A DNA stretch of 48,501 bases from a virus, in IMG/VR virus record IMGVR_UViG_3300044568_003768, positions 1 to 48,501 of that record; one strand, given 5' to 3'. The translations under genes and the position numbers were made by a program. Below the pieces are notes generated by a model. It saw nothing but the letters and a program-made list of their open reading frames with translations. It ran no database searches and was not told the origin of the DNA. Shown here one piece after another: positions 1 to 48,501 of this stretch (position 1 is the first letter of the stretch; the number at the start of each line of letters is the position of its first letter).

Positions 1-1
1 C

Positions 2-193
2 TACACACTCATGTGGCTAGACAGAAAAGTCATGCCTGACTTCGTTTCTGAATCCTGCGATGGTGAAGTTTTAAGAGGAATGGAAATTCCCAAGAAGAAT
101 ATCACTATAGACAGAGTAAAGATTCTAGAAGGAACAGATTGGGCGGCAGAACCGTCCGTTCCAAAGTCCTTTGATCCCTTTGCTAACTTTTAA
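2..193 (+). CDS. C-terminal end of an unidentified protein (5' partial)
   Basis: The reading frame is open from the window edge and ends at a TAA at 191-193, so this is the tail of a longer gene and the ATG at 11 is probably internal. The visible 60 or so residues are mixed and end in SFDPFANF. I do not recognise the family. The next gene begins two bases after the stop, which suggests one operon with the replication/repair genes that follow. Confidence 0.6.
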   Translation, partial: YTLMWLDRKVMPDFVSESCDGEVLRGMEIPKKNITIDRVKILEGTDWAAEPSVPKSFDPFANF

Positions 194-195
194 CC

Positions 196-624
196 ATGGA
201 TCTATTCGACGTCATTAAAACCATCTTCAAGAAGGGAAAAGCCTGGGAGGAAGTTGGAAAGAACGATAAGGTGAAGAACTTCTTCATGATCAATCGCATC
301 ATGTCTATCCAGTTTCCCATCCAGGCAAACCAGTTCAACCACACCAAGGTTAGTCCACGTCCAGTGATCGACTGGTGGCACGACACAATGTCCAACTACT
401 ATTCTAAAACTCCCCCCTGGATCTTCACCAAGACTAAGAAGAAAGAGGGAAAGGACGAGAAGAAAGTTGATTTTTCGGACTATGAGGAGACCGAGAAGTT
501 TATCATGAAGAGATTTGAAGTTTCCAAAAGAGAGCTATCGGAATTGAAGAAATTCTACCCACAAAAATATGAATCTTGGCTTAAAGAGTTAGATAGTCAA
601 ATTAAATCAATCAACAAAGAATAA
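196..624 (+). CDS. Small basic protein, possible clamp-loader small subunit (gp62-like)
   Basis: This 142-residue protein has an INRIMS motif (about residues 33-38), then an AN-FN segment, a DWW and a TPPWIFTKTKKK stretch. It ends in a helical domain (FEVSKRELSELKKFYP). Cyanophage gp62 proteins, the small subunits of the T4-type sliding-clamp loader, share this plan: a short protein with a conserved N-R-x-x-S near the start, a basic middle and a C-terminal helical pair. That comparison is from memory and is weak. It starts two bases after the previous stop and lies near repair genes, which fits a replication role. It could equally be an unrelated small phage protein. Confidence 0.4.
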   Translation: MDLFDVIKTIFKKGKAWEEVGKNDKVKNFFMINRIMSIQFPIQANQFNHTKVSPRPVIDWWHDTMSNYYSKTPPWIFTKTKKKEGKDEKKVDFSDYEETEKFIMKRFEVSKRELSELKKFYPQKYESWLKELDSQIKSINKE

Positions 625-641
625 AGTAAAATATATAAGGT

Positions 642-1175
642 ATGAAGGCGGAGCATTCGAAATTAATGGACAAGGTTGTACAGAACCTAGACTGGGACTC
701 AATCTTGGCAGTACATAAGGTTTTTAAGATGGGAGTAGGAGAGGGAAACGAGATTATCCCTGGTCTGAAGAGGAAACCCTATTCAGAATCTCTGAGCAAG
801 ACGGATCTCAAGAACGAGCTTAAGACCTTAATTAAGCACGCAATAGAAAATCACGTTCCTCAGATTTCTTATGGGCACTGGATCATCTATTGGGTCAGCG
901 ACGAGTGGGATGTTGATTTCAACGAGGAGATCGACGAGGAAGAATTGGACGACGAGGAATTTGATTTTGTGATGGAACCTCAGCTGGAGGTAATCTATTC
1001 CCCACAGAGAATAAATCTCAGAGGTGAGTTTAGCGCCCCCGAAGGAGACAAGAAAGAGTATGTGAATCTAGAGGACATGCTAGAGAAGGCGATCAAGAAT
1101 GAGGAGTATGAACTTGCAACTAAGATCAGAGATTTGATCAAGAATCAAAATAAAGAAAAAAAATTAGATAAATAG
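642..1175 (+). CDS. Unknown acidic protein with a C-terminal UVR-type motif
   Basis: A 177-residue protein. Residues about 95-112 are strongly acidic (E/D-rich). The C-terminal helix pair at about 141-167 (LEDMLEKAIKNEEYELATKI) matches the UVR motif, the coiled-coil interaction motif of UvrB, UvrC and ClpC-type proteins, with the usual pattern of alternating acids and A-x-x-x-R-D. The rest is not recognised. A UVR motif in a neighbourhood of DNA-repair genes suggests protein-protein contacts in repair, but such motifs also occur in unrelated small proteins. The sequence ATATATAAGG lies just before the ATG, possibly a weak ribosome site (AAGG) or a very close promoter. Confidence 0.6.
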   Translation: MKAEHSKLMDKVVQNLDWDSILAVHKVFKMGVGEGNEIIPGLKRKPYSESLSKTDLKNELKTLIKHAIENHVPQISYGHWIIYWVSDEWDVDFNEEIDEEELDDEEFDFVMEPQLEVIYSPQRINLRGEFSAPEGDKKEYVNLEDMLEKAIKNEEYELATKIRDLIKNQNKEKKLDK

Positions 1176-1193
1176 TCTAAACAATTTCTAACT

Positions 1194-1679
1194 TTGAAGC
1201 ACATTATCCCAATTAACGAGTTTTTTCAGGACGCTGGAGTCTTTGGCGACACCTACGGGTACGGAGGAGCAAATGGGGTATTTAAGGTTACCTATAAGCC
1301 CTACAAGGACTTATCGGTTTCTGTTGGACCCGATCCAGATGTTCCTAGACACATCAAAGGATCTCAGTTTCAAGTTGGAGACTATGTAATCGCAAGACCT
1401 ATCGATTCCAAGAAGAAGATTGCCGGTATGGTGATCAAGAACGTTCTTGGAACAGACGGAAAGACCTACAAGTATTTTGTTCAGATCAAGACTAAGAACA
1501 AAAAAGAGGAAGAAGTCGTTGAGGTTGCACCTAGCACAATTAAATTCCTGGACATGGGAGACAGGGGACACCAGCAGATTGCTGCCCAGTACAACATGAG
1601 TCAACTTCCAGGGGATGTCTACAATTCTCCGGACGTTTACGACAACAACGTCGGTGGAGAACAGGCGGACGGATCTTAA
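1194..1679 (+). CDS. Unknown protein with TTG start and a capsid-targeting-like N-terminus
   Basis: This 161-residue protein has no ATG near its beginning; the TTG at 1194 is the best start and gives MKHIIPINEFFQDAG. That beginning resembles the N-terminal peptides of several head-region proteins downstream and the T4 capsid-targeting peptide (MKTYQEF type). Residues about 55-115 alternate hydrophobic and charged residues like a small SH3/KOW-type barrel (FQVGDYVIARP onward). The C-terminus is polar and Asn/Asp-rich. It lies in the same frame as the upstream gene, separated by one TAG at 1173-1175. Function unknown; a minor virion protein is possible. Confidence 0.6.
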   Translation: MKHIIPINEFFQDAGVFGDTYGYGGANGVFKVTYKPYKDLSVSVGPDPDVPRHIKGSQFQVGDYVIARPIDSKKKIAGMVIKNVLGTDGKTYKYFVQIKTKNKKEEEVVEVAPSTIKFLDMGDRGHQQIAAQYNMSQLPGDVYNSPDVYDNNVGGEQADGS

Positions 1680-1722
1680 TCCTTTTTGAAACCCTTTCTT
1701 TCGGTCCTTCTATAAAGCTTAT

Positions 1723-2610
1723 ATGCTTTTAAACCGTACAGCCCATAGGATAGGATACCTCGGTTCTAGAAAGTCTTGGAACGATAAAAAAATAGAGTCT
1801 CTGAATCAATTCTTAGATTTCATCATCTTTCACATTAACTTCAACACACATAATGGAATCCAAGCATTCTGCGTCGACGCGATCGACCTAAACCTGGATC
1901 AGATGGATTTTTCCGGGATAGAAGAAGATTCTCTAGAACAGGAGAAGATCGATGTCATTTCAAATTTTCTCTCTTTTAATAAATCCCGTCTTTTCTTTTT
2001 CGTTGGAAAGACTCATTTTCTGGGAAGCCAGATTACTGAAGTCGTCGAAGAGACTAAGACCAACCTCGGAAAGCTAGCAGATTTTCTGGAGCTTGTTGGG
2101 ATTCAAGATCCCTGCATCCTAGTAAGAGTTGGAAGCGCATATGGAAATAGAAGAGAAACTCTGAGTAGATTCTGCAAAGAGGTCAATTCCCTCCCCGCTA
2201 GAATTTCCTCCAGACTGGCAGTCGTGAATGACGAGAAGCCAAGCCTCTTTTCTGTTACCGATCTTCTCTCTGGGGTCTTCTATTCCGCCAAGATTCCCAT
2301 CTGCTTTAGATTTCTACCCCACCAGTTCAACGACGGTGGACTCACCACCAGAGAGGCTCTCTTCTTGAGTTCTTCTACCTGGAAAGAGGGAACAAAGCCC
2401 GTCTTCATCTACGGTGAACCTGAAACCACTGACGAATTCGGTGCACCATCTAGTCCAAGTACATCTGCTAGCCTAAGCTTTAGAATCCCAACCTTTAATC
2501 TGGAGACGGATATTATTCTGGACTGCACGGAAAGAGACGAGGCCTGTCTAAAGTACATGAGAGAAAATAAAGCTCTAAAACCCATAGTTATCAACAAAAT
2601 CACAGACTAA
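1723..2610 (+). CDS. UV damage endonuclease (UvdE/UvsE)-like TIM-barrel protein with lost metal ligands
   Basis: The 295 residues follow the UvdE family along most of their length: RIGYLG near the N-terminus, the segment at 89-95, ILVRVGSAYGN (132-142), ethe LPARISSRLAVVND region (157-170), a late TTREALFLSSSTW stretch (208-220) and DIILDCTERDEACL near the end. UvdE enzymes nick DNA 5' of UV photoproducts using a cluster of metal ions. Here nearly every ligand position appears changed: the HPGQ His is Phe93, the LHxGG His is Arg135, the LENDE Glu is Val168, and in the FDNxHH block Asp is Arg196 and the first His is Pro199; only His200 remains. It is probably non-catalytic or has another role. 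Fold call is firm, activity is doubtful. Confidence 0.7.
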   Translation: MLLNRTAHRIGYLGSRKSWNDKKIESLNQFLDFIIFHINFNTHNGIQAFCVDAIDLNLDQMDFSGIEEDSLEQEKIDVISNFLSFNKSRLFFFVGKTHFLGSQITEVVEETKTNLGKLADFLELVGIQDPCILVRVGSAYGNRRETLSRFCKEVNSLPARISSRLAVVNDEKPSLFSVTDLLSGVFYSAKIPICFRFLPHQFNDGGLTTREALFLSSSTWKEGTKPVFIYGEPETTDEFGAPSSPSTSASLSFRIPTFNLETDIILDCTERDEACLKYMRENKALKPIVINKITD

Positions 2611-2615
2611 GACCG

Positions 2616-2623
2616 TATATTTG
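2616..2623 (+). promoter_or_regulatory. Bacteroidota-type -7 box TATATTTG before the glycosylase gene
   Basis: TATATTTG fits the Bacteroidota -7 consensus TAnnTTTG and lies 13 bases before the ATG at 2637. It shares ACCGTATATTTGT with the other copy at 16228. No clear TTTG -33 element is seen. Confidence 0.6.
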
Positions 2624-2636
2624 TTCAACTAAGAAT

Positions 2637-3428
2637 ATGCCAGAATTAGCTGAAGTAAGATTGACAGCCGACTACGTAAATAGAATGGTTGAGAAGAAGA
2701 CCTTTTTTGAGGTTAGAAAAAATCCATCCCACAAGGGAAAGTTATTTGAACATCCAGATTCTTTTAGAATCTCTGCAGTTTCTAGAGGGAAAGAATTTAA
2801 ACTTCTGCTGGAGCACTCAAGAGGAACCGAGCATCTGCTCATGACCATGGGGATGTCCGGATACTTTAAAGTGACCCCAACTGGAGAAGAAATTAAACAC
2901 TCCCATCTCATGTTCGATGCGGAAGACGGAACTACTCTATCCTTCGTCGATGTTAGAAGATTTGGTAAATGGTCTTTTAATGATTGGAATAAAGACAGAG
3001 GTCCTGACCCGGTCAACGACAAGAAAGGGTTCATCGACTATGTTATGTCTAACATCAACAAACCGGCATTCAACAAGCCCCTTCACGAGGTGCTGATGAA
3101 CCAGAAGTACTTTAACGGGATCGGAAATTATCTCAGAGCAGAAATCATCTACAAGCTAGTTGATGTAGACCCTTTCCAGCCGGCTAGAGATGCAATCCTG
3201 TCGGACAGAGGATCAGACCTACTGGAACTCTGTTCTAAGATACCTTATGAAGCCTATCTTTTGGGTGGCGGGAATTTATACACCTGGGAGACTCCACAGG
3301 GGATTGAGATTCACACCTCTTTGGGATCTTGGACCGATTGGATGCAGTGCTACGGAAACCCCTCAATGGAGAAGATTCTAGACAATATTGGAAGAAGATT
3401 TTGGTTCGACCCTAAATGGAAAAAATAA
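2637..3428 (+). CDS. Fpg/Nei-family DNA glycosylase with zincless finger
   Basis: A base-excision repair glycosylase/AP lyase of 263 residues, the usual family size. The N-terminus MPELAEV gives the catalytic Pro2 and Glu3. SRGKEF supplies the beta-hairpin lysine (Lys52). MTMGMSG (70-75 region) and DVRRFG (105-110) are the void-filling and intercalation loops. The helix-two-turn-helix is at 154-175 (GIGNYLRAEI). The C-terminal finger keeps GRRFWF (252-257) but has no cysteine pairs, so it is a zincless finger like that of NEIL1 and the mimiviral Nei1. It follows the UvdE-like gene and has its own TATATTTG box. The stop is one base before the next ATG. Substrates are probably oxidised bases; the exact preference cannot be read. 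Confidence 0.9.
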   Translation: MPELAEVRLTADYVNRMVEKKTFFEVRKNPSHKGKLFEHPDSFRISAVSRGKEFKLLLEHSRGTEHLLMTMGMSGYFKVTPTGEEIKHSHLMFDAEDGTTLSFVDVRRFGKWSFNDWNKDRGPDPVNDKKGFIDYVMSNINKPAFNKPLHEVLMNQKYFNGIGNYLRAEIIYKLVDVDPFQPARDAILSDRGSDLLELCSKIPYEAYLLGGGNLYTWETPQGIEIHTSLGSWTDWMQCYGNPSMEKILDNIGRRFWFDPKWKK

Positions 3429-3429
3429 T

Positions 3430-4125
3430 ATGATTAAGAAAGAAGACTTAAAAAACATCGTCTACTTTGATGTAGAAACTGCAGGAGCATATCCCACCCA
3501 CGAGGATCTTGTGCAGACAAATCCAAGACTTGCAAAGCTATGGGAGAAGAGGGCAAAGTATTTTAGAGGAACAAATCCAGAACTAGCAGAGATGACAGAC
3601 TCTGAGATCTACTCTCAGAAGGCAGGGCTGGAAGCAGAGTTCGGCAGGGTTGTCTGCGTTTCTTTTGGAATATGGGATAATGGAGAACACAGAATGACGT
3701 CGTTCTACGGGGAAGACGAGAAGGAAATTTTAGAGAAGACCAATAAGGTGTTAGCCAATGCATCTGCTAAAGGGATGAAAATCTGCGGGCACAACATCAA
3801 GATCTTTGATGTTCCCTTCTTAGGAAAGAAGATGATCTTCAATGGAATGACCCCACCACCAAATCTCCAGCTCTGGGACAAGAAGCCTTGGGAAGTTCCA
3901 ATCCTGGACACCTCCGAGTTCTTCTCGTTCGGAAGTTGGTCTCATAAATTCTTGGGTTTAGATCTGCTTGCTTGTTCTCTGGGAATAGATTCTCCTAAAG
4001 AAGACATCGACGGATCCCAGGTTCACGGAACTTTCTGGGTCGAAAAAGCCTACGATAGGATCAAAGAATACTGCGAGAGAGACGTCATTACAGTGATGGA
4101 CGTTCTACAGAAAGTCTCCAGGTAA
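3430..4125 (+). CDS. 3'-5' exonuclease of the DEDDy superfamily (PolB-proofreading type)
   Basis: A 231-residue nuclease that should remove nucleotides from DNA 3' ends with two metal ions. Motif I is YFDVET (Asp14, Glu16), motif II is GHNIKIFDVPFL (Asp127) and motif III is YCERD (Tyr214, Asp218), giving the DEDDy signature. The segment between motifs I and II (NPRLAKLWEKRAKYF) is typical of the predicted stand-alone PolB-like exonucleases. The ATG at 3430 is chosen over an upstream in-frame TTG at 3388, because the latter would overlap the glycosylase gene by 41 bases. It is coupled to the glycosylase gene and is the last gene before the terminator at 4141-4184. A repair or end-trimming role is inferred from the neighbours. 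Confidence 0.85.
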   Translation: MIKKEDLKNIVYFDVETAGAYPTHEDLVQTNPRLAKLWEKRAKYFRGTNPELAEMTDSEIYSQKAGLEAEFGRVVCVSFGIWDNGEHRMTSFYGEDEKEILEKTNKVLANASAKGMKICGHNIKIFDVPFLGKKMIFNGMTPPPNLQLWDKKPWEVPILDTSEFFSFGSWSHKFLGLDLLACSLGIDSPKEDIDGSQVHGTFWVEKAYDRIKEYCERDVITVMDVLQKVSR

Positions 4126-4140
4126 TTTTACCTGAAATAA

Positions 4141-4184
4141 AGAAGGGATTATTTGGATATATAAAGTTCAAATAATCCTTTTTT
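4141..4184 (+). terminator. Intrinsic terminator with a promoter-like box in its loop
   Basis: GGATTATTTG (4146-4155) pairs perfectly with CAAATAATCC (4169-4178), extended by A-T pairs, and is followed by a T run to 4184. The 13-base loop holds GATATATA (4156-4163). It ends the repair operon. Confidence 0.8.
4156..4163 (+). promoter_or_regulatory. Putative phage late promoter GATATATA
   Basis: GATATATA, 21 bases before the GTG of the nucleotidyltransferase gene, in the loop of a terminator. The same octamer precedes six other units at 19-31 bases. Confidence 0.6.
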
Positions 4185-4979
4185 GTGGAGTTAGTAAAAA
4201 AATTCAACGATTACTTTCTGCTAGAAAAGCAACTCAATGCTTTCTATCACGATGAGCTAAATCCTAAGTTTTGGACTAAGCATGTGTCTAAGGACGGATC
4301 TAAAGAAAAGTGGACGATCGATCCGATCATCAGGAAGAAGCTTCTAAAGATCGGAAACGAATTCTACGACAAATTTGGTGATGTAATAGGGAAGGCGCCA
4401 ATAGTGGACATACAGCTGACCGGGTCCCTTGCAAACTACAACTATACAGATTTTTCTGATCTCGATCTACACGTTCTAGTAGACTTCAACAAGATCGACG
4501 CTCCCAATAAGGTTCTAAAGGCTGCGGTCGATGGAATCAGATTTGTTTGGAACACGAGGCACGACATCAAGATGAGAGGATATGACATCGAAGTTTATCT
4601 TCAGGACTCGAAAGAGCCTCACACTGCTTCTGGTTTATTCTCTTTGAAAGACAACAAATGGATTAGAACCCCCAAGTTCGATCCTCCGATGGTAGACGAA
4701 GACGATGTGGACAAAAAGGCGGACGGAATCAAGCAGGACATCAACAACTACGAGGCTAAACTCGTCACTGCTTCTGATCTACCCAAAGATTCTAGAAATC
4801 TGCACAAGAGGGCGAATGCTCTGAAGGAGAAGATCCATAAGATGAGAAAAGAGGGTTTACAAAAGGGTGGAGAGTTCGCAGTGGGCAATCTCGCCTTTAA
4901 GAAGCTCAGAAACGACGGATATATAGAAAAGTTGATTAACGTCATTTCTGAAGCATATGATAGAATCTACACAGAATAA
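4185..4979 (+). CDS. Polymerase-beta-type nucleotidyltransferase, possible internal head protein
   Basis: A 264-residue protein with the nucleotidyltransferase signature TGSLANYNYTDFSDLDLHV: Gly80-Ser81 followed by Asp92 and Asp94, the two metal-binding acids, and a likely third acid in YDIEVYLQ (Glu136). Members transfer nucleotides to RNA, proteins or small molecules; the substrate cannot be told here. The start is a GTG at 4185 because no ATG is available. The N-terminus MELVKKFNDYFLLEK resembles T4 capsid-targeting peptides, and the gene begins a unit that continues into head genes, so it may be packaged and injected, as T4 Alt is. The C-terminus has VISEAYD, a possible maturation-protease site. 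The fold call is good; packaging is inference. Confidence 0.75.
   Translation: MELVKKFNDYFLLEKQLNAFYHDELNPKFWTKHVSKDGSKEKWTIDPIIRKKLLKIGNEFYDKFGDVIGKAPIVDIQLTGSLANYNYTDFSDLDLHVLVDFNKIDAPNKVLKAAVDGIRFVWNTRHDIKMRGYDIEVYLQDSKEPHTASGLFSLKDNKWIRTPKFDPPMVDEDDVDKKADGIKQDINNYEAKLVTASDLPKDSRNLHKRANALKEKIHKMRKEGLQKGGEFAVGNLAFKKLRNDGYIEKLINVISEAYDRIYTE
4918..4925 (+). promoter_or_regulatory. Intragenic GATATATA box
   Basis: GATATATA near the 3' end of the nucleotidyltransferase gene, 64 bases before the next ATG at 4990. It could be a weak internal late promoter or chance; the spacing is longer than at the intergenic boxes. Confidence 0.3.
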
Positions 4980-4989
4980 AAGATACTAA

Positions 4990-7479
4990 ATGATAGTCTT
5001 ATTTAAAAAAGGAGAAACTTATAAAGCAGGCGGAGCTTTCCCCGTGGTGAGCATTCCAGTGGAAGCCCAAGGAGAGAAGAAAGACTTTAACGATTTCCAG
5101 TGGTGGGCACCGACCGACAAGTGGAACACCTGGCTGAAGGCTAACCCTAGAAGCTGGCAGGCTGAATCGGAAGAAACCGAAAAAGATTTCAAAAAGAGAC
5201 TATACGAATCCCTGGTCGAAGAAGGCGAGATAGATTCTAAAGTTTTAGACTTTACCTCTTTTAACTCACTCCTAGAGGCAGATGCTGCTGGGTCGGGTTC
5301 TTCTGTGAGCGTTTCTTCTGCAGAACAGCCAACCGAGGAACAGAAGAAAAATTACACTAAATTTGTTTTTGCCTATAATAGACTAAAAGAAGGCGGAAAA
5401 ATAAAAGATGAACTAAATGCAGCTTCTCTTAAAAAAGGAGAAGACTATGCGATCATCTGGGATCTACCGGGAAATACCGGTGCACCAGTAGTAGAAACTA
5501 GACAGGCCTACAGATCCAAAGTTGTTTCTGATCTTCCCAACGGGGTACTAGTGAAAATTGACGAGACCATTCCGTTCGGAAAATTCCAAGAGGAATCCGA
5601 TGCAGGAAATATCCTCATGAAAATAGCAGGATTTGGAAGTCAAATCCTAGCCGGAGGACTTACCGCAGCTGCAGCTATTGGAGGTGGAATTTGGGCGACT
5701 AAATCCATTGCTTCTAGGCTTTCTGCAAGGAAGGCAATCAGCGGAGGAACTTCCTGGCTTTCTAGAATTATTGGAGGGGGAGCAGAAAAAGCAGTCGCAT
5801 CAAATGCTTCGACCGCTGCAGTTGATGCAGCAGCAGCTACGGAACTAGAACTGGCAACCGGAGTAGGTGCGGAAGCACTAGGTGCAAGCGAGATTGCAGT
5901 AGGAGCAGCAGTTCCAGCAGCTGCAGAAGGCGGAGCGGGAGCAGCAACTATTGCAGCTGCAGAAAGCAACCCGGTAGGATGGATAGTCACAGCAGCTGTG
6001 ATTGCCGCAGGAACAATCCAAAGACTTGTTAACTGGACATCAGATGCTCAAGCTCCTAGACTCGGTCAAATCGAGGACGAGGGATGGGCGAGAGATTCAT
6101 TTATGCCTGGCACCATTCCGGACGGAGAAGCAATTACCATCTGCTGGACACAAGACGCAGGAAACAGTTGGTTTACTGATATTCTTTGGAACGAAGACAC
6201 CAGAACAACCATGGATCTAATTAAACTTGGAAACTTCAAAGGCAGATCTATTTTCTTGTTGGTTCAAATAAACTCTAAAGAGTATGATGCAGTTCTAAAG
6301 TCTAAAGAAATGATACTTCTTTCTTTTGATGGGAATGCAAAGTTCGAGAGGGGATACTTCGACAACGACGATCTAGAATTTGAAATGATCGCAGTTGAGA
6401 AGGGGGAATCTAATAATTTCATCAGCACAATCTTCGAGGGCTACTGCACTTGGGACGAGATGGAAGGAGCATACAGAGGAGCAGATGATTCTTTCGTTGG
6501 GGTTCCCGAGAATGCACCAGATGAATATTCTTTCCACTACAAACTAGGAAAAGGAGACAGAGACATAAACGTCACAGGAACACTGATTAAAGATATTGGA
6601 TCTTTGGATGTTATGAAAACAACATTTGTTGCCGGAAGCCCAACACCAAATGAATCTGCGTCAACTTTTAGGCTAGATATAGACTGGAAAAAAATCTCTG
6701 AATCCTCTGGGGTTCTTAGCTTTTCCGATTTCTCTAAACTTCCTTTAACTATGGTTCCAACCTTCGAGGCAGAAGGAGAAGAAGCATCAGCCGTAAAGAC
6801 TGACCCAGAAAAGGAAAATAAATATTTAACTCAGACCGAAAAAATTGCAGCATACGAGGTTAAGACCATCGAATTTGCCGACAAGGCTTTAGAAGATCAA
6901 CAACTTCCTGACCTAAAGACGTTTATAGTTCCTAACAATTATCTGGAAGCTACAGATAACGAGGAGATCGTGGTTCAACCAATCCAGGATGTAACCCTAA
7001 AGTACCCTAGAAGAGGAACTATCTCTGTAGAATCTGATGCTGCTCCAGAACCAGTTCCGGTTGGAGCAACTGGTGAGCCAGAAGTTGAAGGAGGAGTTCC
7101 GATCGAGGTTACTACAGACGAAGTGAAGATCAAATACAAAGACAATCCTGAGATTTTAAACAAGATTGGAATAGATGATTCCACCAAGATCAAGGATAAA
7201 GACAAAGATGACAAAATTAAGTTCTTAGACATGATCACTCCCGAAGAAAAGAAGGAAATTGGAATAGAAGATTGGGATTGGATTAAAAAGGTAAAAATTT
7301 ACAAAGACGGAAAGACGGGAGAACCCTACCTAATTAAGTTTAAATCTGGAGGCTTAGATTCAGATAGGAGAAGAAAAATCACTGCTGAAGACTCAAATTT
7401 TGATACTGCTCTAAAGGTTGCAAACCGAATTCAAGCGGGTTTCACTCAGGTTGAGGACAAGGATTCTGAAGAAAAGTAA
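4990..7479 (+). CDS. Unknown 829-residue virion-type protein with Ala/Gly-rich hydrophobic segments
   Basis: Not recognised. The N-terminal 100 residues are Trp-rich and polar and end in FTSFNSLLEADAAG, which looks like a capsid-targeting peptide with a protease site at Glu96|Ala97. Residues 207-236 and 326-345 are hydrophobic enough to span a membrane, and the 80 residues between and around them are roughly half Ala/Gly. Residues 360-620 are probably beta-rich. The C-terminal 200 residues are charged (K/D/E-rich) with an acidic, Pro/Val linker. Its place directly before the prohead protease suggests a head or connector protein; membrane-like helices suggest a protein ejected with DNA. A tape-measure role is unlikely because the tail genes lie elsewhere. 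Function is inference. Confidence 0.65.
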   Translation: MIVLFKKGETYKAGGAFPVVSIPVEAQGEKKDFNDFQWWAPTDKWNTWLKANPRSWQAESEETEKDFKKRLYESLVEEGEIDSKVLDFTSFNSLLEADAAGSGSSVSVSSAEQPTEEQKKNYTKFVFAYNRLKEGGKIKDELNAASLKKGEDYAIIWDLPGNTGAPVVETRQAYRSKVVSDLPNGVLVKIDETIPFGKFQEESDAGNILMKIAGFGSQILAGGLTAAAAIGGGIWATKSIASRLSARKAISGGTSWLSRIIGGGAEKAVASNASTAAVDAAAATELELATGVGAEALGASEIAVGAAVPAAAEGGAGAATIAAAESNPVGWIVTAAVIAAGTIQRLVNWTSDAQAPRLGQIEDEGWARDSFMPGTIPDGEAITICWTQDAGNSWFTDILWNEDTRTTMDLIKLGNFKGRSIFLLVQINSKEYDAVLKSKEMILLSFDGNAKFERGYFDNDDLEFEMIAVEKGESNNFISTIFEGYCTWDEMEGAYRGADDSFVGVPENAPDEYSFHYKLGKGDRDINVTGTLIKDIGSLDVMKTTFVAGSPTPNESASTFRLDIDWKKISESSGVLSFSDFSKLPLTMVPTFEAEGEEASAVKTDPEKENKYLTQTEKIAAYEVKTIEFADKALEDQQLPDLKTFIVPNNYLEATDNEEIVVQPIQDVTLKYPRRGTISVESDAAPEPVPVGATGEPEVEGGVPIEVTTDEVKIKYKDNPEILNKIGIDDSTKIKDKDKDDKIKFLDMITPEEKKEIGIEDWDWIKKVKIYKDGKTGEPYLIKFKSGGLDSDRRRKITAEDSNFDTALKVANRIQAGFTQVEDKDSEEK

Positions 7480-7532
7480 TAAAACCTTATCAAATACGTT
7501 AAAAAATAATCAATTTTTTCTTAGGAAAGGTA

Positions 7533-7540
7533 GATATATA
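7533..7540 (+). promoter_or_regulatory. Putative phage late promoter GATATATA for the protease-capsid unit
   Basis: GATATATA in the 86-base gap, 25 bases before the ATG at 7566. The leader after it is A-rich (ACAAACATAAAAATAC), as expected for strong Shine-Dalgarno-free translation. Confidence 0.65.
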
Positions 7541-7565
7541 ACAAACATAAAAATACAAAGTAGAA

Positions 7566-9629
7566 ATGCCCGAAATTTCAACAATTAACGAAAACATGGT
7601 TTTCATTCTGGAAAAGCAGAATCAGATCCTCGAAGCTTCGAAGGAAATGTCTTCTGAAGGGAAAGAGTATATCCTAAAGGGTATTGCTGCTCAGTTCGGA
7701 AAAGAAAACAACAACAATCGTATCTACGAAGAAGGTGAATACCTTCCTCACCTAGACTACCTAAAGGACAAGATCAAACAAAAAAGACTTGTTGGTGAAC
7801 TTGACCACCCAGAAAAATTCGATATTTCTCTTAACAACGTTTCTCACGTCGTTGAAGATCTGATGTACAATAAGGACGGAAGAATTCTAGAAATCAAAGT
7901 TAGATTACTAGATACCCCAGCAGGACAAATTGCAAAAAGACTTGTCGATGCGGGTGTTCCTCTTTCTATTTCTTCGAGAGCAGCAGGTAATGTTGGACCA
8001 GACAAGAAGGTTCAAATCAAGAAAATTTTCACGTATGACTTGGTAGCTGATCCTGGATTTCAGGATGCACAGCTTGAAAGAGTGTATGAAAGTGCTGGTT
8101 TTTCACACGACGAAGTTATATATAAGAGACAAAAAAGCGTCGTTCATAATCTAGAATGTGTAAATGAATCATTCGGATTAAAAAATGACGATTCTATGCG
8201 GATATATAATGTCAACGGAAACGAAGAATTTAAAAAAATAATCAACAAAGATAAAAATAAATCCACCATTATGGAGAGCAACAGAGAATTTGTAAGTGCT
8301 GAAGATCTTAACCAGTACACGATGTTCTTAAAGAAAGAAATGGAAGCTATGAAGGCTGAAATTTCTAGTTTAAGAGCAGAAAGAGTTGAAGAGGGACAAG
8401 CACTAAGCTTTAACAAGCCGATGCCTGCTATGGGCAATGGCTATAACAATGGTCCATCAGCTACAACAACTGACTCCATGGAAGACAGAGTTGGTAGACT
8501 AGAAAAATATTCTGACTATTTGGCAGAAACTCTTAACGGAGCAATCAAATACGGAGAATATCTAGCAGAAAATCTAGACAACAGCATCACTTACTCTAAG
8601 TATCTTGCTGAGAACTTGGACAAGAACATTTCTTACTCTAAGTATCTTGCAGAAAACGTAGACAAGTCTATCTCTTATTCTGAGTATGTTGCTGAGAATC
8701 TAGACAAGTCTGTAGAATACTCTAAGTACCTAGCAGAAAAAGTAGACGAGTCTATCCAGTATTCTGAATATGTTGCTGAAAAAGTGGACACTAATATTTC
8801 TTATTCTGAGTATCTTGCAGAGAACCTTGACAAAGGAATTTCTTATGCAGAATACCTAGCAGAAAAAGTAGATCAAGGTATCGGCTACAGCGAGTATATC
8901 GCAGAGAAACTAGATCAAGGTATCGGATACACCGAGTACTTGGCAGAGAACGTAAACAAAGGTATTGCTTACTCTGAGTATTTGGCTGAAAATTTAAACA
9001 AAGGAATTGCTTATTCTGACTACTTGGCAGAAAAAGTTAAAAACAATATCGCTTACTCTGAGTACATTGCAGAAAGCGTAAACTCTTCTCTAGGTGAAAC
9101 CATCAACGAGAACGTAAGAGAACAAGCAGATCTTGCTTCAAACGCAGGTCTATTTGAGTCTGGATTCGCAGGGGATTACACAACAATCTCTAGCAAGATA
9201 GACGCATTAATAGAGTCAGTTCAAACCCAAAAAACTGAATCACTCACCAAAAAAGCAGCTGAAAAATTCCAGCTACCTGCTAACACCCAAAAGGCAGACC
9301 AGGTTCTAAACGAGAACTTGAACGAAGAAACAACCCCAAGAACAGGTTACAAATTTGTAGACGAAGCTCCTGAAGAGTATGCTCAGGTTTGGGAGTCTCT
9401 AACTGAAGGACACAGACAATCTTTGATTGCTCAGTCATCTTTCTACAACTTAGAAACCCCTTATCAGATCAAAAACTTCTGGTCAACCCGTCAGCTTGGA
9501 AAAAATCTTGGACTTCAAAAACTTGTAGAGAACGAAGCAATCGAAACTCCAACCGTAGCTACCAACTCACTAGGATATTCATCTGATTATCTTTCTAGAG
9601 TTGCTCAGTCTTTGGAAGGTAAATTTTAA
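7566..9629 (+). CDS. Prohead maturation protease (gp21-like) fused to a repeat-built scaffold
   Basis: Residues 1-175 form a T4 gp21-type serine protease domain: KGIAAQFG near the start, GELDHP with the likely catalytic His81, and PLSISSRAAG with the likely Ser136/137. Such proteases digest the scaffold and trim head proteins. The rest, to residue 687, should be the scaffold (gp22-like): a helical segment from Met236, fourteen 14-residue repeats (315-510; YSEYLAENLDKGI type) and a helical C-terminal region. Sites VYE|SAGF (175) and VNE|SFGL (201) could release the scaffold from the protease. Met236 (ATG at 8271) is a possible internal start that would make scaffold alone, as in lambda C/Nu3. 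The capsid gene follows. In T4 these are separate genes 21 and 22; the fusion is the odd point. Confidence 0.85.
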   Translation: MPEISTINENMVFILEKQNQILEASKEMSSEGKEYILKGIAAQFGKENNNNRIYEEGEYLPHLDYLKDKIKQKRLVGELDHPEKFDISLNNVSHVVEDLMYNKDGRILEIKVRLLDTPAGQIAKRLVDAGVPLSISSRAAGNVGPDKKVQIKKIFTYDLVADPGFQDAQLERVYESAGFSHDEVIYKRQKSVVHNLECVNESFGLKNDDSMRIYNVNGNEEFKKIINKDKNKSTIMESNREFVSAEDLNQYTMFLKKEMEAMKAEISSLRAERVEEGQALSFNKPMPAMGNGYNNGPSATTTDSMEDRVGRLEKYSDYLAETLNGAIKYGEYLAENLDNSITYSKYLAENLDKNISYSKYLAENVDKSISYSEYVAENLDKSVEYSKYLAEKVDESIQYSEYVAEKVDTNISYSEYLAENLDKGISYAEYLAEKVDQGIGYSEYIAEKLDQGIGYTEYLAENVNKGIAYSEYLAENLNKGIAYSDYLAEKVKNNIAYSEYIAESVNSSLGETINENVREQADLASNAGLFESGFAGDYTTISSKIDALIESVQTQKTESLTKKAAEKFQLPANTQKADQVLNENLNEETTPRTGYKFVDEAPEEYAQVWESLTEGHRQSLIAQSSFYNLETPYQIKNFWSTRQLGKNLGLQKLVENEAIETPTVATNSLGYSSDYLSRVAQSLEGKF
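8201..8208 (+). promoter_or_regulatory. Intragenic GATATATA box before the internal scaffold start
   Basis: GATATATA inside the protease-scaffold gene, 62 bases before the in-frame ATG at 8271, followed by very A-rich sequence. A possible promoter for a nested scaffold message; chance is not excluded. Confidence 0.35.
8508..9095 (+). repeat. Fourteen tandem 42-base repeats coding 14-residue helical units
   Basis: Fourteen in-frame units of 14 residues each, consensus YSEYLAENLDKGIS. Positions Tyr1, Tyr4, Ala6, Glu7 and hydrophobic residues at 5, 9 and 13 are nearly invariant. No insertions break the 42-base period. Third-codon positions differ between copies, so selection has kept the protein pattern. 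Fourteen residues are two heptads, which suits a long coiled coil or helical rod for the prohead core. Confidence 0.9.
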
Positions 9630-9661
9630 ACAAACCAAAAAAACAAAAATAAAAAAAAGTT
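9630..9661 (+). promoter_or_regulatory. A-rich translation leader of the major capsid gene
   Basis: The 32 bases between the scaffold stop and the capsid ATG are about 80% A with no G until the last few bases and no Shine-Dalgarno sequence. In Bacteroidota, A-rich unstructured leaders favour strong initiation, which suits the most abundant virion protein. Confidence 0.5.
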
Positions 9662-11377
9662 ATGAAACTTATTAACGAACAAGAAATCTTCGATACCTGG
9701 GCTCCTATCATCGAGTCTAAGACTGGTATCAACGATTCATCAAAAACTCAATGGCTTTCTAAGTACTGCCACTACCACTCATTGAACGAATCAGCTGGTG
9801 CTTACAACTCTCTAGCAGTTGTTAACGGTATGGGTTCAGTTCAGCCACCTTCTTTCCCAGCTTCTACGCAGGCTACTTCAACAGGCGGACTTTCTCCTAA
9901 CCAAGGATTTTACAGCTCGACCTGGCAGGGTTCTGGTGACAAATTCCCTTCACTTCTTCCATTGGCAATTCAAGTTGCTGCGAAGACTGTTGGTTTTGAC
10001 ATCGTTCCAGTTATTCCTATGTCTGGTCCTTCAGGAGTTCTTTCTTACCTAGACTACGTTTACGCAGGTGGTAAAATTTCTCCTAATGCTAACCAAGTTG
10101 GATCTTCAGCTGCGGAAGCTTTGGCTGTTGCTCCTACCATGATTAAAGTTCCTGTAGGTGCTACAGCTACTAACTATTCATTTGTTGTAGGAACTACCTA
10201 TTACATTTCTAACCCAACCTCTTCTGTAGGAACAATCACTGCAGCATTCGTTGGTCTATCTAGAATTGATGGTTTCCCAATCTTCAAAATCACTGCTATC
10301 ACTGCAACTGACACTGTTGCTGACATCGTAACTAACGGATCTCTAATTGGAACTACCTTTGGTGGTCAAGAAGCAGGATTCATCAACGGAGTTGCTCAGC
10401 TAGTAAAAGCTCTTGAAGATCACATCCAAGGTTTCTCCGGAGCTGGTTTCTATGACAACCAAGCATTCCAAGGTCCTTATGTAGATGGTACTAAGACTTA
10501 CAACCCAATGCTAAGAAGCGTAGCGGAAAGCACTTACTACAACTCAATGGGTCTAACAACCTTCACTAAGTTCGTAGAAGCTGACACTTTCCAAGTTGCT
10601 GCTTCTGTAACAACTGAGCAAATTCAGGATCTTAACAAGCAGTTCGGTATCGACGTAATTTCTATGATCGAGAACGCACTTGTTAACGAGGTTTCTCAGT
10701 CTATCAACAAGCACATCCTTTCAAGAGCATTCCAACTAGGATGGTCTAACTGTGTTAAGTTCAACCAAATCGAAGGTCAAAACCTTAACTTGAACCTAGT
10801 TCTTAACGGTGCTACTGGTTCTGCTAACGGTTTGTCTTACATGGACAAAACTGATACACTAGCTACTATGACTCTTCCTCCTGGTCCAGCTAACACTTCT
10901 TACGAGAACTTGTCAACCCTACAAAGAAGACTATTCTCTAGAGTTCTAGCAGCTGCTAACGTTGTAGCTAACAGAGGTAGAAGAGGGCCTGCTAACTTCA
11001 TCGTAACTAACGCTAACCTAGCGTCTGCAATGCAAGATATCAGCCAATTCACTTTCGCTCCATTCTCTAACACACTTACTCAAAACAACGGAACCCTATA
11101 TCCTGTAGGTTCATTGGCTGGTATGACTGTATATGTTGACCAGAACATGCAATACAACGATACTAGAATCTGTGTAGGTAGAAAAGGTGGTGATGACGAA
11201 CCAGGTCTTAAGTTCATGCCTTACATGATGGCGGAGTCAATCCAAACCATTTCTGAAGGTACTATGTCTCCTAAGATCGCAGTTAAGAGCAGATACGCAC
11301 TAGTAGAAGCAGGTTTCAACCCAGAAACTTTGTACTTCACTTTCTACGTACAAGTACCAGTAGGCGGATTGAACTAA
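9662..11377 (+). CDS. Major capsid protein (T4 gp23-like, HK97 fold)
   Basis: A 571-residue protein placed directly after the protease-scaffold gene, as gene 23 is in T4 (521 residues). The N-terminus (MKLINEQEIFDTWAPIIES) parallels the gp23 start (LLNKWKPLLE). The sequence YHSLNESAGAYNS at 39-50 matches the gp23 maturation site pattern, with cleavage expected after Glu43. Then come a Gly/Ser/Pro-rich N-arm, FPSLLPLAIQVAAKTVGFDIVPV-type sequence equivalent to the gp23 region around its P-domain start, and a long conserved C-terminal half (FIVTNANLASAM, GSLAGMTVYVDQNM, SRYALVEAGFNPE). Codon use is restricted to a few codons, as in highly expressed genes. A strong terminator follows. The middle (residues about 140-250) looks like an added domain. 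Confidence 0.93.
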   Translation: MKLINEQEIFDTWAPIIESKTGINDSSKTQWLSKYCHYHSLNESAGAYNSLAVVNGMGSVQPPSFPASTQATSTGGLSPNQGFYSSTWQGSGDKFPSLLPLAIQVAAKTVGFDIVPVIPMSGPSGVLSYLDYVYAGGKISPNANQVGSSAAEALAVAPTMIKVPVGATATNYSFVVGTTYYISNPTSSVGTITAAFVGLSRIDGFPIFKITAITATDTVADIVTNGSLIGTTFGGQEAGFINGVAQLVKALEDHIQGFSGAGFYDNQAFQGPYVDGTKTYNPMLRSVAESTYYNSMGLTTFTKFVEADTFQVAASVTTEQIQDLNKQFGIDVISMIENALVNEVSQSINKHILSRAFQLGWSNCVKFNQIEGQNLNLNLVLNGATGSANGLSYMDKTDTLATMTLPPGPANTSYENLSTLQRRLFSRVLAAANVVANRGRRGPANFIVTNANLASAMQDISQFTFAPFSNTLTQNNGTLYPVGSLAGMTVYVDQNMQYNDTRICVGRKGGDDEPGLKFMPYMMAESIQTISEGTMSPKIAVKSRYALVEAGFNPETLYFTFYVQVPVGGLN

Positions 11378-11406
11378 TCTTAATCTTTAAAGTACATTAC
11401 GTTTAT

Positions 11407-11440
11407 AAAAAACCTCTGGATTTATCCAGAGGTTTTTTTT
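11407..11440 (+). terminator. Strong intrinsic terminator after the capsid gene
   Basis: CCTCTGGA (11413-11420) pairs with TCCAGAGG (11425-11432) around a TTTA loop, flanked by an A run before and eight T after. It closes the protease-capsid unit. Confidence 0.92.
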
Positions 11441-11472
11441 GTTGACCCTCTAGTAGAAAAATAAAACCGGAG

Positions 11473-11480
11473 GATATATA
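11473..11480 (+). promoter_or_regulatory. Putative phage late promoter GATATATA
   Basis: GATATATA between the capsid terminator and the coiled-coil gene, 25 bases before its ATG. No partner box is conserved upstream at the other copies. Confidence 0.65.
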
Positions 11481-11505
11481 CATCATAAATAACTAAATTG
11501 TAGAT

Positions 11506-12588
11506 ATGACATTAATCCCAAACTTTCAAGAATTTGAGGAAACCAATCCACTGAATGGAAAAATTACTCCAGCTCTTGCTGAATCCCTTGCTGAATATTT
11601 TGCAGACCAGGAAGGAATTAGCGAGTCTAGCGCATTGGATTCTATTAAAAATACCCTTTCTAAGACTTTTCTTGGATCCCTTTCCTATATTAGCATGATT
11701 GATAAAGTCAGAGCTGAGGTTCTAAAGGCGGAGAAAGAAATGTTATCTAAAAGATATGCTTACGAGGATGAGATCGATTCTCTAAAGACCAATCTGAAGG
11801 AAATTTCCAAGACCAAAGATGCTTCTGCAAACATTGCTAAAGCAGAAAGAACTATCTCTAACAAGACTAATGAGTATCAGACCTACACTAAAATGGTGAA
11901 GGCCAGGATAGAAAAGGCTTTGAAAACACTCTCTGATGCAATTAAGGGCAACAAGAGAAGAATGGAATATTGGGAAGCTGGTAAAGCTGAGGACGAACTA
12001 GTTCTTTCCGAGTTTGAATATGCTCTTGCAAAACAGAGAGCTTCTGCTTCTCCTGAGGAGTTGAAGTCTATAGAGGCAGAAATCAAGAAGGCAAAAGAAG
12101 AGGTCCAAAAGTCTCAACAGGAGCTAAAGGATGAAGCTGAAAAGTCTAAGAAGAAAGAAGGATCTGAGAATATCGAAGGGGTTAAAACCCTAGATAAACC
12201 CTCTTCTGATTATAGACAGTCACTAAAGAACAAAAAGGGAAGAATGGAAGCTATTGCAGAAATTGAGCACCAGATCATCGATCTTAAGAAAGAATTGAAA
12301 TCTGTTAGAAACAATTTTGATAAAAAGCAGATAGAGAGAAAGATCTCTAGTCTAACCGGAACTAAGAAGGACATCGAAAATTTAGATAAAAAATCATCGG
12401 GTGTGAAGATCCTTCCTACCCAGAGAGATTTTGAATCGATCAATAAAGTTGCTAGAGAACTTGAAAAAATGGATCTAGAGAAGGATAAATCTCATAAAAA
12501 AGTTGGATTTGATATCCCTACTTCTTCTGCAAAAAAAGCAGAAACTACGAGCAAGGTAAACAAGACCATTAATAAAAAAGAAAAATAA
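11506..12588 (+). CDS. Coiled-coil protein, probable internal head protein (paralogue of the next gene)
   Basis: A 360-residue, highly charged protein that is almost entirely alpha-helical, with heptad-like stretches at about 60-150, 165-215 and 245-290. The N-terminus MTLIPNFQEFEETN resembles T4 capsid-targeting peptides. The central segment GNKRRMEYWEAGKAEDELVL aligns with GNSRLHKYWDLKKAEAELEV in the next gene, so the two arose by tandem duplication. The first gene of a four-gene unit between the capsid terminator and the terminator at 16185. No enzyme motif is seen. Internal or prohead-core protein is the best guess from position, composition and N-terminus. Confidence 0.65.
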   Translation: MTLIPNFQEFEETNPLNGKITPALAESLAEYFADQEGISESSALDSIKNTLSKTFLGSLSYISMIDKVRAEVLKAEKEMLSKRYAYEDEIDSLKTNLKEISKTKDASANIAKAERTISNKTNEYQTYTKMVKARIEKALKTLSDAIKGNKRRMEYWEAGKAEDELVLSEFEYALAKQRASASPEELKSIEAEIKKAKEEVQKSQQELKDEAEKSKKKEGSENIEGVKTLDKPSSDYRQSLKNKKGRMEAIAEIEHQIIDLKKELKSVRNNFDKKQIERKISSLTGTKKDIENLDKKSSGVKILPTQRDFESINKVARELEKMDLEKDKSHKKVGFDIPTSSAKKAETTSKVNKTINKKEK

Positions 12589-12592
12589 GTCT

Positions 12593-13465
12593 ATGACCCT
12601 GAGATTTTCTGAATGGAATAAATCCAACCACATCGTCGATGAGTCTCTTGGAGATGACATCCAAAACTGGTTGGGAAAGACCTTCGGGGGAAAGACTAAA
12701 AAGATCGACGGAATCCTAGCTGATCTTGGATTTGCCGAGAGAGAATATGCCAAGGAATGGGAGAAGTCCCAGATGGACATAGGAAGTCTAAAGGGCCAGA
12801 TTGAAACTGGAGAAATTTCGCCGGAAGAGGAGAAGGACTTCAGAAAGAAGATCAAAGAACACCAGTCTGATCTTGCTAGCTTACTGAGGAGAAAAACCCA
12901 GAAGATCAGAGATCTAAACGATCTAGCAATGAAGACTGTAGAGGGAAATTCTAGACTGCACAAGTATTGGGACCTCAAGAAGGCTGAAGCTGAGCTAGAA
13001 GTAGTTGAGAACCTATATAAAATTTCTAAAAATCTCCCAGATAAGAAGCTGGAAGACGATCTATACTCCCAGTATAAAAAGGCCTACGACAGGTTAAAGC
13101 AGAAGGAGAAAGGAGCAGAATCTGTTGCTAAAGAAGTCGAGAAAGACTCTGAAGAAACTCCAAAGGAGAAAGACGTAGACACTTCTAAAATAGGAAAAGT
13201 CATAGCAATGAGCCTTTCCGATTTCAGAGAGGAAGTTAAGAAATACTCTCCAGAGGGGCTTAAAACTCTTCAGCGTGCTCTAATAGATCAGAAAAATCTA
13301 GGTCTAAACGAGCTTAGATCTTTAAGAAGAGCTAAGGGAAAAGAACTGGATAGAGCTTCTTCCAAAGAAAAGACTGAAATTCTAGGCAGATTCAATCCTA
13401 AGATCTACGAGATCGGAGAAAAAATAGATAAGATTAGAGAAAAAATTAATCACATAGATGGCTAA
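12593..13465 (+). CDS. Coiled-coil protein, probable internal head protein (paralogue of the previous gene)
   Basis: A 290-residue charged helical protein. It starts MTLRFSEWNK and has a possible maturation site IVDE|SLGD at Glu17. The block GNSRLHKYWDLKKAEAELEV matches the neighbour upstream; outside it the two have diverged. Helical heptads cover about 40-100, 115-165 and 225-290. It begins four bases after the previous stop and its end overlaps the start of the next gene by eight bases, so the genes are translated together. No catalytic motif. Role as a packaged or scaffold protein is inferred. Confidence 0.62.
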   Translation: MTLRFSEWNKSNHIVDESLGDDIQNWLGKTFGGKTKKIDGILADLGFAEREYAKEWEKSQMDIGSLKGQIETGEISPEEEKDFRKKIKEHQSDLASLLRRKTQKIRDLNDLAMKTVEGNSRLHKYWDLKKAEAELEVVENLYKISKNLPDKKLEDDLYSQYKKAYDRLKQKEKGAESVAKEVEKDSEETPKEKDVDTSKIGKVIAMSLSDFREEVKKYSPEGLKTLQRALIDQKNLGLNELRSLRRAKGKELDRASSKEKTEILGRFNPKIYEIGEKIDKIREKINHIDG

Positions 13466-13733
13466 TACAATAATTAAATACGAGAATTTCCTTTTCGAAG
13501 CAGATGGAATAAACACTCAGATCCAGCAGACTAAGATTGAAATTTCTAGGGTTCACGACGAGATCCAGATTGCAAAGGACGAGAAGGTGAAGAAACCCAA
13601 CGACGTCAACGCAGAGATAGACAGCATTAAAAAACAGGCTGCAGCATATGCTAAACTTACTCCACTTCTAAACACCCTTGCAAGCCAATTAACTCAGAAG
13701 TCTCAAGAAAAGGGATCTGAAAATATCTATTAA
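13458..13733 (+). CDS. Small coiled-coil protein with a clear capsid-targeting-like N-terminus
   Basis: A 91-residue protein. Its first 17 residues, MANTIIKYENFLFEADG, give the best match in the window to the T4 internal-protein leader (MKTYQEFIAE|A), with predicted cleavage after Glu14. The remainder is one long helix with heptad spacing. The end (GSENIY) echoes a GSENIE in the first coiled-coil gene of this unit. It overlaps the preceding gene by eight bases and is followed after four bases by the 808-residue protein gene. Likely an internal head protein; this is inferred. Confidence 0.6.
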   Translation: MANTIIKYENFLFEADGINTQIQQTKIEISRVHDEIQIAKDEKVKKPNDVNAEIDSIKKQAAAYAKLTPLLNTLASQLTQKSQEKGSENIY

Positions 13734-13737
13734 GTAT

Positions 13738-16164
13738 ATGACACAACACTATTTAAATACCAACCCAATCGCAAGGAGAATGTCCTTGGAGACCCTTAGA
13801 ATATTTGAAAACGAGTCTGTCGATGAGTTGATGCAGAAGATGTCGATCTCTCTTTTTGACCTTTTTAAAAAGGTTGCTGTTGATTTTGCTCCTGCCAAGC
13901 AGAGAAAGATCTCTACGGTAAAGGAGAAGTTGAAGGACACAGCAAACTCGTCTAGTTTCAAGTCTTTAGTTGCAAAGATGAAAGACTATGCAAAAGAAGC
14001 AGACCTAGACTATTCCAACTTTGCAGACATCAAAGACATGTACATCGATGGAATGGAACAACTTGCAGATTCAATCAGGAGGGCTATTGAAATTGATCCG
14101 AAGCTAGAAGACAAGGTTATCAAGTACTTCCAAGCTAGAACTTCAAAATATGCACAGGCCCTAGAGCAGGCATATAAAGAAGAGAAGGAGGAGAATGAGG
14201 AACTCAACGAATCTTTCCATCTTGGACTAAGAGGAAGAGCTCAAGCCCTTAAAAATAGACTTAGAAAAGTTCTAATTCCAGAAGCTACCGGAAAGACCGC
14301 AGATAACGGATACGGAAGAAACTGGCAGAGAATTTTCAGCGAATTGGATCAAAAATTATCCTCTATCGATCACAGAAAAGAAATCTCTAACGACAAGGAA
14401 AAGAAAGCAATAAAGGATCTAGAAGCTCAGACTGATAAGTTAGCCAAAGAGTTCTACACCTATTGTGTCAGAGCAACTGAAGCTCCTTTTAAGAAAATCC
14501 TTTCCGACGATGAAATTTCTAATAAATTTTCAGACGTGAAAGACCTTGTTTCTGCTGCACTAGATGTTATCACCAGAGCTACTGTTGAAGAGTCTAATGT
14601 TGAAGACGAAATGAGAGAGAAGGCAGATGGACACGACAACAAGGTGACGTCTCTGGTTTTCCCAATTGTAATTGGAGACGATGATTCAAACAAGAAGTTC
14701 AAAGGATCACTAATCATTGCCAACATTCAGAAGGCCTTGATGAACTCTTTCCCGCCAATTAAAGACATGCTTGCAAAAAGAGGAGGGGCAGATGGTAAAT
14801 TTACTCCTGCATTCTCGGTTGCAGTTAAATCTCTACAGGGGGTTTTAGGAAATAAAAACGTCAGCGGTGAGCTAGATAGAGCACTGTTAGACATAATTTT
14901 AGACGCTGATAAAATTTCTAAGACTGACAAGGAAGCAATTGCAGACAGTCTGGATATTTTAAGAAAGGAATACGTCAACGAGAGCCACAGAGTTCTAGGT
15001 GAAAAATCATCAGAGTCAACAGTTCTTAGAGCTTCCCAGTTCTTTGGTTCCGTTAGCGAAGCAGCAGTTCATATCGACGCAGATAAACTTGCTTCAGAGC
15101 TAGAAAAGCACGCTAAAGACCTTTCTGACCCAGAAACTTCTAAAGGTGGAAGATCTGCTCTTGGATACGGAGACAGATCAGATAACACAGATCAGGCATA
15201 CGAACTAGCTAAACTGCTAAGAAGCAAAGGACTAGTTAAAGGGGCAGAAGAAGAGACTTTCCTCCGTGAGGACGGAACGCTTAGAGCTTCGTACAGTCCC
15301 GAGTTTATGATCGCATGGACTAAGACCGCAGAAGACGCTAAAGAAGGGGACCTTCCTCTTTATTTCTGGGTTGACTTCAAAGGAAGCAAGATCGATGGAC
15401 TATATGCAGCTAAGAGACTAATGACCAATGCAAAGAGACCTGCTAACTGGCCTAAGTGGAAAGAGATAGTCGGAGACACTGACGAGGAAGACGTAAAGGA
15501 TTTTGCAGACTGGTACACCAGCTACTATTCTAACTTTGGAGGAATCGACGGAGACACACTAGCTGCTCTTGCTAAGAGTCTTTTCTCCCACAACAGAGAA
15601 CAGGAAGAAGAAAATGCTAAGACCTACGATAGACTCTACTCTCACTTTGGGACAAAGGGATATAAAGCCAACTACATTTCTGCTGAAGGAATGGAAGCTA
15701 TAAAAGCTGCAGCGATGAGAGGATCTCAGATGGAAGAGAAGATTCAGGATTTAACCGAATCCGATTTTGGTCTGCTTGCTAACCTGATTGCATTTAACTC
15801 TACCACTTTTACTTATGATAAGAAGAAGGACAAATTCGTTCCTGTTCTTCAAGTTCTAATGGATGAAGTTCTGACCGACTCTGAACTTAAAAAATTAGAG
15901 TCAGAAGAGGTTCTAGCTTCTTCTGAAGCATCTGGAGACCTTGTTGCAATCTTGGACAAAAAACAGGGAATTAGAAAGGCTAACAAACAAGATTCTGGAT
16001 CTAAAGAAGGAAGAAACAAGAGTGTTTTTGAACAGAACTTAAAAAGAGCAAAAGAAGTTCACCTTCCGGCAGTCGAAAGACAGATTGCAAGAATGAACGC
16101 TAAGACTTCAGATGATCTTTCTAGAGGGGAATCCAAGGGAATTTACGTAGTTCCAGGAGAATAA
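13738..16164 (+). CDS. Large internal virion protein candidate with several maturation-site motifs
   Basis: An 808-residue charged, mainly helical protein, not recognised as a whole. Sites of the type found in the capsid protein occur at FENE|S (26), LNE|S (158), VNE|S (415) and VSE|A (441), plus a LTE|S near 675, so the maturation protease could cut it into pieces. Residues about 320-395 (QKALM, then ADGKFTPAFSVAVKSLQGVL, then SGELDRALLDIIL) resemble a divergent peptidoglycan-binding-1 fold, with its DG-F-T-AV-x-Q pattern; this is tentative. The region 455-600 has Tyr/Trp and acidic residues and may be a separate globular domain. It is the last gene of the unit and is followed by a terminator. 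A packaged protein ejected with the DNA is the leading guess. Confidence 0.6.
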   Translation: MTQHYLNTNPIARRMSLETLRIFENESVDELMQKMSISLFDLFKKVAVDFAPAKQRKISTVKEKLKDTANSSSFKSLVAKMKDYAKEADLDYSNFADIKDMYIDGMEQLADSIRRAIEIDPKLEDKVIKYFQARTSKYAQALEQAYKEEKEENEELNESFHLGLRGRAQALKNRLRKVLIPEATGKTADNGYGRNWQRIFSELDQKLSSIDHRKEISNDKEKKAIKDLEAQTDKLAKEFYTYCVRATEAPFKKILSDDEISNKFSDVKDLVSAALDVITRATVEESNVEDEMREKADGHDNKVTSLVFPIVIGDDDSNKKFKGSLIIANIQKALMNSFPPIKDMLAKRGGADGKFTPAFSVAVKSLQGVLGNKNVSGELDRALLDIILDADKISKTDKEAIADSLDILRKEYVNESHRVLGEKSSESTVLRASQFFGSVSEAAVHIDADKLASELEKHAKDLSDPETSKGGRSALGYGDRSDNTDQAYELAKLLRSKGLVKGAEEETFLREDGTLRASYSPEFMIAWTKTAEDAKEGDLPLYFWVDFKGSKIDGLYAAKRLMTNAKRPANWPKWKEIVGDTDEEDVKDFADWYTSYYSNFGGIDGDTLAALAKSLFSHNREQEEENAKTYDRLYSHFGTKGYKANYISAEGMEAIKAAAMRGSQMEEKIQDLTESDFGLLANLIAFNSTTFTYDKKKDKFVPVLQVLMDEVLTDSELKKLESEEVLASSEASGDLVAILDKKQGIRKANKQDSGSKEGRNKSVFEQNLKRAKEVHLPAVERQIARMNAKTSDDLSRGESKGIYVVPGE

Positions 16165-16184
16165 TAGATTTTTTAAGAATAAGG

Positions 16185-16210
16185 AAACCCCCGGACATCG
16201 GGGGTTTTTT
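16185..16210 (+). terminator. Strong intrinsic terminator of the internal-protein unit
   Basis: CCCCCG (16188-16193) pairs with CGGGGG (16199-16204) around a GACAT loop, flanked by AAA and a run of six T. It separates the head genes from the kinase-asnB pair. Confidence 0.93.
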
Positions 16211-16227
16211 GTGGAACTTTCTAACCG

Positions 16228-16235
16228 TATATTTG
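16228..16235 (+). promoter_or_regulatory. Bacteroidota-type -7 box TATATTTG before the kinase gene
   Basis: TATATTTG ends four bases before the ATG at 16240, so the message may be leaderless or nearly so. A TTTG lies 16 bases upstream in the terminator T run, somewhat close for a -33 element. The box shares ACCGTATATTTGT with the one at 2616. Confidence 0.65.
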
Positions 16236-16239
16236 TAAA

Positions 16240-16791
16240 ATGTCTAACATGTTAGTAATCTTTGAAGGTGCTCGAAACTCTGGTAAAACATATCTTGCTC
16301 AGAAAGCTTCCGACCACAACAACATCCCACTTTATAAATTTGAGTTTGTTAAATGGTTTAACGAACTTAAGCTAGAAGACACATCTAGAGAATCTCATCT
16401 ATTTGCTCTTGGAAAAGAACTTCAACTTCTTCAAGCAAATAGAGATGGCATACTCCAACCAATTATTCTAGACCGAGGCTTTTTGACTGTTCTAGTTTGG
16501 GGCGTTCTCTCCAAGAGAATTGACTTTGAAGAAGCAATAGACGAACTGAACAAGATAATCTCCTCTGGGCTACTCAAGAACTGCAAAGTGTTTTATGTTC
16601 ATGGGGACAATCCAAACAAGTCGGACAGAAATAAAGACAACTGGGATTTTCGAGACAACACCTCAGATGAAAAGTATCTGTATGATAAGTTCATCAAACA
16701 CATTTTAGAAACTTATCCCTCGTTCAATAATTTTTCTATCTACTCATTCGAAAACAAATTCGACGAGACTTCTATAATTACAGAACTATAA
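16240..16791 (+). CDS. P-loop (deoxy)nucleotide/nucleoside kinase-like protein
   Basis: A 183-residue P-loop NTPase. FEGARNSGKTYLA carries the Walker A motif (residues 10-17), and IILDRGFLT (76-83) is the DR-x-x-x-T/S element that follows the Walker B position in thymidylate and deoxynucleoside kinases. A Lys/Arg/Asp-rich lid-like segment lies near 125-135 (SDRNKDNWDFRD). Size and layout fit a dNMP or deoxynucleoside kinase, but the base specificity cannot be read. It starts just behind a host-type promoter and its stop is three bases before asnB, so the two are one unit, perhaps for nucleotide supply or modification. Confidence 0.75.
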   Translation: MSNMLVIFEGARNSGKTYLAQKASDHNNIPLYKFEFVKWFNELKLEDTSRESHLFALGKELQLLQANRDGILQPIILDRGFLTVLVWGVLSKRIDFEEAIDELNKIISSGLLKNCKVFYVHGDNPNKSDRNKDNWDFRDNTSDEKYLYDKFIKHILETYPSFNNFSIYSFENKFDETSIITEL

Positions 16792-16794
16792 TAT

Positions 16795-18195
16795 ATGTGT
16801 GGAATCCTATTAACGCTTGACGGTTCTGAGACCAGTCTAAATTCAATTAAACATAGAGGAATAGAAAGAACAGTGGTCGAGAAGTCCGGCGTGTTTCTGT
16901 GTCACCACAGACTCCCTATTCAGACCTCAGACGGGGACGACTGGAACCAACCCAAGGAGATCTCTCCCGGGATCTATTTAATGTTCAACGGAGAGATCTT
17001 CAACTACGACAGATCTGCCTATTCTTCGGATACTGATTATCTCTGCAATCTATTCAGAATGTACAAAGGAGGATCTTTTGAGATGTTCTGTGCAATGTTT
17101 GTTCCTCACGTTCAGACTTGGGACGGATTCTGGGCTATCGTTATCTATGATTCCAACACAGGAGACATTATCTGCTTTACTGATCCACTGGGCAAAAAAC
17201 CCCTCTACTACAGCGAGAAGGGTGAAATATCATCTGAGATAAAGTCTCTGGCCTACAACCAAAGTCCTATTGATCGGGTTTTTATCTCTGAGGTTAAAAA
17301 GTGGGGATATAATACAGACAACAGAACACCTTACACTGACGTTAAGAGGTTCCTGCCTAACACAATCTATTCCTACAATCTCCAGAGTCCAGACTTTAAG
17401 TCCACCTTTCCTGAATACTATAAGTTATGGAACTACCCAATTACCGAGCTAGTTGGAAAATCCTATGAAGACCACATGGAGTGGCTCTGGGCGAAGATGA
17501 TCGAGTCTGTTAAGAACAGGTTGATCTCTAAAAATTATCCAATCTCTCTTCTGATTTCAGGCGGACTGGATTCCTCTATCATTGCAGCTATCCTGGAAGG
17601 AACCGATTCTGACGTCACCTGGTACAGCATCGAAAACGGAGAATCTGAATTTGTTAATCTTCTAGCTGATAAGTTTGATAAGAAGGTTAATTTCCTCCAG
17701 TACGAGATGGATGAGAATCTAAATCAAGAGATCTACCAGTACTGGAACGAAACCCCAATCGATTTAGGCTCCGTTGTTCCCCAGTACCATTTGTTCAAGG
17801 CTATCAAGCAGAACAGCGACCACCGGATAGTTCTTTCTGGAGACGGAGCAGACGAGTTGTTCGGTGGATATAAGAGAATCCACGAGTATGACTCACAAGG
17901 ATCCGATGTCTTTGAAGAGCTAAGCTTCTACCATCTTCCTAGACTGGATAAGATGTCCATGGCCCACACTTTGGAGCTTAGAAATCCCTTCTTGAATTTA
18001 GAGATAGTAACGTTTGCCCTTCATCTTCCTCTAGAATGGAGAAAAGACAAAAAGATTCTAAAAGACACTTTTGGACCTCTTCTTCCTGACGAGATCGTCA
18101 ACAGAAAGAAAGCCCCTCTCAAGAATCCAGGGATCAAAGAAGACAAGCTAGCATATAGATACAAAGCGATAGATCTGTTCCTAGGGGAAAGATAA
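16795..18195 (+). CDS. asnB: Glutamine-hydrolysing asparagine synthetase (AsnB family)
   Basis: A 466-residue class-II amidotransferase/PP-loop synthetase. Cys2 (MCGI) is the glutaminase nucleophile; HRG (20-22), HHRLPI (37-42) and FNGEIFNY (64-71) complete the glutaminase site. The synthetase domain has the ATP-binding SGGLDSS (255-261), SGDGADELFGGY (348-359) and LDKMSMAHTLELRNPFLN (384-401). All expected motifs are present, so it should be active, making asparagine or amidating a related acid with glutamine nitrogen. It is shorter than E. coli AsnB (554), mainly at the C-terminus. Phage-borne asnB is known in some large phages, including cyanophages, but is uncommon. The pairing with a P-loop kinase leaves open a role in nucleotide modification. 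Confidence 0.9.
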   Translation: MCGILLTLDGSETSLNSIKHRGIERTVVEKSGVFLCHHRLPIQTSDGDDWNQPKEISPGIYLMFNGEIFNYDRSAYSSDTDYLCNLFRMYKGGSFEMFCAMFVPHVQTWDGFWAIVIYDSNTGDIICFTDPLGKKPLYYSEKGEISSEIKSLAYNQSPIDRVFISEVKKWGYNTDNRTPYTDVKRFLPNTIYSYNLQSPDFKSTFPEYYKLWNYPITELVGKSYEDHMEWLWAKMIESVKNRLISKNYPISLLISGGLDSSIIAAILEGTDSDVTWYSIENGESEFVNLLADKFDKKVNFLQYEMDENLNQEIYQYWNETPIDLGSVVPQYHLFKAIKQNSDHRIVLSGDGADELFGGYKRIHEYDSQGSDVFEELSFYHLPRLDKMSMAHTLELRNPFLNLEIVTFALHLPLEWRKDKKILKDTFGPLLPDEIVNRKKAPLKNPGIKEDKLAYRYKAIDLFLGER

Positions 18196-18210
18196 AAAAA
18201 ATCTACAGAA

Positions 18211-18218
18211 GATATATA
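18211..18218 (+). promoter_or_regulatory. Putative phage late promoter GATATATA
   Basis: GATATATA just after asnB, 19 bases before the ATG at 18238, followed by an A/T-only leader. Confidence 0.65.
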
Positions 18219-18237
18219 GAGAAAATAATTATTCTAA

Positions 18238-18873
18238 ATGTCTCAAATTATTAAAAAATTCTCAGATTTCCAAAGCACGAATGAAGATTTTTCACTATCT
18301 TCTCTTATAGGTTCTGCAGGTGAAGGACTAGTTGATGTTGCAAAAGGCAAGCTAACCGAGTATCTCTATGGGTATTTTGGTGTAAAACCAGAATCACTGC
18401 TAGGAACTATCCTAACCAACTTTGTTGAACAAGTTGATATTGCTGAATATCCTCAGTTCATCTCTGGTGAAATAAGTGTCAGAGATATGGCTCCTAAGCT
18501 AGCAGATGCAACTATCGAGACTATTTCTGAAATGGGGATAGATGGAATTGCTACCAGATTCAAAGTAGAAGATAAGAACGGCTGGATCTATAGAACACTG
18601 AAAGAGATGCTTTCAAATCAAACCAGACAGGCAGATCTAAGAAAAACCCTAGTTGAGCTTTGGACCTGGGTCCTTGGTGGATCTTCTTCTGGATCTCAGA
18701 GTGCATTTCCGAATACTATGGGAAAGAATCCTCTGTCGGTAACCCCACAAGAAGCACAAAAACTAGCTTCTAATCCTGCAGTTCAAAGAGCAGCAGATAA
18801 ATCAAATACAAATCCAATGGATCTAATTAGCAACCTTCTAGGGGGAACCCAAGGAAGAGGAATGGTTGGATAA
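18238..18873 (+). CDS. Unknown virion protein candidate with capsid-targeting-like N-terminus
   Basis: A 211-residue protein not recognised. The N-terminus MSQIIKKFSDFQSTNED fits the pattern of short hydrophobic, F-x-x-F, then acid, shared with other proteins near the head genes. Residues 20-120 look helical with amphipathic character (GSAGEGLVDVAKGKLTEYLY), and the C-terminal 60 residues are Ser/Gly/Asn-rich and probably disordered. It is the first gene of a unit driven by a GATATATA box, so it is probably a late gene. Membrane-associated or head-internal roles are both possible. Confidence 0.6.
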   Translation: MSQIIKKFSDFQSTNEDFSLSSLIGSAGEGLVDVAKGKLTEYLYGYFGVKPESLLGTILTNFVEQVDIAEYPQFISGEISVRDMAPKLADATIETISEMGIDGIATRFKVEDKNGWIYRTLKEMLSNQTRQADLRKTLVELWTWVLGGSSSGSQSAFPNTMGKNPLSVTPQEAQKLASNPAVQRAADKSNTNPMDLISNLLGGTQGRGMVG

Positions 18874-18888
18874 TAAAACAATTAAACT

Positions 18889-19257
18889 ATGAACTTAGAA
18901 GACGTTTCAAAAAGAGAAGTACTAGACTTTAAACAATTTAGAGCTAGAGTAATGGACGATACCTTTAAATATCTAGCACCCGATGTTCAGGATCCTTTGA
19001 GCGGTGATAAGACTGGTCTACACACTATCAAAAGAGAACCAGCTTACGACTGGGTAGGGTATGCAAATGCAATCTGGAGTCCAGATCAGGCAGGTATTAC
19101 TATTCCGGGAAATGGAGCAGGTGGAAACAGAGACTACACTACTGCAGACGGTCTAACCTCTGCCCAAATGCCTAATAGCGTGTTTAATATGGACGCTAGT
19201 GAGTCTGAGTCTTTTGATGCTGAGGGATTCTCAGTTGTTAGACTAAAAGACTTTTAA
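18889..19257 (+). CDS. Small unknown late protein
   Basis: A 122-residue protein downstream of the previous gene by 15 bases, probably in the same unit. It contains VLDFKQFRARVMDD near the N-terminus, then a glycine-rich stretch (ITIPGNGAGGNRDYTTADG) and an acidic C-terminus. No known family. Its stop lies three bases from the stop of the convergent minus-strand gene, with no clear terminator hairpin between. Confidence 0.6.
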   Translation: MNLEDVSKREVLDFKQFRARVMDDTFKYLAPDVQDPLSGDKTGLHTIKREPAYDWVGYANAIWSPDQAGITIPGNGAGGNRDYTTADGLTSAQMPNSVFNMDASESESFDAEGFSVVRLKDF

Positions 19258-19260
19258 TTT

Positions 19261-19974
19261 TTAATCGGGATCAATTTCCTGAATAAATCTTTCCTTAGCT
19301 ATTTTAAAAATCTCCGAGCTTTTATCAAAGTCCTCGGAGATTTCTATGATTGTGCAGGGGAACTTAGTCCCGTCTTGAATTCCCATCGAAACCAGAGTTT
19401 CGTGGAGGATAAACTCGTAAGACATTGAATATTTACTGTTCAGGATGGATATCCCCTTTAGAACTACCCCTCTTCGAACCTCCTCTCCTATTTTGATCCC
19501 TGTCTTCCTCCACCAGTAAGGAAAAACTTCGTCTGTCGACATGTTTCTAAAGATGGTAATTCCACTCTCCTGCGAACTTTCGGGAACTTCTAGATTATAC
19601 ATCTTAATTCTTCCCTCCATCTGCTTCCAGAGATTTATCCCTAGATCTGCATACTTATATAAAACTTTAAGAGAATTTTCTATGATTGATCTAACCTCTT
19701 CTTCTTCCTCCCCCGACATCTTATTCTTCCTATAGAAAGAAAGAATCTCCTCGTCCTCCTCTGTAATAAATAGTTCCTTATATCCGTCCATGGTCCAGTT
19801 CTTGTGGAAGTAATCTAGATCCTTGATCATGGAGAATATCTTCTTCGTGGGGGAATAGACATTATTTTTTTTGATCTCCTCGTTGATAGATTTCAGGAAG
19901 TCTAGCAGAATATAGTACTTGTGTTCTGCGTCTATTGGAGACTTGAGAAACCAAATTTGACTGATATCTTTCAT
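19261..19974 (-). CDS. Unknown protein, the only minus-strand gene
   Basis: A 237-residue protein. It contains aromatic- and charge-rich helical segments (SFYRKNKMSGEEEEEVRSII), a central FPYWWRKTG motif and a mixed C-terminal half (YSMSYEFILHETLVSMG). No known family or catalytic motif is seen, and there is no membrane segment. It is convergent with the upstream gene and divergent from the next. AATATATA on the minus strand (20003-20010) is 28 bases before its start, so it may use the same class of promoter as the virion genes. A lone reversed gene may be an accessory cargo gene. Confidence 0.7.
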   Translation of the reverse strand: MKDISQIWFLKSPIDAEHKYYILLDFLKSINEEIKKNNVYSPTKKIFSMIKDLDYFHKNWTMDGYKELFITEEDEEILSFYRKNKMSGEEEEEVRSIIENSLKVLYKYADLGINLWKQMEGRIKMYNLEVPESSQESGITIFRNMSTDEVFPYWWRKTGIKIGEEVRRGVVLKGISILNSKYSMSYEFILHETLVSMGIQDGTKFPCTIIEISEDFDKSSEIFKIAKERFIQEIDPD

Positions 19975-20002
19975 AGTCTTAATTTAGTTATTTTAGGTTC
20001 TC

Positions 20003-20010
20003 TATATATT
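20003..20010 (-). promoter_or_regulatory. Putative late-type promoter AATATATA for the minus-strand gene
   Basis: Read on the minus strand this is GAGAATATATAGAG, a one-base variant of GATATATA, 28 bases before the ATG at 19974. Its spacing agrees with the plus-strand boxes. Confidence 0.45.
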
Positions 20011-20064
20011 CTCAGCCGCTAATTTCTACTGGATCCCCTTCCTTGTTTTACTTCTACCGTCGAT

Positions 20065-20072
20065 GATATATA
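20065..20072 (+). promoter_or_regulatory. Putative phage late promoter GATATATA
   Basis: GATATATA, 21 bases before the ATG at 20094, in the divergent gap with the minus-strand gene. It probably drives the following structural genes. Confidence 0.65.
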
Positions 20073-20093
20073 GATAAAAAGTATCCAATCGAC

Positions 20094-20543
20094 ATGGCAA
20101 GGGTAGACGACTATAACACTTATTTAAGCGGAAAGACTAAAAATTTTTCTAACGAGCACTATTTTATCTGTGATCTCAAGTACACTGATATTATTGTAAA
20201 GGGGAATCCGCCCGAGATTATGAACGTGGATGATGCTAAATGTGAGGTTGAATACGAGGCAGCTGTGACCAGGAACAAAGCAGGAATTGACGGTGTTGAT
20301 TTCCAGATTCATAGAATAGAACTTGAAATTGACGTTGACGATTATCCGAACGACAAAAAGACTTTTGAATTTGAAATCGAAACGGGTGTAAATATAGATC
20401 CTGCTATGGTGATTGTCGAAAAACTAGACTACATTATTCCTACATATCCAAAAAGAATCACCATCGACATGAGAAAATCCATGGAGGTGAGAGACTTTAA
20501 AGTCGTTGTCGAGTTTGGAAGAGACGAGTACTATGAAAGCTAA
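20094..20543 (+). CDS. Unknown beta-rich protein, possible tail or connector component
   Basis: A 149-residue protein with many alternating hydrophobic and charged residues (IHRIELEIDVDDYP, FEFEIETGVNI, ITIDMRKSMEVRDF), so it should be mostly beta-sheet. No signature motif. It is the first gene after a late-type promoter and overlaps the next gene by 11 bases. Position and fold suggest a small virion structural protein. Confidence 0.6.
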   Translation: MARVDDYNTYLSGKTKNFSNEHYFICDLKYTDIIVKGNPPEIMNVDDAKCEVEYEAAVTRNKAGIDGVDFQIHRIELEIDVDDYPNDKKTFEFEIETGVNIDPAMVIVEKLDYIIPTYPKRITIDMRKSMEVRDFKVVVEFGRDEYYES

Positions 20544-21513
20544 TTTTATCTCCGACTATTGGAACTACTCCTACTCGATCAACGAGGGAAACTCCTATAA
20601 GAAGGATCTTGGAATTATTGGACCTTTTAGTGACTGGGGCTACAAGATTAAGACGTCTTGCCCTGGAGCTGGAGGTGAAACAACCGACCAGAACATCATC
20701 GTTTCTGGGCTGGACGAGGACGCAGATGATTTAACACTTAAGTACATCTACGGAGACGGAAAAGAATCCGATCCCGTTTCTTTTCCTAAAAGCTCTTTTG
20801 ATGTTTCCGGAAGTTCACATTCCCCTATTCTCCAGACTAGAAAAAATATCAGATGGTGGGACAACGAGGAAAACCAGCAGTGCCTGGATGATCTATTGGA
20901 TTCTTTTGTTGAGTCTAAGGATTTTTCTCTCCCGCAGGAGCAGTCCGTCGAGGGGGATATTCTCTCTGTAATCGAAATTCTTGGCATTGATACCACTGTT
21001 ACTAAAGTTGAAAAAAAGAAGGACAACCACTGGATAGCGTATCTAGAGGATGGATCAGAAATTGAGTTGAAGAAGAAGGACGGAGAAGACTTTCTCAAAA
21101 ATCTAAAGATCTATCTAAACTCTGGGTCATCTTCCCCACAGGTGGAAATCTACAGGGACAAACCCGGCTTCGAAACCATCTTTAATACCCCGCAAGGAAG
21201 ATTCTCTAGGAAGACTGGAAAGATAACAGATCTGGTAAAAGATCCAATCCATAAATACTTATTCCACAGCAGTCTCGAAAGAGACCCAGCCCTCTACCAG
21301 GAACCGGTGGTGAATTATCTCAATTCAATTTTAAAGAACCACGACTGGAGACCAAAATCGACCAAGCACGTGGAGACCGTTTCGGATAGCGAAAAAGAGA
21401 TAAGTCGGATCAAGAAGATGCTGATGAACACTCTAACTGAGGAAGTTTTAGATGAGATGTATGCTAAAGCTAGAGAAAAATACACAACGGGATCTACTGA
21501 TCCCCGAAACTAA
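20533..21513 (+). CDS. Unknown protein, probable virion component
   Basis: A 326-residue protein. The ATG at 20533 is used rather than an in-frame TTG at 20506, because it overlaps the previous gene by only 11 bases. The first 110 residues are beta-like and glycine-rich, the middle is acidic, and residues about 180-205 (YLEDGSEIELKKKDG) resemble a small barrel hairpin. The last 60 residues are a charged helix. No known family. A 105-base gap without a gene follows. Confidence 0.55.
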   Translation: MKANFISDYWNYSYSINEGNSYKKDLGIIGPFSDWGYKIKTSCPGAGGETTDQNIIVSGLDEDADDLTLKYIYGDGKESDPVSFPKSSFDVSGSSHSPILQTRKNIRWWDNEENQQCLDDLLDSFVESKDFSLPQEQSVEGDILSVIEILGIDTTVTKVEKKKDNHWIAYLEDGSEIELKKKDGEDFLKNLKIYLNSGSSSPQVEIYRDKPGFETIFNTPQGRFSRKTGKITDLVKDPIHKYLFHSSLERDPALYQEPVVNYLNSILKNHDWRPKSTKHVETVSDSEKEISRIKKMLMNTLTEEVLDEMYAKAREKYTTGSTDPRN

Positions 21514-21618
21514 TTCCATTCTTTCTTCTAGAAGATTAAATTCTAGTCTTATTATTTTAACCCTTGGAAAGGAAACATTATTCTTGTCCCGTGTATAATA
21601 TAGGAACCCAACATCCGA

Positions 21619-22266
21619 ATGTTGAAATTAATAAGCAGTATATTTAAAAAGAAAAATAAAATGAACTTTGCAGAAAAAACTCTGGAAGAACTTGAGACTG
21701 AGCTAAAAAATTCAGATTTTCAGTGGATAAAAGGCGAACAAGCTGGTATGGTAGAAAAATACGACAGCGTTGTAGAATCAGGAGGAATGAAGTTTGTTTA
21801 CTTCCAAGGAGGAGGAAGAATGAATGTTGAACTTCTTTCTGAATTTATGGATCTTTTCCCAGCTACCCCTGTAGAATTTGGAATTTCTCATCCACCTACC
21901 CCTAAGAAAGCACAAGATAAAAGGGGATCAGTTAACTCTGTAGACTACGGTAACTCAGTTCAAGTAGGTGTAGAAGAATCTCCGATATATAAGCTACTAA
22001 AAAAGCAAAAACCAAACTGGGTCAATGTTAACATTAGTCTGAAGCTAAATCTACCAACAAAGTCTCTTTACAACGTCCTTGTGACCTCTTTTGAAGATGC
22101 AGAGACAGAAATAGCAAGCTATGTGACAGAAGGAGTTGAGATTGAAGACATTAGAAATGCAATCGCAGAATCCATTAAAACTTCTTTCTACGAGACCAAA
22201 AAGACCAGTTCAGTTAAGACAGTTAAAAAAGAAGAAATAGAACAAGATGAACTTTCCGAAGACTAA
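21619..22266 (+). CDS. Unknown protein
   Basis: A 215-residue protein with no recognised domain. A second start at 21661 (MNFAEKTLEE) is plausible: it has a very A-rich leader, and GTATATTTA (21639-21647), one base off the Bacteroidota -7 box, lies just before it. The N-terminal half has MKFVYFQGGGRMN and a PATP turn; residues 125-190 (NWVNVNISLKLNLP, then two helices) resemble a small alpha/beta domain. The C-terminus is Lys/Glu-rich. It overlaps the Nudix gene by 20 bases. Confidence 0.6.
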   Translation: MLKLISSIFKKKNKMNFAEKTLEELETELKNSDFQWIKGEQAGMVEKYDSVVESGGMKFVYFQGGGRMNVELLSEFMDLFPATPVEFGISHPPTPKKAQDKRGSVNSVDYGNSVQVGVEESPIYKLLKKQKPNWVNVNISLKLNLPTKSLYNVLVTSFEDAETEIASYVTEGVEIEDIRNAIAESIKTSFYETKKTSSVKTVKKEEIEQDELSED

Positions 22267-22837
22267 GACCCTCCACGAAACAGAGAGCTTCCAATTCCTC
22301 GACTGCGGGGGAATGGTTGGAATTAAACCACTATTCACCAACGTAGTAGTAATGCCTTTCACCTCAGACGACCAGGGTTTACCCCTAGCAGTTGGTGTGT
22401 TAAAGGAGCCAAATCCATTTAGAGAAGATGGACATCACATCAGCCTAGTAACCGGAACGACGGACGACGAGGACGGGGATCTACTTTCTACTGCTCAGAG
22501 AGAGTTATACGAAGAGACTGGATTTAACGTTCCTGATATTGCTAAATGGTACTATCTTGGATCTGTTACATCTTCTAAGTTTGTTGATCACGAGCAGCCC
22601 TGTTTTGCAGTTGATGTTACTGGAATTCCAAAGGAAGATCCAAAGACAGACGGAAGTCCAATGGAGCAAGCAGCTGAATTTAAATTCATTCACGCAAACG
22701 ACGTTATCAAGGAAAAAGATATTTTTATCCCTGGTCTTTTTCTAAAACTATTTAAATATGTTCTAGGAATGGACATTCAAACCACCTCTCCTGACTTTGA
22801 ATTTGGATCGACTCAGGGAGATAACACACAAGCATAA
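22247..22837 (+). CDS. Nudix hydrolase
   Basis: A 196-residue protein with the core Nudix residues: Gly70 in LVTGTTDDEDGD and RELYEETGF (85-93), which carries the REx2EExG metal-binding helix. The first half of the box has one extra residue compared with the usual 23-residue motif, and its first Glu is not obvious. Nudix enzymes cleave nucleoside diphosphates linked to other groups, such as ADP-ribose, NADH, mutagenic nucleotides or RNA caps; the substrate is not clear here. The gene starts inside the end of the previous one, which suggests coupled translation. The C-terminal tail is disordered (TTSPDFEFGSTQGDN). Confidence 0.82.
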   Translation: MNFPKTKTLHETESFQFLDCGGMVGIKPLFTNVVVMPFTSDDQGLPLAVGVLKEPNPFREDGHHISLVTGTTDDEDGDLLSTAQRELYEETGFNVPDIAKWYYLGSVTSSKFVDHEQPCFAVDVTGIPKEDPKTDGSPMEQAAEFKFIHANDVIKEKDIFIPGLFLKLFKYVLGMDIQTTSPDFEFGSTQGDNTQA

Positions 22838-22842
22838 GAAAG

Positions 22843-23100
22843 ATGTCAAGTTTATCGAGAAGGAATAGAAGGGAGTATGCCAAACAAATGGGGCTACTTG
22901 ATAAAAAGGAGAATTACAATCAGATGGTGGGAAGATACCAAAGGTCTAACCAAGCAGGTGAACATCTTCACACCCATTATCTACAGGAGCTAAAAAACTA
23001 TCAAATTGAGGGAGAATCAGTTTCCCCTGAAACGACCCAAAATTCACAAGAAGAAGACGGGATAGAAATAAATCCATTTGGGTTCCTCGGAAAAAAATAA
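22843..23100 (+). CDS. Small basic unknown protein
   Basis: An 85-residue protein starting MSSLSRRNRREYAKQMGLL, basic and helical at the N-terminus and acidic and polar near the end, which reads INPFGFLGKK. It begins five bases after the Nudix gene, so it is in the same operon. No known family; a nucleic-acid or protein-binding adaptor is possible. Confidence 0.6.
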   Translation: MSSLSRRNRREYAKQMGLLDKKENYNQMVGRYQRSNQAGEHLHTHYLQELKNYQIEGESVSPETTQNSQEEDGIEINPFGFLGKK

Positions 23101-23138
23101 CAAATCAACTAGCAAATTTCATCTAATGAATTCAAATA

Positions 23139-23471
23139 ATGCAGGAAGATTTGCAAGAGATTAAATTTTTTCTAGCGGAATGCTCTCTAAAAGAAGCAAA
23201 GAAGAAGTCCTCTACAGAGGAAGACCTATTTGTTGTCGACATTGGAAAAATTATTAAAGACCTTGGATACGACACAGGAAGTCTGTCTAGAGAATCTGAG
23301 TTTGTAATAAACTACTCAGTTCAGAAGAAAATTACCCAAGGAATATATAGTACGAAGTGTAGCGGAATCTTGGTGGTTCATAAGAACATCTCCGAGTCTT
23401 TTGTTGAAAATTTAGAACATTTTCTAGAAGACCTAAGGGGTGAAATTTCTTATACCATCCAGTCTCTATAA
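23139..23471 (+). CDS. Small unknown protein
   Basis: A 110-residue acidic protein with a helical N-terminus (DLQEIKFFLAECSLKEAKKK), a central sheet-like part (EFVINYSVQKKITQGIY) and a C-terminal helix (SFVENLEHFLEDLRGE). No known domain. It lies 17 bases before the first large tail gene and may be a small tail-assembly protein. Confidence 0.55.
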   Translation: MQEDLQEIKFFLAECSLKEAKKKSSTEEDLFVVDIGKIIKDLGYDTGSLSRESEFVINYSVQKKITQGIYSTKCSGILVVHKNISESFVENLEHFLEDLRGEISYTIQSL

Positions 23472-23488
23472 AAATCGTACTATAAAAA

Positions 23489-25447
23489 ATGGCATCAACA
23501 AACCAGCCTACACAGCAGGGACCGAGTTTATCAACGAATAACCCTACCGCTGCGGATAGATTTCCGGGATCTAATGGCAGGATAAACACGGGCAACAACA
23601 CAACTCTCCTCCAGAACTCCACCAAGGAGATGGTCGAGAAGAGGTATAACTCCGGTAGAGTTAAACCTTATGCTGGCCCTACTGCTAGATCTTTATTCTA
23701 TAATGCAGCCATCTACGATTACAACAATGCTAAATATGGACAGTATCTGTTCTACTCGATAGTTGGAAATCAGGACCCTAATTTTTACGAGAACTACTAT
23801 CTTTCGGAGAGAACTGAATATAATTCTAAGGTATCAGAGGTTAATTCAATCTCGGGTGCATCTAGAAATCCCAGCGCTGGATTCTTGGTTAGACAGACTC
23901 AGGCAAATTTAGGGGTAGCAAATCAGAGGAAGAACAACATCTTCAGCTTTTTGTTTGGCCCTGGGGATCACGGATCCTATATCACAGGAGGTGCATCTGC
24001 TCCATACTATTGGAGGGATTTTATCTACTGTAAATACTACGGGCACATTCCGAACAACTATATGATCACTCTCAGAAGATTTCCTTCCCCGATGAGGGAC
24101 AATCTGTCTGTTCCTGAAAAAATTAAGAACACCGATTCATTTAAGGTTAAAGGTGCAGGTAGACCTGTTGCTCAAGCCGTTACTTGGTGGGGAGGAAATA
24201 CAGGAAACACCCTAGACTCCATTATCGGATTTAGCACTGGCATGGAATGGACCTCATTTACTCAAGACTCCCTTAAACCCCAAGAAGGATTTAATAAGGG
24301 ACTCTTTAAGAACCAACTTGGGGATGTAATCAACAGTTTATTTGGTCTAGGCGGAAATGTTGGGGAAAATGGGTTCGACGCAATTCAGAAGGCGGTAGAT
24401 CTTGCTGCTGCTGCTTCGGACAGCGGGTTTCAGGAGAGCACCGCAGCAAGAAGAAATTCCGCACTGAGAGACAAGGCAGTTGAAGCGGGTGGACCACTCT
24501 CGGACTTTATCTGGGTTTCTGTCGACACCGTTGATAAGGCACTTCTTAGGGGGAAAGGACTTAACGGAATGTACAAGGAATTTCCGGTGGTTTTTCACTA
24601 CGAACTGACCTCTGTCGGTGAAGTTAATACGAAAGCTGCTATGGTGGATATTCTAGGAAATCTGCTAGCTCTTTGCACTAACTACGGAAACTTCTTGACC
24701 CCGGAAATTAGATATAACAACGGATTTCCTGCTGTCAATTTTCCGGGTGGAGAAGAAGGCCTGGCTAGATTTTATGCTGATCCGGTCGAGTGGGTTAAGA
24801 CGCTGATCAAATATGCAGTTGACCCAAACCAGTCTACTAACGGAGACCCTACAGCAGAGGCAATAGTTGGAACCTTAAATTCGGTCACCAGAGCCAGAGA
24901 TTTCTTAGCTCAGACAGCTAATCAGCTGAATGATAAGACACTAAAAGATCTTGCTTCGGATCTTGGAAACAGCAGCCAGGTAAACAATATCCTTCTATAT
25001 TCTCTAACCGAAACCTTCGTTAAGGACCTAGTTCTCCCGATGTCTGTCCTCACTGGTGCACCTACCGGAGAGTGGCATTTGGTCGTTGGGAACCCCTGCA
25101 ACCCAATTGCAATGATGGGTAATTTAGTCTGTAAGGACCTTAGTATTTCTTTCGGAGACACATTGGGTCCAGACGATTTCCCAACAGAGATAACTGCAAC
25201 CATTACCCTCCAGCAAGCGAGGGAGAGAGAAAGAGGAGAAATCGAATCTATGTTTAATAGAGGAGAAGGAAGGCTCTACCAGTCTGTTGCACCTGTATAC
25301 TCAAACTCTCAGTCTGTTGGAGCATTCGGAACTACTCAAGGTCAAGTTATTACTACTGATGCTAACGACACAACCACCGCAATAGGAAACTTCTACGGTC
25401 CAGAAAACCTATTTAATCAACAGCAGCCAGGAGCTGAACCTCAATAA
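23489..25447 (+). CDS. Large tail/baseplate structural protein
   Basis: A 652-residue protein with a polar, disordered N-terminal 40 residues. The C-terminal part is distinctive: GEWHLVVGNPCNPIAMMGNL, then a FGDTLGPDDFPTEI segment and IESMFNRGEGRLY near residues 580-600. I recall similar sequences from structural proteins of large phages near the baseplate or tail-tube start, but cannot name the T4 counterpart; gp48/gp54-like tube-initiator roles are possible. It opens the hub cluster with LysM, hub and spike genes after it. Structural role likely, exact role uncertain. Confidence 0.7.
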   Translation: MASTNQPTQQGPSLSTNNPTAADRFPGSNGRINTGNNTTLLQNSTKEMVEKRYNSGRVKPYAGPTARSLFYNAAIYDYNNAKYGQYLFYSIVGNQDPNFYENYYLSERTEYNSKVSEVNSISGASRNPSAGFLVRQTQANLGVANQRKNNIFSFLFGPGDHGSYITGGASAPYYWRDFIYCKYYGHIPNNYMITLRRFPSPMRDNLSVPEKIKNTDSFKVKGAGRPVAQAVTWWGGNTGNTLDSIIGFSTGMEWTSFTQDSLKPQEGFNKGLFKNQLGDVINSLFGLGGNVGENGFDAIQKAVDLAAAASDSGFQESTAARRNSALRDKAVEAGGPLSDFIWVSVDTVDKALLRGKGLNGMYKEFPVVFHYELTSVGEVNTKAAMVDILGNLLALCTNYGNFLTPEIRYNNGFPAVNFPGGEEGLARFYADPVEWVKTLIKYAVDPNQSTNGDPTAEAIVGTLNSVTRARDFLAQTANQLNDKTLKDLASDLGNSSQVNNILLYSLTETFVKDLVLPMSVLTGAPTGEWHLVVGNPCNPIAMMGNLVCKDLSISFGDTLGPDDFPTEITATITLQQARERERGEIESMFNRGEGRLYQSVAPVYSNSQSVGAFGTTQGQVITTDANDTTTAIGNFYGPENLFNQQQPGAEPQ

Positions 25448-25457
25448 CAATTAGATC

Positions 25458-26045
25458 ATGATAGAAATAGATACACTTTCGAGAAATAAAAATATTTTCA
25501 ACCCCAATAGGGATCTAATGGATCAGGGGGTTGGGATCTGGGACCTAACTAGATCTTCTGTTAGTTTTTCCCGGATCAACCTAAAGATAAGTAAATTCTA
25601 CACGGTTACAGAGGAGGCCCAGATGAGACCCGATCTAATCTGTCTCCAGGCATATGGAAACCTGACCAACGTTGGGTCTCTAATGAAGATAAATTCATAT
25701 TCCAACCCTTTTGCAATCAGTGAAGGAATGCTTTTTGCTATTCCCGTTCAGGATAGGCTGGACGCAGCGTTTGACCAGAAGAGAAAATTAATCTCTCAAA
25801 ACAACACTTCAACCAACCCTAATACTGCATTTAGGAGATCCCAGGAAAATAAAGCCTTCCAGGTTAGTGATTCCAGGAAAAAATTTGTCGAAGCACAGGC
25901 CCAAGCTAAAAATCCAATTCCTCAGGCTCTCCCTCCTAATATTCTTCAACAGGGAGAGGTTCAAGTTCTGAAGACACCTCAGGTTATTGCTCTTGGTCCT
26001 AGCGTCAGTTCAGCTGGTCCTAATCCTAACGGTTTACCTTTATAA
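25458..26045 (+). CDS. LysM-like baseplate protein (gp53-type)
   Basis: A 195-residue protein. Residues 47-97 (KFYTVTEEAQMRPDLICLQA onward, then a short NPFAISEGMLFAIP) follow the LysM-like pattern seen in T4 gp53 and related baseplate proteins: YTV, RPDLI-x-x-x-YG, a middle helix and NPF-x(3)-G-x-x-L-x-IP. The N-terminus and the Gln/Pro/Asn-rich tail are probably flexible. It sits between the large tail protein and the hub protein. In T4, gp53 joins neighbouring wedges around the hub. Confidence 0.72.
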   Translation: MIEIDTLSRNKNIFNPNRDLMDQGVGIWDLTRSSVSFSRINLKISKFYTVTEEAQMRPDLICLQAYGNLTNVGSLMKINSYSNPFAISEGMLFAIPVQDRLDAAFDQKRKLISQNNTSTNPNTAFRRSQENKAFQVSDSRKKFVEAQAQAKNPIPQALPPNILQQGEVQVLKTPQVIALGPSVSSAGPNPNGLPL

Positions 26046-26051
26046 TAAATT

Positions 26052-27575
26052 ATGGCAGCGGAGTCGATCATAATTAGGAACTACGCTAAAACGGGAATCG
26101 TTGTCGATGAACTTGCTATTGCAAATAGAACCGGGAACGTAGATTCTCCGGACATGTTTTTGCGGGATGCAGACGAAAAGGAGGCTGGATACTTTAAACC
26201 TATCATCTACATCAATGGATATTTCGTAAACAAGTTCTTAATGGACTTTAGTCTTGATCTGAATGAAATTCTGCCTGTCGTGAGCTTTAAGTTCTATACG
26301 GGGAGTGCTACATTTCTGACCGTCAGTTATCCAAAAGATGGTGATATTGCTTCTATATACATTAGATCCAACGTGAATGTTTATAAGCCCATTAGAATGG
26401 ATTTTAATATTCTTAGCGTGGACTCTAATGTTTCTAGTACCTCAGAGGGAGACATGATTATTTTCTCTGTCTTAGGTGAGTGTAGAGTTCCTGGGTTCTA
26501 TTCCGAGGTCTGTAAAGCTTACAGAGACAAGACCTCTTATGATACTCTTTTTCAAGTCTCTCAAGATTTAGATCTAGGGTTTGCAACCAACGACCCAAGT
26601 CTGAATGACACGATGACTTGGATCTGCCCAAATCTCTCCTACTATAATTTTATTAAGGACGTGTCGCTTAGCTCTTATAAGGACGACAGAAGCTTCTATG
26701 GTGTATGGATTGACGCCTATTATAATCTAAACTTTGTTAATATCAATAATCAGCTGGAAGCCAAAGATGTGGCCCAGACGGTGAAAGTTCAGGTTGGAGC
26801 TGGTAAGGGAGCAGCCAACGACACACTTTTTCCTGGGATTGAACTCCAAGCAACTGACCTTCCCCTTTTAGTTACCAATGCTACTTATTACGCAGGGTAT
26901 CCTTTTTATATTAACGGATATACCCTAATCAGCGAGGCAGGAAACACCACAAATCAGATGGGGTATATCCAAGTTGTTCAATTTTACGACGAAAACACAG
27001 AGTATAAGGAGTCTGCAGCTGTCAAGAGCGTTTCTTATTCGATCCAGGCAACTACCACAGAAGATGTACAGGAAAATATGGTTCTTCAAAGAGGAAGAGC
27101 TTCTGAGAAGGAATATCTAAAAGAAATTAGGAAAAAATGGATGGGAATTCTAGATTCTGGACCAGAAGGACAGGTTCACCCGAACTACCTTCAGGCTAGA
27201 GTTCAAAACCCGCTTAACCTTTCCGACGTTACCAAATTTACCCTCCAGGTAGAGACTACTTCCTACTTTGCTGGATTCTATCGGGGACAGTGCGTTCCTG
27301 TTGCAATTTATACGACCCAAAAAGGTCCTAGGATGGAGAACACAGGAATTTCCAATGATCAAAAATCCCAACACAGCGCAGGGATGGTGTTAGACCAATT
27401 CCTATCCGGAAACTACGTCTTGATGGGATATACAATCGGATGGGACACTTCTAGAGGATTTTATCAAATTCTCAATCTCTGCAAGAGAGAATGGTTTCTT
27501 AACAGTGCAGGCAATCTTCCGAAGGCGTTTCCAATTAACGTGGTTACAAATACGGTTAATACAAATAACGGATAA
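26052..27575 (+). CDS. Baseplate hub protein (gp27/gpD-like)
   Basis: A 507-residue protein. The sequence from 155-235 (SYDTLFQVSQDLDLGFATND, then TMTWICPNLSYYNFI and GVWIDAYYNLNFVN) fits the second domain of gp27/gpD/VgrG-type hubs, which form the trimeric ring that carries the spike. The N-terminal third is beta-rich (SFKFYTGSATFLTV), as in the first tube-like domain. It is followed two genes later by a gp5-like spike gene, the usual order. The C-terminal third (VVTNTVN end) is less clear. The family call rests on pattern and position rather than a measured match. Confidence 0.65.
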   Translation: MAAESIIIRNYAKTGIVVDELAIANRTGNVDSPDMFLRDADEKEAGYFKPIIYINGYFVNKFLMDFSLDLNEILPVVSFKFYTGSATFLTVSYPKDGDIASIYIRSNVNVYKPIRMDFNILSVDSNVSSTSEGDMIIFSVLGECRVPGFYSEVCKAYRDKTSYDTLFQVSQDLDLGFATNDPSLNDTMTWICPNLSYYNFIKDVSLSSYKDDRSFYGVWIDAYYNLNFVNINNQLEAKDVAQTVKVQVGAGKGAANDTLFPGIELQATDLPLLVTNATYYAGYPFYINGYTLISEAGNTTNQMGYIQVVQFYDENTEYKESAAVKSVSYSIQATTTEDVQENMVLQRGRASEKEYLKEIRKKWMGILDSGPEGQVHPNYLQARVQNPLNLSDVTKFTLQVETTSYFAGFYRGQCVPVAIYTTQKGPRMENTGISNDQKSQHSAGMVLDQFLSGNYVLMGYTIGWDTSRGFYQILNLCKREWFLNSAGNLPKAFPINVVTNTVNTNNG

Positions 27576-27590
27576 ATATAACAAAAGCCC

Positions 27591-29846
27591 ATGGGAATTC
27601 AAGCAACAGATAGAAACAGATCCTTATTTTTAAAAGGATTTAATCTCTCCAGATCCGGAGCAAACGAGGATCCAACCTACCTTGGGTTTAAATTTGTGTT
27701 CGATTTCGGGTCTCTCCCAGTTAATCTGGAAAATGGATGGGCTCCTAGTCCTCTACTTAGAGTCCCCAACTACACAACAACCGATGGAGCTGCCAATATG
27801 CCTCAGAATATGTTTGGCCAGCCCCAGTATGGGTTTACTTCAACCAATGTTGTCTATTATTCTGCCTATAATTATCTTCTGCAGAGAGACGGATCTTATT
27901 TAAAAGGAAATGCCCTTAAGAGAGCAAACGCTCTTAGACAGTTTCAAATTCTTCTTCAGGACATCAACAACAATTCACCCTGGTTTTTCCAGTCTGTCGA
28001 AGGACTCAGCGATCTTGAGAAGCTTAATATATCTGGATTTCAAACCGAGCCAGGAAAAGACTCCTATAATTCTGCTAGAACTGCAGGCAAGAAGCTGACT
28101 GTTAATTGTTTAGAATCTCTGAACTTGAGAATGACTGCTCTTGCTAATCTCTACAATCAAGCAATGTTTGATGCAGACAATATGAGATGGTTGGTTCCTA
28201 GGAATTTGAGAAAATTCACGATGTGGATCTATGTCACAGAGATTAGAAATTTCTTTAAAACAACCAGACTCACTGGATCATCTGCAGCAGTTTCTGCTTT
28301 GGACGATCTGACTTCACTAATTACTTCTGATCGAAATCCAGGAGGATCTATAGCAAACACACCTCCGGGGGAAAGACAGCCTGCAGGAGCAGGGAATGCT
28401 TTTAATTCCTTCACGAGGGGAGTCTTATCCCAGTCTGGGCTAATGAACGACATAGACGCTTTTAGAAATCAACAGGACCAAAGTGGAATTAAACCGGTTC
28501 TGATCTATGAGTGTCAGCAGTGCGAATTTGATTTTTCTAAGTCTTCTCCATTTTCGACCATCGACGCTGGATTAGACCCGGATGCAGCAAAAGTCTCTTT
28601 TGACATCCACGTGGGAAAGGTGAGAATGAAGACCCAGTTTCCAAACATTAGAACGGACGGAAACTATCTTGTTCTTGGCGACTCTTACGACCAAAACAGA
28701 AGTACGGTTCAGATTTATAACGACACTTTAGACCTAGAAACTATAGTTAGCCTAGGAAGAGAAGCCTTGACGAATATTACCTCCCAGGCAATCAGCGATC
28801 TGATCAACGAAGGAATAGCCCAATACATAACTCCAGCTTTCGGGGGGATCAGTCAAAGCATGCTGGGAAACATCTACAGTTTTAATCCAGCCCAGCTGGC
28901 AAGGCTGACTAATCAAGGGGGACAGTTTGGATTTTTTAACGCTCAGAATTTCCTCAACGGAGCAGCTCAGACGGGGATTGACAACGTGTTTGCCGGAAAT
29001 CTACCTACTCCCCAGAGCACTGGACAGGGTGGACCGCCAGAGAGACTATACCCAACAATCCAGACAGACAAGGATGTTTATCCTACTGTTCCTGGGCCAG
29101 ATCTAGGGGTTCCTGGTAGAGTCTATCCGATGTCGAAGAGCGACGAATACTTAAATGTTCCTGGCTCAGACCTAGGTGTTCCTGGAAGAGTTTATCCTCT
29201 TCCTACTGGAGACGAATATCCAACCTCACCTGGATCTGATCTTGGAGTTCCTGATAGAGTTTACCCTCTTCCTACTGGAGACGAATATCCAACCTCACCT
29301 GGATCCGATCTCGGAGTTCCGGATAGGATTTATCCTGCTCCGGGCGGGGATGAATACGCAGATGTTCCAGGCAGAGATCTTGGTGTCCCTGATAGAGCAT
29401 ATCCAGGTTTTAGAATCGACGAATACGCTTCAGTTCCTGGAGGAGATTTGGGGGTTCCTGACAGAGCTTATCCAATCCCTGGAGGAAAAGTCTATCCCGA
29501 TAACATGTCTTCCTCTTTTTCAGAGAGAAACATCGGTCAGGTATATTCTCCGGAGTCACCGATTGTTGCAGGAAACGAACTCCGATCTCCGTCCAACACC
29601 TTCGATACCCCTCCGGCCCCAGTATATAGTGCTACCTCTCCTAACTACAGAAGAGGAGATATCGGAAGAGAATATCCTCCAACCACGGGGGACTTTATTC
29701 CTATGGCACCCGTAGATCTTGGAAACACAAAGGGTCCAGATACATTTAACATAAGTCTAGGAACTAAAAATGGTCCTATCCCCGGAGCAGTTCCTCTAGC
29801 AGGGACAGACTCGATAGGAGCAGAAAGCGGGGTAATAGTTCCCTAA
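27591..29846 (+). CDS. Tail/baseplate protein with a Pro-rich 23-residue repeat tail
   Basis: A 751-residue protein. The N-terminal 250 residues have a dense motif region (YYSAYNYLLQRDGSY, RANALRQFQILLQDINN, SPWFFQS, LESLNLRMTALANLYNQA, RWLVPRNLRKFTMW). The middle has IYECQQCEFDFS. Residues 495-632 are six tandem repeats of the type DEYPTSPGSDLGVPDRVYPLPTG, and the remaining tail is Pro/Tyr-rich with related pieces. The N-terminal part resembles tail-tube cap/initiator-like proteins of large phages, by recollection only. Repeat length and lack of charge suggest an extended, non-helical arm. It lies between hub and spike genes. Confidence 0.65.
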   Translation: MGIQATDRNRSLFLKGFNLSRSGANEDPTYLGFKFVFDFGSLPVNLENGWAPSPLLRVPNYTTTDGAANMPQNMFGQPQYGFTSTNVVYYSAYNYLLQRDGSYLKGNALKRANALRQFQILLQDINNNSPWFFQSVEGLSDLEKLNISGFQTEPGKDSYNSARTAGKKLTVNCLESLNLRMTALANLYNQAMFDADNMRWLVPRNLRKFTMWIYVTEIRNFFKTTRLTGSSAAVSALDDLTSLITSDRNPGGSIANTPPGERQPAGAGNAFNSFTRGVLSQSGLMNDIDAFRNQQDQSGIKPVLIYECQQCEFDFSKSSPFSTIDAGLDPDAAKVSFDIHVGKVRMKTQFPNIRTDGNYLVLGDSYDQNRSTVQIYNDTLDLETIVSLGREALTNITSQAISDLINEGIAQYITPAFGGISQSMLGNIYSFNPAQLARLTNQGGQFGFFNAQNFLNGAAQTGIDNVFAGNLPTPQSTGQGGPPERLYPTIQTDKDVYPTVPGPDLGVPGRVYPMSKSDEYLNVPGSDLGVPGRVYPLPTGDEYPTSPGSDLGVPDRVYPLPTGDEYPTSPGSDLGVPDRIYPAPGGDEYADVPGRDLGVPDRAYPGFRIDEYASVPGGDLGVPDRAYPIPGGKVYPDNMSSSFSERNIGQVYSPESPIVAGNELRSPSNTFDTPPAPVYSATSPNYRRGDIGREYPPTTGDFIPMAPVDLGNTKGPDTFNISLGTKNGPIPGAVPLAGTDSIGAESGVIVP
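29073..29486 (+). repeat. Six tandem 69-base repeats coding Pro-Tyr-rich 23-residue units
   Basis: Six in-frame units of consensus DEYxxxPGxDLGVPxRxYPxxxG. Units 2-4 are closest at DNA level: about 40 identical bases from 29196 recur at 29265. The conserved core PG-x-DLGVP-x-R-x-YP is kept in all six units. Confidence 0.9.
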
Positions 29847-29855
29847 TACGTAATT

Positions 29856-30527
29856 ATGAGCAACCCTCACGTCCATCTTGGAGAAATAGTAGATATAAAC
29901 GACCCTTTAAAACAGGGAAGAGCGAGAGTTAGAGTCTTTGGATTTTTTGAAGATTTAGAAATTGAAGATATCCCCTGGGCCGAGCAGATCTCGGGTCTTT
30001 CTTTTTCCTCCTCCCGTGGGAATGGAAACATAAGCGTTCCGAGAGTTGGAGCCGTTGTTAACGTTCAGTTCGATGGTTCTAACTACTACAAGGTCTTCTA
30101 TGAATTTGAAAAGGAGACTTCTCCTGATTTGTTGGCTGAAATTTCAGACTCTTATGAAGGAGCACAATCTCTAATGTACGACACGGAAGCCCAGCCGGGT
30201 CTTCTTAAACTTATCTACACCAGAAAAAAAGGACTAATTCTTGGACTAGGAGATGCTACTGTTCAACTCGACACCCAGGACGGAGGTCAACTGAGAGTTG
30301 TAATCCAGATGGGAAGGGACCAGATCAGAATGGAGAACAATAAAGTTATAGTCAACTCCAATAACATTGAGCTAGGGGAGAATGCGGTGGAGGCAGTTAT
30401 TAAAGGAAACACCTTCCAGGCCTACTTCAATTCCCACACCCATATTGGAAATTTAGGTGCACCCACCAGCCCACCAGTCGTACCATCAACACCTAATCAT
30501 CTATCGACGGTTAGTAAAACCCGATAA
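29856..30527 (+). CDS. Baseplate spike protein (gp5/gpV-like) without lysozyme domain
   Basis: A 223-residue protein. Residues 1-85 form a gp5-type OB domain (LGEIVDINDPLKQGRARVRV, then IPWAEQIS and VGAVVNVQFD). Residues 115-180 are short beta repeats fitting the trimeric beta-helix. The C-terminus has FNSHTHIGN with His194 and His196, the H-x-H pair that binds iron at the tip of P2 gpV-type spikes, followed by a Pro-rich end (PTSPPVVPSTP). T4 gp5 carries a lysozyme domain; this one does not. It should form the membrane-puncturing tip below the hub. Confidence 0.85.
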   Translation: MSNPHVHLGEIVDINDPLKQGRARVRVFGFFEDLEIEDIPWAEQISGLSFSSSRGNGNISVPRVGAVVNVQFDGSNYYKVFYEFEKETSPDLLAEISDSYEGAQSLMYDTEAQPGLLKLIYTRKKGLILGLGDATVQLDTQDGGQLRVVIQMGRDQIRMENNKVIVNSNNIELGENAVEAVIKGNTFQAYFNSHTHIGNLGAPTSPPVVPSTPNHLSTVSKTR

Positions 30528-30533
30528 TCCAAC

Positions 30534-33233
30534 ATGGCAGTTCTTCCTAATAAGATACTAACGGAACAAAAGATAGCAGAATTTATAGATCAAGCCAACA
30601 CAAATGCTAAAAATATAGTTGGGGATTCTAAATTTACTATCCCGGATCCATCTCTTCCTGGGACAGGTCTGTTGATTAAACTCTGGATTAGACAGGCAGA
30701 AAAAGGATTTTCCTCCTATCTCGTTCCTGTTTTAGCTATTAAAGATGTGCTGAACAACCCTCTCGAGATTCCGGGAAAGATCGGGGACATTAGTGGATTT
30801 ATCGAAAACCCTCTCCAGACTCTGCTTGACGAAACGGTCAACAACCAGGTTGCTTCTGATTTTTTTCTCCCTCTAAGGCTAATTTTAAATGGTAAATCCT
30901 CTGCAGATTTTGGGAGACTGAAGGATTTGGTAGATAGAGCAGATTCTGAAAGATCTTCTCCTGCTGCGGACACAAGACCTAAATTCCCTTATGTGCTAGG
31001 AAAAATCGGAGCGGCTCCTTCAGCTGGAGAATACACGATCAATACTGCAGATCCAGAAACATCTACCTCTCTTTCAATCAGTCTCCAAGACTATAATGGG
31101 GACTCCACCGGATCTTCGTTCTCCTCACTTGTCCAAGGGGACATAATTAGCCTAGATCAGGATGGAATATCTCAGTCCTGGGTTATCAAGTCCATAATCG
31201 TCAACTCTGGCTACTACACTTTTGGGGTCGTTCCGCAGAACGAAACTAGAGCTCAGGGGATTTTTGCAGTTCAAGAGAAGACCGTATATTTTCAGACAAC
31301 TCCAAATCCTATAACTGCAGGTGCTAAGGCTCTACTTGCCCTCCTAACCGACGGCAGCGGGAAGATAAAATTCCCAATAACAATTTCCCTGTCGGATCTA
31401 CTTCCTATAGTTGGACTGCCTGCAATTGGATTTCCATTGAACCTAATTTCTCTAGAAATTGGGGATTTTAACGCTCTTCCCAAGGACAGCGCTCTTGCCA
31501 AAAAGATAAAAGAGCTGGAGGAAAAAAGTGGATGGAACTTCCAGACGGATGTCTTGGACAAGATATTCAAAGGGAAATATCCAAAGCTAGACTATCCTAA
31601 AGATCCAAACCAGCCGAAGTCCGAAAAACTAAAAGCCAGAGAGGAACTACTTGCGCTAGCAAAATTCGTTCAGATATTATTTACTAGTCCTGGTGATTTT
31701 TTAAAGATCATTGGAAACTATTTGAAACTTCTCCTACTCCCACTCCAAATCGTAGTCGGAACAATCACTGCACTTTTTAGCGCAGTGATAGAAAACCCAT
31801 TGAGAATCTTTAGTCTGATTTCAAAATTTTTGACAGATCCTATCGGAGCTCTCGGGGATTTAATAGCAGATGCCATCCTATCTACAATTCGCCCCTATAT
31901 AGAGCCAACCTTAACTGCTGCAGGAATTTCCTGGGAAGATGCCACAAGCGAAAGAATAAACGGCAATTTGACGGGGAGGGGACTTCGCCCTCTGGTCAGT
32001 GATCTTGTGATTGGAAGATTTAAGTGTAGAGGAATCAAGGGAACAGGAAACGGAACAATATCACAGACGTCCCCTACACCAGGAGCAACCGGAGCTGAGT
32101 CCTCTATTCAATTTACCAACTACAGCTATGTCGTTAAATATGACGGAACCCCTCCTCAGGAAGGTGAGGTTTCTCTAAACAATTTAGATCTTAATAAAGT
32201 CAACGTCATTAAAATAAGCTCTTTGGATGCAGATGTCAATTCTACCCTCTCGAATTTAGTTGAACTCGTTCCTGGATCTGAGATCTCTATCCCTAAAGAT
32301 GGCGGGACCTGGGTCTATTCTGTAAATCAAAGAATCTCTCCGACCGGTAATCTTTCTTACTTTGATTATCAAGTCTCTCTAGTCTATGGGCCAGGACAAG
32401 ATTCTCCAACCGGAATAGCAGACCAAATCCAAAGCTCAAGTTCTCCCGTCAACGGAAGAAACAGAGCAGTCCTTTCCCCTGGTGCAAATCTTGCAAACTT
32501 TCAATTTACCTCATCTGATCCATTTCTTCAGTGTCTAATAGACAATTATCTCCCTATCAAGATTATAGCAATCTGGGAAAGCGTCAAGGGAATTCTGGGG
32601 GTTATCCTGGGATTTGTTGCAACCATTCCTTTTCTTATAGGAGCTGTCTTTGAGTCCATATTTAGCTCTCCTAATTTCAGCAACCCACTTGCTCCAATTC
32701 TGGATAATCTAGTTAATTCTGACGGAACCCCTCTGGATCGGATCTTCGACCCGGCTCTATCAGCTTCTGTCCTAGATTCACTGGACTCGTTGACTGCAGT
32801 AAATGGGATAGATCAAATTTTTAAGAGAACTTCAGATAACACATCTCTAAAAAAGGTTTTTCCCGCACTAGTTACCGATACAAAATACAGAGGAAATATA
32901 GTAATTGGACCTATCTCGACGGTAGAACTTGGAAAAAGAATCAAAGTTCTCCTTTCTCTTGCTAAATTAGAAGCAACTACAACAAATGATCAGGGGGAAC
33001 TTCTAGTTAATTTTTCTGCAGCAACCACTAACGTTTCTCAAAAGACAGTTACCGTTGAATTCTTTGATGGAACAAAGGAAACTGTTTCTCTTACCGACTT
33101 TAATAAATATAGAATCTCCCAACAAATTGGTGCTCCTATAGAGGAAGGAATCACTGGACTTCGGTATCTCCAAGACATCAAGGGACAAATAGAAATAGCA
33201 GTTGCACTTTTGAAAGCACAAATCATATTGTAA
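30534..33233 (+). CDS. Large tail protein with hydrophobic helices and two similar beta domains
   Basis: An 899-residue protein, not firmly identified. The N-terminal 150 residues are helical. Two beta-type domains, at about 175-245 and 520-625, share the pattern of S-x-G-x-I-x-L/I-x-x-x-G, then W-V-I/Y, then Y-x-F/Y-x-V. Between and after them are strongly hydrophobic helices (about 390-460, LLLLPLQIVVGTITALFSAV, and about 680-715, ILGVILGFVATIPFLIGAVF). The C-terminus is mixed. Long proteins with such helices after the spike gene could be tape measures or baseplate proteins that contact the membrane. The choice is open; the late-gene setting is firm. Confidence 0.6.
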   Translation: MAVLPNKILTEQKIAEFIDQANTNAKNIVGDSKFTIPDPSLPGTGLLIKLWIRQAEKGFSSYLVPVLAIKDVLNNPLEIPGKIGDISGFIENPLQTLLDETVNNQVASDFFLPLRLILNGKSSADFGRLKDLVDRADSERSSPAADTRPKFPYVLGKIGAAPSAGEYTINTADPETSTSLSISLQDYNGDSTGSSFSSLVQGDIISLDQDGISQSWVIKSIIVNSGYYTFGVVPQNETRAQGIFAVQEKTVYFQTTPNPITAGAKALLALLTDGSGKIKFPITISLSDLLPIVGLPAIGFPLNLISLEIGDFNALPKDSALAKKIKELEEKSGWNFQTDVLDKIFKGKYPKLDYPKDPNQPKSEKLKAREELLALAKFVQILFTSPGDFLKIIGNYLKLLLLPLQIVVGTITALFSAVIENPLRIFSLISKFLTDPIGALGDLIADAILSTIRPYIEPTLTAAGISWEDATSERINGNLTGRGLRPLVSDLVIGRFKCRGIKGTGNGTISQTSPTPGATGAESSIQFTNYSYVVKYDGTPPQEGEVSLNNLDLNKVNVIKISSLDADVNSTLSNLVELVPGSEISIPKDGGTWVYSVNQRISPTGNLSYFDYQVSLVYGPGQDSPTGIADQIQSSSSPVNGRNRAVLSPGANLANFQFTSSDPFLQCLIDNYLPIKIIAIWESVKGILGVILGFVATIPFLIGAVFESIFSSPNFSNPLAPILDNLVNSDGTPLDRIFDPALSASVLDSLDSLTAVNGIDQIFKRTSDNTSLKKVFPALVTDTKYRGNIVIGPISTVELGKRIKVLLSLAKLEATTTNDQGELLVNFSAATTNVSQKTVTVEFFDGTKETVSLTDFNKYRISQQIGAPIEEGITGLRYLQDIKGQIEIAVALLKAQIIL

Positions 33234-33235
33234 AA

Positions 33236-33243
33236 GATATATA
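33236..33243 (+). promoter_or_regulatory. Putative phage late promoter GATATATA
   Basis: GATATATA immediately after the 899-residue tail gene, 31 bases before the ATG of the S1-domain gene. Confidence 0.6.
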
Positions 33244-33274
33244 CAAGAATTCACCTTTTTAAACAACAAATATA

Positions 33275-34444
33275 ATGGAAAAAATCTCTTTAGAAAAAGA
33301 AGAAAAAGAAACCTTTAACTGGGACATTCCCAGTGGACTGACCGTAAACAGAAAGATCGAAACACCAGGACACACTAAAATCTATTCCCACGAGGGATAT
33401 GCTTCTGCCTTGTATGCTCTCTATCGTGGAGCTAACCCTGCTACCTTTAGCTCGTCTAAAGATCTAGAAGATGGGGAAATCTACAAATGTAGAATTACGA
33501 CAGTTAGCGAAAATACTGCTCTTGGACACACCGAGACTGGCCAGACCATCTTTATTGATCTAAAGAAAGAGAGAAAAGATGCAATTAGATTAAACATCCA
33601 AGGTCTCGACTTCTCAGTTTCTAGTGAAATTGAAGCTATAGTTAGAGACATCAACGGAACTTACCATGGTTCAGTTGTTGAGTGTTATGTTCATAGTTTG
33701 AAGGCAGAATTTTTTGACCAAATTAAGAAGTGTTCTGTTGCATATCCTGCTAAAATTGAATCTGTTAATAAAGGTGGATTCCTAGTAGATATTTCTGGAG
33801 TTAAATGCTTTATGCCTGGTTCTCTTGCAGCAGCAAATAAAATTACAGACTTCGAATCTTACTTAGGAAAAACCCTCTATGTGATGATCGATGGCTATGT
33901 TCAGGTTAAAGATATTTTCGTAGTTTCCTATAAGAAGTATTTGAATCACATCATGAATTCTAAAATTCAAGAGCTAGATCTTACCAAGAAATACAAAGGT
34001 TCTGTTACCGGATCTTCTTCGTTTGGGCTGTTTGTTGAATGGGAAGACATCTACACCGGACTAATTCACAAGACAGAATTTGAAAATCAAATTGTTCAAG
34101 GATTTAATCCTGGGGACGAGATTGAATTCTACGTGAAAGAAGTTAAGGAAGACAACAAATTGACCTTGACTTTTGGAGCTCCTGTGGAGAAGACGGTTAA
34201 GATCTACGAGATTAAAGAGGCAATTGACAATGGAACTATCGAAGCTATGGCTGCGATTATTAAATACAAGAGAAAAAACGGATGTCTAGTTGAAGTTCCC
34301 GAAACAGGAATGATGGCGATGATTCCACAAGAAAAAGTAACCGAAGATCTTAAAAATGCTAAACCTGGAGACAGGATTGGAATTTTGATCTACGAAGTAG
34401 ACCCAGTAATGGGAAAAATATTCGCTAAACCTGTAAATGTCTAA
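33275..34444 (+). CDS. Multi-domain S1-like RNA-binding protein
   Basis: A 389-residue protein with at least two S1-type OB domains. Residues 154-220 (PAKIESVNKGGFLVDISGVK, FMPGS, then VVSYKKYL) match the typical S1 repeat of ribosomal protein S1, and residues 236-301 (YKGSVTGSSSFGLFVEWEDI, GLIH, PGDEIEFYVKEV) are a second. Residues 66-125 and 315-386 look like degenerate copies. Ribosomal S1 binds mRNA near the start codon and matters most where Shine-Dalgarno sites are absent, as here. A role in selecting phage mRNA is possible. It has its own late-type box and overlaps the next gene by eight bases. Confidence 0.8.
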   Translation: MEKISLEKEEKETFNWDIPSGLTVNRKIETPGHTKIYSHEGYASALYALYRGANPATFSSSKDLEDGEIYKCRITTVSENTALGHTETGQTIFIDLKKERKDAIRLNIQGLDFSVSSEIEAIVRDINGTYHGSVVECYVHSLKAEFFDQIKKCSVAYPAKIESVNKGGFLVDISGVKCFMPGSLAAANKITDFESYLGKTLYVMIDGYVQVKDIFVVSYKKYLNHIMNSKIQELDLTKKYKGSVTGSSSFGLFVEWEDIYTGLIHKTEFENQIVQGFNPGDEIEFYVKEVKEDNKLTLTFGAPVEKTVKIYEIKEAIDNGTIEAMAAIIKYKRKNGCLVEVPETGMMAMIPQEKVTEDLKNAKPGDRIGILIYEVDPVMGKIFAKPVNV

Positions 34445-35858
34445 CGACCTAAATCACTTTGATAAGCTCCATGCTTTAAACGCATCGGTCATTGGATTTG
34501 AATTCGAATTCTTTTCCAACATGGTCCGTGGCAGAATCGTGGAGTCTCTATCTAAGCTTTTAGGAAAGAAGGTAGTTTTATCTTCTAGATATCATTCTAA
34601 AATTCCAGTTACCCAAGACACATTCAAACTTGAACCGGATTATTCTGGAGGAAGTAAAATGAATGAACTTATAACTGGACCAATGCCATATGCGGAAGCA
34701 ATGCCCGTCTTGATTAAAGTTCTCAGATGGATAGACGAAAATGGTTGGACAAACGATAAGTGTGCTTTTCAGTTCTCGATTAGCTTCGATAAAATGAGAA
34801 AGGACGTCGTCACCAGAATGGAACATCTAGACAGACTTCAGTTTATTCTGGGACTAGACGAAGGTGTAATTTATTCTAAGTTTGGAAACAGAACAAACAC
34901 CGTCTATGCAAAATCAATCAAAAAAGTTACTCCGAGAAATAGATTTACCTCAATAGAGAATTTAACAACTATTGATCCTAAGATCTTTAAACTACCGGAC
35001 GATAAGTACTACGGAGCCAACTTTACTAAATTAAAAGACGGCTATATTGAGATCAGATATCTAGGTGGAAGAGATTACCAGAAGAAGATAACTCAGATTA
35101 GAGAAATTATCGACTATGTGGTTATCCACCTCTACAATATTCTTAGCGGAAGAGCTAGCTACACCCAGAAAGATCTTGATTCTCTGAAACAGATGATGAG
35201 GGAATATTCTAAAGTCGTGAAGAGTTTCTCTGATCCCAGAGCCTTTTTTATGCACTACCCAGATCTTCATTTGTTAGTTGATCTTAAAGGATTTGAGGAG
35301 AATATCAAGTCTTACTTTCCTATGATTAGAGACAAAGTTTTTGATCTAATCGTAGACGGAGGAGTTAGACACGGATTTTTTAACTATGACACATCCACTG
35401 GAAGATTTCAGTTGAAGAATTCTAGGATCCGAGACGCTGCTGCTGTTACAGATTTAGATCTTCTAGACTGCGACATTAAGGGATCTAGAGTTTTAAACTG
35501 CAACCTCTATTCTTGTAAAGCTAAAAACTGCCAGGTTGAGGACTCCCAACTTCTCACAGGAAATACCGTTTCCAATTCTAAAGTTAAAAATACATCTGCG
35601 GATTATTCAAACCATATGGAAGATTGCTATATAGACTGTGCAGGAAAGATTGTTGATTGCGACATCACCGGTGGGGTTATTAGAAAAGCAGACCTAGGAA
35701 GAAATGCTAAAGTCAGCGACGAGACCGAAAAAGTGAAAGACTTTGAAGATATCAGAGCGCAGAGATTTATTTCCGATTCAAGACTAAAAGACGTCAACGT
35801 GCACTTCCAGCCTCAGAAATTTAGAGATCAAAACTGGAAATATAAAAAACTATATTAA
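34437..35858 (+). CDS. Amidoligase-like protein with a C-terminal beta-helix-type tail
   Basis: A 473-residue protein. Residues 20-25 (GFEFEF), 65-72 (LEPDYSGG), 77-83 (ELITGPM), 110-118 (AFQFSISFD) and a later IEIRYLGGR fit the order of motifs in the amidoligase/glutamine-synthetase-like COOH-NH2 ligase superfamily (GxExE, D-S, E-SP, H-H-S, E-R). The His-x-His of the family is Gln-x-Ser here, so activity is uncertain. Residues about 326-425 hold short repeats rich in Asp, Asn and Cys (LDLLDCDIKGSRVLNCNLYS), like a pentapeptide or right-handed beta-helix. It is translated from an ATG overlapping the previous stop. A protein-modifying role in the virion is possible. Confidence 0.7.
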   Translation: MSNDLNHFDKLHALNASVIGFEFEFFSNMVRGRIVESLSKLLGKKVVLSSRYHSKIPVTQDTFKLEPDYSGGSKMNELITGPMPYAEAMPVLIKVLRWIDENGWTNDKCAFQFSISFDKMRKDVVTRMEHLDRLQFILGLDEGVIYSKFGNRTNTVYAKSIKKVTPRNRFTSIENLTTIDPKIFKLPDDKYYGANFTKLKDGYIEIRYLGGRDYQKKITQIREIIDYVVIHLYNILSGRASYTQKDLDSLKQMMREYSKVVKSFSDPRAFFMHYPDLHLLVDLKGFEENIKSYFPMIRDKVFDLIVDGGVRHGFFNYDTSTGRFQLKNSRIRDAAAVTDLDLLDCDIKGSRVLNCNLYSCKAKNCQVEDSQLLTGNTVSNSKVKNTSADYSNHMEDCYIDCAGKIVDCDITGGVIRKADLGRNAKVSDETEKVKDFEDIRAQRFISDSRLKDVNVHFQPQKFRDQNWKYKKLY

Positions 35859-35860
35859 CC

Positions 35861-36634
35861 ATGACCGAAGCGGAACTAATCCAAGAAATTAAAGACGACC
35901 TATCGGCGTCTTGTTCACTTCCATATAACCTTAACGATCAAGAGATCACTAGGATTATCAATAGGGCAAAAGCCTGGATGTACGACAACTATCAGTATGC
36001 GGTAGAGCAGAGATTCTTTGTTCTAGGATCTACTCTTTTTACTAGCCCAGAATTCCTAAGAACTAGACAGATTCAGCTTCCTGCTAAAATCGTCACAGTT
36101 TTTGACGTTAGAGAAGCAAACAATCCTGGGGTTTCAGGAAACCCAGATAGAGACTTTGGTAGCTCTAAGCTTCTTGGTTCTGAACTTCTGCTTTCACCTT
36201 TTATGGGGGACAACTTAGTTTATAGAACCGTTATGTATTCTTATTTTGATCTTGCAAAAGCATATCTTCTAGAAACTTTTGCTTTTAGATGGAACAAGAA
36301 CACTAAAAAATTAACCATCTTGGGTAGAAATCCTGCGGGATCCCCTAATAACGTTGGAACGGGCCCGAATAACTATGTTAGATCTGTAGCAGTTAGCTGC
36401 TTCGTTGCGATCGAAGATTCTGAACTTTTTGACGATGAGCTATTCTCCAGATACTGCAGGGCAAAAGCTAAACAACAGCTAGCGAGAGTAATCAGTGCAT
36501 TTAACTATAATCTTCCGGGTGGAGTCCAGGTTAATTCTGGAGATCTAAAAGCCATGGGAGACGTTGAAATGCAAGAAGTAATGGACATGATCAACGGAGA
36601 AAACACTCCATCTTACTTCCTTCAGTGGAACTAA
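35861..36634 (+). CDS. Virion structural protein near the baseplate genes
   Basis: A 257-residue protein beginning MTEAELIQEIKDDLS. It has a helical N-terminus, a strand-rich middle (LRTRQIQLPAKIVTVFDVRE), and a tail with FNYNLPGGVQVN and TPSYFLQWN. I recall close relatives annotated as structural proteins next to gp25 in large phages, but cannot name a T4 counterpart. It follows the amidoligase gene by two bases and is followed by a late-type box, so it closes this unit. Neck or baseplate roles are both possible. Confidence 0.6.
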   Translation: MTEAELIQEIKDDLSASCSLPYNLNDQEITRIINRAKAWMYDNYQYAVEQRFFVLGSTLFTSPEFLRTRQIQLPAKIVTVFDVREANNPGVSGNPDRDFGSSKLLGSELLLSPFMGDNLVYRTVMYSYFDLAKAYLLETFAFRWNKNTKKLTILGRNPAGSPNNVGTGPNNYVRSVAVSCFVAIEDSELFDDELFSRYCRAKAKQQLARVISAFNYNLPGGVQVNSGDLKAMGDVEMQEVMDMINGENTPSYFLQWN

Positions 36635-36665
36635 TCTTTTTTATTTTCCCAGCCTTTTTATGTTG

Positions 36666-36673
36666 GATATATA
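36666..36673 (+). promoter_or_regulatory. Putative phage late promoter GATATATA
   Basis: GATATATA in the gap before the gp25-like gene, 20 bases before its ATG. It probably drives the baseplate-wedge and fibre genes. Confidence 0.65.
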
Positions 36674-36693
36674 TTGGGAATTAATAGTTCCCG

Positions 36694-37065
36694 ATGATAG
36701 AAATTTACAACAGAGATCCAGGAGATTTTGGTTACAAAGAAGGCATTATCGAAACGACAGATCCAATCGAGATCTGCATCGGACAGATAAAAATGCTTCT
36801 TTTGACTAATAAAGGAGAAGTCCTTGGGGATCCTAACTTTGGGATCAGTTTAGACGAGCTAGTCTTTAATCTAGAGCTATCAGAGAACTCCATCAGAAGG
36901 GAAATCGACTTTCAAATCAACAGCTATTGCACACTTTTTTACGAATTGGGTGGATATTTCAAGCTTGAATTCTACCAGGGAACCCTGAGAGATATAGCAA
37001 ATCTTTATTTTTTTATCCCCGGATATTCGAATCTGAGCCCGGCAATATCACTACAAGTAACATAA
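36694..37065 (+). CDS. Baseplate wedge protein gp25-like
   Basis: A 123-residue protein, close to T4 gp25 (132). It has the family core: a hydrophobic helix (IEICIGQIKMLLLTNKGEVL), then GDPNFGISLDELVF and a later beta-helix pattern (FYELGGYFKLEF). gp25 links the wedge to the sheath and is a marker of contractile tails and related systems. It is directly followed by the gp6-like gene, the same pairing as in many contractile-tail gene clusters. Confidence 0.85.
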   Translation: MIEIYNRDPGDFGYKEGIIETTDPIEICIGQIKMLLLTNKGEVLGDPNFGISLDELVFNLELSENSIRREIDFQINSYCTLFYELGGYFKLEFYQGTLRDIANLYFFIPGYSNLSPAISLQVT

Positions 37066-37074
37066 TCCATAGGA

Positions 37075-38802
37075 ATGAATAATATTTTCCAGAAAAATAA
37101 TATCTTAATTAGGGGTCTACTCAACACGACCTACAACTTCTTGCAGAAGACCTACAACCAGAGCAGAAACGTTTTTACCACAGCTTCTGCGTGGGGACAG
37201 ATTCTATTTGTGCTGGAGAATCTCTCTCAGTTGATCCTTTATTTCATCGAGGACTCGATTACAGAGTTGAATATCTATGAAGCCACCAGAGACTACTCAG
37301 TTAGGAGTTTGGCTAGAATTGCCGGATACGATCCTGCAAGAGCGATGGCAGCTCAAGGAGAGGTTGCAGTGTCTTGGAATCTTAAGACGGCAGACGTTGG
37401 TGGTGGTGCAGTTATCATCCAAGAGAATACTAGAATTCAGTGCGAGCAGAATGGACTTGCCTATACCCTAATGATTAATGGACCAAGAGTTAAAGTTGCT
37501 CTTACCAGGGGAACAGCCTTTAAATTTAAGACTATCCAAGGGGCTTTTAGCACAACTACCTTTACTGGGACAGGTAATGCACTTCAGAGTTTTAACGTCC
37601 CTGTAAAGGGAGGGGTTTTTCTAGATCAATTCAACGTTAAAGTCTCGATCAACGACAGCAAATGGAAGCAATACTCTTCCTTATATGACATTCCTCTAGA
37701 GGGGCAGGGCTATTTAGTTATGTCTGGAATTAACGAGGGAATAGATATCTACTTCGGAAATTCAAACTTCGGAAAAGTACCCCCTCCTGGTTCGTTCATT
37801 AAGGTCGAATATCTCCAGACCTCAGGGTCTCTGGGTAATTTGAGATCGACTGCTACCTCTAAAATTACTTATAAATTTTTAGATCAAGGAACGGATTTAT
37901 TCGGAAAGGCGGTCAATTTGAACGACTACCTTCAGATAGTGAACACTGTTGACCCTTCTTTCGGAGCAGACGAGGAACCAATAGCAATTACCAGATTAGC
38001 AGCACCAAAAACCAGCAGAGCGTTTGTCTTTGCTAATGCTGCAAACTATGAAATATACCTGCAGAAATTTAATATCTTTTCTCAGATCCAAGCATTTTCC
38101 ACTTTTGATGACGAGTATCTAGATGACGATAATGTTGTTTATCTCTATCTAGTTCCGGATGTAACTATTGGACTTACTTCGAACGAGGATTATTTTAGCA
38201 TTCCCGTTTCTTCTTTCCTGCTAACTTCAGCCCAGAAATTAGCCATTCTAAATTTACTTGAAGATTCAGGATCTATGATAGCAATGACTGTTGTTAAAAT
38301 TATAGAACCTAGAATTTCTAGATATGTTGGAAATGCAATCATTACAACATTTGAAGGATTTGATCCTGAGATTATCAAAGACAAAATCCAGTCAACGATT
38401 TCCACCTACTTTATCAACTTGAAGAGGAGAGATAAAATTCCAAGATCTGACATGATCGCTCTGATTGAATCTGTCCCTGGGGTAGATTCTGTTTCTTTCT
38501 ACTTTGTTGGACAAGAGAATGAAGCATATCATGCTACTATAGATTCTCTTCCAAACACTAGCGTTTCTGAACTGAACACTAACATTGGATTCGATGAGTT
38601 TGGTGACATCATCATCGGAAGAGGAGAACTTGTGGTTATCCGAGGAGGATGGAATGACAGATACGGATCCTTCTACGAAGTTGGAATCGTCCCTGGTAAA
38701 CCCTCTGCACTGAATATTTCCATCAAGGGAATAGTTCCTGTTACCTACCTTTCTGAACTTGGAGCTGAAACTAAAGCCCAGTTAATAGCTGCAAATAAAT
38801 AA
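37075..38802 (+). CDS. Baseplate wedge protein gp6-like (gpJ family)
   Basis: A 575-residue protein. Near the N-terminus, ITELNIYEATRDYSVRSLAR followed by IAGYDPARAMAA is the characteristic gp6/gpJ-type motif, and the rest has the expected mix of beta-domains and a helical part (GMSG-type loops are absent). The late part has ISTYFINLKRRDKIPRSDMI and a VPGVDSVSF motif, also typical for the C-terminal domain. gp6 dimers form the inner wedge ring. The pairing with gp25 supports the call. It begins ten bases after the gp25 stop. Confidence 0.85.
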   Translation: MNNIFQKNNILIRGLLNTTYNFLQKTYNQSRNVFTTASAWGQILFVLENLSQLILYFIEDSITELNIYEATRDYSVRSLARIAGYDPARAMAAQGEVAVSWNLKTADVGGGAVIIQENTRIQCEQNGLAYTLMINGPRVKVALTRGTAFKFKTIQGAFSTTTFTGTGNALQSFNVPVKGGVFLDQFNVKVSINDSKWKQYSSLYDIPLEGQGYLVMSGINEGIDIYFGNSNFGKVPPPGSFIKVEYLQTSGSLGNLRSTATSKITYKFLDQGTDLFGKAVNLNDYLQIVNTVDPSFGADEEPIAITRLAAPKTSRAFVFANAANYEIYLQKFNIFSQIQAFSTFDDEYLDDDNVVYLYLVPDVTIGLTSNEDYFSIPVSSFLLTSAQKLAILNLLEDSGSMIAMTVVKIIEPRISRYVGNAIITTFEGFDPEIIKDKIQSTISTYFINLKRRDKIPRSDMIALIESVPGVDSVSFYFVGQENEAYHATIDSLPNTSVSELNTNIGFDEFGDIIIGRGELVVIRGGWNDRYGSFYEVGIVPGKPSALNISIKGIVPVTYLSELGAETKAQLIAANK

Positions 38803-38808
38803 GAAGAA

Positions 38809-39381
38809 ATGGCACTAGATTATTCTCCATATTTTCCGGACAAAGGGAAAAACGCTTATACGAATACCCCGGTTATTTCGTCTTCTAATTCTACTTCTAG
38901 TAGCCCGAATGGAATAAAGTATAAGAACTACACGACCAATTTTGACACTATAACAGACCTTTATCCAACTTCCGGTCAGGCTGAGACCAGATCTTATAAT
39001 TTGGGATGTTCCGGATACAGAACTGTTTTAATCTCCTCTAATGGAACTTATCAGTATGCTCCGTGCCAGACATCTGCCGAGTATACAACAATTATGGCGG
39101 GAATTCCAAAAGGGGATATGCCAAGAAGATACTACCTCTTTGATCAGACTGAAAATGTATTTGACGTTAAGGACTCAATCAACGATAACGCTTTCACTGG
39201 ATTCAACTACAGGGAACAAATTTTTCCTAGAACCTTATCTAATCTAATCTACGCAGATCCTGATAAAATCCCAATCCTAGACAAATACCAGAGGGTCGTA
39301 TTCGCACTGATTGAATCTGTTAAACAGATTCGAAATTATTTTAACTACACGGTTCCTTTTAATAACAGAAGAGTTTTCTAA
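38809..39381 (+). CDS. Unknown baseplate-region protein
   Basis: A 190-residue protein, Ser/Thr/Asn/Tyr-rich in its first 50 residues, with two Cys (LGCSGYRT and YAPCQTS) and a C-terminal helix (FALIESVKQIRNYFN). No family recognised. It is packed between the gp6-like gene and a very large wedge gene, so it is probably a small baseplate component. Confidence 0.6.
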   Translation: MALDYSPYFPDKGKNAYTNTPVISSSNSTSSSPNGIKYKNYTTNFDTITDLYPTSGQAETRSYNLGCSGYRTVLISSNGTYQYAPCQTSAEYTTIMAGIPKGDMPRRYYLFDQTENVFDVKDSINDNAFTGFNYREQIFPRTLSNLIYADPDKIPILDKYQRVVFALIESVKQIRNYFNYTVPFNNRRVF

Positions 39382-39383
39382 AG

Positions 39384-42300
39384 ATGGCAAATTTACACCT
39401 AAGGTTTTTTGACAAGCAAGGAGACCCTCTAAATTTCGCATATGTTGGGCCGACCGGATCTGTTAATCTAGATACCAGCTATTTATACTATTCCACAAAT
39501 ACCGGATCTTCTCCAGCGGAGGGATATATTTCTTTTGCGGATATCGACAATGGCCTAGTCTATCTAAATACAATTGATCGAACTAGAGGAAATCTCATTC
39601 CGTGGGCTCAAGAGGTTCTCAACGACATCATAGAAGGAGCAACCATTAGAGTTAATCTAGCGGTCTATCCTGCCAGCGATCTAAGTTTTAGGGTCACAAA
39701 TGTTGGAATCTCGGGATCCGTCATTACCCTGACCGTGGATAAGATCCTTGGGTCCACCATCATTTCAAACCAAAACGATATAAATTTATCGACCGAATAC
39801 ACAAATTTACCAGGAGGGTATTTTTATGGCGAGATATATTTTGACCCGATCTCTGCTGGACTCTACGAAAACCAACAGATCTTTATCGTCCAGGAGTTTG
39901 TCGTTGGATCTACCGGTGAACTTGGTTACCCTCACACTAGTGCAACCGGGCCAACTGCAGGAAATCAGTTGTGGAGAACCAGATGGGCTAACGACACATA
40001 CGGAAACACAGACGTTTCCGAGATCATCTTCACCTATCAGATTGTTCAGAACGACCCGGACATTTCAGGGGATCCGTCAATTATTAACTATCAGAATATT
40101 GCAATTCCTGTTGGAGGAACCTCAGCCGATTTTTATTCTATTGCTTATCCCGGGTATGTCCAAACACCTTCAGTAGATTCCTCTGCCCTTTCCATCAATG
40201 TTGCTCTAAATGCTCCTGATGTTGCGGCGGAAGTCTATGAGAGAAGACTTGTTGTTGAGGATATAACATCGGGAACACCAGAGAAGATTGTAGAAATTTT
40301 ATTCTATGGGCAGATCGTAGGAGAAGATTCCCGTCTGGACGTCCTGACCGCAAACTTAGGCCGGGCATTCTACCAGATAGATTCTACTATCCTTAGAGGG
40401 CACGATCCATATGAACCTCTACCCAACTGGATAGAGATTAACGAGAAGAGAAAGGAGCTAATGATTGCTGGGGAGGAAATTTTCCCATACATTGGAGCAT
40501 ATAAAGGACTAATTGGAGCACTCCAGCTCTTTGGGTACCAAGATCTAAGAATTAAGGAATACTGGCTGAATCTAAATTATCAGAAGATAAAGGTTAGTCC
40601 CCTGTTAGAAAATCAAATGTTTTTGAACAAGTACGACCAGAGTTTCATGGTCAATCAATCTATCCAGATTGCAGATGTTCTAGACAACGAAAACAGCGGA
40701 AAGTATAGGCTTGAACAGACATACGGCCCGGATTCTGATGGAAATTATGTTCTAAACGTTTCGGGGGAAGACACCTTAATTCCAAGTAAAACTTACAAGA
40801 AGACTTCTCTGTTTGGACTTTATTATGACCTGAATAAGTCGACTGCTCTGGAGGATGAATATGGATACCCAATTACCGAGGAAGCCTTTATCTTTAGCCA
40901 AGAGGAAATCCTGGTAAAACTATTTGCTCTAAAGCAGAGACTTAAGTTGACATATCTTCCATTGAATGCAAGAATTGTCGATATTACCGGAGAAGGAGTT
41001 TATTTTGAAGTCTATAACACTAGATCGTGGACTGACACGATGGAGAGGAACGACATTGATTCTGGATTTAATCTGGACATCAAAGCAAATCCTCCTCAGG
41101 GATACATTGAAGATTTAAGAGCTTTTGGAATTAGAACATACCCTAATTCTATTCAAGCTCCTATGAACTACTATGATGTTATTAACTATAACGTCAGCAT
41201 CGTAGGTCCTACCGGGAATGCATTTACTTTTTCTGGAGCTACCGGGCAAACTGACACATTCCAAAGTGTTCCTGGGTACAATCCAGTCATCATTCTAGAA
41301 AAAGGCAAGACGTATAACTTTACTGTCGTTACGACAGGATATGATTTCTATCTTACTACCCAGTCATCGTTGGCTCAAGTTGATCCTTTAGGTGTTACTA
41401 ACAATGGTGCAACAGGAGGAACTGGTGGCCCAGTTACAATCAATGTCAATCCTCAGGAGCAGACCGTAATTTACTACTATTCCAGCGTAAATCCGGGTAA
41501 TCTTAATGGATCTATTACGATAGTAAATTCTCCAAACTCAGACCTAGGAAACGTTTCCCTCCCTCTTACTAATCTGCAGAACTACACGGCAGATCAGAAT
41601 TCAGCGATGCTGGACTCGATTGCTAATTTCTACTATCTGAAAGAGAACGGAAAAATAAAATCTTTAGGAGATGGAACGTCAGATCCTGTCGACTATATTG
41701 AGCCTGCAACGGGTCTTCCTTATCAAAATCCAATCGGAATGCCAGTAGTCCTAGAGACTATCTTGGACATTTGGGTTTGGGATGAAATGGGGGTTAGTTG
41801 GAATTCTTTAAAACTACCTGATTTTAAAATTGGGGATCTGGTTAATGTTAAAACCTATCAAGACCCCTCTGGTCCTTTCTATGGACCAACTGGACCAACC
41901 GGAACTACTGGTGGAGTTGGCGCACAGATCATAGGAACAACCGGATCTTACACAGATCAAATTTACCAGGTTAGACTTTCGTCGGATCTTTCTACAACCT
42001 ATTTAACGGCAAACCTTCTAACTTCTACAATCCAGGATCTACAGCTTCTGAACTGGGAAAATATAGATTTTTCCACCTACAACGAGGTTGAATGGATTAT
42101 AGAAAAAACTGCAACCCAGCCAGGAACCTCATACTACTTCCAGAAGAGAGGGTATATCATGGACTACTATAGGTTGGCCCATTTTCTCCCTTACGTTGGA
42201 GAATATATGGTCACCTGCAATGTCTACGACTCGTTTAACTTCAAGAACAATATCATCAAGAATTCCCTTGTCAAGGTGGATCCAATTCAGCTTGAAATTG

Positions 42301-43691
42301 ATGCATGGACTAGATATAGGCAGAATGAATACTATTCCTGGAACCAGACGATCAGAGACTGGGATTCCTACGAGTCTATCTGGGAATATCCAGCAGAAGG
42401 AAAAACTTACAGCGAATTGACCGCAAATCTCCCACCAGAGATCCTTCAGCTTTCGACCTACGGAAACAATGTTCAGGGAACTGCAGACATGCTGGTAAAA
42501 GTTCCAATCTCTCCACAGGGAGCTTCTGGTAATATAGTTCTTCAGCAGAATTTTTACACTATTGAAAAGGCATATTCACTCTGGATTCCCTCCCTTCCGG
42601 GAAGTCCTACTAGTAATCAGTATGGATTTGTTCAAGTAATAACTAGTCAGACCCATGGATTTGTTGAGGGATCTATTATCTTCATCACCGGATCATCACC
42701 ACAGATAAACGGAGCTTGGGAGGTAACTATTCTTCCTGGAGCAACTGGGAATTCTTTCCAGATACCAATCGTTCTCGAACCGGGGAGTGGAATAGTTTCA
42801 GGAAGTACCGGTTATATCCCGGGAGCAACCGCTACTTATGTGAATCCATCTTATTGGACTAATCAGGAAGTTACCGGGGGTGGAGAAATTGATATCCTAG
42901 TGAATGGAAGATCTGTAGGAGCAACCTCCGCAGGAGCAAGCCTACAGTCTACAGTCAACTCGATAGTTCAAGTGGTAAATTCTGTTTATACCCAGCCGGA
43001 CTATCTTGCTGGATGTACCGGCCCTAATTCTATTCCTGCAACACTTAATATCCTAGCAAATACAGATTCAGGAAACATCGGAAATGGAGACGTCCTAACT
43101 GCGGTTGTGACTGGATCCCTACAGGTTATTTCTGCTAGCCCTTCTCTTTCTGGAGGGGCAACCTCAGGGAGCCAGTATATTTCTTGGAACGAAAACTACG
43201 GAAGTTTCCCTGACGAGAATTTAAGATATTGGGGATATACCAATCTAAATTGGGATTCGATACCAACCTCAACTTGGGAGGAAGCATATGCTCACGGATG
43301 GTATGATTTTGAGTATGAGAACGGGTGGCTTGGAGGATTTGAAATCCACAGCATCAAGGTTGGAGACAACATTAAAGTTAGCACAGGAAACGAGACTTAT
43401 CCTTTCCCCGTCGGAGTTACTTTTTCTGCAACCGGATCTGTTAGCCCTTCTGGATACCTGACTCTAGCATCAGCAGTATCTGAGTTGAACAGTTCAACAG
43501 AACCTCACATTTCTAATTTCCACTATCAGGTCTATCCGTATGGAGCAGGAAATCTTTCTGCTGGGACTGGACCGATCGAGACCTCTTTTACCTTCTTTGG
43601 AGCAACTGCAGGGGGATATTCTTCCCCGCCAACTGTTCCTGGAGCACCACCACCGTTGATAGTTTCCTTCACATATGCAACTGGACCTTAA
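39384..43691 (+). CDS. Very large baseplate wedge or tail-fibre protein (gp7-like candidate)
   Basis: A 1435-residue protein starting three bases after the previous stop. Residues about 350-400 have NWIEINEKRKELMIAGEEIF and a following IGALQLFGYQDLRIKEY, which I recall from large wedge proteins of jumbo phages. Residues about 632-715 resemble the cupredoxin-like module of cyanophage tail proteins (GKTYNFTV, then YYYSSVNPGNLNGSITIV) without its Cys/His/Met. Around 41870-41930 a short G-x-TG stretch is collagen-like. The rest is beta-rich. Its location after gp25, gp6 and the small gene fits a gp7 role, but this is by position. Confidence 0.7.
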   Translation: MANLHLRFFDKQGDPLNFAYVGPTGSVNLDTSYLYYSTNTGSSPAEGYISFADIDNGLVYLNTIDRTRGNLIPWAQEVLNDIIEGATIRVNLAVYPASDLSFRVTNVGISGSVITLTVDKILGSTIISNQNDINLSTEYTNLPGGYFYGEIYFDPISAGLYENQQIFIVQEFVVGSTGELGYPHTSATGPTAGNQLWRTRWANDTYGNTDVSEIIFTYQIVQNDPDISGDPSIINYQNIAIPVGGTSADFYSIAYPGYVQTPSVDSSALSINVALNAPDVAAEVYERRLVVEDITSGTPEKIVEILFYGQIVGEDSRLDVLTANLGRAFYQIDSTILRGHDPYEPLPNWIEINEKRKELMIAGEEIFPYIGAYKGLIGALQLFGYQDLRIKEYWLNLNYQKIKVSPLLENQMFLNKYDQSFMVNQSIQIADVLDNENSGKYRLEQTYGPDSDGNYVLNVSGEDTLIPSKTYKKTSLFGLYYDLNKSTALEDEYGYPITEEAFIFSQEEILVKLFALKQRLKLTYLPLNARIVDITGEGVYFEVYNTRSWTDTMERNDIDSGFNLDIKANPPQGYIEDLRAFGIRTYPNSIQAPMNYYDVINYNVSIVGPTGNAFTFSGATGQTDTFQSVPGYNPVIILEKGKTYNFTVVTTGYDFYLTTQSSLAQVDPLGVTNNGATGGTGGPVTINVNPQEQTVIYYYSSVNPGNLNGSITIVNSPNSDLGNVSLPLTNLQNYTADQNSAMLDSIANFYYLKENGKIKSLGDGTSDPVDYIEPATGLPYQNPIGMPVVLETILDIWVWDEMGVSWNSLKLPDFKIGDLVNVKTYQDPSGPFYGPTGPTGTTGGVGAQIIGTTGSYTDQIYQVRLSSDLSTTYLTANLLTSTIQDLQLLNWENIDFSTYNEVEWIIEKTATQPGTSYYFQKRGYIMDYYRLAHFLPYVGEYMVTCNVYDSFNFKNNIIKNSLVKVDPIQLEIDAWTRYRQNEYYSWNQTIRDWDSYESIWEYPAEGKTYSELTANLPPEILQLSTYGNNVQGTADMLVKVPISPQGASGNIVLQQNFYTIEKAYSLWIPSLPGSPTSNQYGFVQVITSQTHGFVEGSIIFITGSSPQINGAWEVTILPGATGNSFQIPIVLEPGSGIVSGSTGYIPGATATYVNPSYWTNQEVTGGGEIDILVNGRSVGATSAGASLQSTVNSIVQVVNSVYTQPDYLAGCTGPNSIPATLNILANTDSGNIGNGDVLTAVVTGSLQVISASPSLSGGATSGSQYISWNENYGSFPDENLRYWGYTNLNWDSIPTSTWEEAYAHGWYDFEYENGWLGGFEIHSIKVGDNIKVSTGNETYPFPVGVTFSATGSVSPSGYLTLASAVSELNSSTEPHISNFHYQVYPYGAGNLSAGTGPIETSFTFFGATAGGYSSPPTVPGAPPPLIVSFTYATGP

Positions 43692-43707
43692 TTTAATTTT
43701 TGAATAG

Positions 43708-45423
43708 ATGGCAGAGAGTTTACAAATATACCAATACCAGTCCGTAAATTTTACAGACACCAGCTCAGGAGCAGCACCTTTGACTAGATCCTGGTCTTTT
43801 TCCGGCGGATCCCCTTCTACTGGAACTGGAATCACTGCAGCAGTTTTCTACAACGTCCCTGGAGACTATACAGTTTCCCTGACTGAAACCGATGCTTACG
43901 GAACGACCTCTACTTTAATAAAAAGCGATTTGATCCAGGTCTCTCCGACCACATTGGCGGCGGGAATCTCTGGTCCTTCCCCTTCTTCTGTAAAGATGAA
44001 CGAGGGATATAGTCTTCAAGACTCCACAGTCGGAACCCCGTTCCCCCCAACCTCTTGGACCTGGACTCTCCCTTATGGAAGATCCGCAACCACACAAAAT
44101 GTTGGGGTTACCGGATATGCAGATTGGAACACTTTAACCGGAGGATATACAGGGGCTCCTGGATCTTCTTATACCGCAAATATTTCCCTTTCTGTTTCGA
44201 ACGCATATCTTTCAAGTTCTGCATCTACTGCTGTCTCTGTCCAGAAGTTAGGACCTTCCGAACAGCTCTACCTCAATGCAACCGGACCTTCCAGTCCTAA
44301 TTTTGTAACTGGACTTTCCGGAGGAATTGTTACTAATGGGGGAATCCCTGTCGGAGTCGATTTCTTTGGGTATTCCTCCTCCGATCTAATCGTTAGACTG
44401 AACTATCTTCTTAGAGGAGCTTCTAATAAAACAAATCTCTACTTTCACTCTGACACAGAGACCGCGACTGTGGTTATGTATACTGGACTGTGGAGCTCAT
44501 CGTACAACGACGTCATCGGGGGATTCTTGATGGTTCAAGGTCCCGTATATTCCACCTATTCTTATCTAACCCCGAACGATGCTATAAATTTGGGACTTTA
44601 TATCACAGAAGGTCAAACTGCAGAGTTCTTCCTTGGAGATTCGACCGGGGTAGGACTCCTGCTGGATCTATACACCAACTATAACTATAGTGCCGACCTA
44701 CTTACCTACCTCGTGGGCAATCCATACAAGATTGCACACAGCGGGAATCTTCAGTATGATAACACACAGAATCCAATCCCTATGACTTTCGTAGAAACAG
44801 GCGGGGGATCCAATTCTAATCCTGCGGTTTACTCTTCTGCTTATCTCCAGAACCTTAATCTTCCTTCCTTCCCAACTCCAGCCAATCCTGTCTATGAGAT
44901 CTATGTTTCTGTGACAATGGGGGGAATTCCTTATGGAGCTACTGCTCCGATTGGAATTGCCGGAGCTACTGGAAATGATCCCTTAACTGCGGGCAACTTC
45001 TTTACCGCTCAGGACACTGTGAATGGATCCGGGTTTGTTAGCTTGCTTAATTCTGCTATCGATTCTACTATTCCCGGAGGAACTGGCAGCATTCAGTTTG
45101 TTGCAGATCCTATTTTCTCCTGTGGGTGGTCCAATCCGGTTGGATCTGGCTATAGCCCATCCGACTATTACGGGGTGGCCCTTCTGATCAAGAATGCAAC
45201 TCTAGTTCAACTGGTTACCATCTCGGACAATTCTTCCACTATCACCGGGTACTATAGTGCCAATATGCCTCCATTAATGACCCCAATTGCACCTTTTACT
45301 GCTAACTATGGGAACATCCAAGGATCACTAGAAACTTGTTCGGGATTATTTTCGACTCCTCTGTCTATAAGTCCTGGGACGATCTACAACGTAATGAATT
45401 TTGGTGGAAGCATCGCAACTTAA
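43708..45423 (+). CDS. PKD-domain tail protein
   Basis: A 571-residue protein. Residues 1-80 fit a PKD domain (VNFTDTSSGAAPLTRSWSFS, then FYNVPGDYTVSLTETDAYG), an Ig-like fold common in surface and fibre proteins. A second related domain spans about 85-175 (SWTWTLPYG, TANISLSVSNAY). The remainder is beta-rich, Gly/Ser/Thr/Tyr-rich, with no catalytic motif. PKD domains often bind host surface glycans or proteins. The gene lies between the large wedge gene and the partial propeller gene, probably coding an outer tail structure. Confidence 0.75.
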   Translation: MAESLQIYQYQSVNFTDTSSGAAPLTRSWSFSGGSPSTGTGITAAVFYNVPGDYTVSLTETDAYGTTSTLIKSDLIQVSPTTLAAGISGPSPSSVKMNEGYSLQDSTVGTPFPPTSWTWTLPYGRSATTQNVGVTGYADWNTLTGGYTGAPGSSYTANISLSVSNAYLSSSASTAVSVQKLGPSEQLYLNATGPSSPNFVTGLSGGIVTNGGIPVGVDFFGYSSSDLIVRLNYLLRGASNKTNLYFHSDTETATVVMYTGLWSSSYNDVIGGFLMVQGPVYSTYSYLTPNDAINLGLYITEGQTAEFFLGDSTGVGLLLDLYTNYNYSADLLTYLVGNPYKIAHSGNLQYDNTQNPIPMTFVETGGGSNSNPAVYSSAYLQNLNLPSFPTPANPVYEIYVSVTMGGIPYGATAPIGIAGATGNDPLTAGNFFTAQDTVNGSGFVSLLNSAIDSTIPGGTGSIQFVADPIFSCGWSNPVGSGYSPSDYYGVALLIKNATLVQLVTISDNSSTITGYYSANMPPLMTPIAPFTANYGNIQGSLETCSGLFSTPLSISPGTIYNVMNFGGSIAT

Positions 45424-45439
45424 GAATAAATAAAACTAA

Positions 45440-48400
45440 ATGGCAAGTACAACAGGATATATCAACGGAGCAGCACTAGACGGATTCAATAATGTTTGGG
45501 CAGTAGGGAGGGATTTAACTAAATTTGATGGATCTACTTGGAGCTACTACGACTCCACCAATTCAGCTGTTCCCAGCAATATTCCATATTATCTAGATAC
45601 CAGAAGCATCTCTATAGATGAGGACTCTGTAAAGTGGGTCGGATGTGCATACACTCCTTCTCTACCAACCCCTCTAGTCTTTAGTGCAGTTGGGCCTTTT
45701 GCTGCAACCGGTGCCAGCTGGACAGCCTTAGAAGTAACTGGAGCTACCGGACAGTCTCTGGACGTTCCTACAATCTATGCTTCTCCCTTTGGTGAGCAAG
45801 TTCTTGCCTTTGTTTCTCCTTTGAACGGCGGAGCTGGAACTGGACCAGCAGGAGTTTATGGTGTTACCGGTGGAAGTCTCTACGTTTTCGATAAGACCTA
45901 CCTTACTTGGACAGAACCTGCGGAAGGATTCTCCTGGCCACACATCTATGACATTAAAGCTAAGGGAATTAAAGGTGTTACTTTTGACTACTATCTAGCG
46001 ACCCAATATGGTGTCTATATTATTCCTGATGGAACCTTGAGACTCTCAACTTTAGAAGGAGGAGAGACCTACATTGACCAAGCTCAGATTTGGAACAGCA
46101 AGAACACTTCTCTTCCTTCTGATGTTATCTATTCTCTAGATTTTGATGAAAATGGAAATCTCTGGATAGGAACAGATGCTGGATTAGTCTACTGGGATCA
46201 AAATAAATTCTACGTCTGGGATACGACCAACCTTCCGTCTCTTGCAAACAACCAGATCACCTCCGTCCAGAGCAGACCTAACGGATATGTTTTCTTTGCA
46301 GCGGGAAATCCGAACACCACCTCTGGAACTGGTCTTTACCTGTTTAACGGGGACACACTAACAGTCTATAATACTTCGAACTCAAGTCTTCCTTCTGACG
46401 ACGTTATCTCCATCATGCTCACCGAGATCAAATCTGTCAACGGAGGTCTGAAGATTTACCCTAATGATATTTTTGTTGCATCTGGAAACTATGCCGGTCT
46501 ATTTGATTATGTTCTTCCTCACGTCTATGCATCTTCTAAATATGCAGGGACTACTGGATGGAACTTTGTCTACTATACTCCAACAACCGAGGAGCTTTCG
46601 ACCGACGAGGCGGAACTTCCTAAGGCAAATAAATACAGCTGGACCTACCCATCTTGGAGAACTTACCAGAACGACTATCTTCAGTATAAGCACCCGGGAT
46701 TAGATCCAAGAAACCTATTCTTAGAAGCAAATTTAAAGGCTATCGCAGACGGAAGAGCTGGAGAGCAGAACTATTGGAACCTGAGCGAAATCCCAGATTT
46801 TAATTCTATCCAGCTAACTCAGTCTCTTCAAAACTCTTCTTGGGTTGATGGAGTTACCGGCGGAGTTACAAAAACAACATCCGTCTCCTATATAGACGGC
46901 AAATACGCAATAGGGGGGTATACTAGTTTAGACACGGTCTACTTTGGTATGAGAAACAATTTAGATCCCCTAACTTTGACAAATCCCAACCCCACCCTTT
47001 CCAGCTACGCAAGATCTGGACAGAAGGTAGGATATGTTGCTTACTACAATCAAGCAGGACAGGTGCAGGATGTTCTCCCTATCAGAGGATATGAAACTGA
47101 GGTTTGGGATATTCAGACCTCTGTCGATCAAAAAACACTCTATGTGCTTGGAGCATATAATGGATATATTGAATCCGGCAAGCTAGTTTGGTCTTCTACC
47201 TATCCTGGTGCTGCCGGCATGACAGGAGGACCTACTGGAGGACCGATTGGATTCTCAAATATCCAAACCCCAGGAATCACGGGAAGCCCTTATTTATACC
47301 CTTGGATCTACGATGGAACTCAAACTATTCCAGCAACAGGACCGTATATTCCAGCAACAGGACCAATCGACACTTCAGCTCAAGGGATTTTCTTGATGGA
47401 GATAGAGAAGAACATAGGAAGCCAAACCTCCTATGGAGGTGTAGATTTTGGATCTACCGGGGATTTTCAATCATCTTACCGACTTAAGAAGTTTAGATCC
47501 TTCCCTGCAGCAAGTTCAACTTATAATCCAAATTCTTCCTCCTCTTCAATAGACACCCAATTCTACGAGAAGACCCTTTCTATGTCGGTTTCCAACTACG
47601 AAGTTGATGTCGTTGGAACTCTAAAGGGTGGTATTTCAACTTACAGCGACGGATGGCAGAGAGGTCTAGATAATCCTTCTACCTCGGAGTTTCTATTCTC
47701 ATCTTGGAATTCTTCTTCTTACCTCAAGTCCGGATTCTGGATTTCCCTCGGGACTGAGTTCGAACTCCTTAAAGCTAAGGTTAGTTCCGGAACAGGAGGA
47801 AACGTCATCTTTAACTCTGTCCAGAAAGATCAGGGAACATTAACCTATCTAATTACTGGAACGTCGGACGCTTACGCATTTAACTTTCTTGGATCTGGAA
47901 TAACAGGAGGAACTACCGGTTCTACTGGACCGTTGTATATGATAGCAAACTATGCTGGCGGACTATCCTCTTATAATTTCATCGAGACTAATTCTGCCCC
48001 AATCGATCCCGAGCAAGGAATCGATTCAGGTTACAGAAATGGAAAATATTACTGGGCTACCTTCTATTCAGGAACTGCTTCTTTTGGGTCCTATACAGCT
48101 TCAGAAAATCCAGACTACAATGGATATAGTGTTTTAACTGCTGAGTTAACCCCTTCCGAGTCGACACTTAAGTTGCACAGCAATAAGGTTCTACCCGTTG
48201 ATCTGAATATTACGTCCATCGGTCTAGATGATATAGATGTTGGAAAAGCAGGCCAGAAGTACTACTCGATATTCACTGAGGGAGGAACCTCAGCAAACTA
48301 CATCTGGAAGGTCAGCCCAAGCGGAGGACTTGACGGATCCATTGGAGTCCCCGGAACTGGCCACATGAGACTTGGGCTAGATCTGGAAGACAATCTTCTG

Positions 48401-48501
48401 ATCGGAGGATACAGAATAGGGACTACTGGCCCCACTGCACTTCCAATCAATTCTTCTACTACTAATACATCCTTCACTGCACTTATCCCCCAGTATTTAC
48501 C
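45440..48501 (+). CDS. Large beta-propeller tail protein (3' partial)
   Basis: The frame is open from an ATG at 45440 to the window end, at least 1020 residues with no stop. Residues about 170-330 contain repeated motifs of the regulator-propeller type: DENGNLWIGTDAGLVYWDQ near 46142 and paired LPSDVIYSL and LPSDDVISI motifs. The N-terminal part also has repeat-like FDGSTWSYYD. The region after about residue 400 is beta-rich with short G-x-TG runs. The A-rich leader (AATAAATAAAACTAA) has no Shine-Dalgarno site. It is probably a large fibre or receptor-binding protein. Confidence 0.8.
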   Translation, partial: MASTTGYINGAALDGFNNVWAVGRDLTKFDGSTWSYYDSTNSAVPSNIPYYLDTRSISIDEDSVKWVGCAYTPSLPTPLVFSAVGPFAATGASWTALEVTGATGQSLDVPTIYASPFGEQVLAFVSPLNGGAGTGPAGVYGVTGGSLYVFDKTYLTWTEPAEGFSWPHIYDIKAKGIKGVTFDYYLATQYGVYIIPDGTLRLSTLEGGETYIDQAQIWNSKNTSLPSDVIYSLDFDENGNLWIGTDAGLVYWDQNKFYVWDTTNLPSLANNQITSVQSRPNGYVFFAAGNPNTTSGTGLYLFNGDTLTVYNTSNSSLPSDDVISIMLTEIKSVNGGLKIYPNDIFVASGNYAGLFDYVLPHVYASSKYAGTTGWNFVYYTPTTEELSTDEAELPKANKYSWTYPSWRTYQNDYLQYKHPGLDPRNLFLEANLKAIADGRAGEQNYWNLSEIPDFNSIQLTQSLQNSSWVDGVTGGVTKTTSVSYIDGKYAIGGYTSLDTVYFGMRNNLDPLTLTNPNPTLSSYARSGQKVGYVAYYNQAGQVQDVLPIRGYETEVWDIQTSVDQKTLYVLGAYNGYIESGKLVWSSTYPGAAGMTGGPTGGPIGFSNIQTPGITGSPYLYPWIYDGTQTIPATGPYIPATGPIDTSAQGIFLMEIEKNIGSQTSYGGVDFGSTGDFQSSYRLKKFRSFPAASSTYNPNSSSSSIDTQFYEKTLSMSVSNYEVDVVGTLKGGISTYSDGWQRGLDNPSTSEFLFSSWNSSSYLKSGFWISLGTEFELLKAKVSSGTGGNVIFNSVQKDQGTLTYLITGTSDAYAFNFLGSGITGGTTGSTGPLYMIANYAGGLSSYNFIETNSAPIDPEQGIDSGYRNGKYYWATFYSGTASFGSYTASENPDYNGYSVLTAELTPSESTLKLHSNKVLPVDLNITSIGLDDIDVGKAGQKYYSIFTEGGTSANYIWKVSPSGGLDGSIGVPGTGHMRLGLDLEDNLLIGGYRIGTTGPTALPINSSTTNTSFTALIPQYL
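47327..47364 (+). repeat. Short tandem 21-base repeat inside the propeller gene
   Basis: ATTCCAGCAACAGGACC occurs at 47327-47343 and again at 47348-47364, a 21-base period coding IPATGPY then IPATGPI. A recent small duplication in a likely surface protein. Confidence 0.8.

Follow-up and report, generated by a model that had tools for sequence, protein, structure and literature searches.

The late promoter of phage T4 (Straboviridae) is the octamer TATAAATA (PMC2988020), a single -10-like box without a -35 element that precedes virion genes and depends on a sigma-2 protein of the gp55 family. A T4-like single box with a relaxed first base, NATAAATA, has been published for the cyanomyovirus S-PM2 (PMC2984593), with a gp55 homologue in all. 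The T4 review describes the clamp-binding epitope of gp55 as widely kept (PMC2988020), and a survey of jumbo phages has already reported minimal sigma factors in the broad group (PMC7824862), so that the presence of such a sigma is not in itself new. In the open-access literature, to which our search was limited (subscription papers lay outside its scope), we found no description of the octamer considered here, GATATATA, as a phage promoter or of a late promoter for this group of phages.

The window, that is, the whole stretch of DNA analysed, is a 48.5-kb viral record that covers the structural region of a huge phage, related to T4 and with a contractile tail. Identified genes include the prohead protease (7566-9629; phrog_207), the major capsid protein, MCP (9662-11377; phrog_138/28442), and two baseplate wedge genes (36694 and 37075; phrog_261 and phrog_219). 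The MCP is 62-94% identical to those of 80 viral contigs, several of them > 200 kb. Its remoter relatives, LR756500, Prevotella Lak phages, Tenacibaculum PTm1, Flavobacterium MaF61 and Chryseobacterium MA9V, are nearly all phages of Bacteroidota. An asparagine-synthase-like protein (PF00733 plus glutamine amidotransferase domains) is encoded at 16795-18195, between structural units.

The first-pass annotation of this DNA had proposed GATATATA as a counterpart of the T4 late promoter, a reading now supported by its enrichment, its conservation among orthologs, its association with virion genes and the presence of a gp55-like sigma. We consider it highly probable, from sequence comparison, that GATATATA is the late promoter of a clade of huge T4-related Bacteroidota phages, most likely read by the gp55-like sigma. 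The candidate late promoter boxes of the window, with their retention in orthologs, are as follows.

630-637, + strand: variant AATATATA near gene 642-1175; A-variant or GATATATA in 36/44 orthologs; missed by the first-pass annotation
4156-4163, + strand: box GATATATA upstream of gene 4185-4979; kept in 52/52 orthologs
4918-4925, + strand: box GATATATA within the 3' end of gene 4185-4979; 49/53 aligned orthologs
7533-7540, + strand: box GATATATA upstream of the protease/scaffold gene 7566 and the MCP gene 9662; 58/58 orthologs
8201-8208, + strand: box GATATATA within the protease gene; 62/62 orthologs
11473-11480, + strand: box GATATATA upstream of gene 11506-12588; 51/56 orthologs
18211-18218, + strand: box GATATATA upstream of gene 18238-18873; 39/40 orthologs
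20003-20010, - strand: variant AATATATA upstream of the reversed gene 19261-19974; 22/27 orthologs
20065-20072, + strand: box GATATATA upstream of gene 20094-20543; 27/27 orthologs
21984-21991, + strand: box GATATATA within gene 21619-22266; 5/5 aligned sequences
33236-33243, + strand: box GATATATA upstream of gene 33275-34444; 4/4 orthologs
36666-36673, + strand: box GATATATA upstream of the baseplate wedge genes (36694, 37075); 4/4 orthologs

When the window was searched again, all ten GATATATA copies were found where they had been placed, every one on the + strand. The seven that lie upstream of genes end 21, 25, 25, 19, 21, 31 and 20 nt ahead of the start codon, and the minus-strand AATATATA at 20003-20010 lies, as claimed, ahead of the reversed gene, at 28 nt. 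The probability that at least 7 of 10 copies fall 19-31 nt upstream of a start is ~1e-14, for an interval that was picked after looking at the sites. Besides the + strand AATATATA at 630-637, there are further copies of this variant at 23342-23349 (+ strand) and at 36668-36675 (- strand), the latter overlapping the 36666 site. Chance, or an artefact of AT-rich repeats, might be suspected of such an octamer, as TATATA is common in AT-rich DNA and an AT-rich Lak phage exhibits no excess over the backward-read control. Nevertheless, the ten copies compare with 1.4 expected from shuffles (shuffle maximum 5), backward-read control patterns were rarer than the motif in 12/12 relatives, and the box is conserved in dozens of divergent orthologs. 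These counts, with the de novo enrichment and the ortholog and intragenic conservation described below, lead us to reject a chance origin, the probability of which we regard as negligible.

Because the window is itself a 48.5-kb record, the genome-wide motif test was run on relatives, four of which (434, 271, 349 and 230 kb) were read whole, with genes called by a simple dicodon method. Over these whole large contigs the anticipated enrichment upstream of genes was evident: with no prior motif given, GATATATA was the top enriched 8-mer in non-coding DNA upstream of genes in all four, with 60 copies observed against 3.9 expected, 29 against 1.8, 48 against 3.8 and 30 against 0.8. Altogether 151 of 264 copies end 12-40 nt ahead of a start codon, compared with 2.5% for letter-shuffled 8-mers, and the median distance from box end to start codon is 22 nt. 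Most single base changes cut this start-codon preference to 0-19%. The sole tolerant position is the first, where A gives 37% and T 31%, the latter from few copies.

The first-pass annotation had seen no second conserved box, and this holds in a sequence profile built from 170 sites in five records, in which no position 18-45 nt upstream exceeds 0.1 bit. Downstream, about four nearly free positions are followed by A at 79%, 69% and 66% (offsets 12-14). Numbering the box -13 to -6, as in T4, puts these A-rich offsets at -1 to +2, where transcription would be expected to start. T4 TATAAATA sites, measured in the same way, lie 13-34 nt from the start codon, like those of GATATATA; here T4 was compared through its known box, a de novo search in T4 having ranked other words top. 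The two octamers are equal at six of eight positions, and differ in that T at -13 is G here, and A at -9 is T.

The retention of GATATATA at orthologous positions bears out the seven sites of the first-pass annotation, and the box is nearly absent at most other genes, where its presence among orthologs is about 0%. Counting distinct upstream sequences only changes little (gene 4185, 43/43; 7566, 46/46; 11506, 43/45; 18238, 32/33; 20094, 21/21). For the reversed gene 19261-19974, all of the boxes kept in 22/27 orthologs read AATATATA and none GATATATA. The exceptions among the other genes are 642 and 4990, which follow the 630 and 4918 sites, and 43708 (2/2 relatives); others are a box at a few orthologs of 1194, and A-variants at 13738.

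The tight distance of the box ahead of start codons would also suit an RNA-level leader element, such as a translation enhancer or processing site, the more so as translation in Bacteroidota depends on A-rich leaders and not on pairing with a Shine-Dalgarno sequence. However, most genes within units, the capsid gene included, lack the box, the spacing between it and the A-rich start zone is fixed, and within coding sequence it is conserved 62-71 nt upstream of the nearest in-frame internal ATG. The 4156 copy, moreover, occupies a terminator loop, a sensible location for a promoter. We regard a leader element as very unlikely, and interpret GATATATA as a promoter in what follows. The terminator concerned is the following.

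4140-4184, + strand: intrinsic-terminator-like hairpin with a T-run, whose loop and upper stem contain the 4156 box

The predicted RNA fold of this hairpin has an energy of -19.7 kcal/mol (z -7.1). Upstream of gene 4185, arms of at least eight pairs are retained by 32 of 40 distinct orthologs, compared with 1.1% of shuffles, and the stems of the orthologs differ in sequence (e.g. GGATTATTTG, AAAGCTTTTCTT and TTTTTTTTCTAC). Judged by sequence and predicted fold, the candidate late promoter at 4156 is nested within the terminator of the previous unit.

The first-pass annotation had also recorded three intragenic copies, at 4918, 8201 and 21984, and had treated them as exceptions. Their presence stands, their treatment as exceptions does not, since GATATATA is conserved at these places in orthologs: in protein-guided alignments the exact octamer is retained in 62/62 sequences at 8201, 49/53 at 4918 and 5/5 at 21984. 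At 8201 the residue encoded just ahead varies (K, M, R or Q), yet its codon must end in G; the following Ile is always ATA and the Tyr always TAT, as the octamer demands, a spelling used by only 21 of 1252 Ile-Tyr pairs genome-wide. The 8201 orthologs share ancestry and are not independent trials; the codon pattern nonetheless indicates selection acting on the DNA. We therefore reject the view of these copies as noise, given their conservation through constrained codons, and all three probably act as promoters. The 4918 box, which ends 64 nt ahead of gene 4990, probably serves that gene (4990-7479). In 61 of 62 sequences the 8201 box is followed after 62-71 nt by an in-frame ATG, which in the remaining one lies at 26 nt. 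In the window this ATG opens a possible nested frame.

8271-9629, + strand: possible nested scaffold ORF, beginning at an internal in-frame ATG that is codon 236 of the protease ORF

The conserved internal promoter and the ATG at 8271 suggest that a scaffold protein (452 aa in the window) is encoded in nested form, and the 8201 box probably drives this internal product together with an extra MCP transcript. The predicted arrangement, a scaffold gene within the protease ORF, can be likened to lambda C/Nu3.

In the four genomes and the window, annotated virion genes fall in GATATATA units; in the four genomes, neck, tail sheath, portal and protease genes each head the unit to which they belong. 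Some replication genes also sit downstream of GATATATA units. Our initial placing of replication genes in late units was partly corrected, because a middle-type motif lies nearer to several of them. The window holds three promoter classes, for which we use the names early, middle and late by analogy. Besides the late boxes given above, these are:

1688-1716, + strand: middle-type two-box promoter, GAAAC-N17-CTATAAA, upstream of the UvdE-like gene 1723; motif in 26/45 distinct orthologs
2616-2623, + strand: host-type (early) -7 box TATATTTG upstream of gene 2637; TAnnTTTG in 11/18 distinct orthologs
16228-16235, + strand: host-type (early) -7 box TATATTTG upstream of gene 16240

Distinct orthologs of gene 16240 are divided between TAnnTTTG (26/46) and the middle type (20/46). 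The two-box motif, GAAAC-N16/17-(C)TATAAT, occurs in upstream regions without either of the other boxes 13-15 times, against 0.7-1 expected, and was seen in genomes G001, G004, G006 and G007, for instance ahead of gp32-like and gyrB genes. The host-type class (T-tract, CG, TATATTTGC) dominates one region, ~195-263 kb of G004. There and elsewhere, these early promoters have a strongly conserved T-tract upstream and a YCG element, TTTTTTTA..YYCGAA..TTTTC TATATTTGC, and thus more elements than the plain Bacteroidota promoter.

A gp55-like sigma, which the first-pass annotation had suggested looking for, was detected by profile (phrog_234; E 1e-14 to 1e-17) in 11 of 12 large relatives. It is a single-copy protein of 118-119 aa. 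Its gene lies outside the window, and is inferred for the window's phage from the relatives; the closest copy, L294, is on the same contig as L012, whose MCP is 87% identical to that of the window. In the four genomes read, the sigma gene adjoins a head-completion nuclease gene, and the capsid gene lies 17-19 kb downstream of it. Upstream of the sigma gene (L253-L332), 17 of 29 distinct sequences have middle-type boxes spaced exactly 17, with GAAAY as -35 and the consensus GAAAY-N17-CTAAAAT; in the 29, other spacings are almost never seen, the host type occurs in one and GATATATA never.

The protein spans the sigma-2 region of T4 gp55 and then stops, without T4 segment 3. In all aligned clade members it ends after the sigma-2 domain, and the T4 C-terminal clamp-binding epitope is absent. 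Since the T4 review describes this epitope as widely kept, we class the system as a variant form of T4-type late transcription, which it resembles, and not as a standard member. An AlphaFold model shows a four-helix domain (mean pLDDT 83); among PDB folds it best matches T4 gp55 as seen in open promoter complex 7d7c (Foldseek probability 1.00, TM 0.73 by query length, E 1.4e-3). A sequence search of the PDB with A1 does not count as independent evidence, since A1 includes T4 gp55. The seven residues that form the promoter pocket of T4 gp55 were defined in PMC7892883; N13, F86, Y97 and T99 are identical in the clade sigma, L54I and R57K are conservative, and H95F is changed. We considered whether H95F, in the -9 pocket, causes the change from A to T at -9. 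This is unsupported, as P-HM2 also has Phe and the cyanophage box keeps A, the Phe having been seen in P-HM2 and the published box being that of S-PM2. The gp55 of cyanophages is a longer protein (156 aa in P-HM2) and, by eye, the P-HM2 protein is likewise without a clear clamp epitope, so that loss of the gp55 tail may not be unique to the clade. Profiles of the gp45 clamp (phrog_223, PF02916) had no match in the relatives, but almost none in controls either, and inspection by eye near the gp32-like gene revealed nothing convincing for gp33.

Other relatives were informative as to the range of boxes. In LR756500, a 462-kb uncultured phage whose MCP is only 45% identical to that of the window, GATATATA is again the top upstream 8-mer (8 against 0.9 expected, 160 kb tested), and a tail-less gp55-like protein of 124 aa is present. 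De novo search of MaF61, a cultured Flavobacterium phage, gave GATAAATA, which shares G at -13 and a Bacteroidota host with the clade; its MCP is a distant relative (30.6% identity). Its box has A at -9, and its gp55-like protein has a long sigma-2 insertion; in sequence, GATAAATA is intermediate between the T4 and clade boxes. The MaF61 protein, ORF75 (PQ858689.1 54739-55476, minus strand), is annotated as hypothetical, and its insertion amounts to ~130 aa inside the sigma-2 region. De novo searches gave TATACATA in PAU, the host-type motif only in PTm1, and no clear late box in MA9V-2.

An alternative reader of the GATATATA promoter would be a host sigma, either an alternative or ECF-type sigma or host RpoD with a phage cofactor, in place of the gp55-like protein. 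The connection we draw between sigma and box comes from homology and co-occurrence within one clade, phages can redirect host sigmas, and the same genomes do use host-type TAnnTTTG promoters for another gene class. The host primary promoter, however, consists of the TAnnTTTG -7 box and an upstream (-33) element, both missing from GATATATA, and we reject GATATATA as a promoter of this host type. It is instead T4 TATAAATA that GATATATA resembles in sequence, in geometry and in the absent -35 box; the gp55 pocket residues for the -10 box are largely retained, and MaF61, with a gp55-like protein, has the intermediate box. A host sigma is in our view an unlikely reader.

From the motif, its position, its conservation, the gene classes that it precedes, and the sigma, both its occurrence and its predicted fold, all read from sequence, we infer transcription start at GATATATA, the exact start base, the pairing of sigma and box, and the timing. 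In the mechanism we envisage for the gp55-like sigma, GATATATA, with G or A first, would be the sole, -10-like box of late promoters. The small phage sigma would most likely use its sigma-2 domain to bind the core RNA polymerase of the host and would open the DNA at the box, and RNA would start at an A ~5-6 nt downstream, giving a leader of ~15-20 nt ahead of the start codon. With the sigma gene under a middle-type promoter, late genes would be turned on after the sigma is made. Host-type early promoters, two-box middle promoters and late boxes likely complete a cascade. More tentatively, and with rather less than even confidence, we propose that a minimal, tail-less gp55 runs late transcription untethered from the replication clamp, timing being set by the middle-type promoter of the sigma gene.

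For these huge phages, of which little is known outside metagenomes, a promoter code becomes readable, with TATATTTG as early, GAAAC-N17-CTATAAT as middle and GATATATA as late signal, and expression class can be assigned from sequence to hundreds of unknown genes. The gp55-family proteins and their boxes, TATAAATA, NATAAATA, GATAAATA and GATATATA, form a natural series for asking how a minimal sigma reads DNA, in which the cyanomyovirus box has A at -9 and the clade box T. The clade may also be an example of late transcription that has lost its coupling to the clamp.

Separately, the family B DNA polymerase of these phages is apparently split. In G004 its parts lie at 133102-134508 and 148970-150118, with equivalents in G001, G006 and G007, and ~14-22 kb separate the two genes. 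The product of the second closes with NLFMINALF or a similar sequence, which may be a tail for clamp binding.
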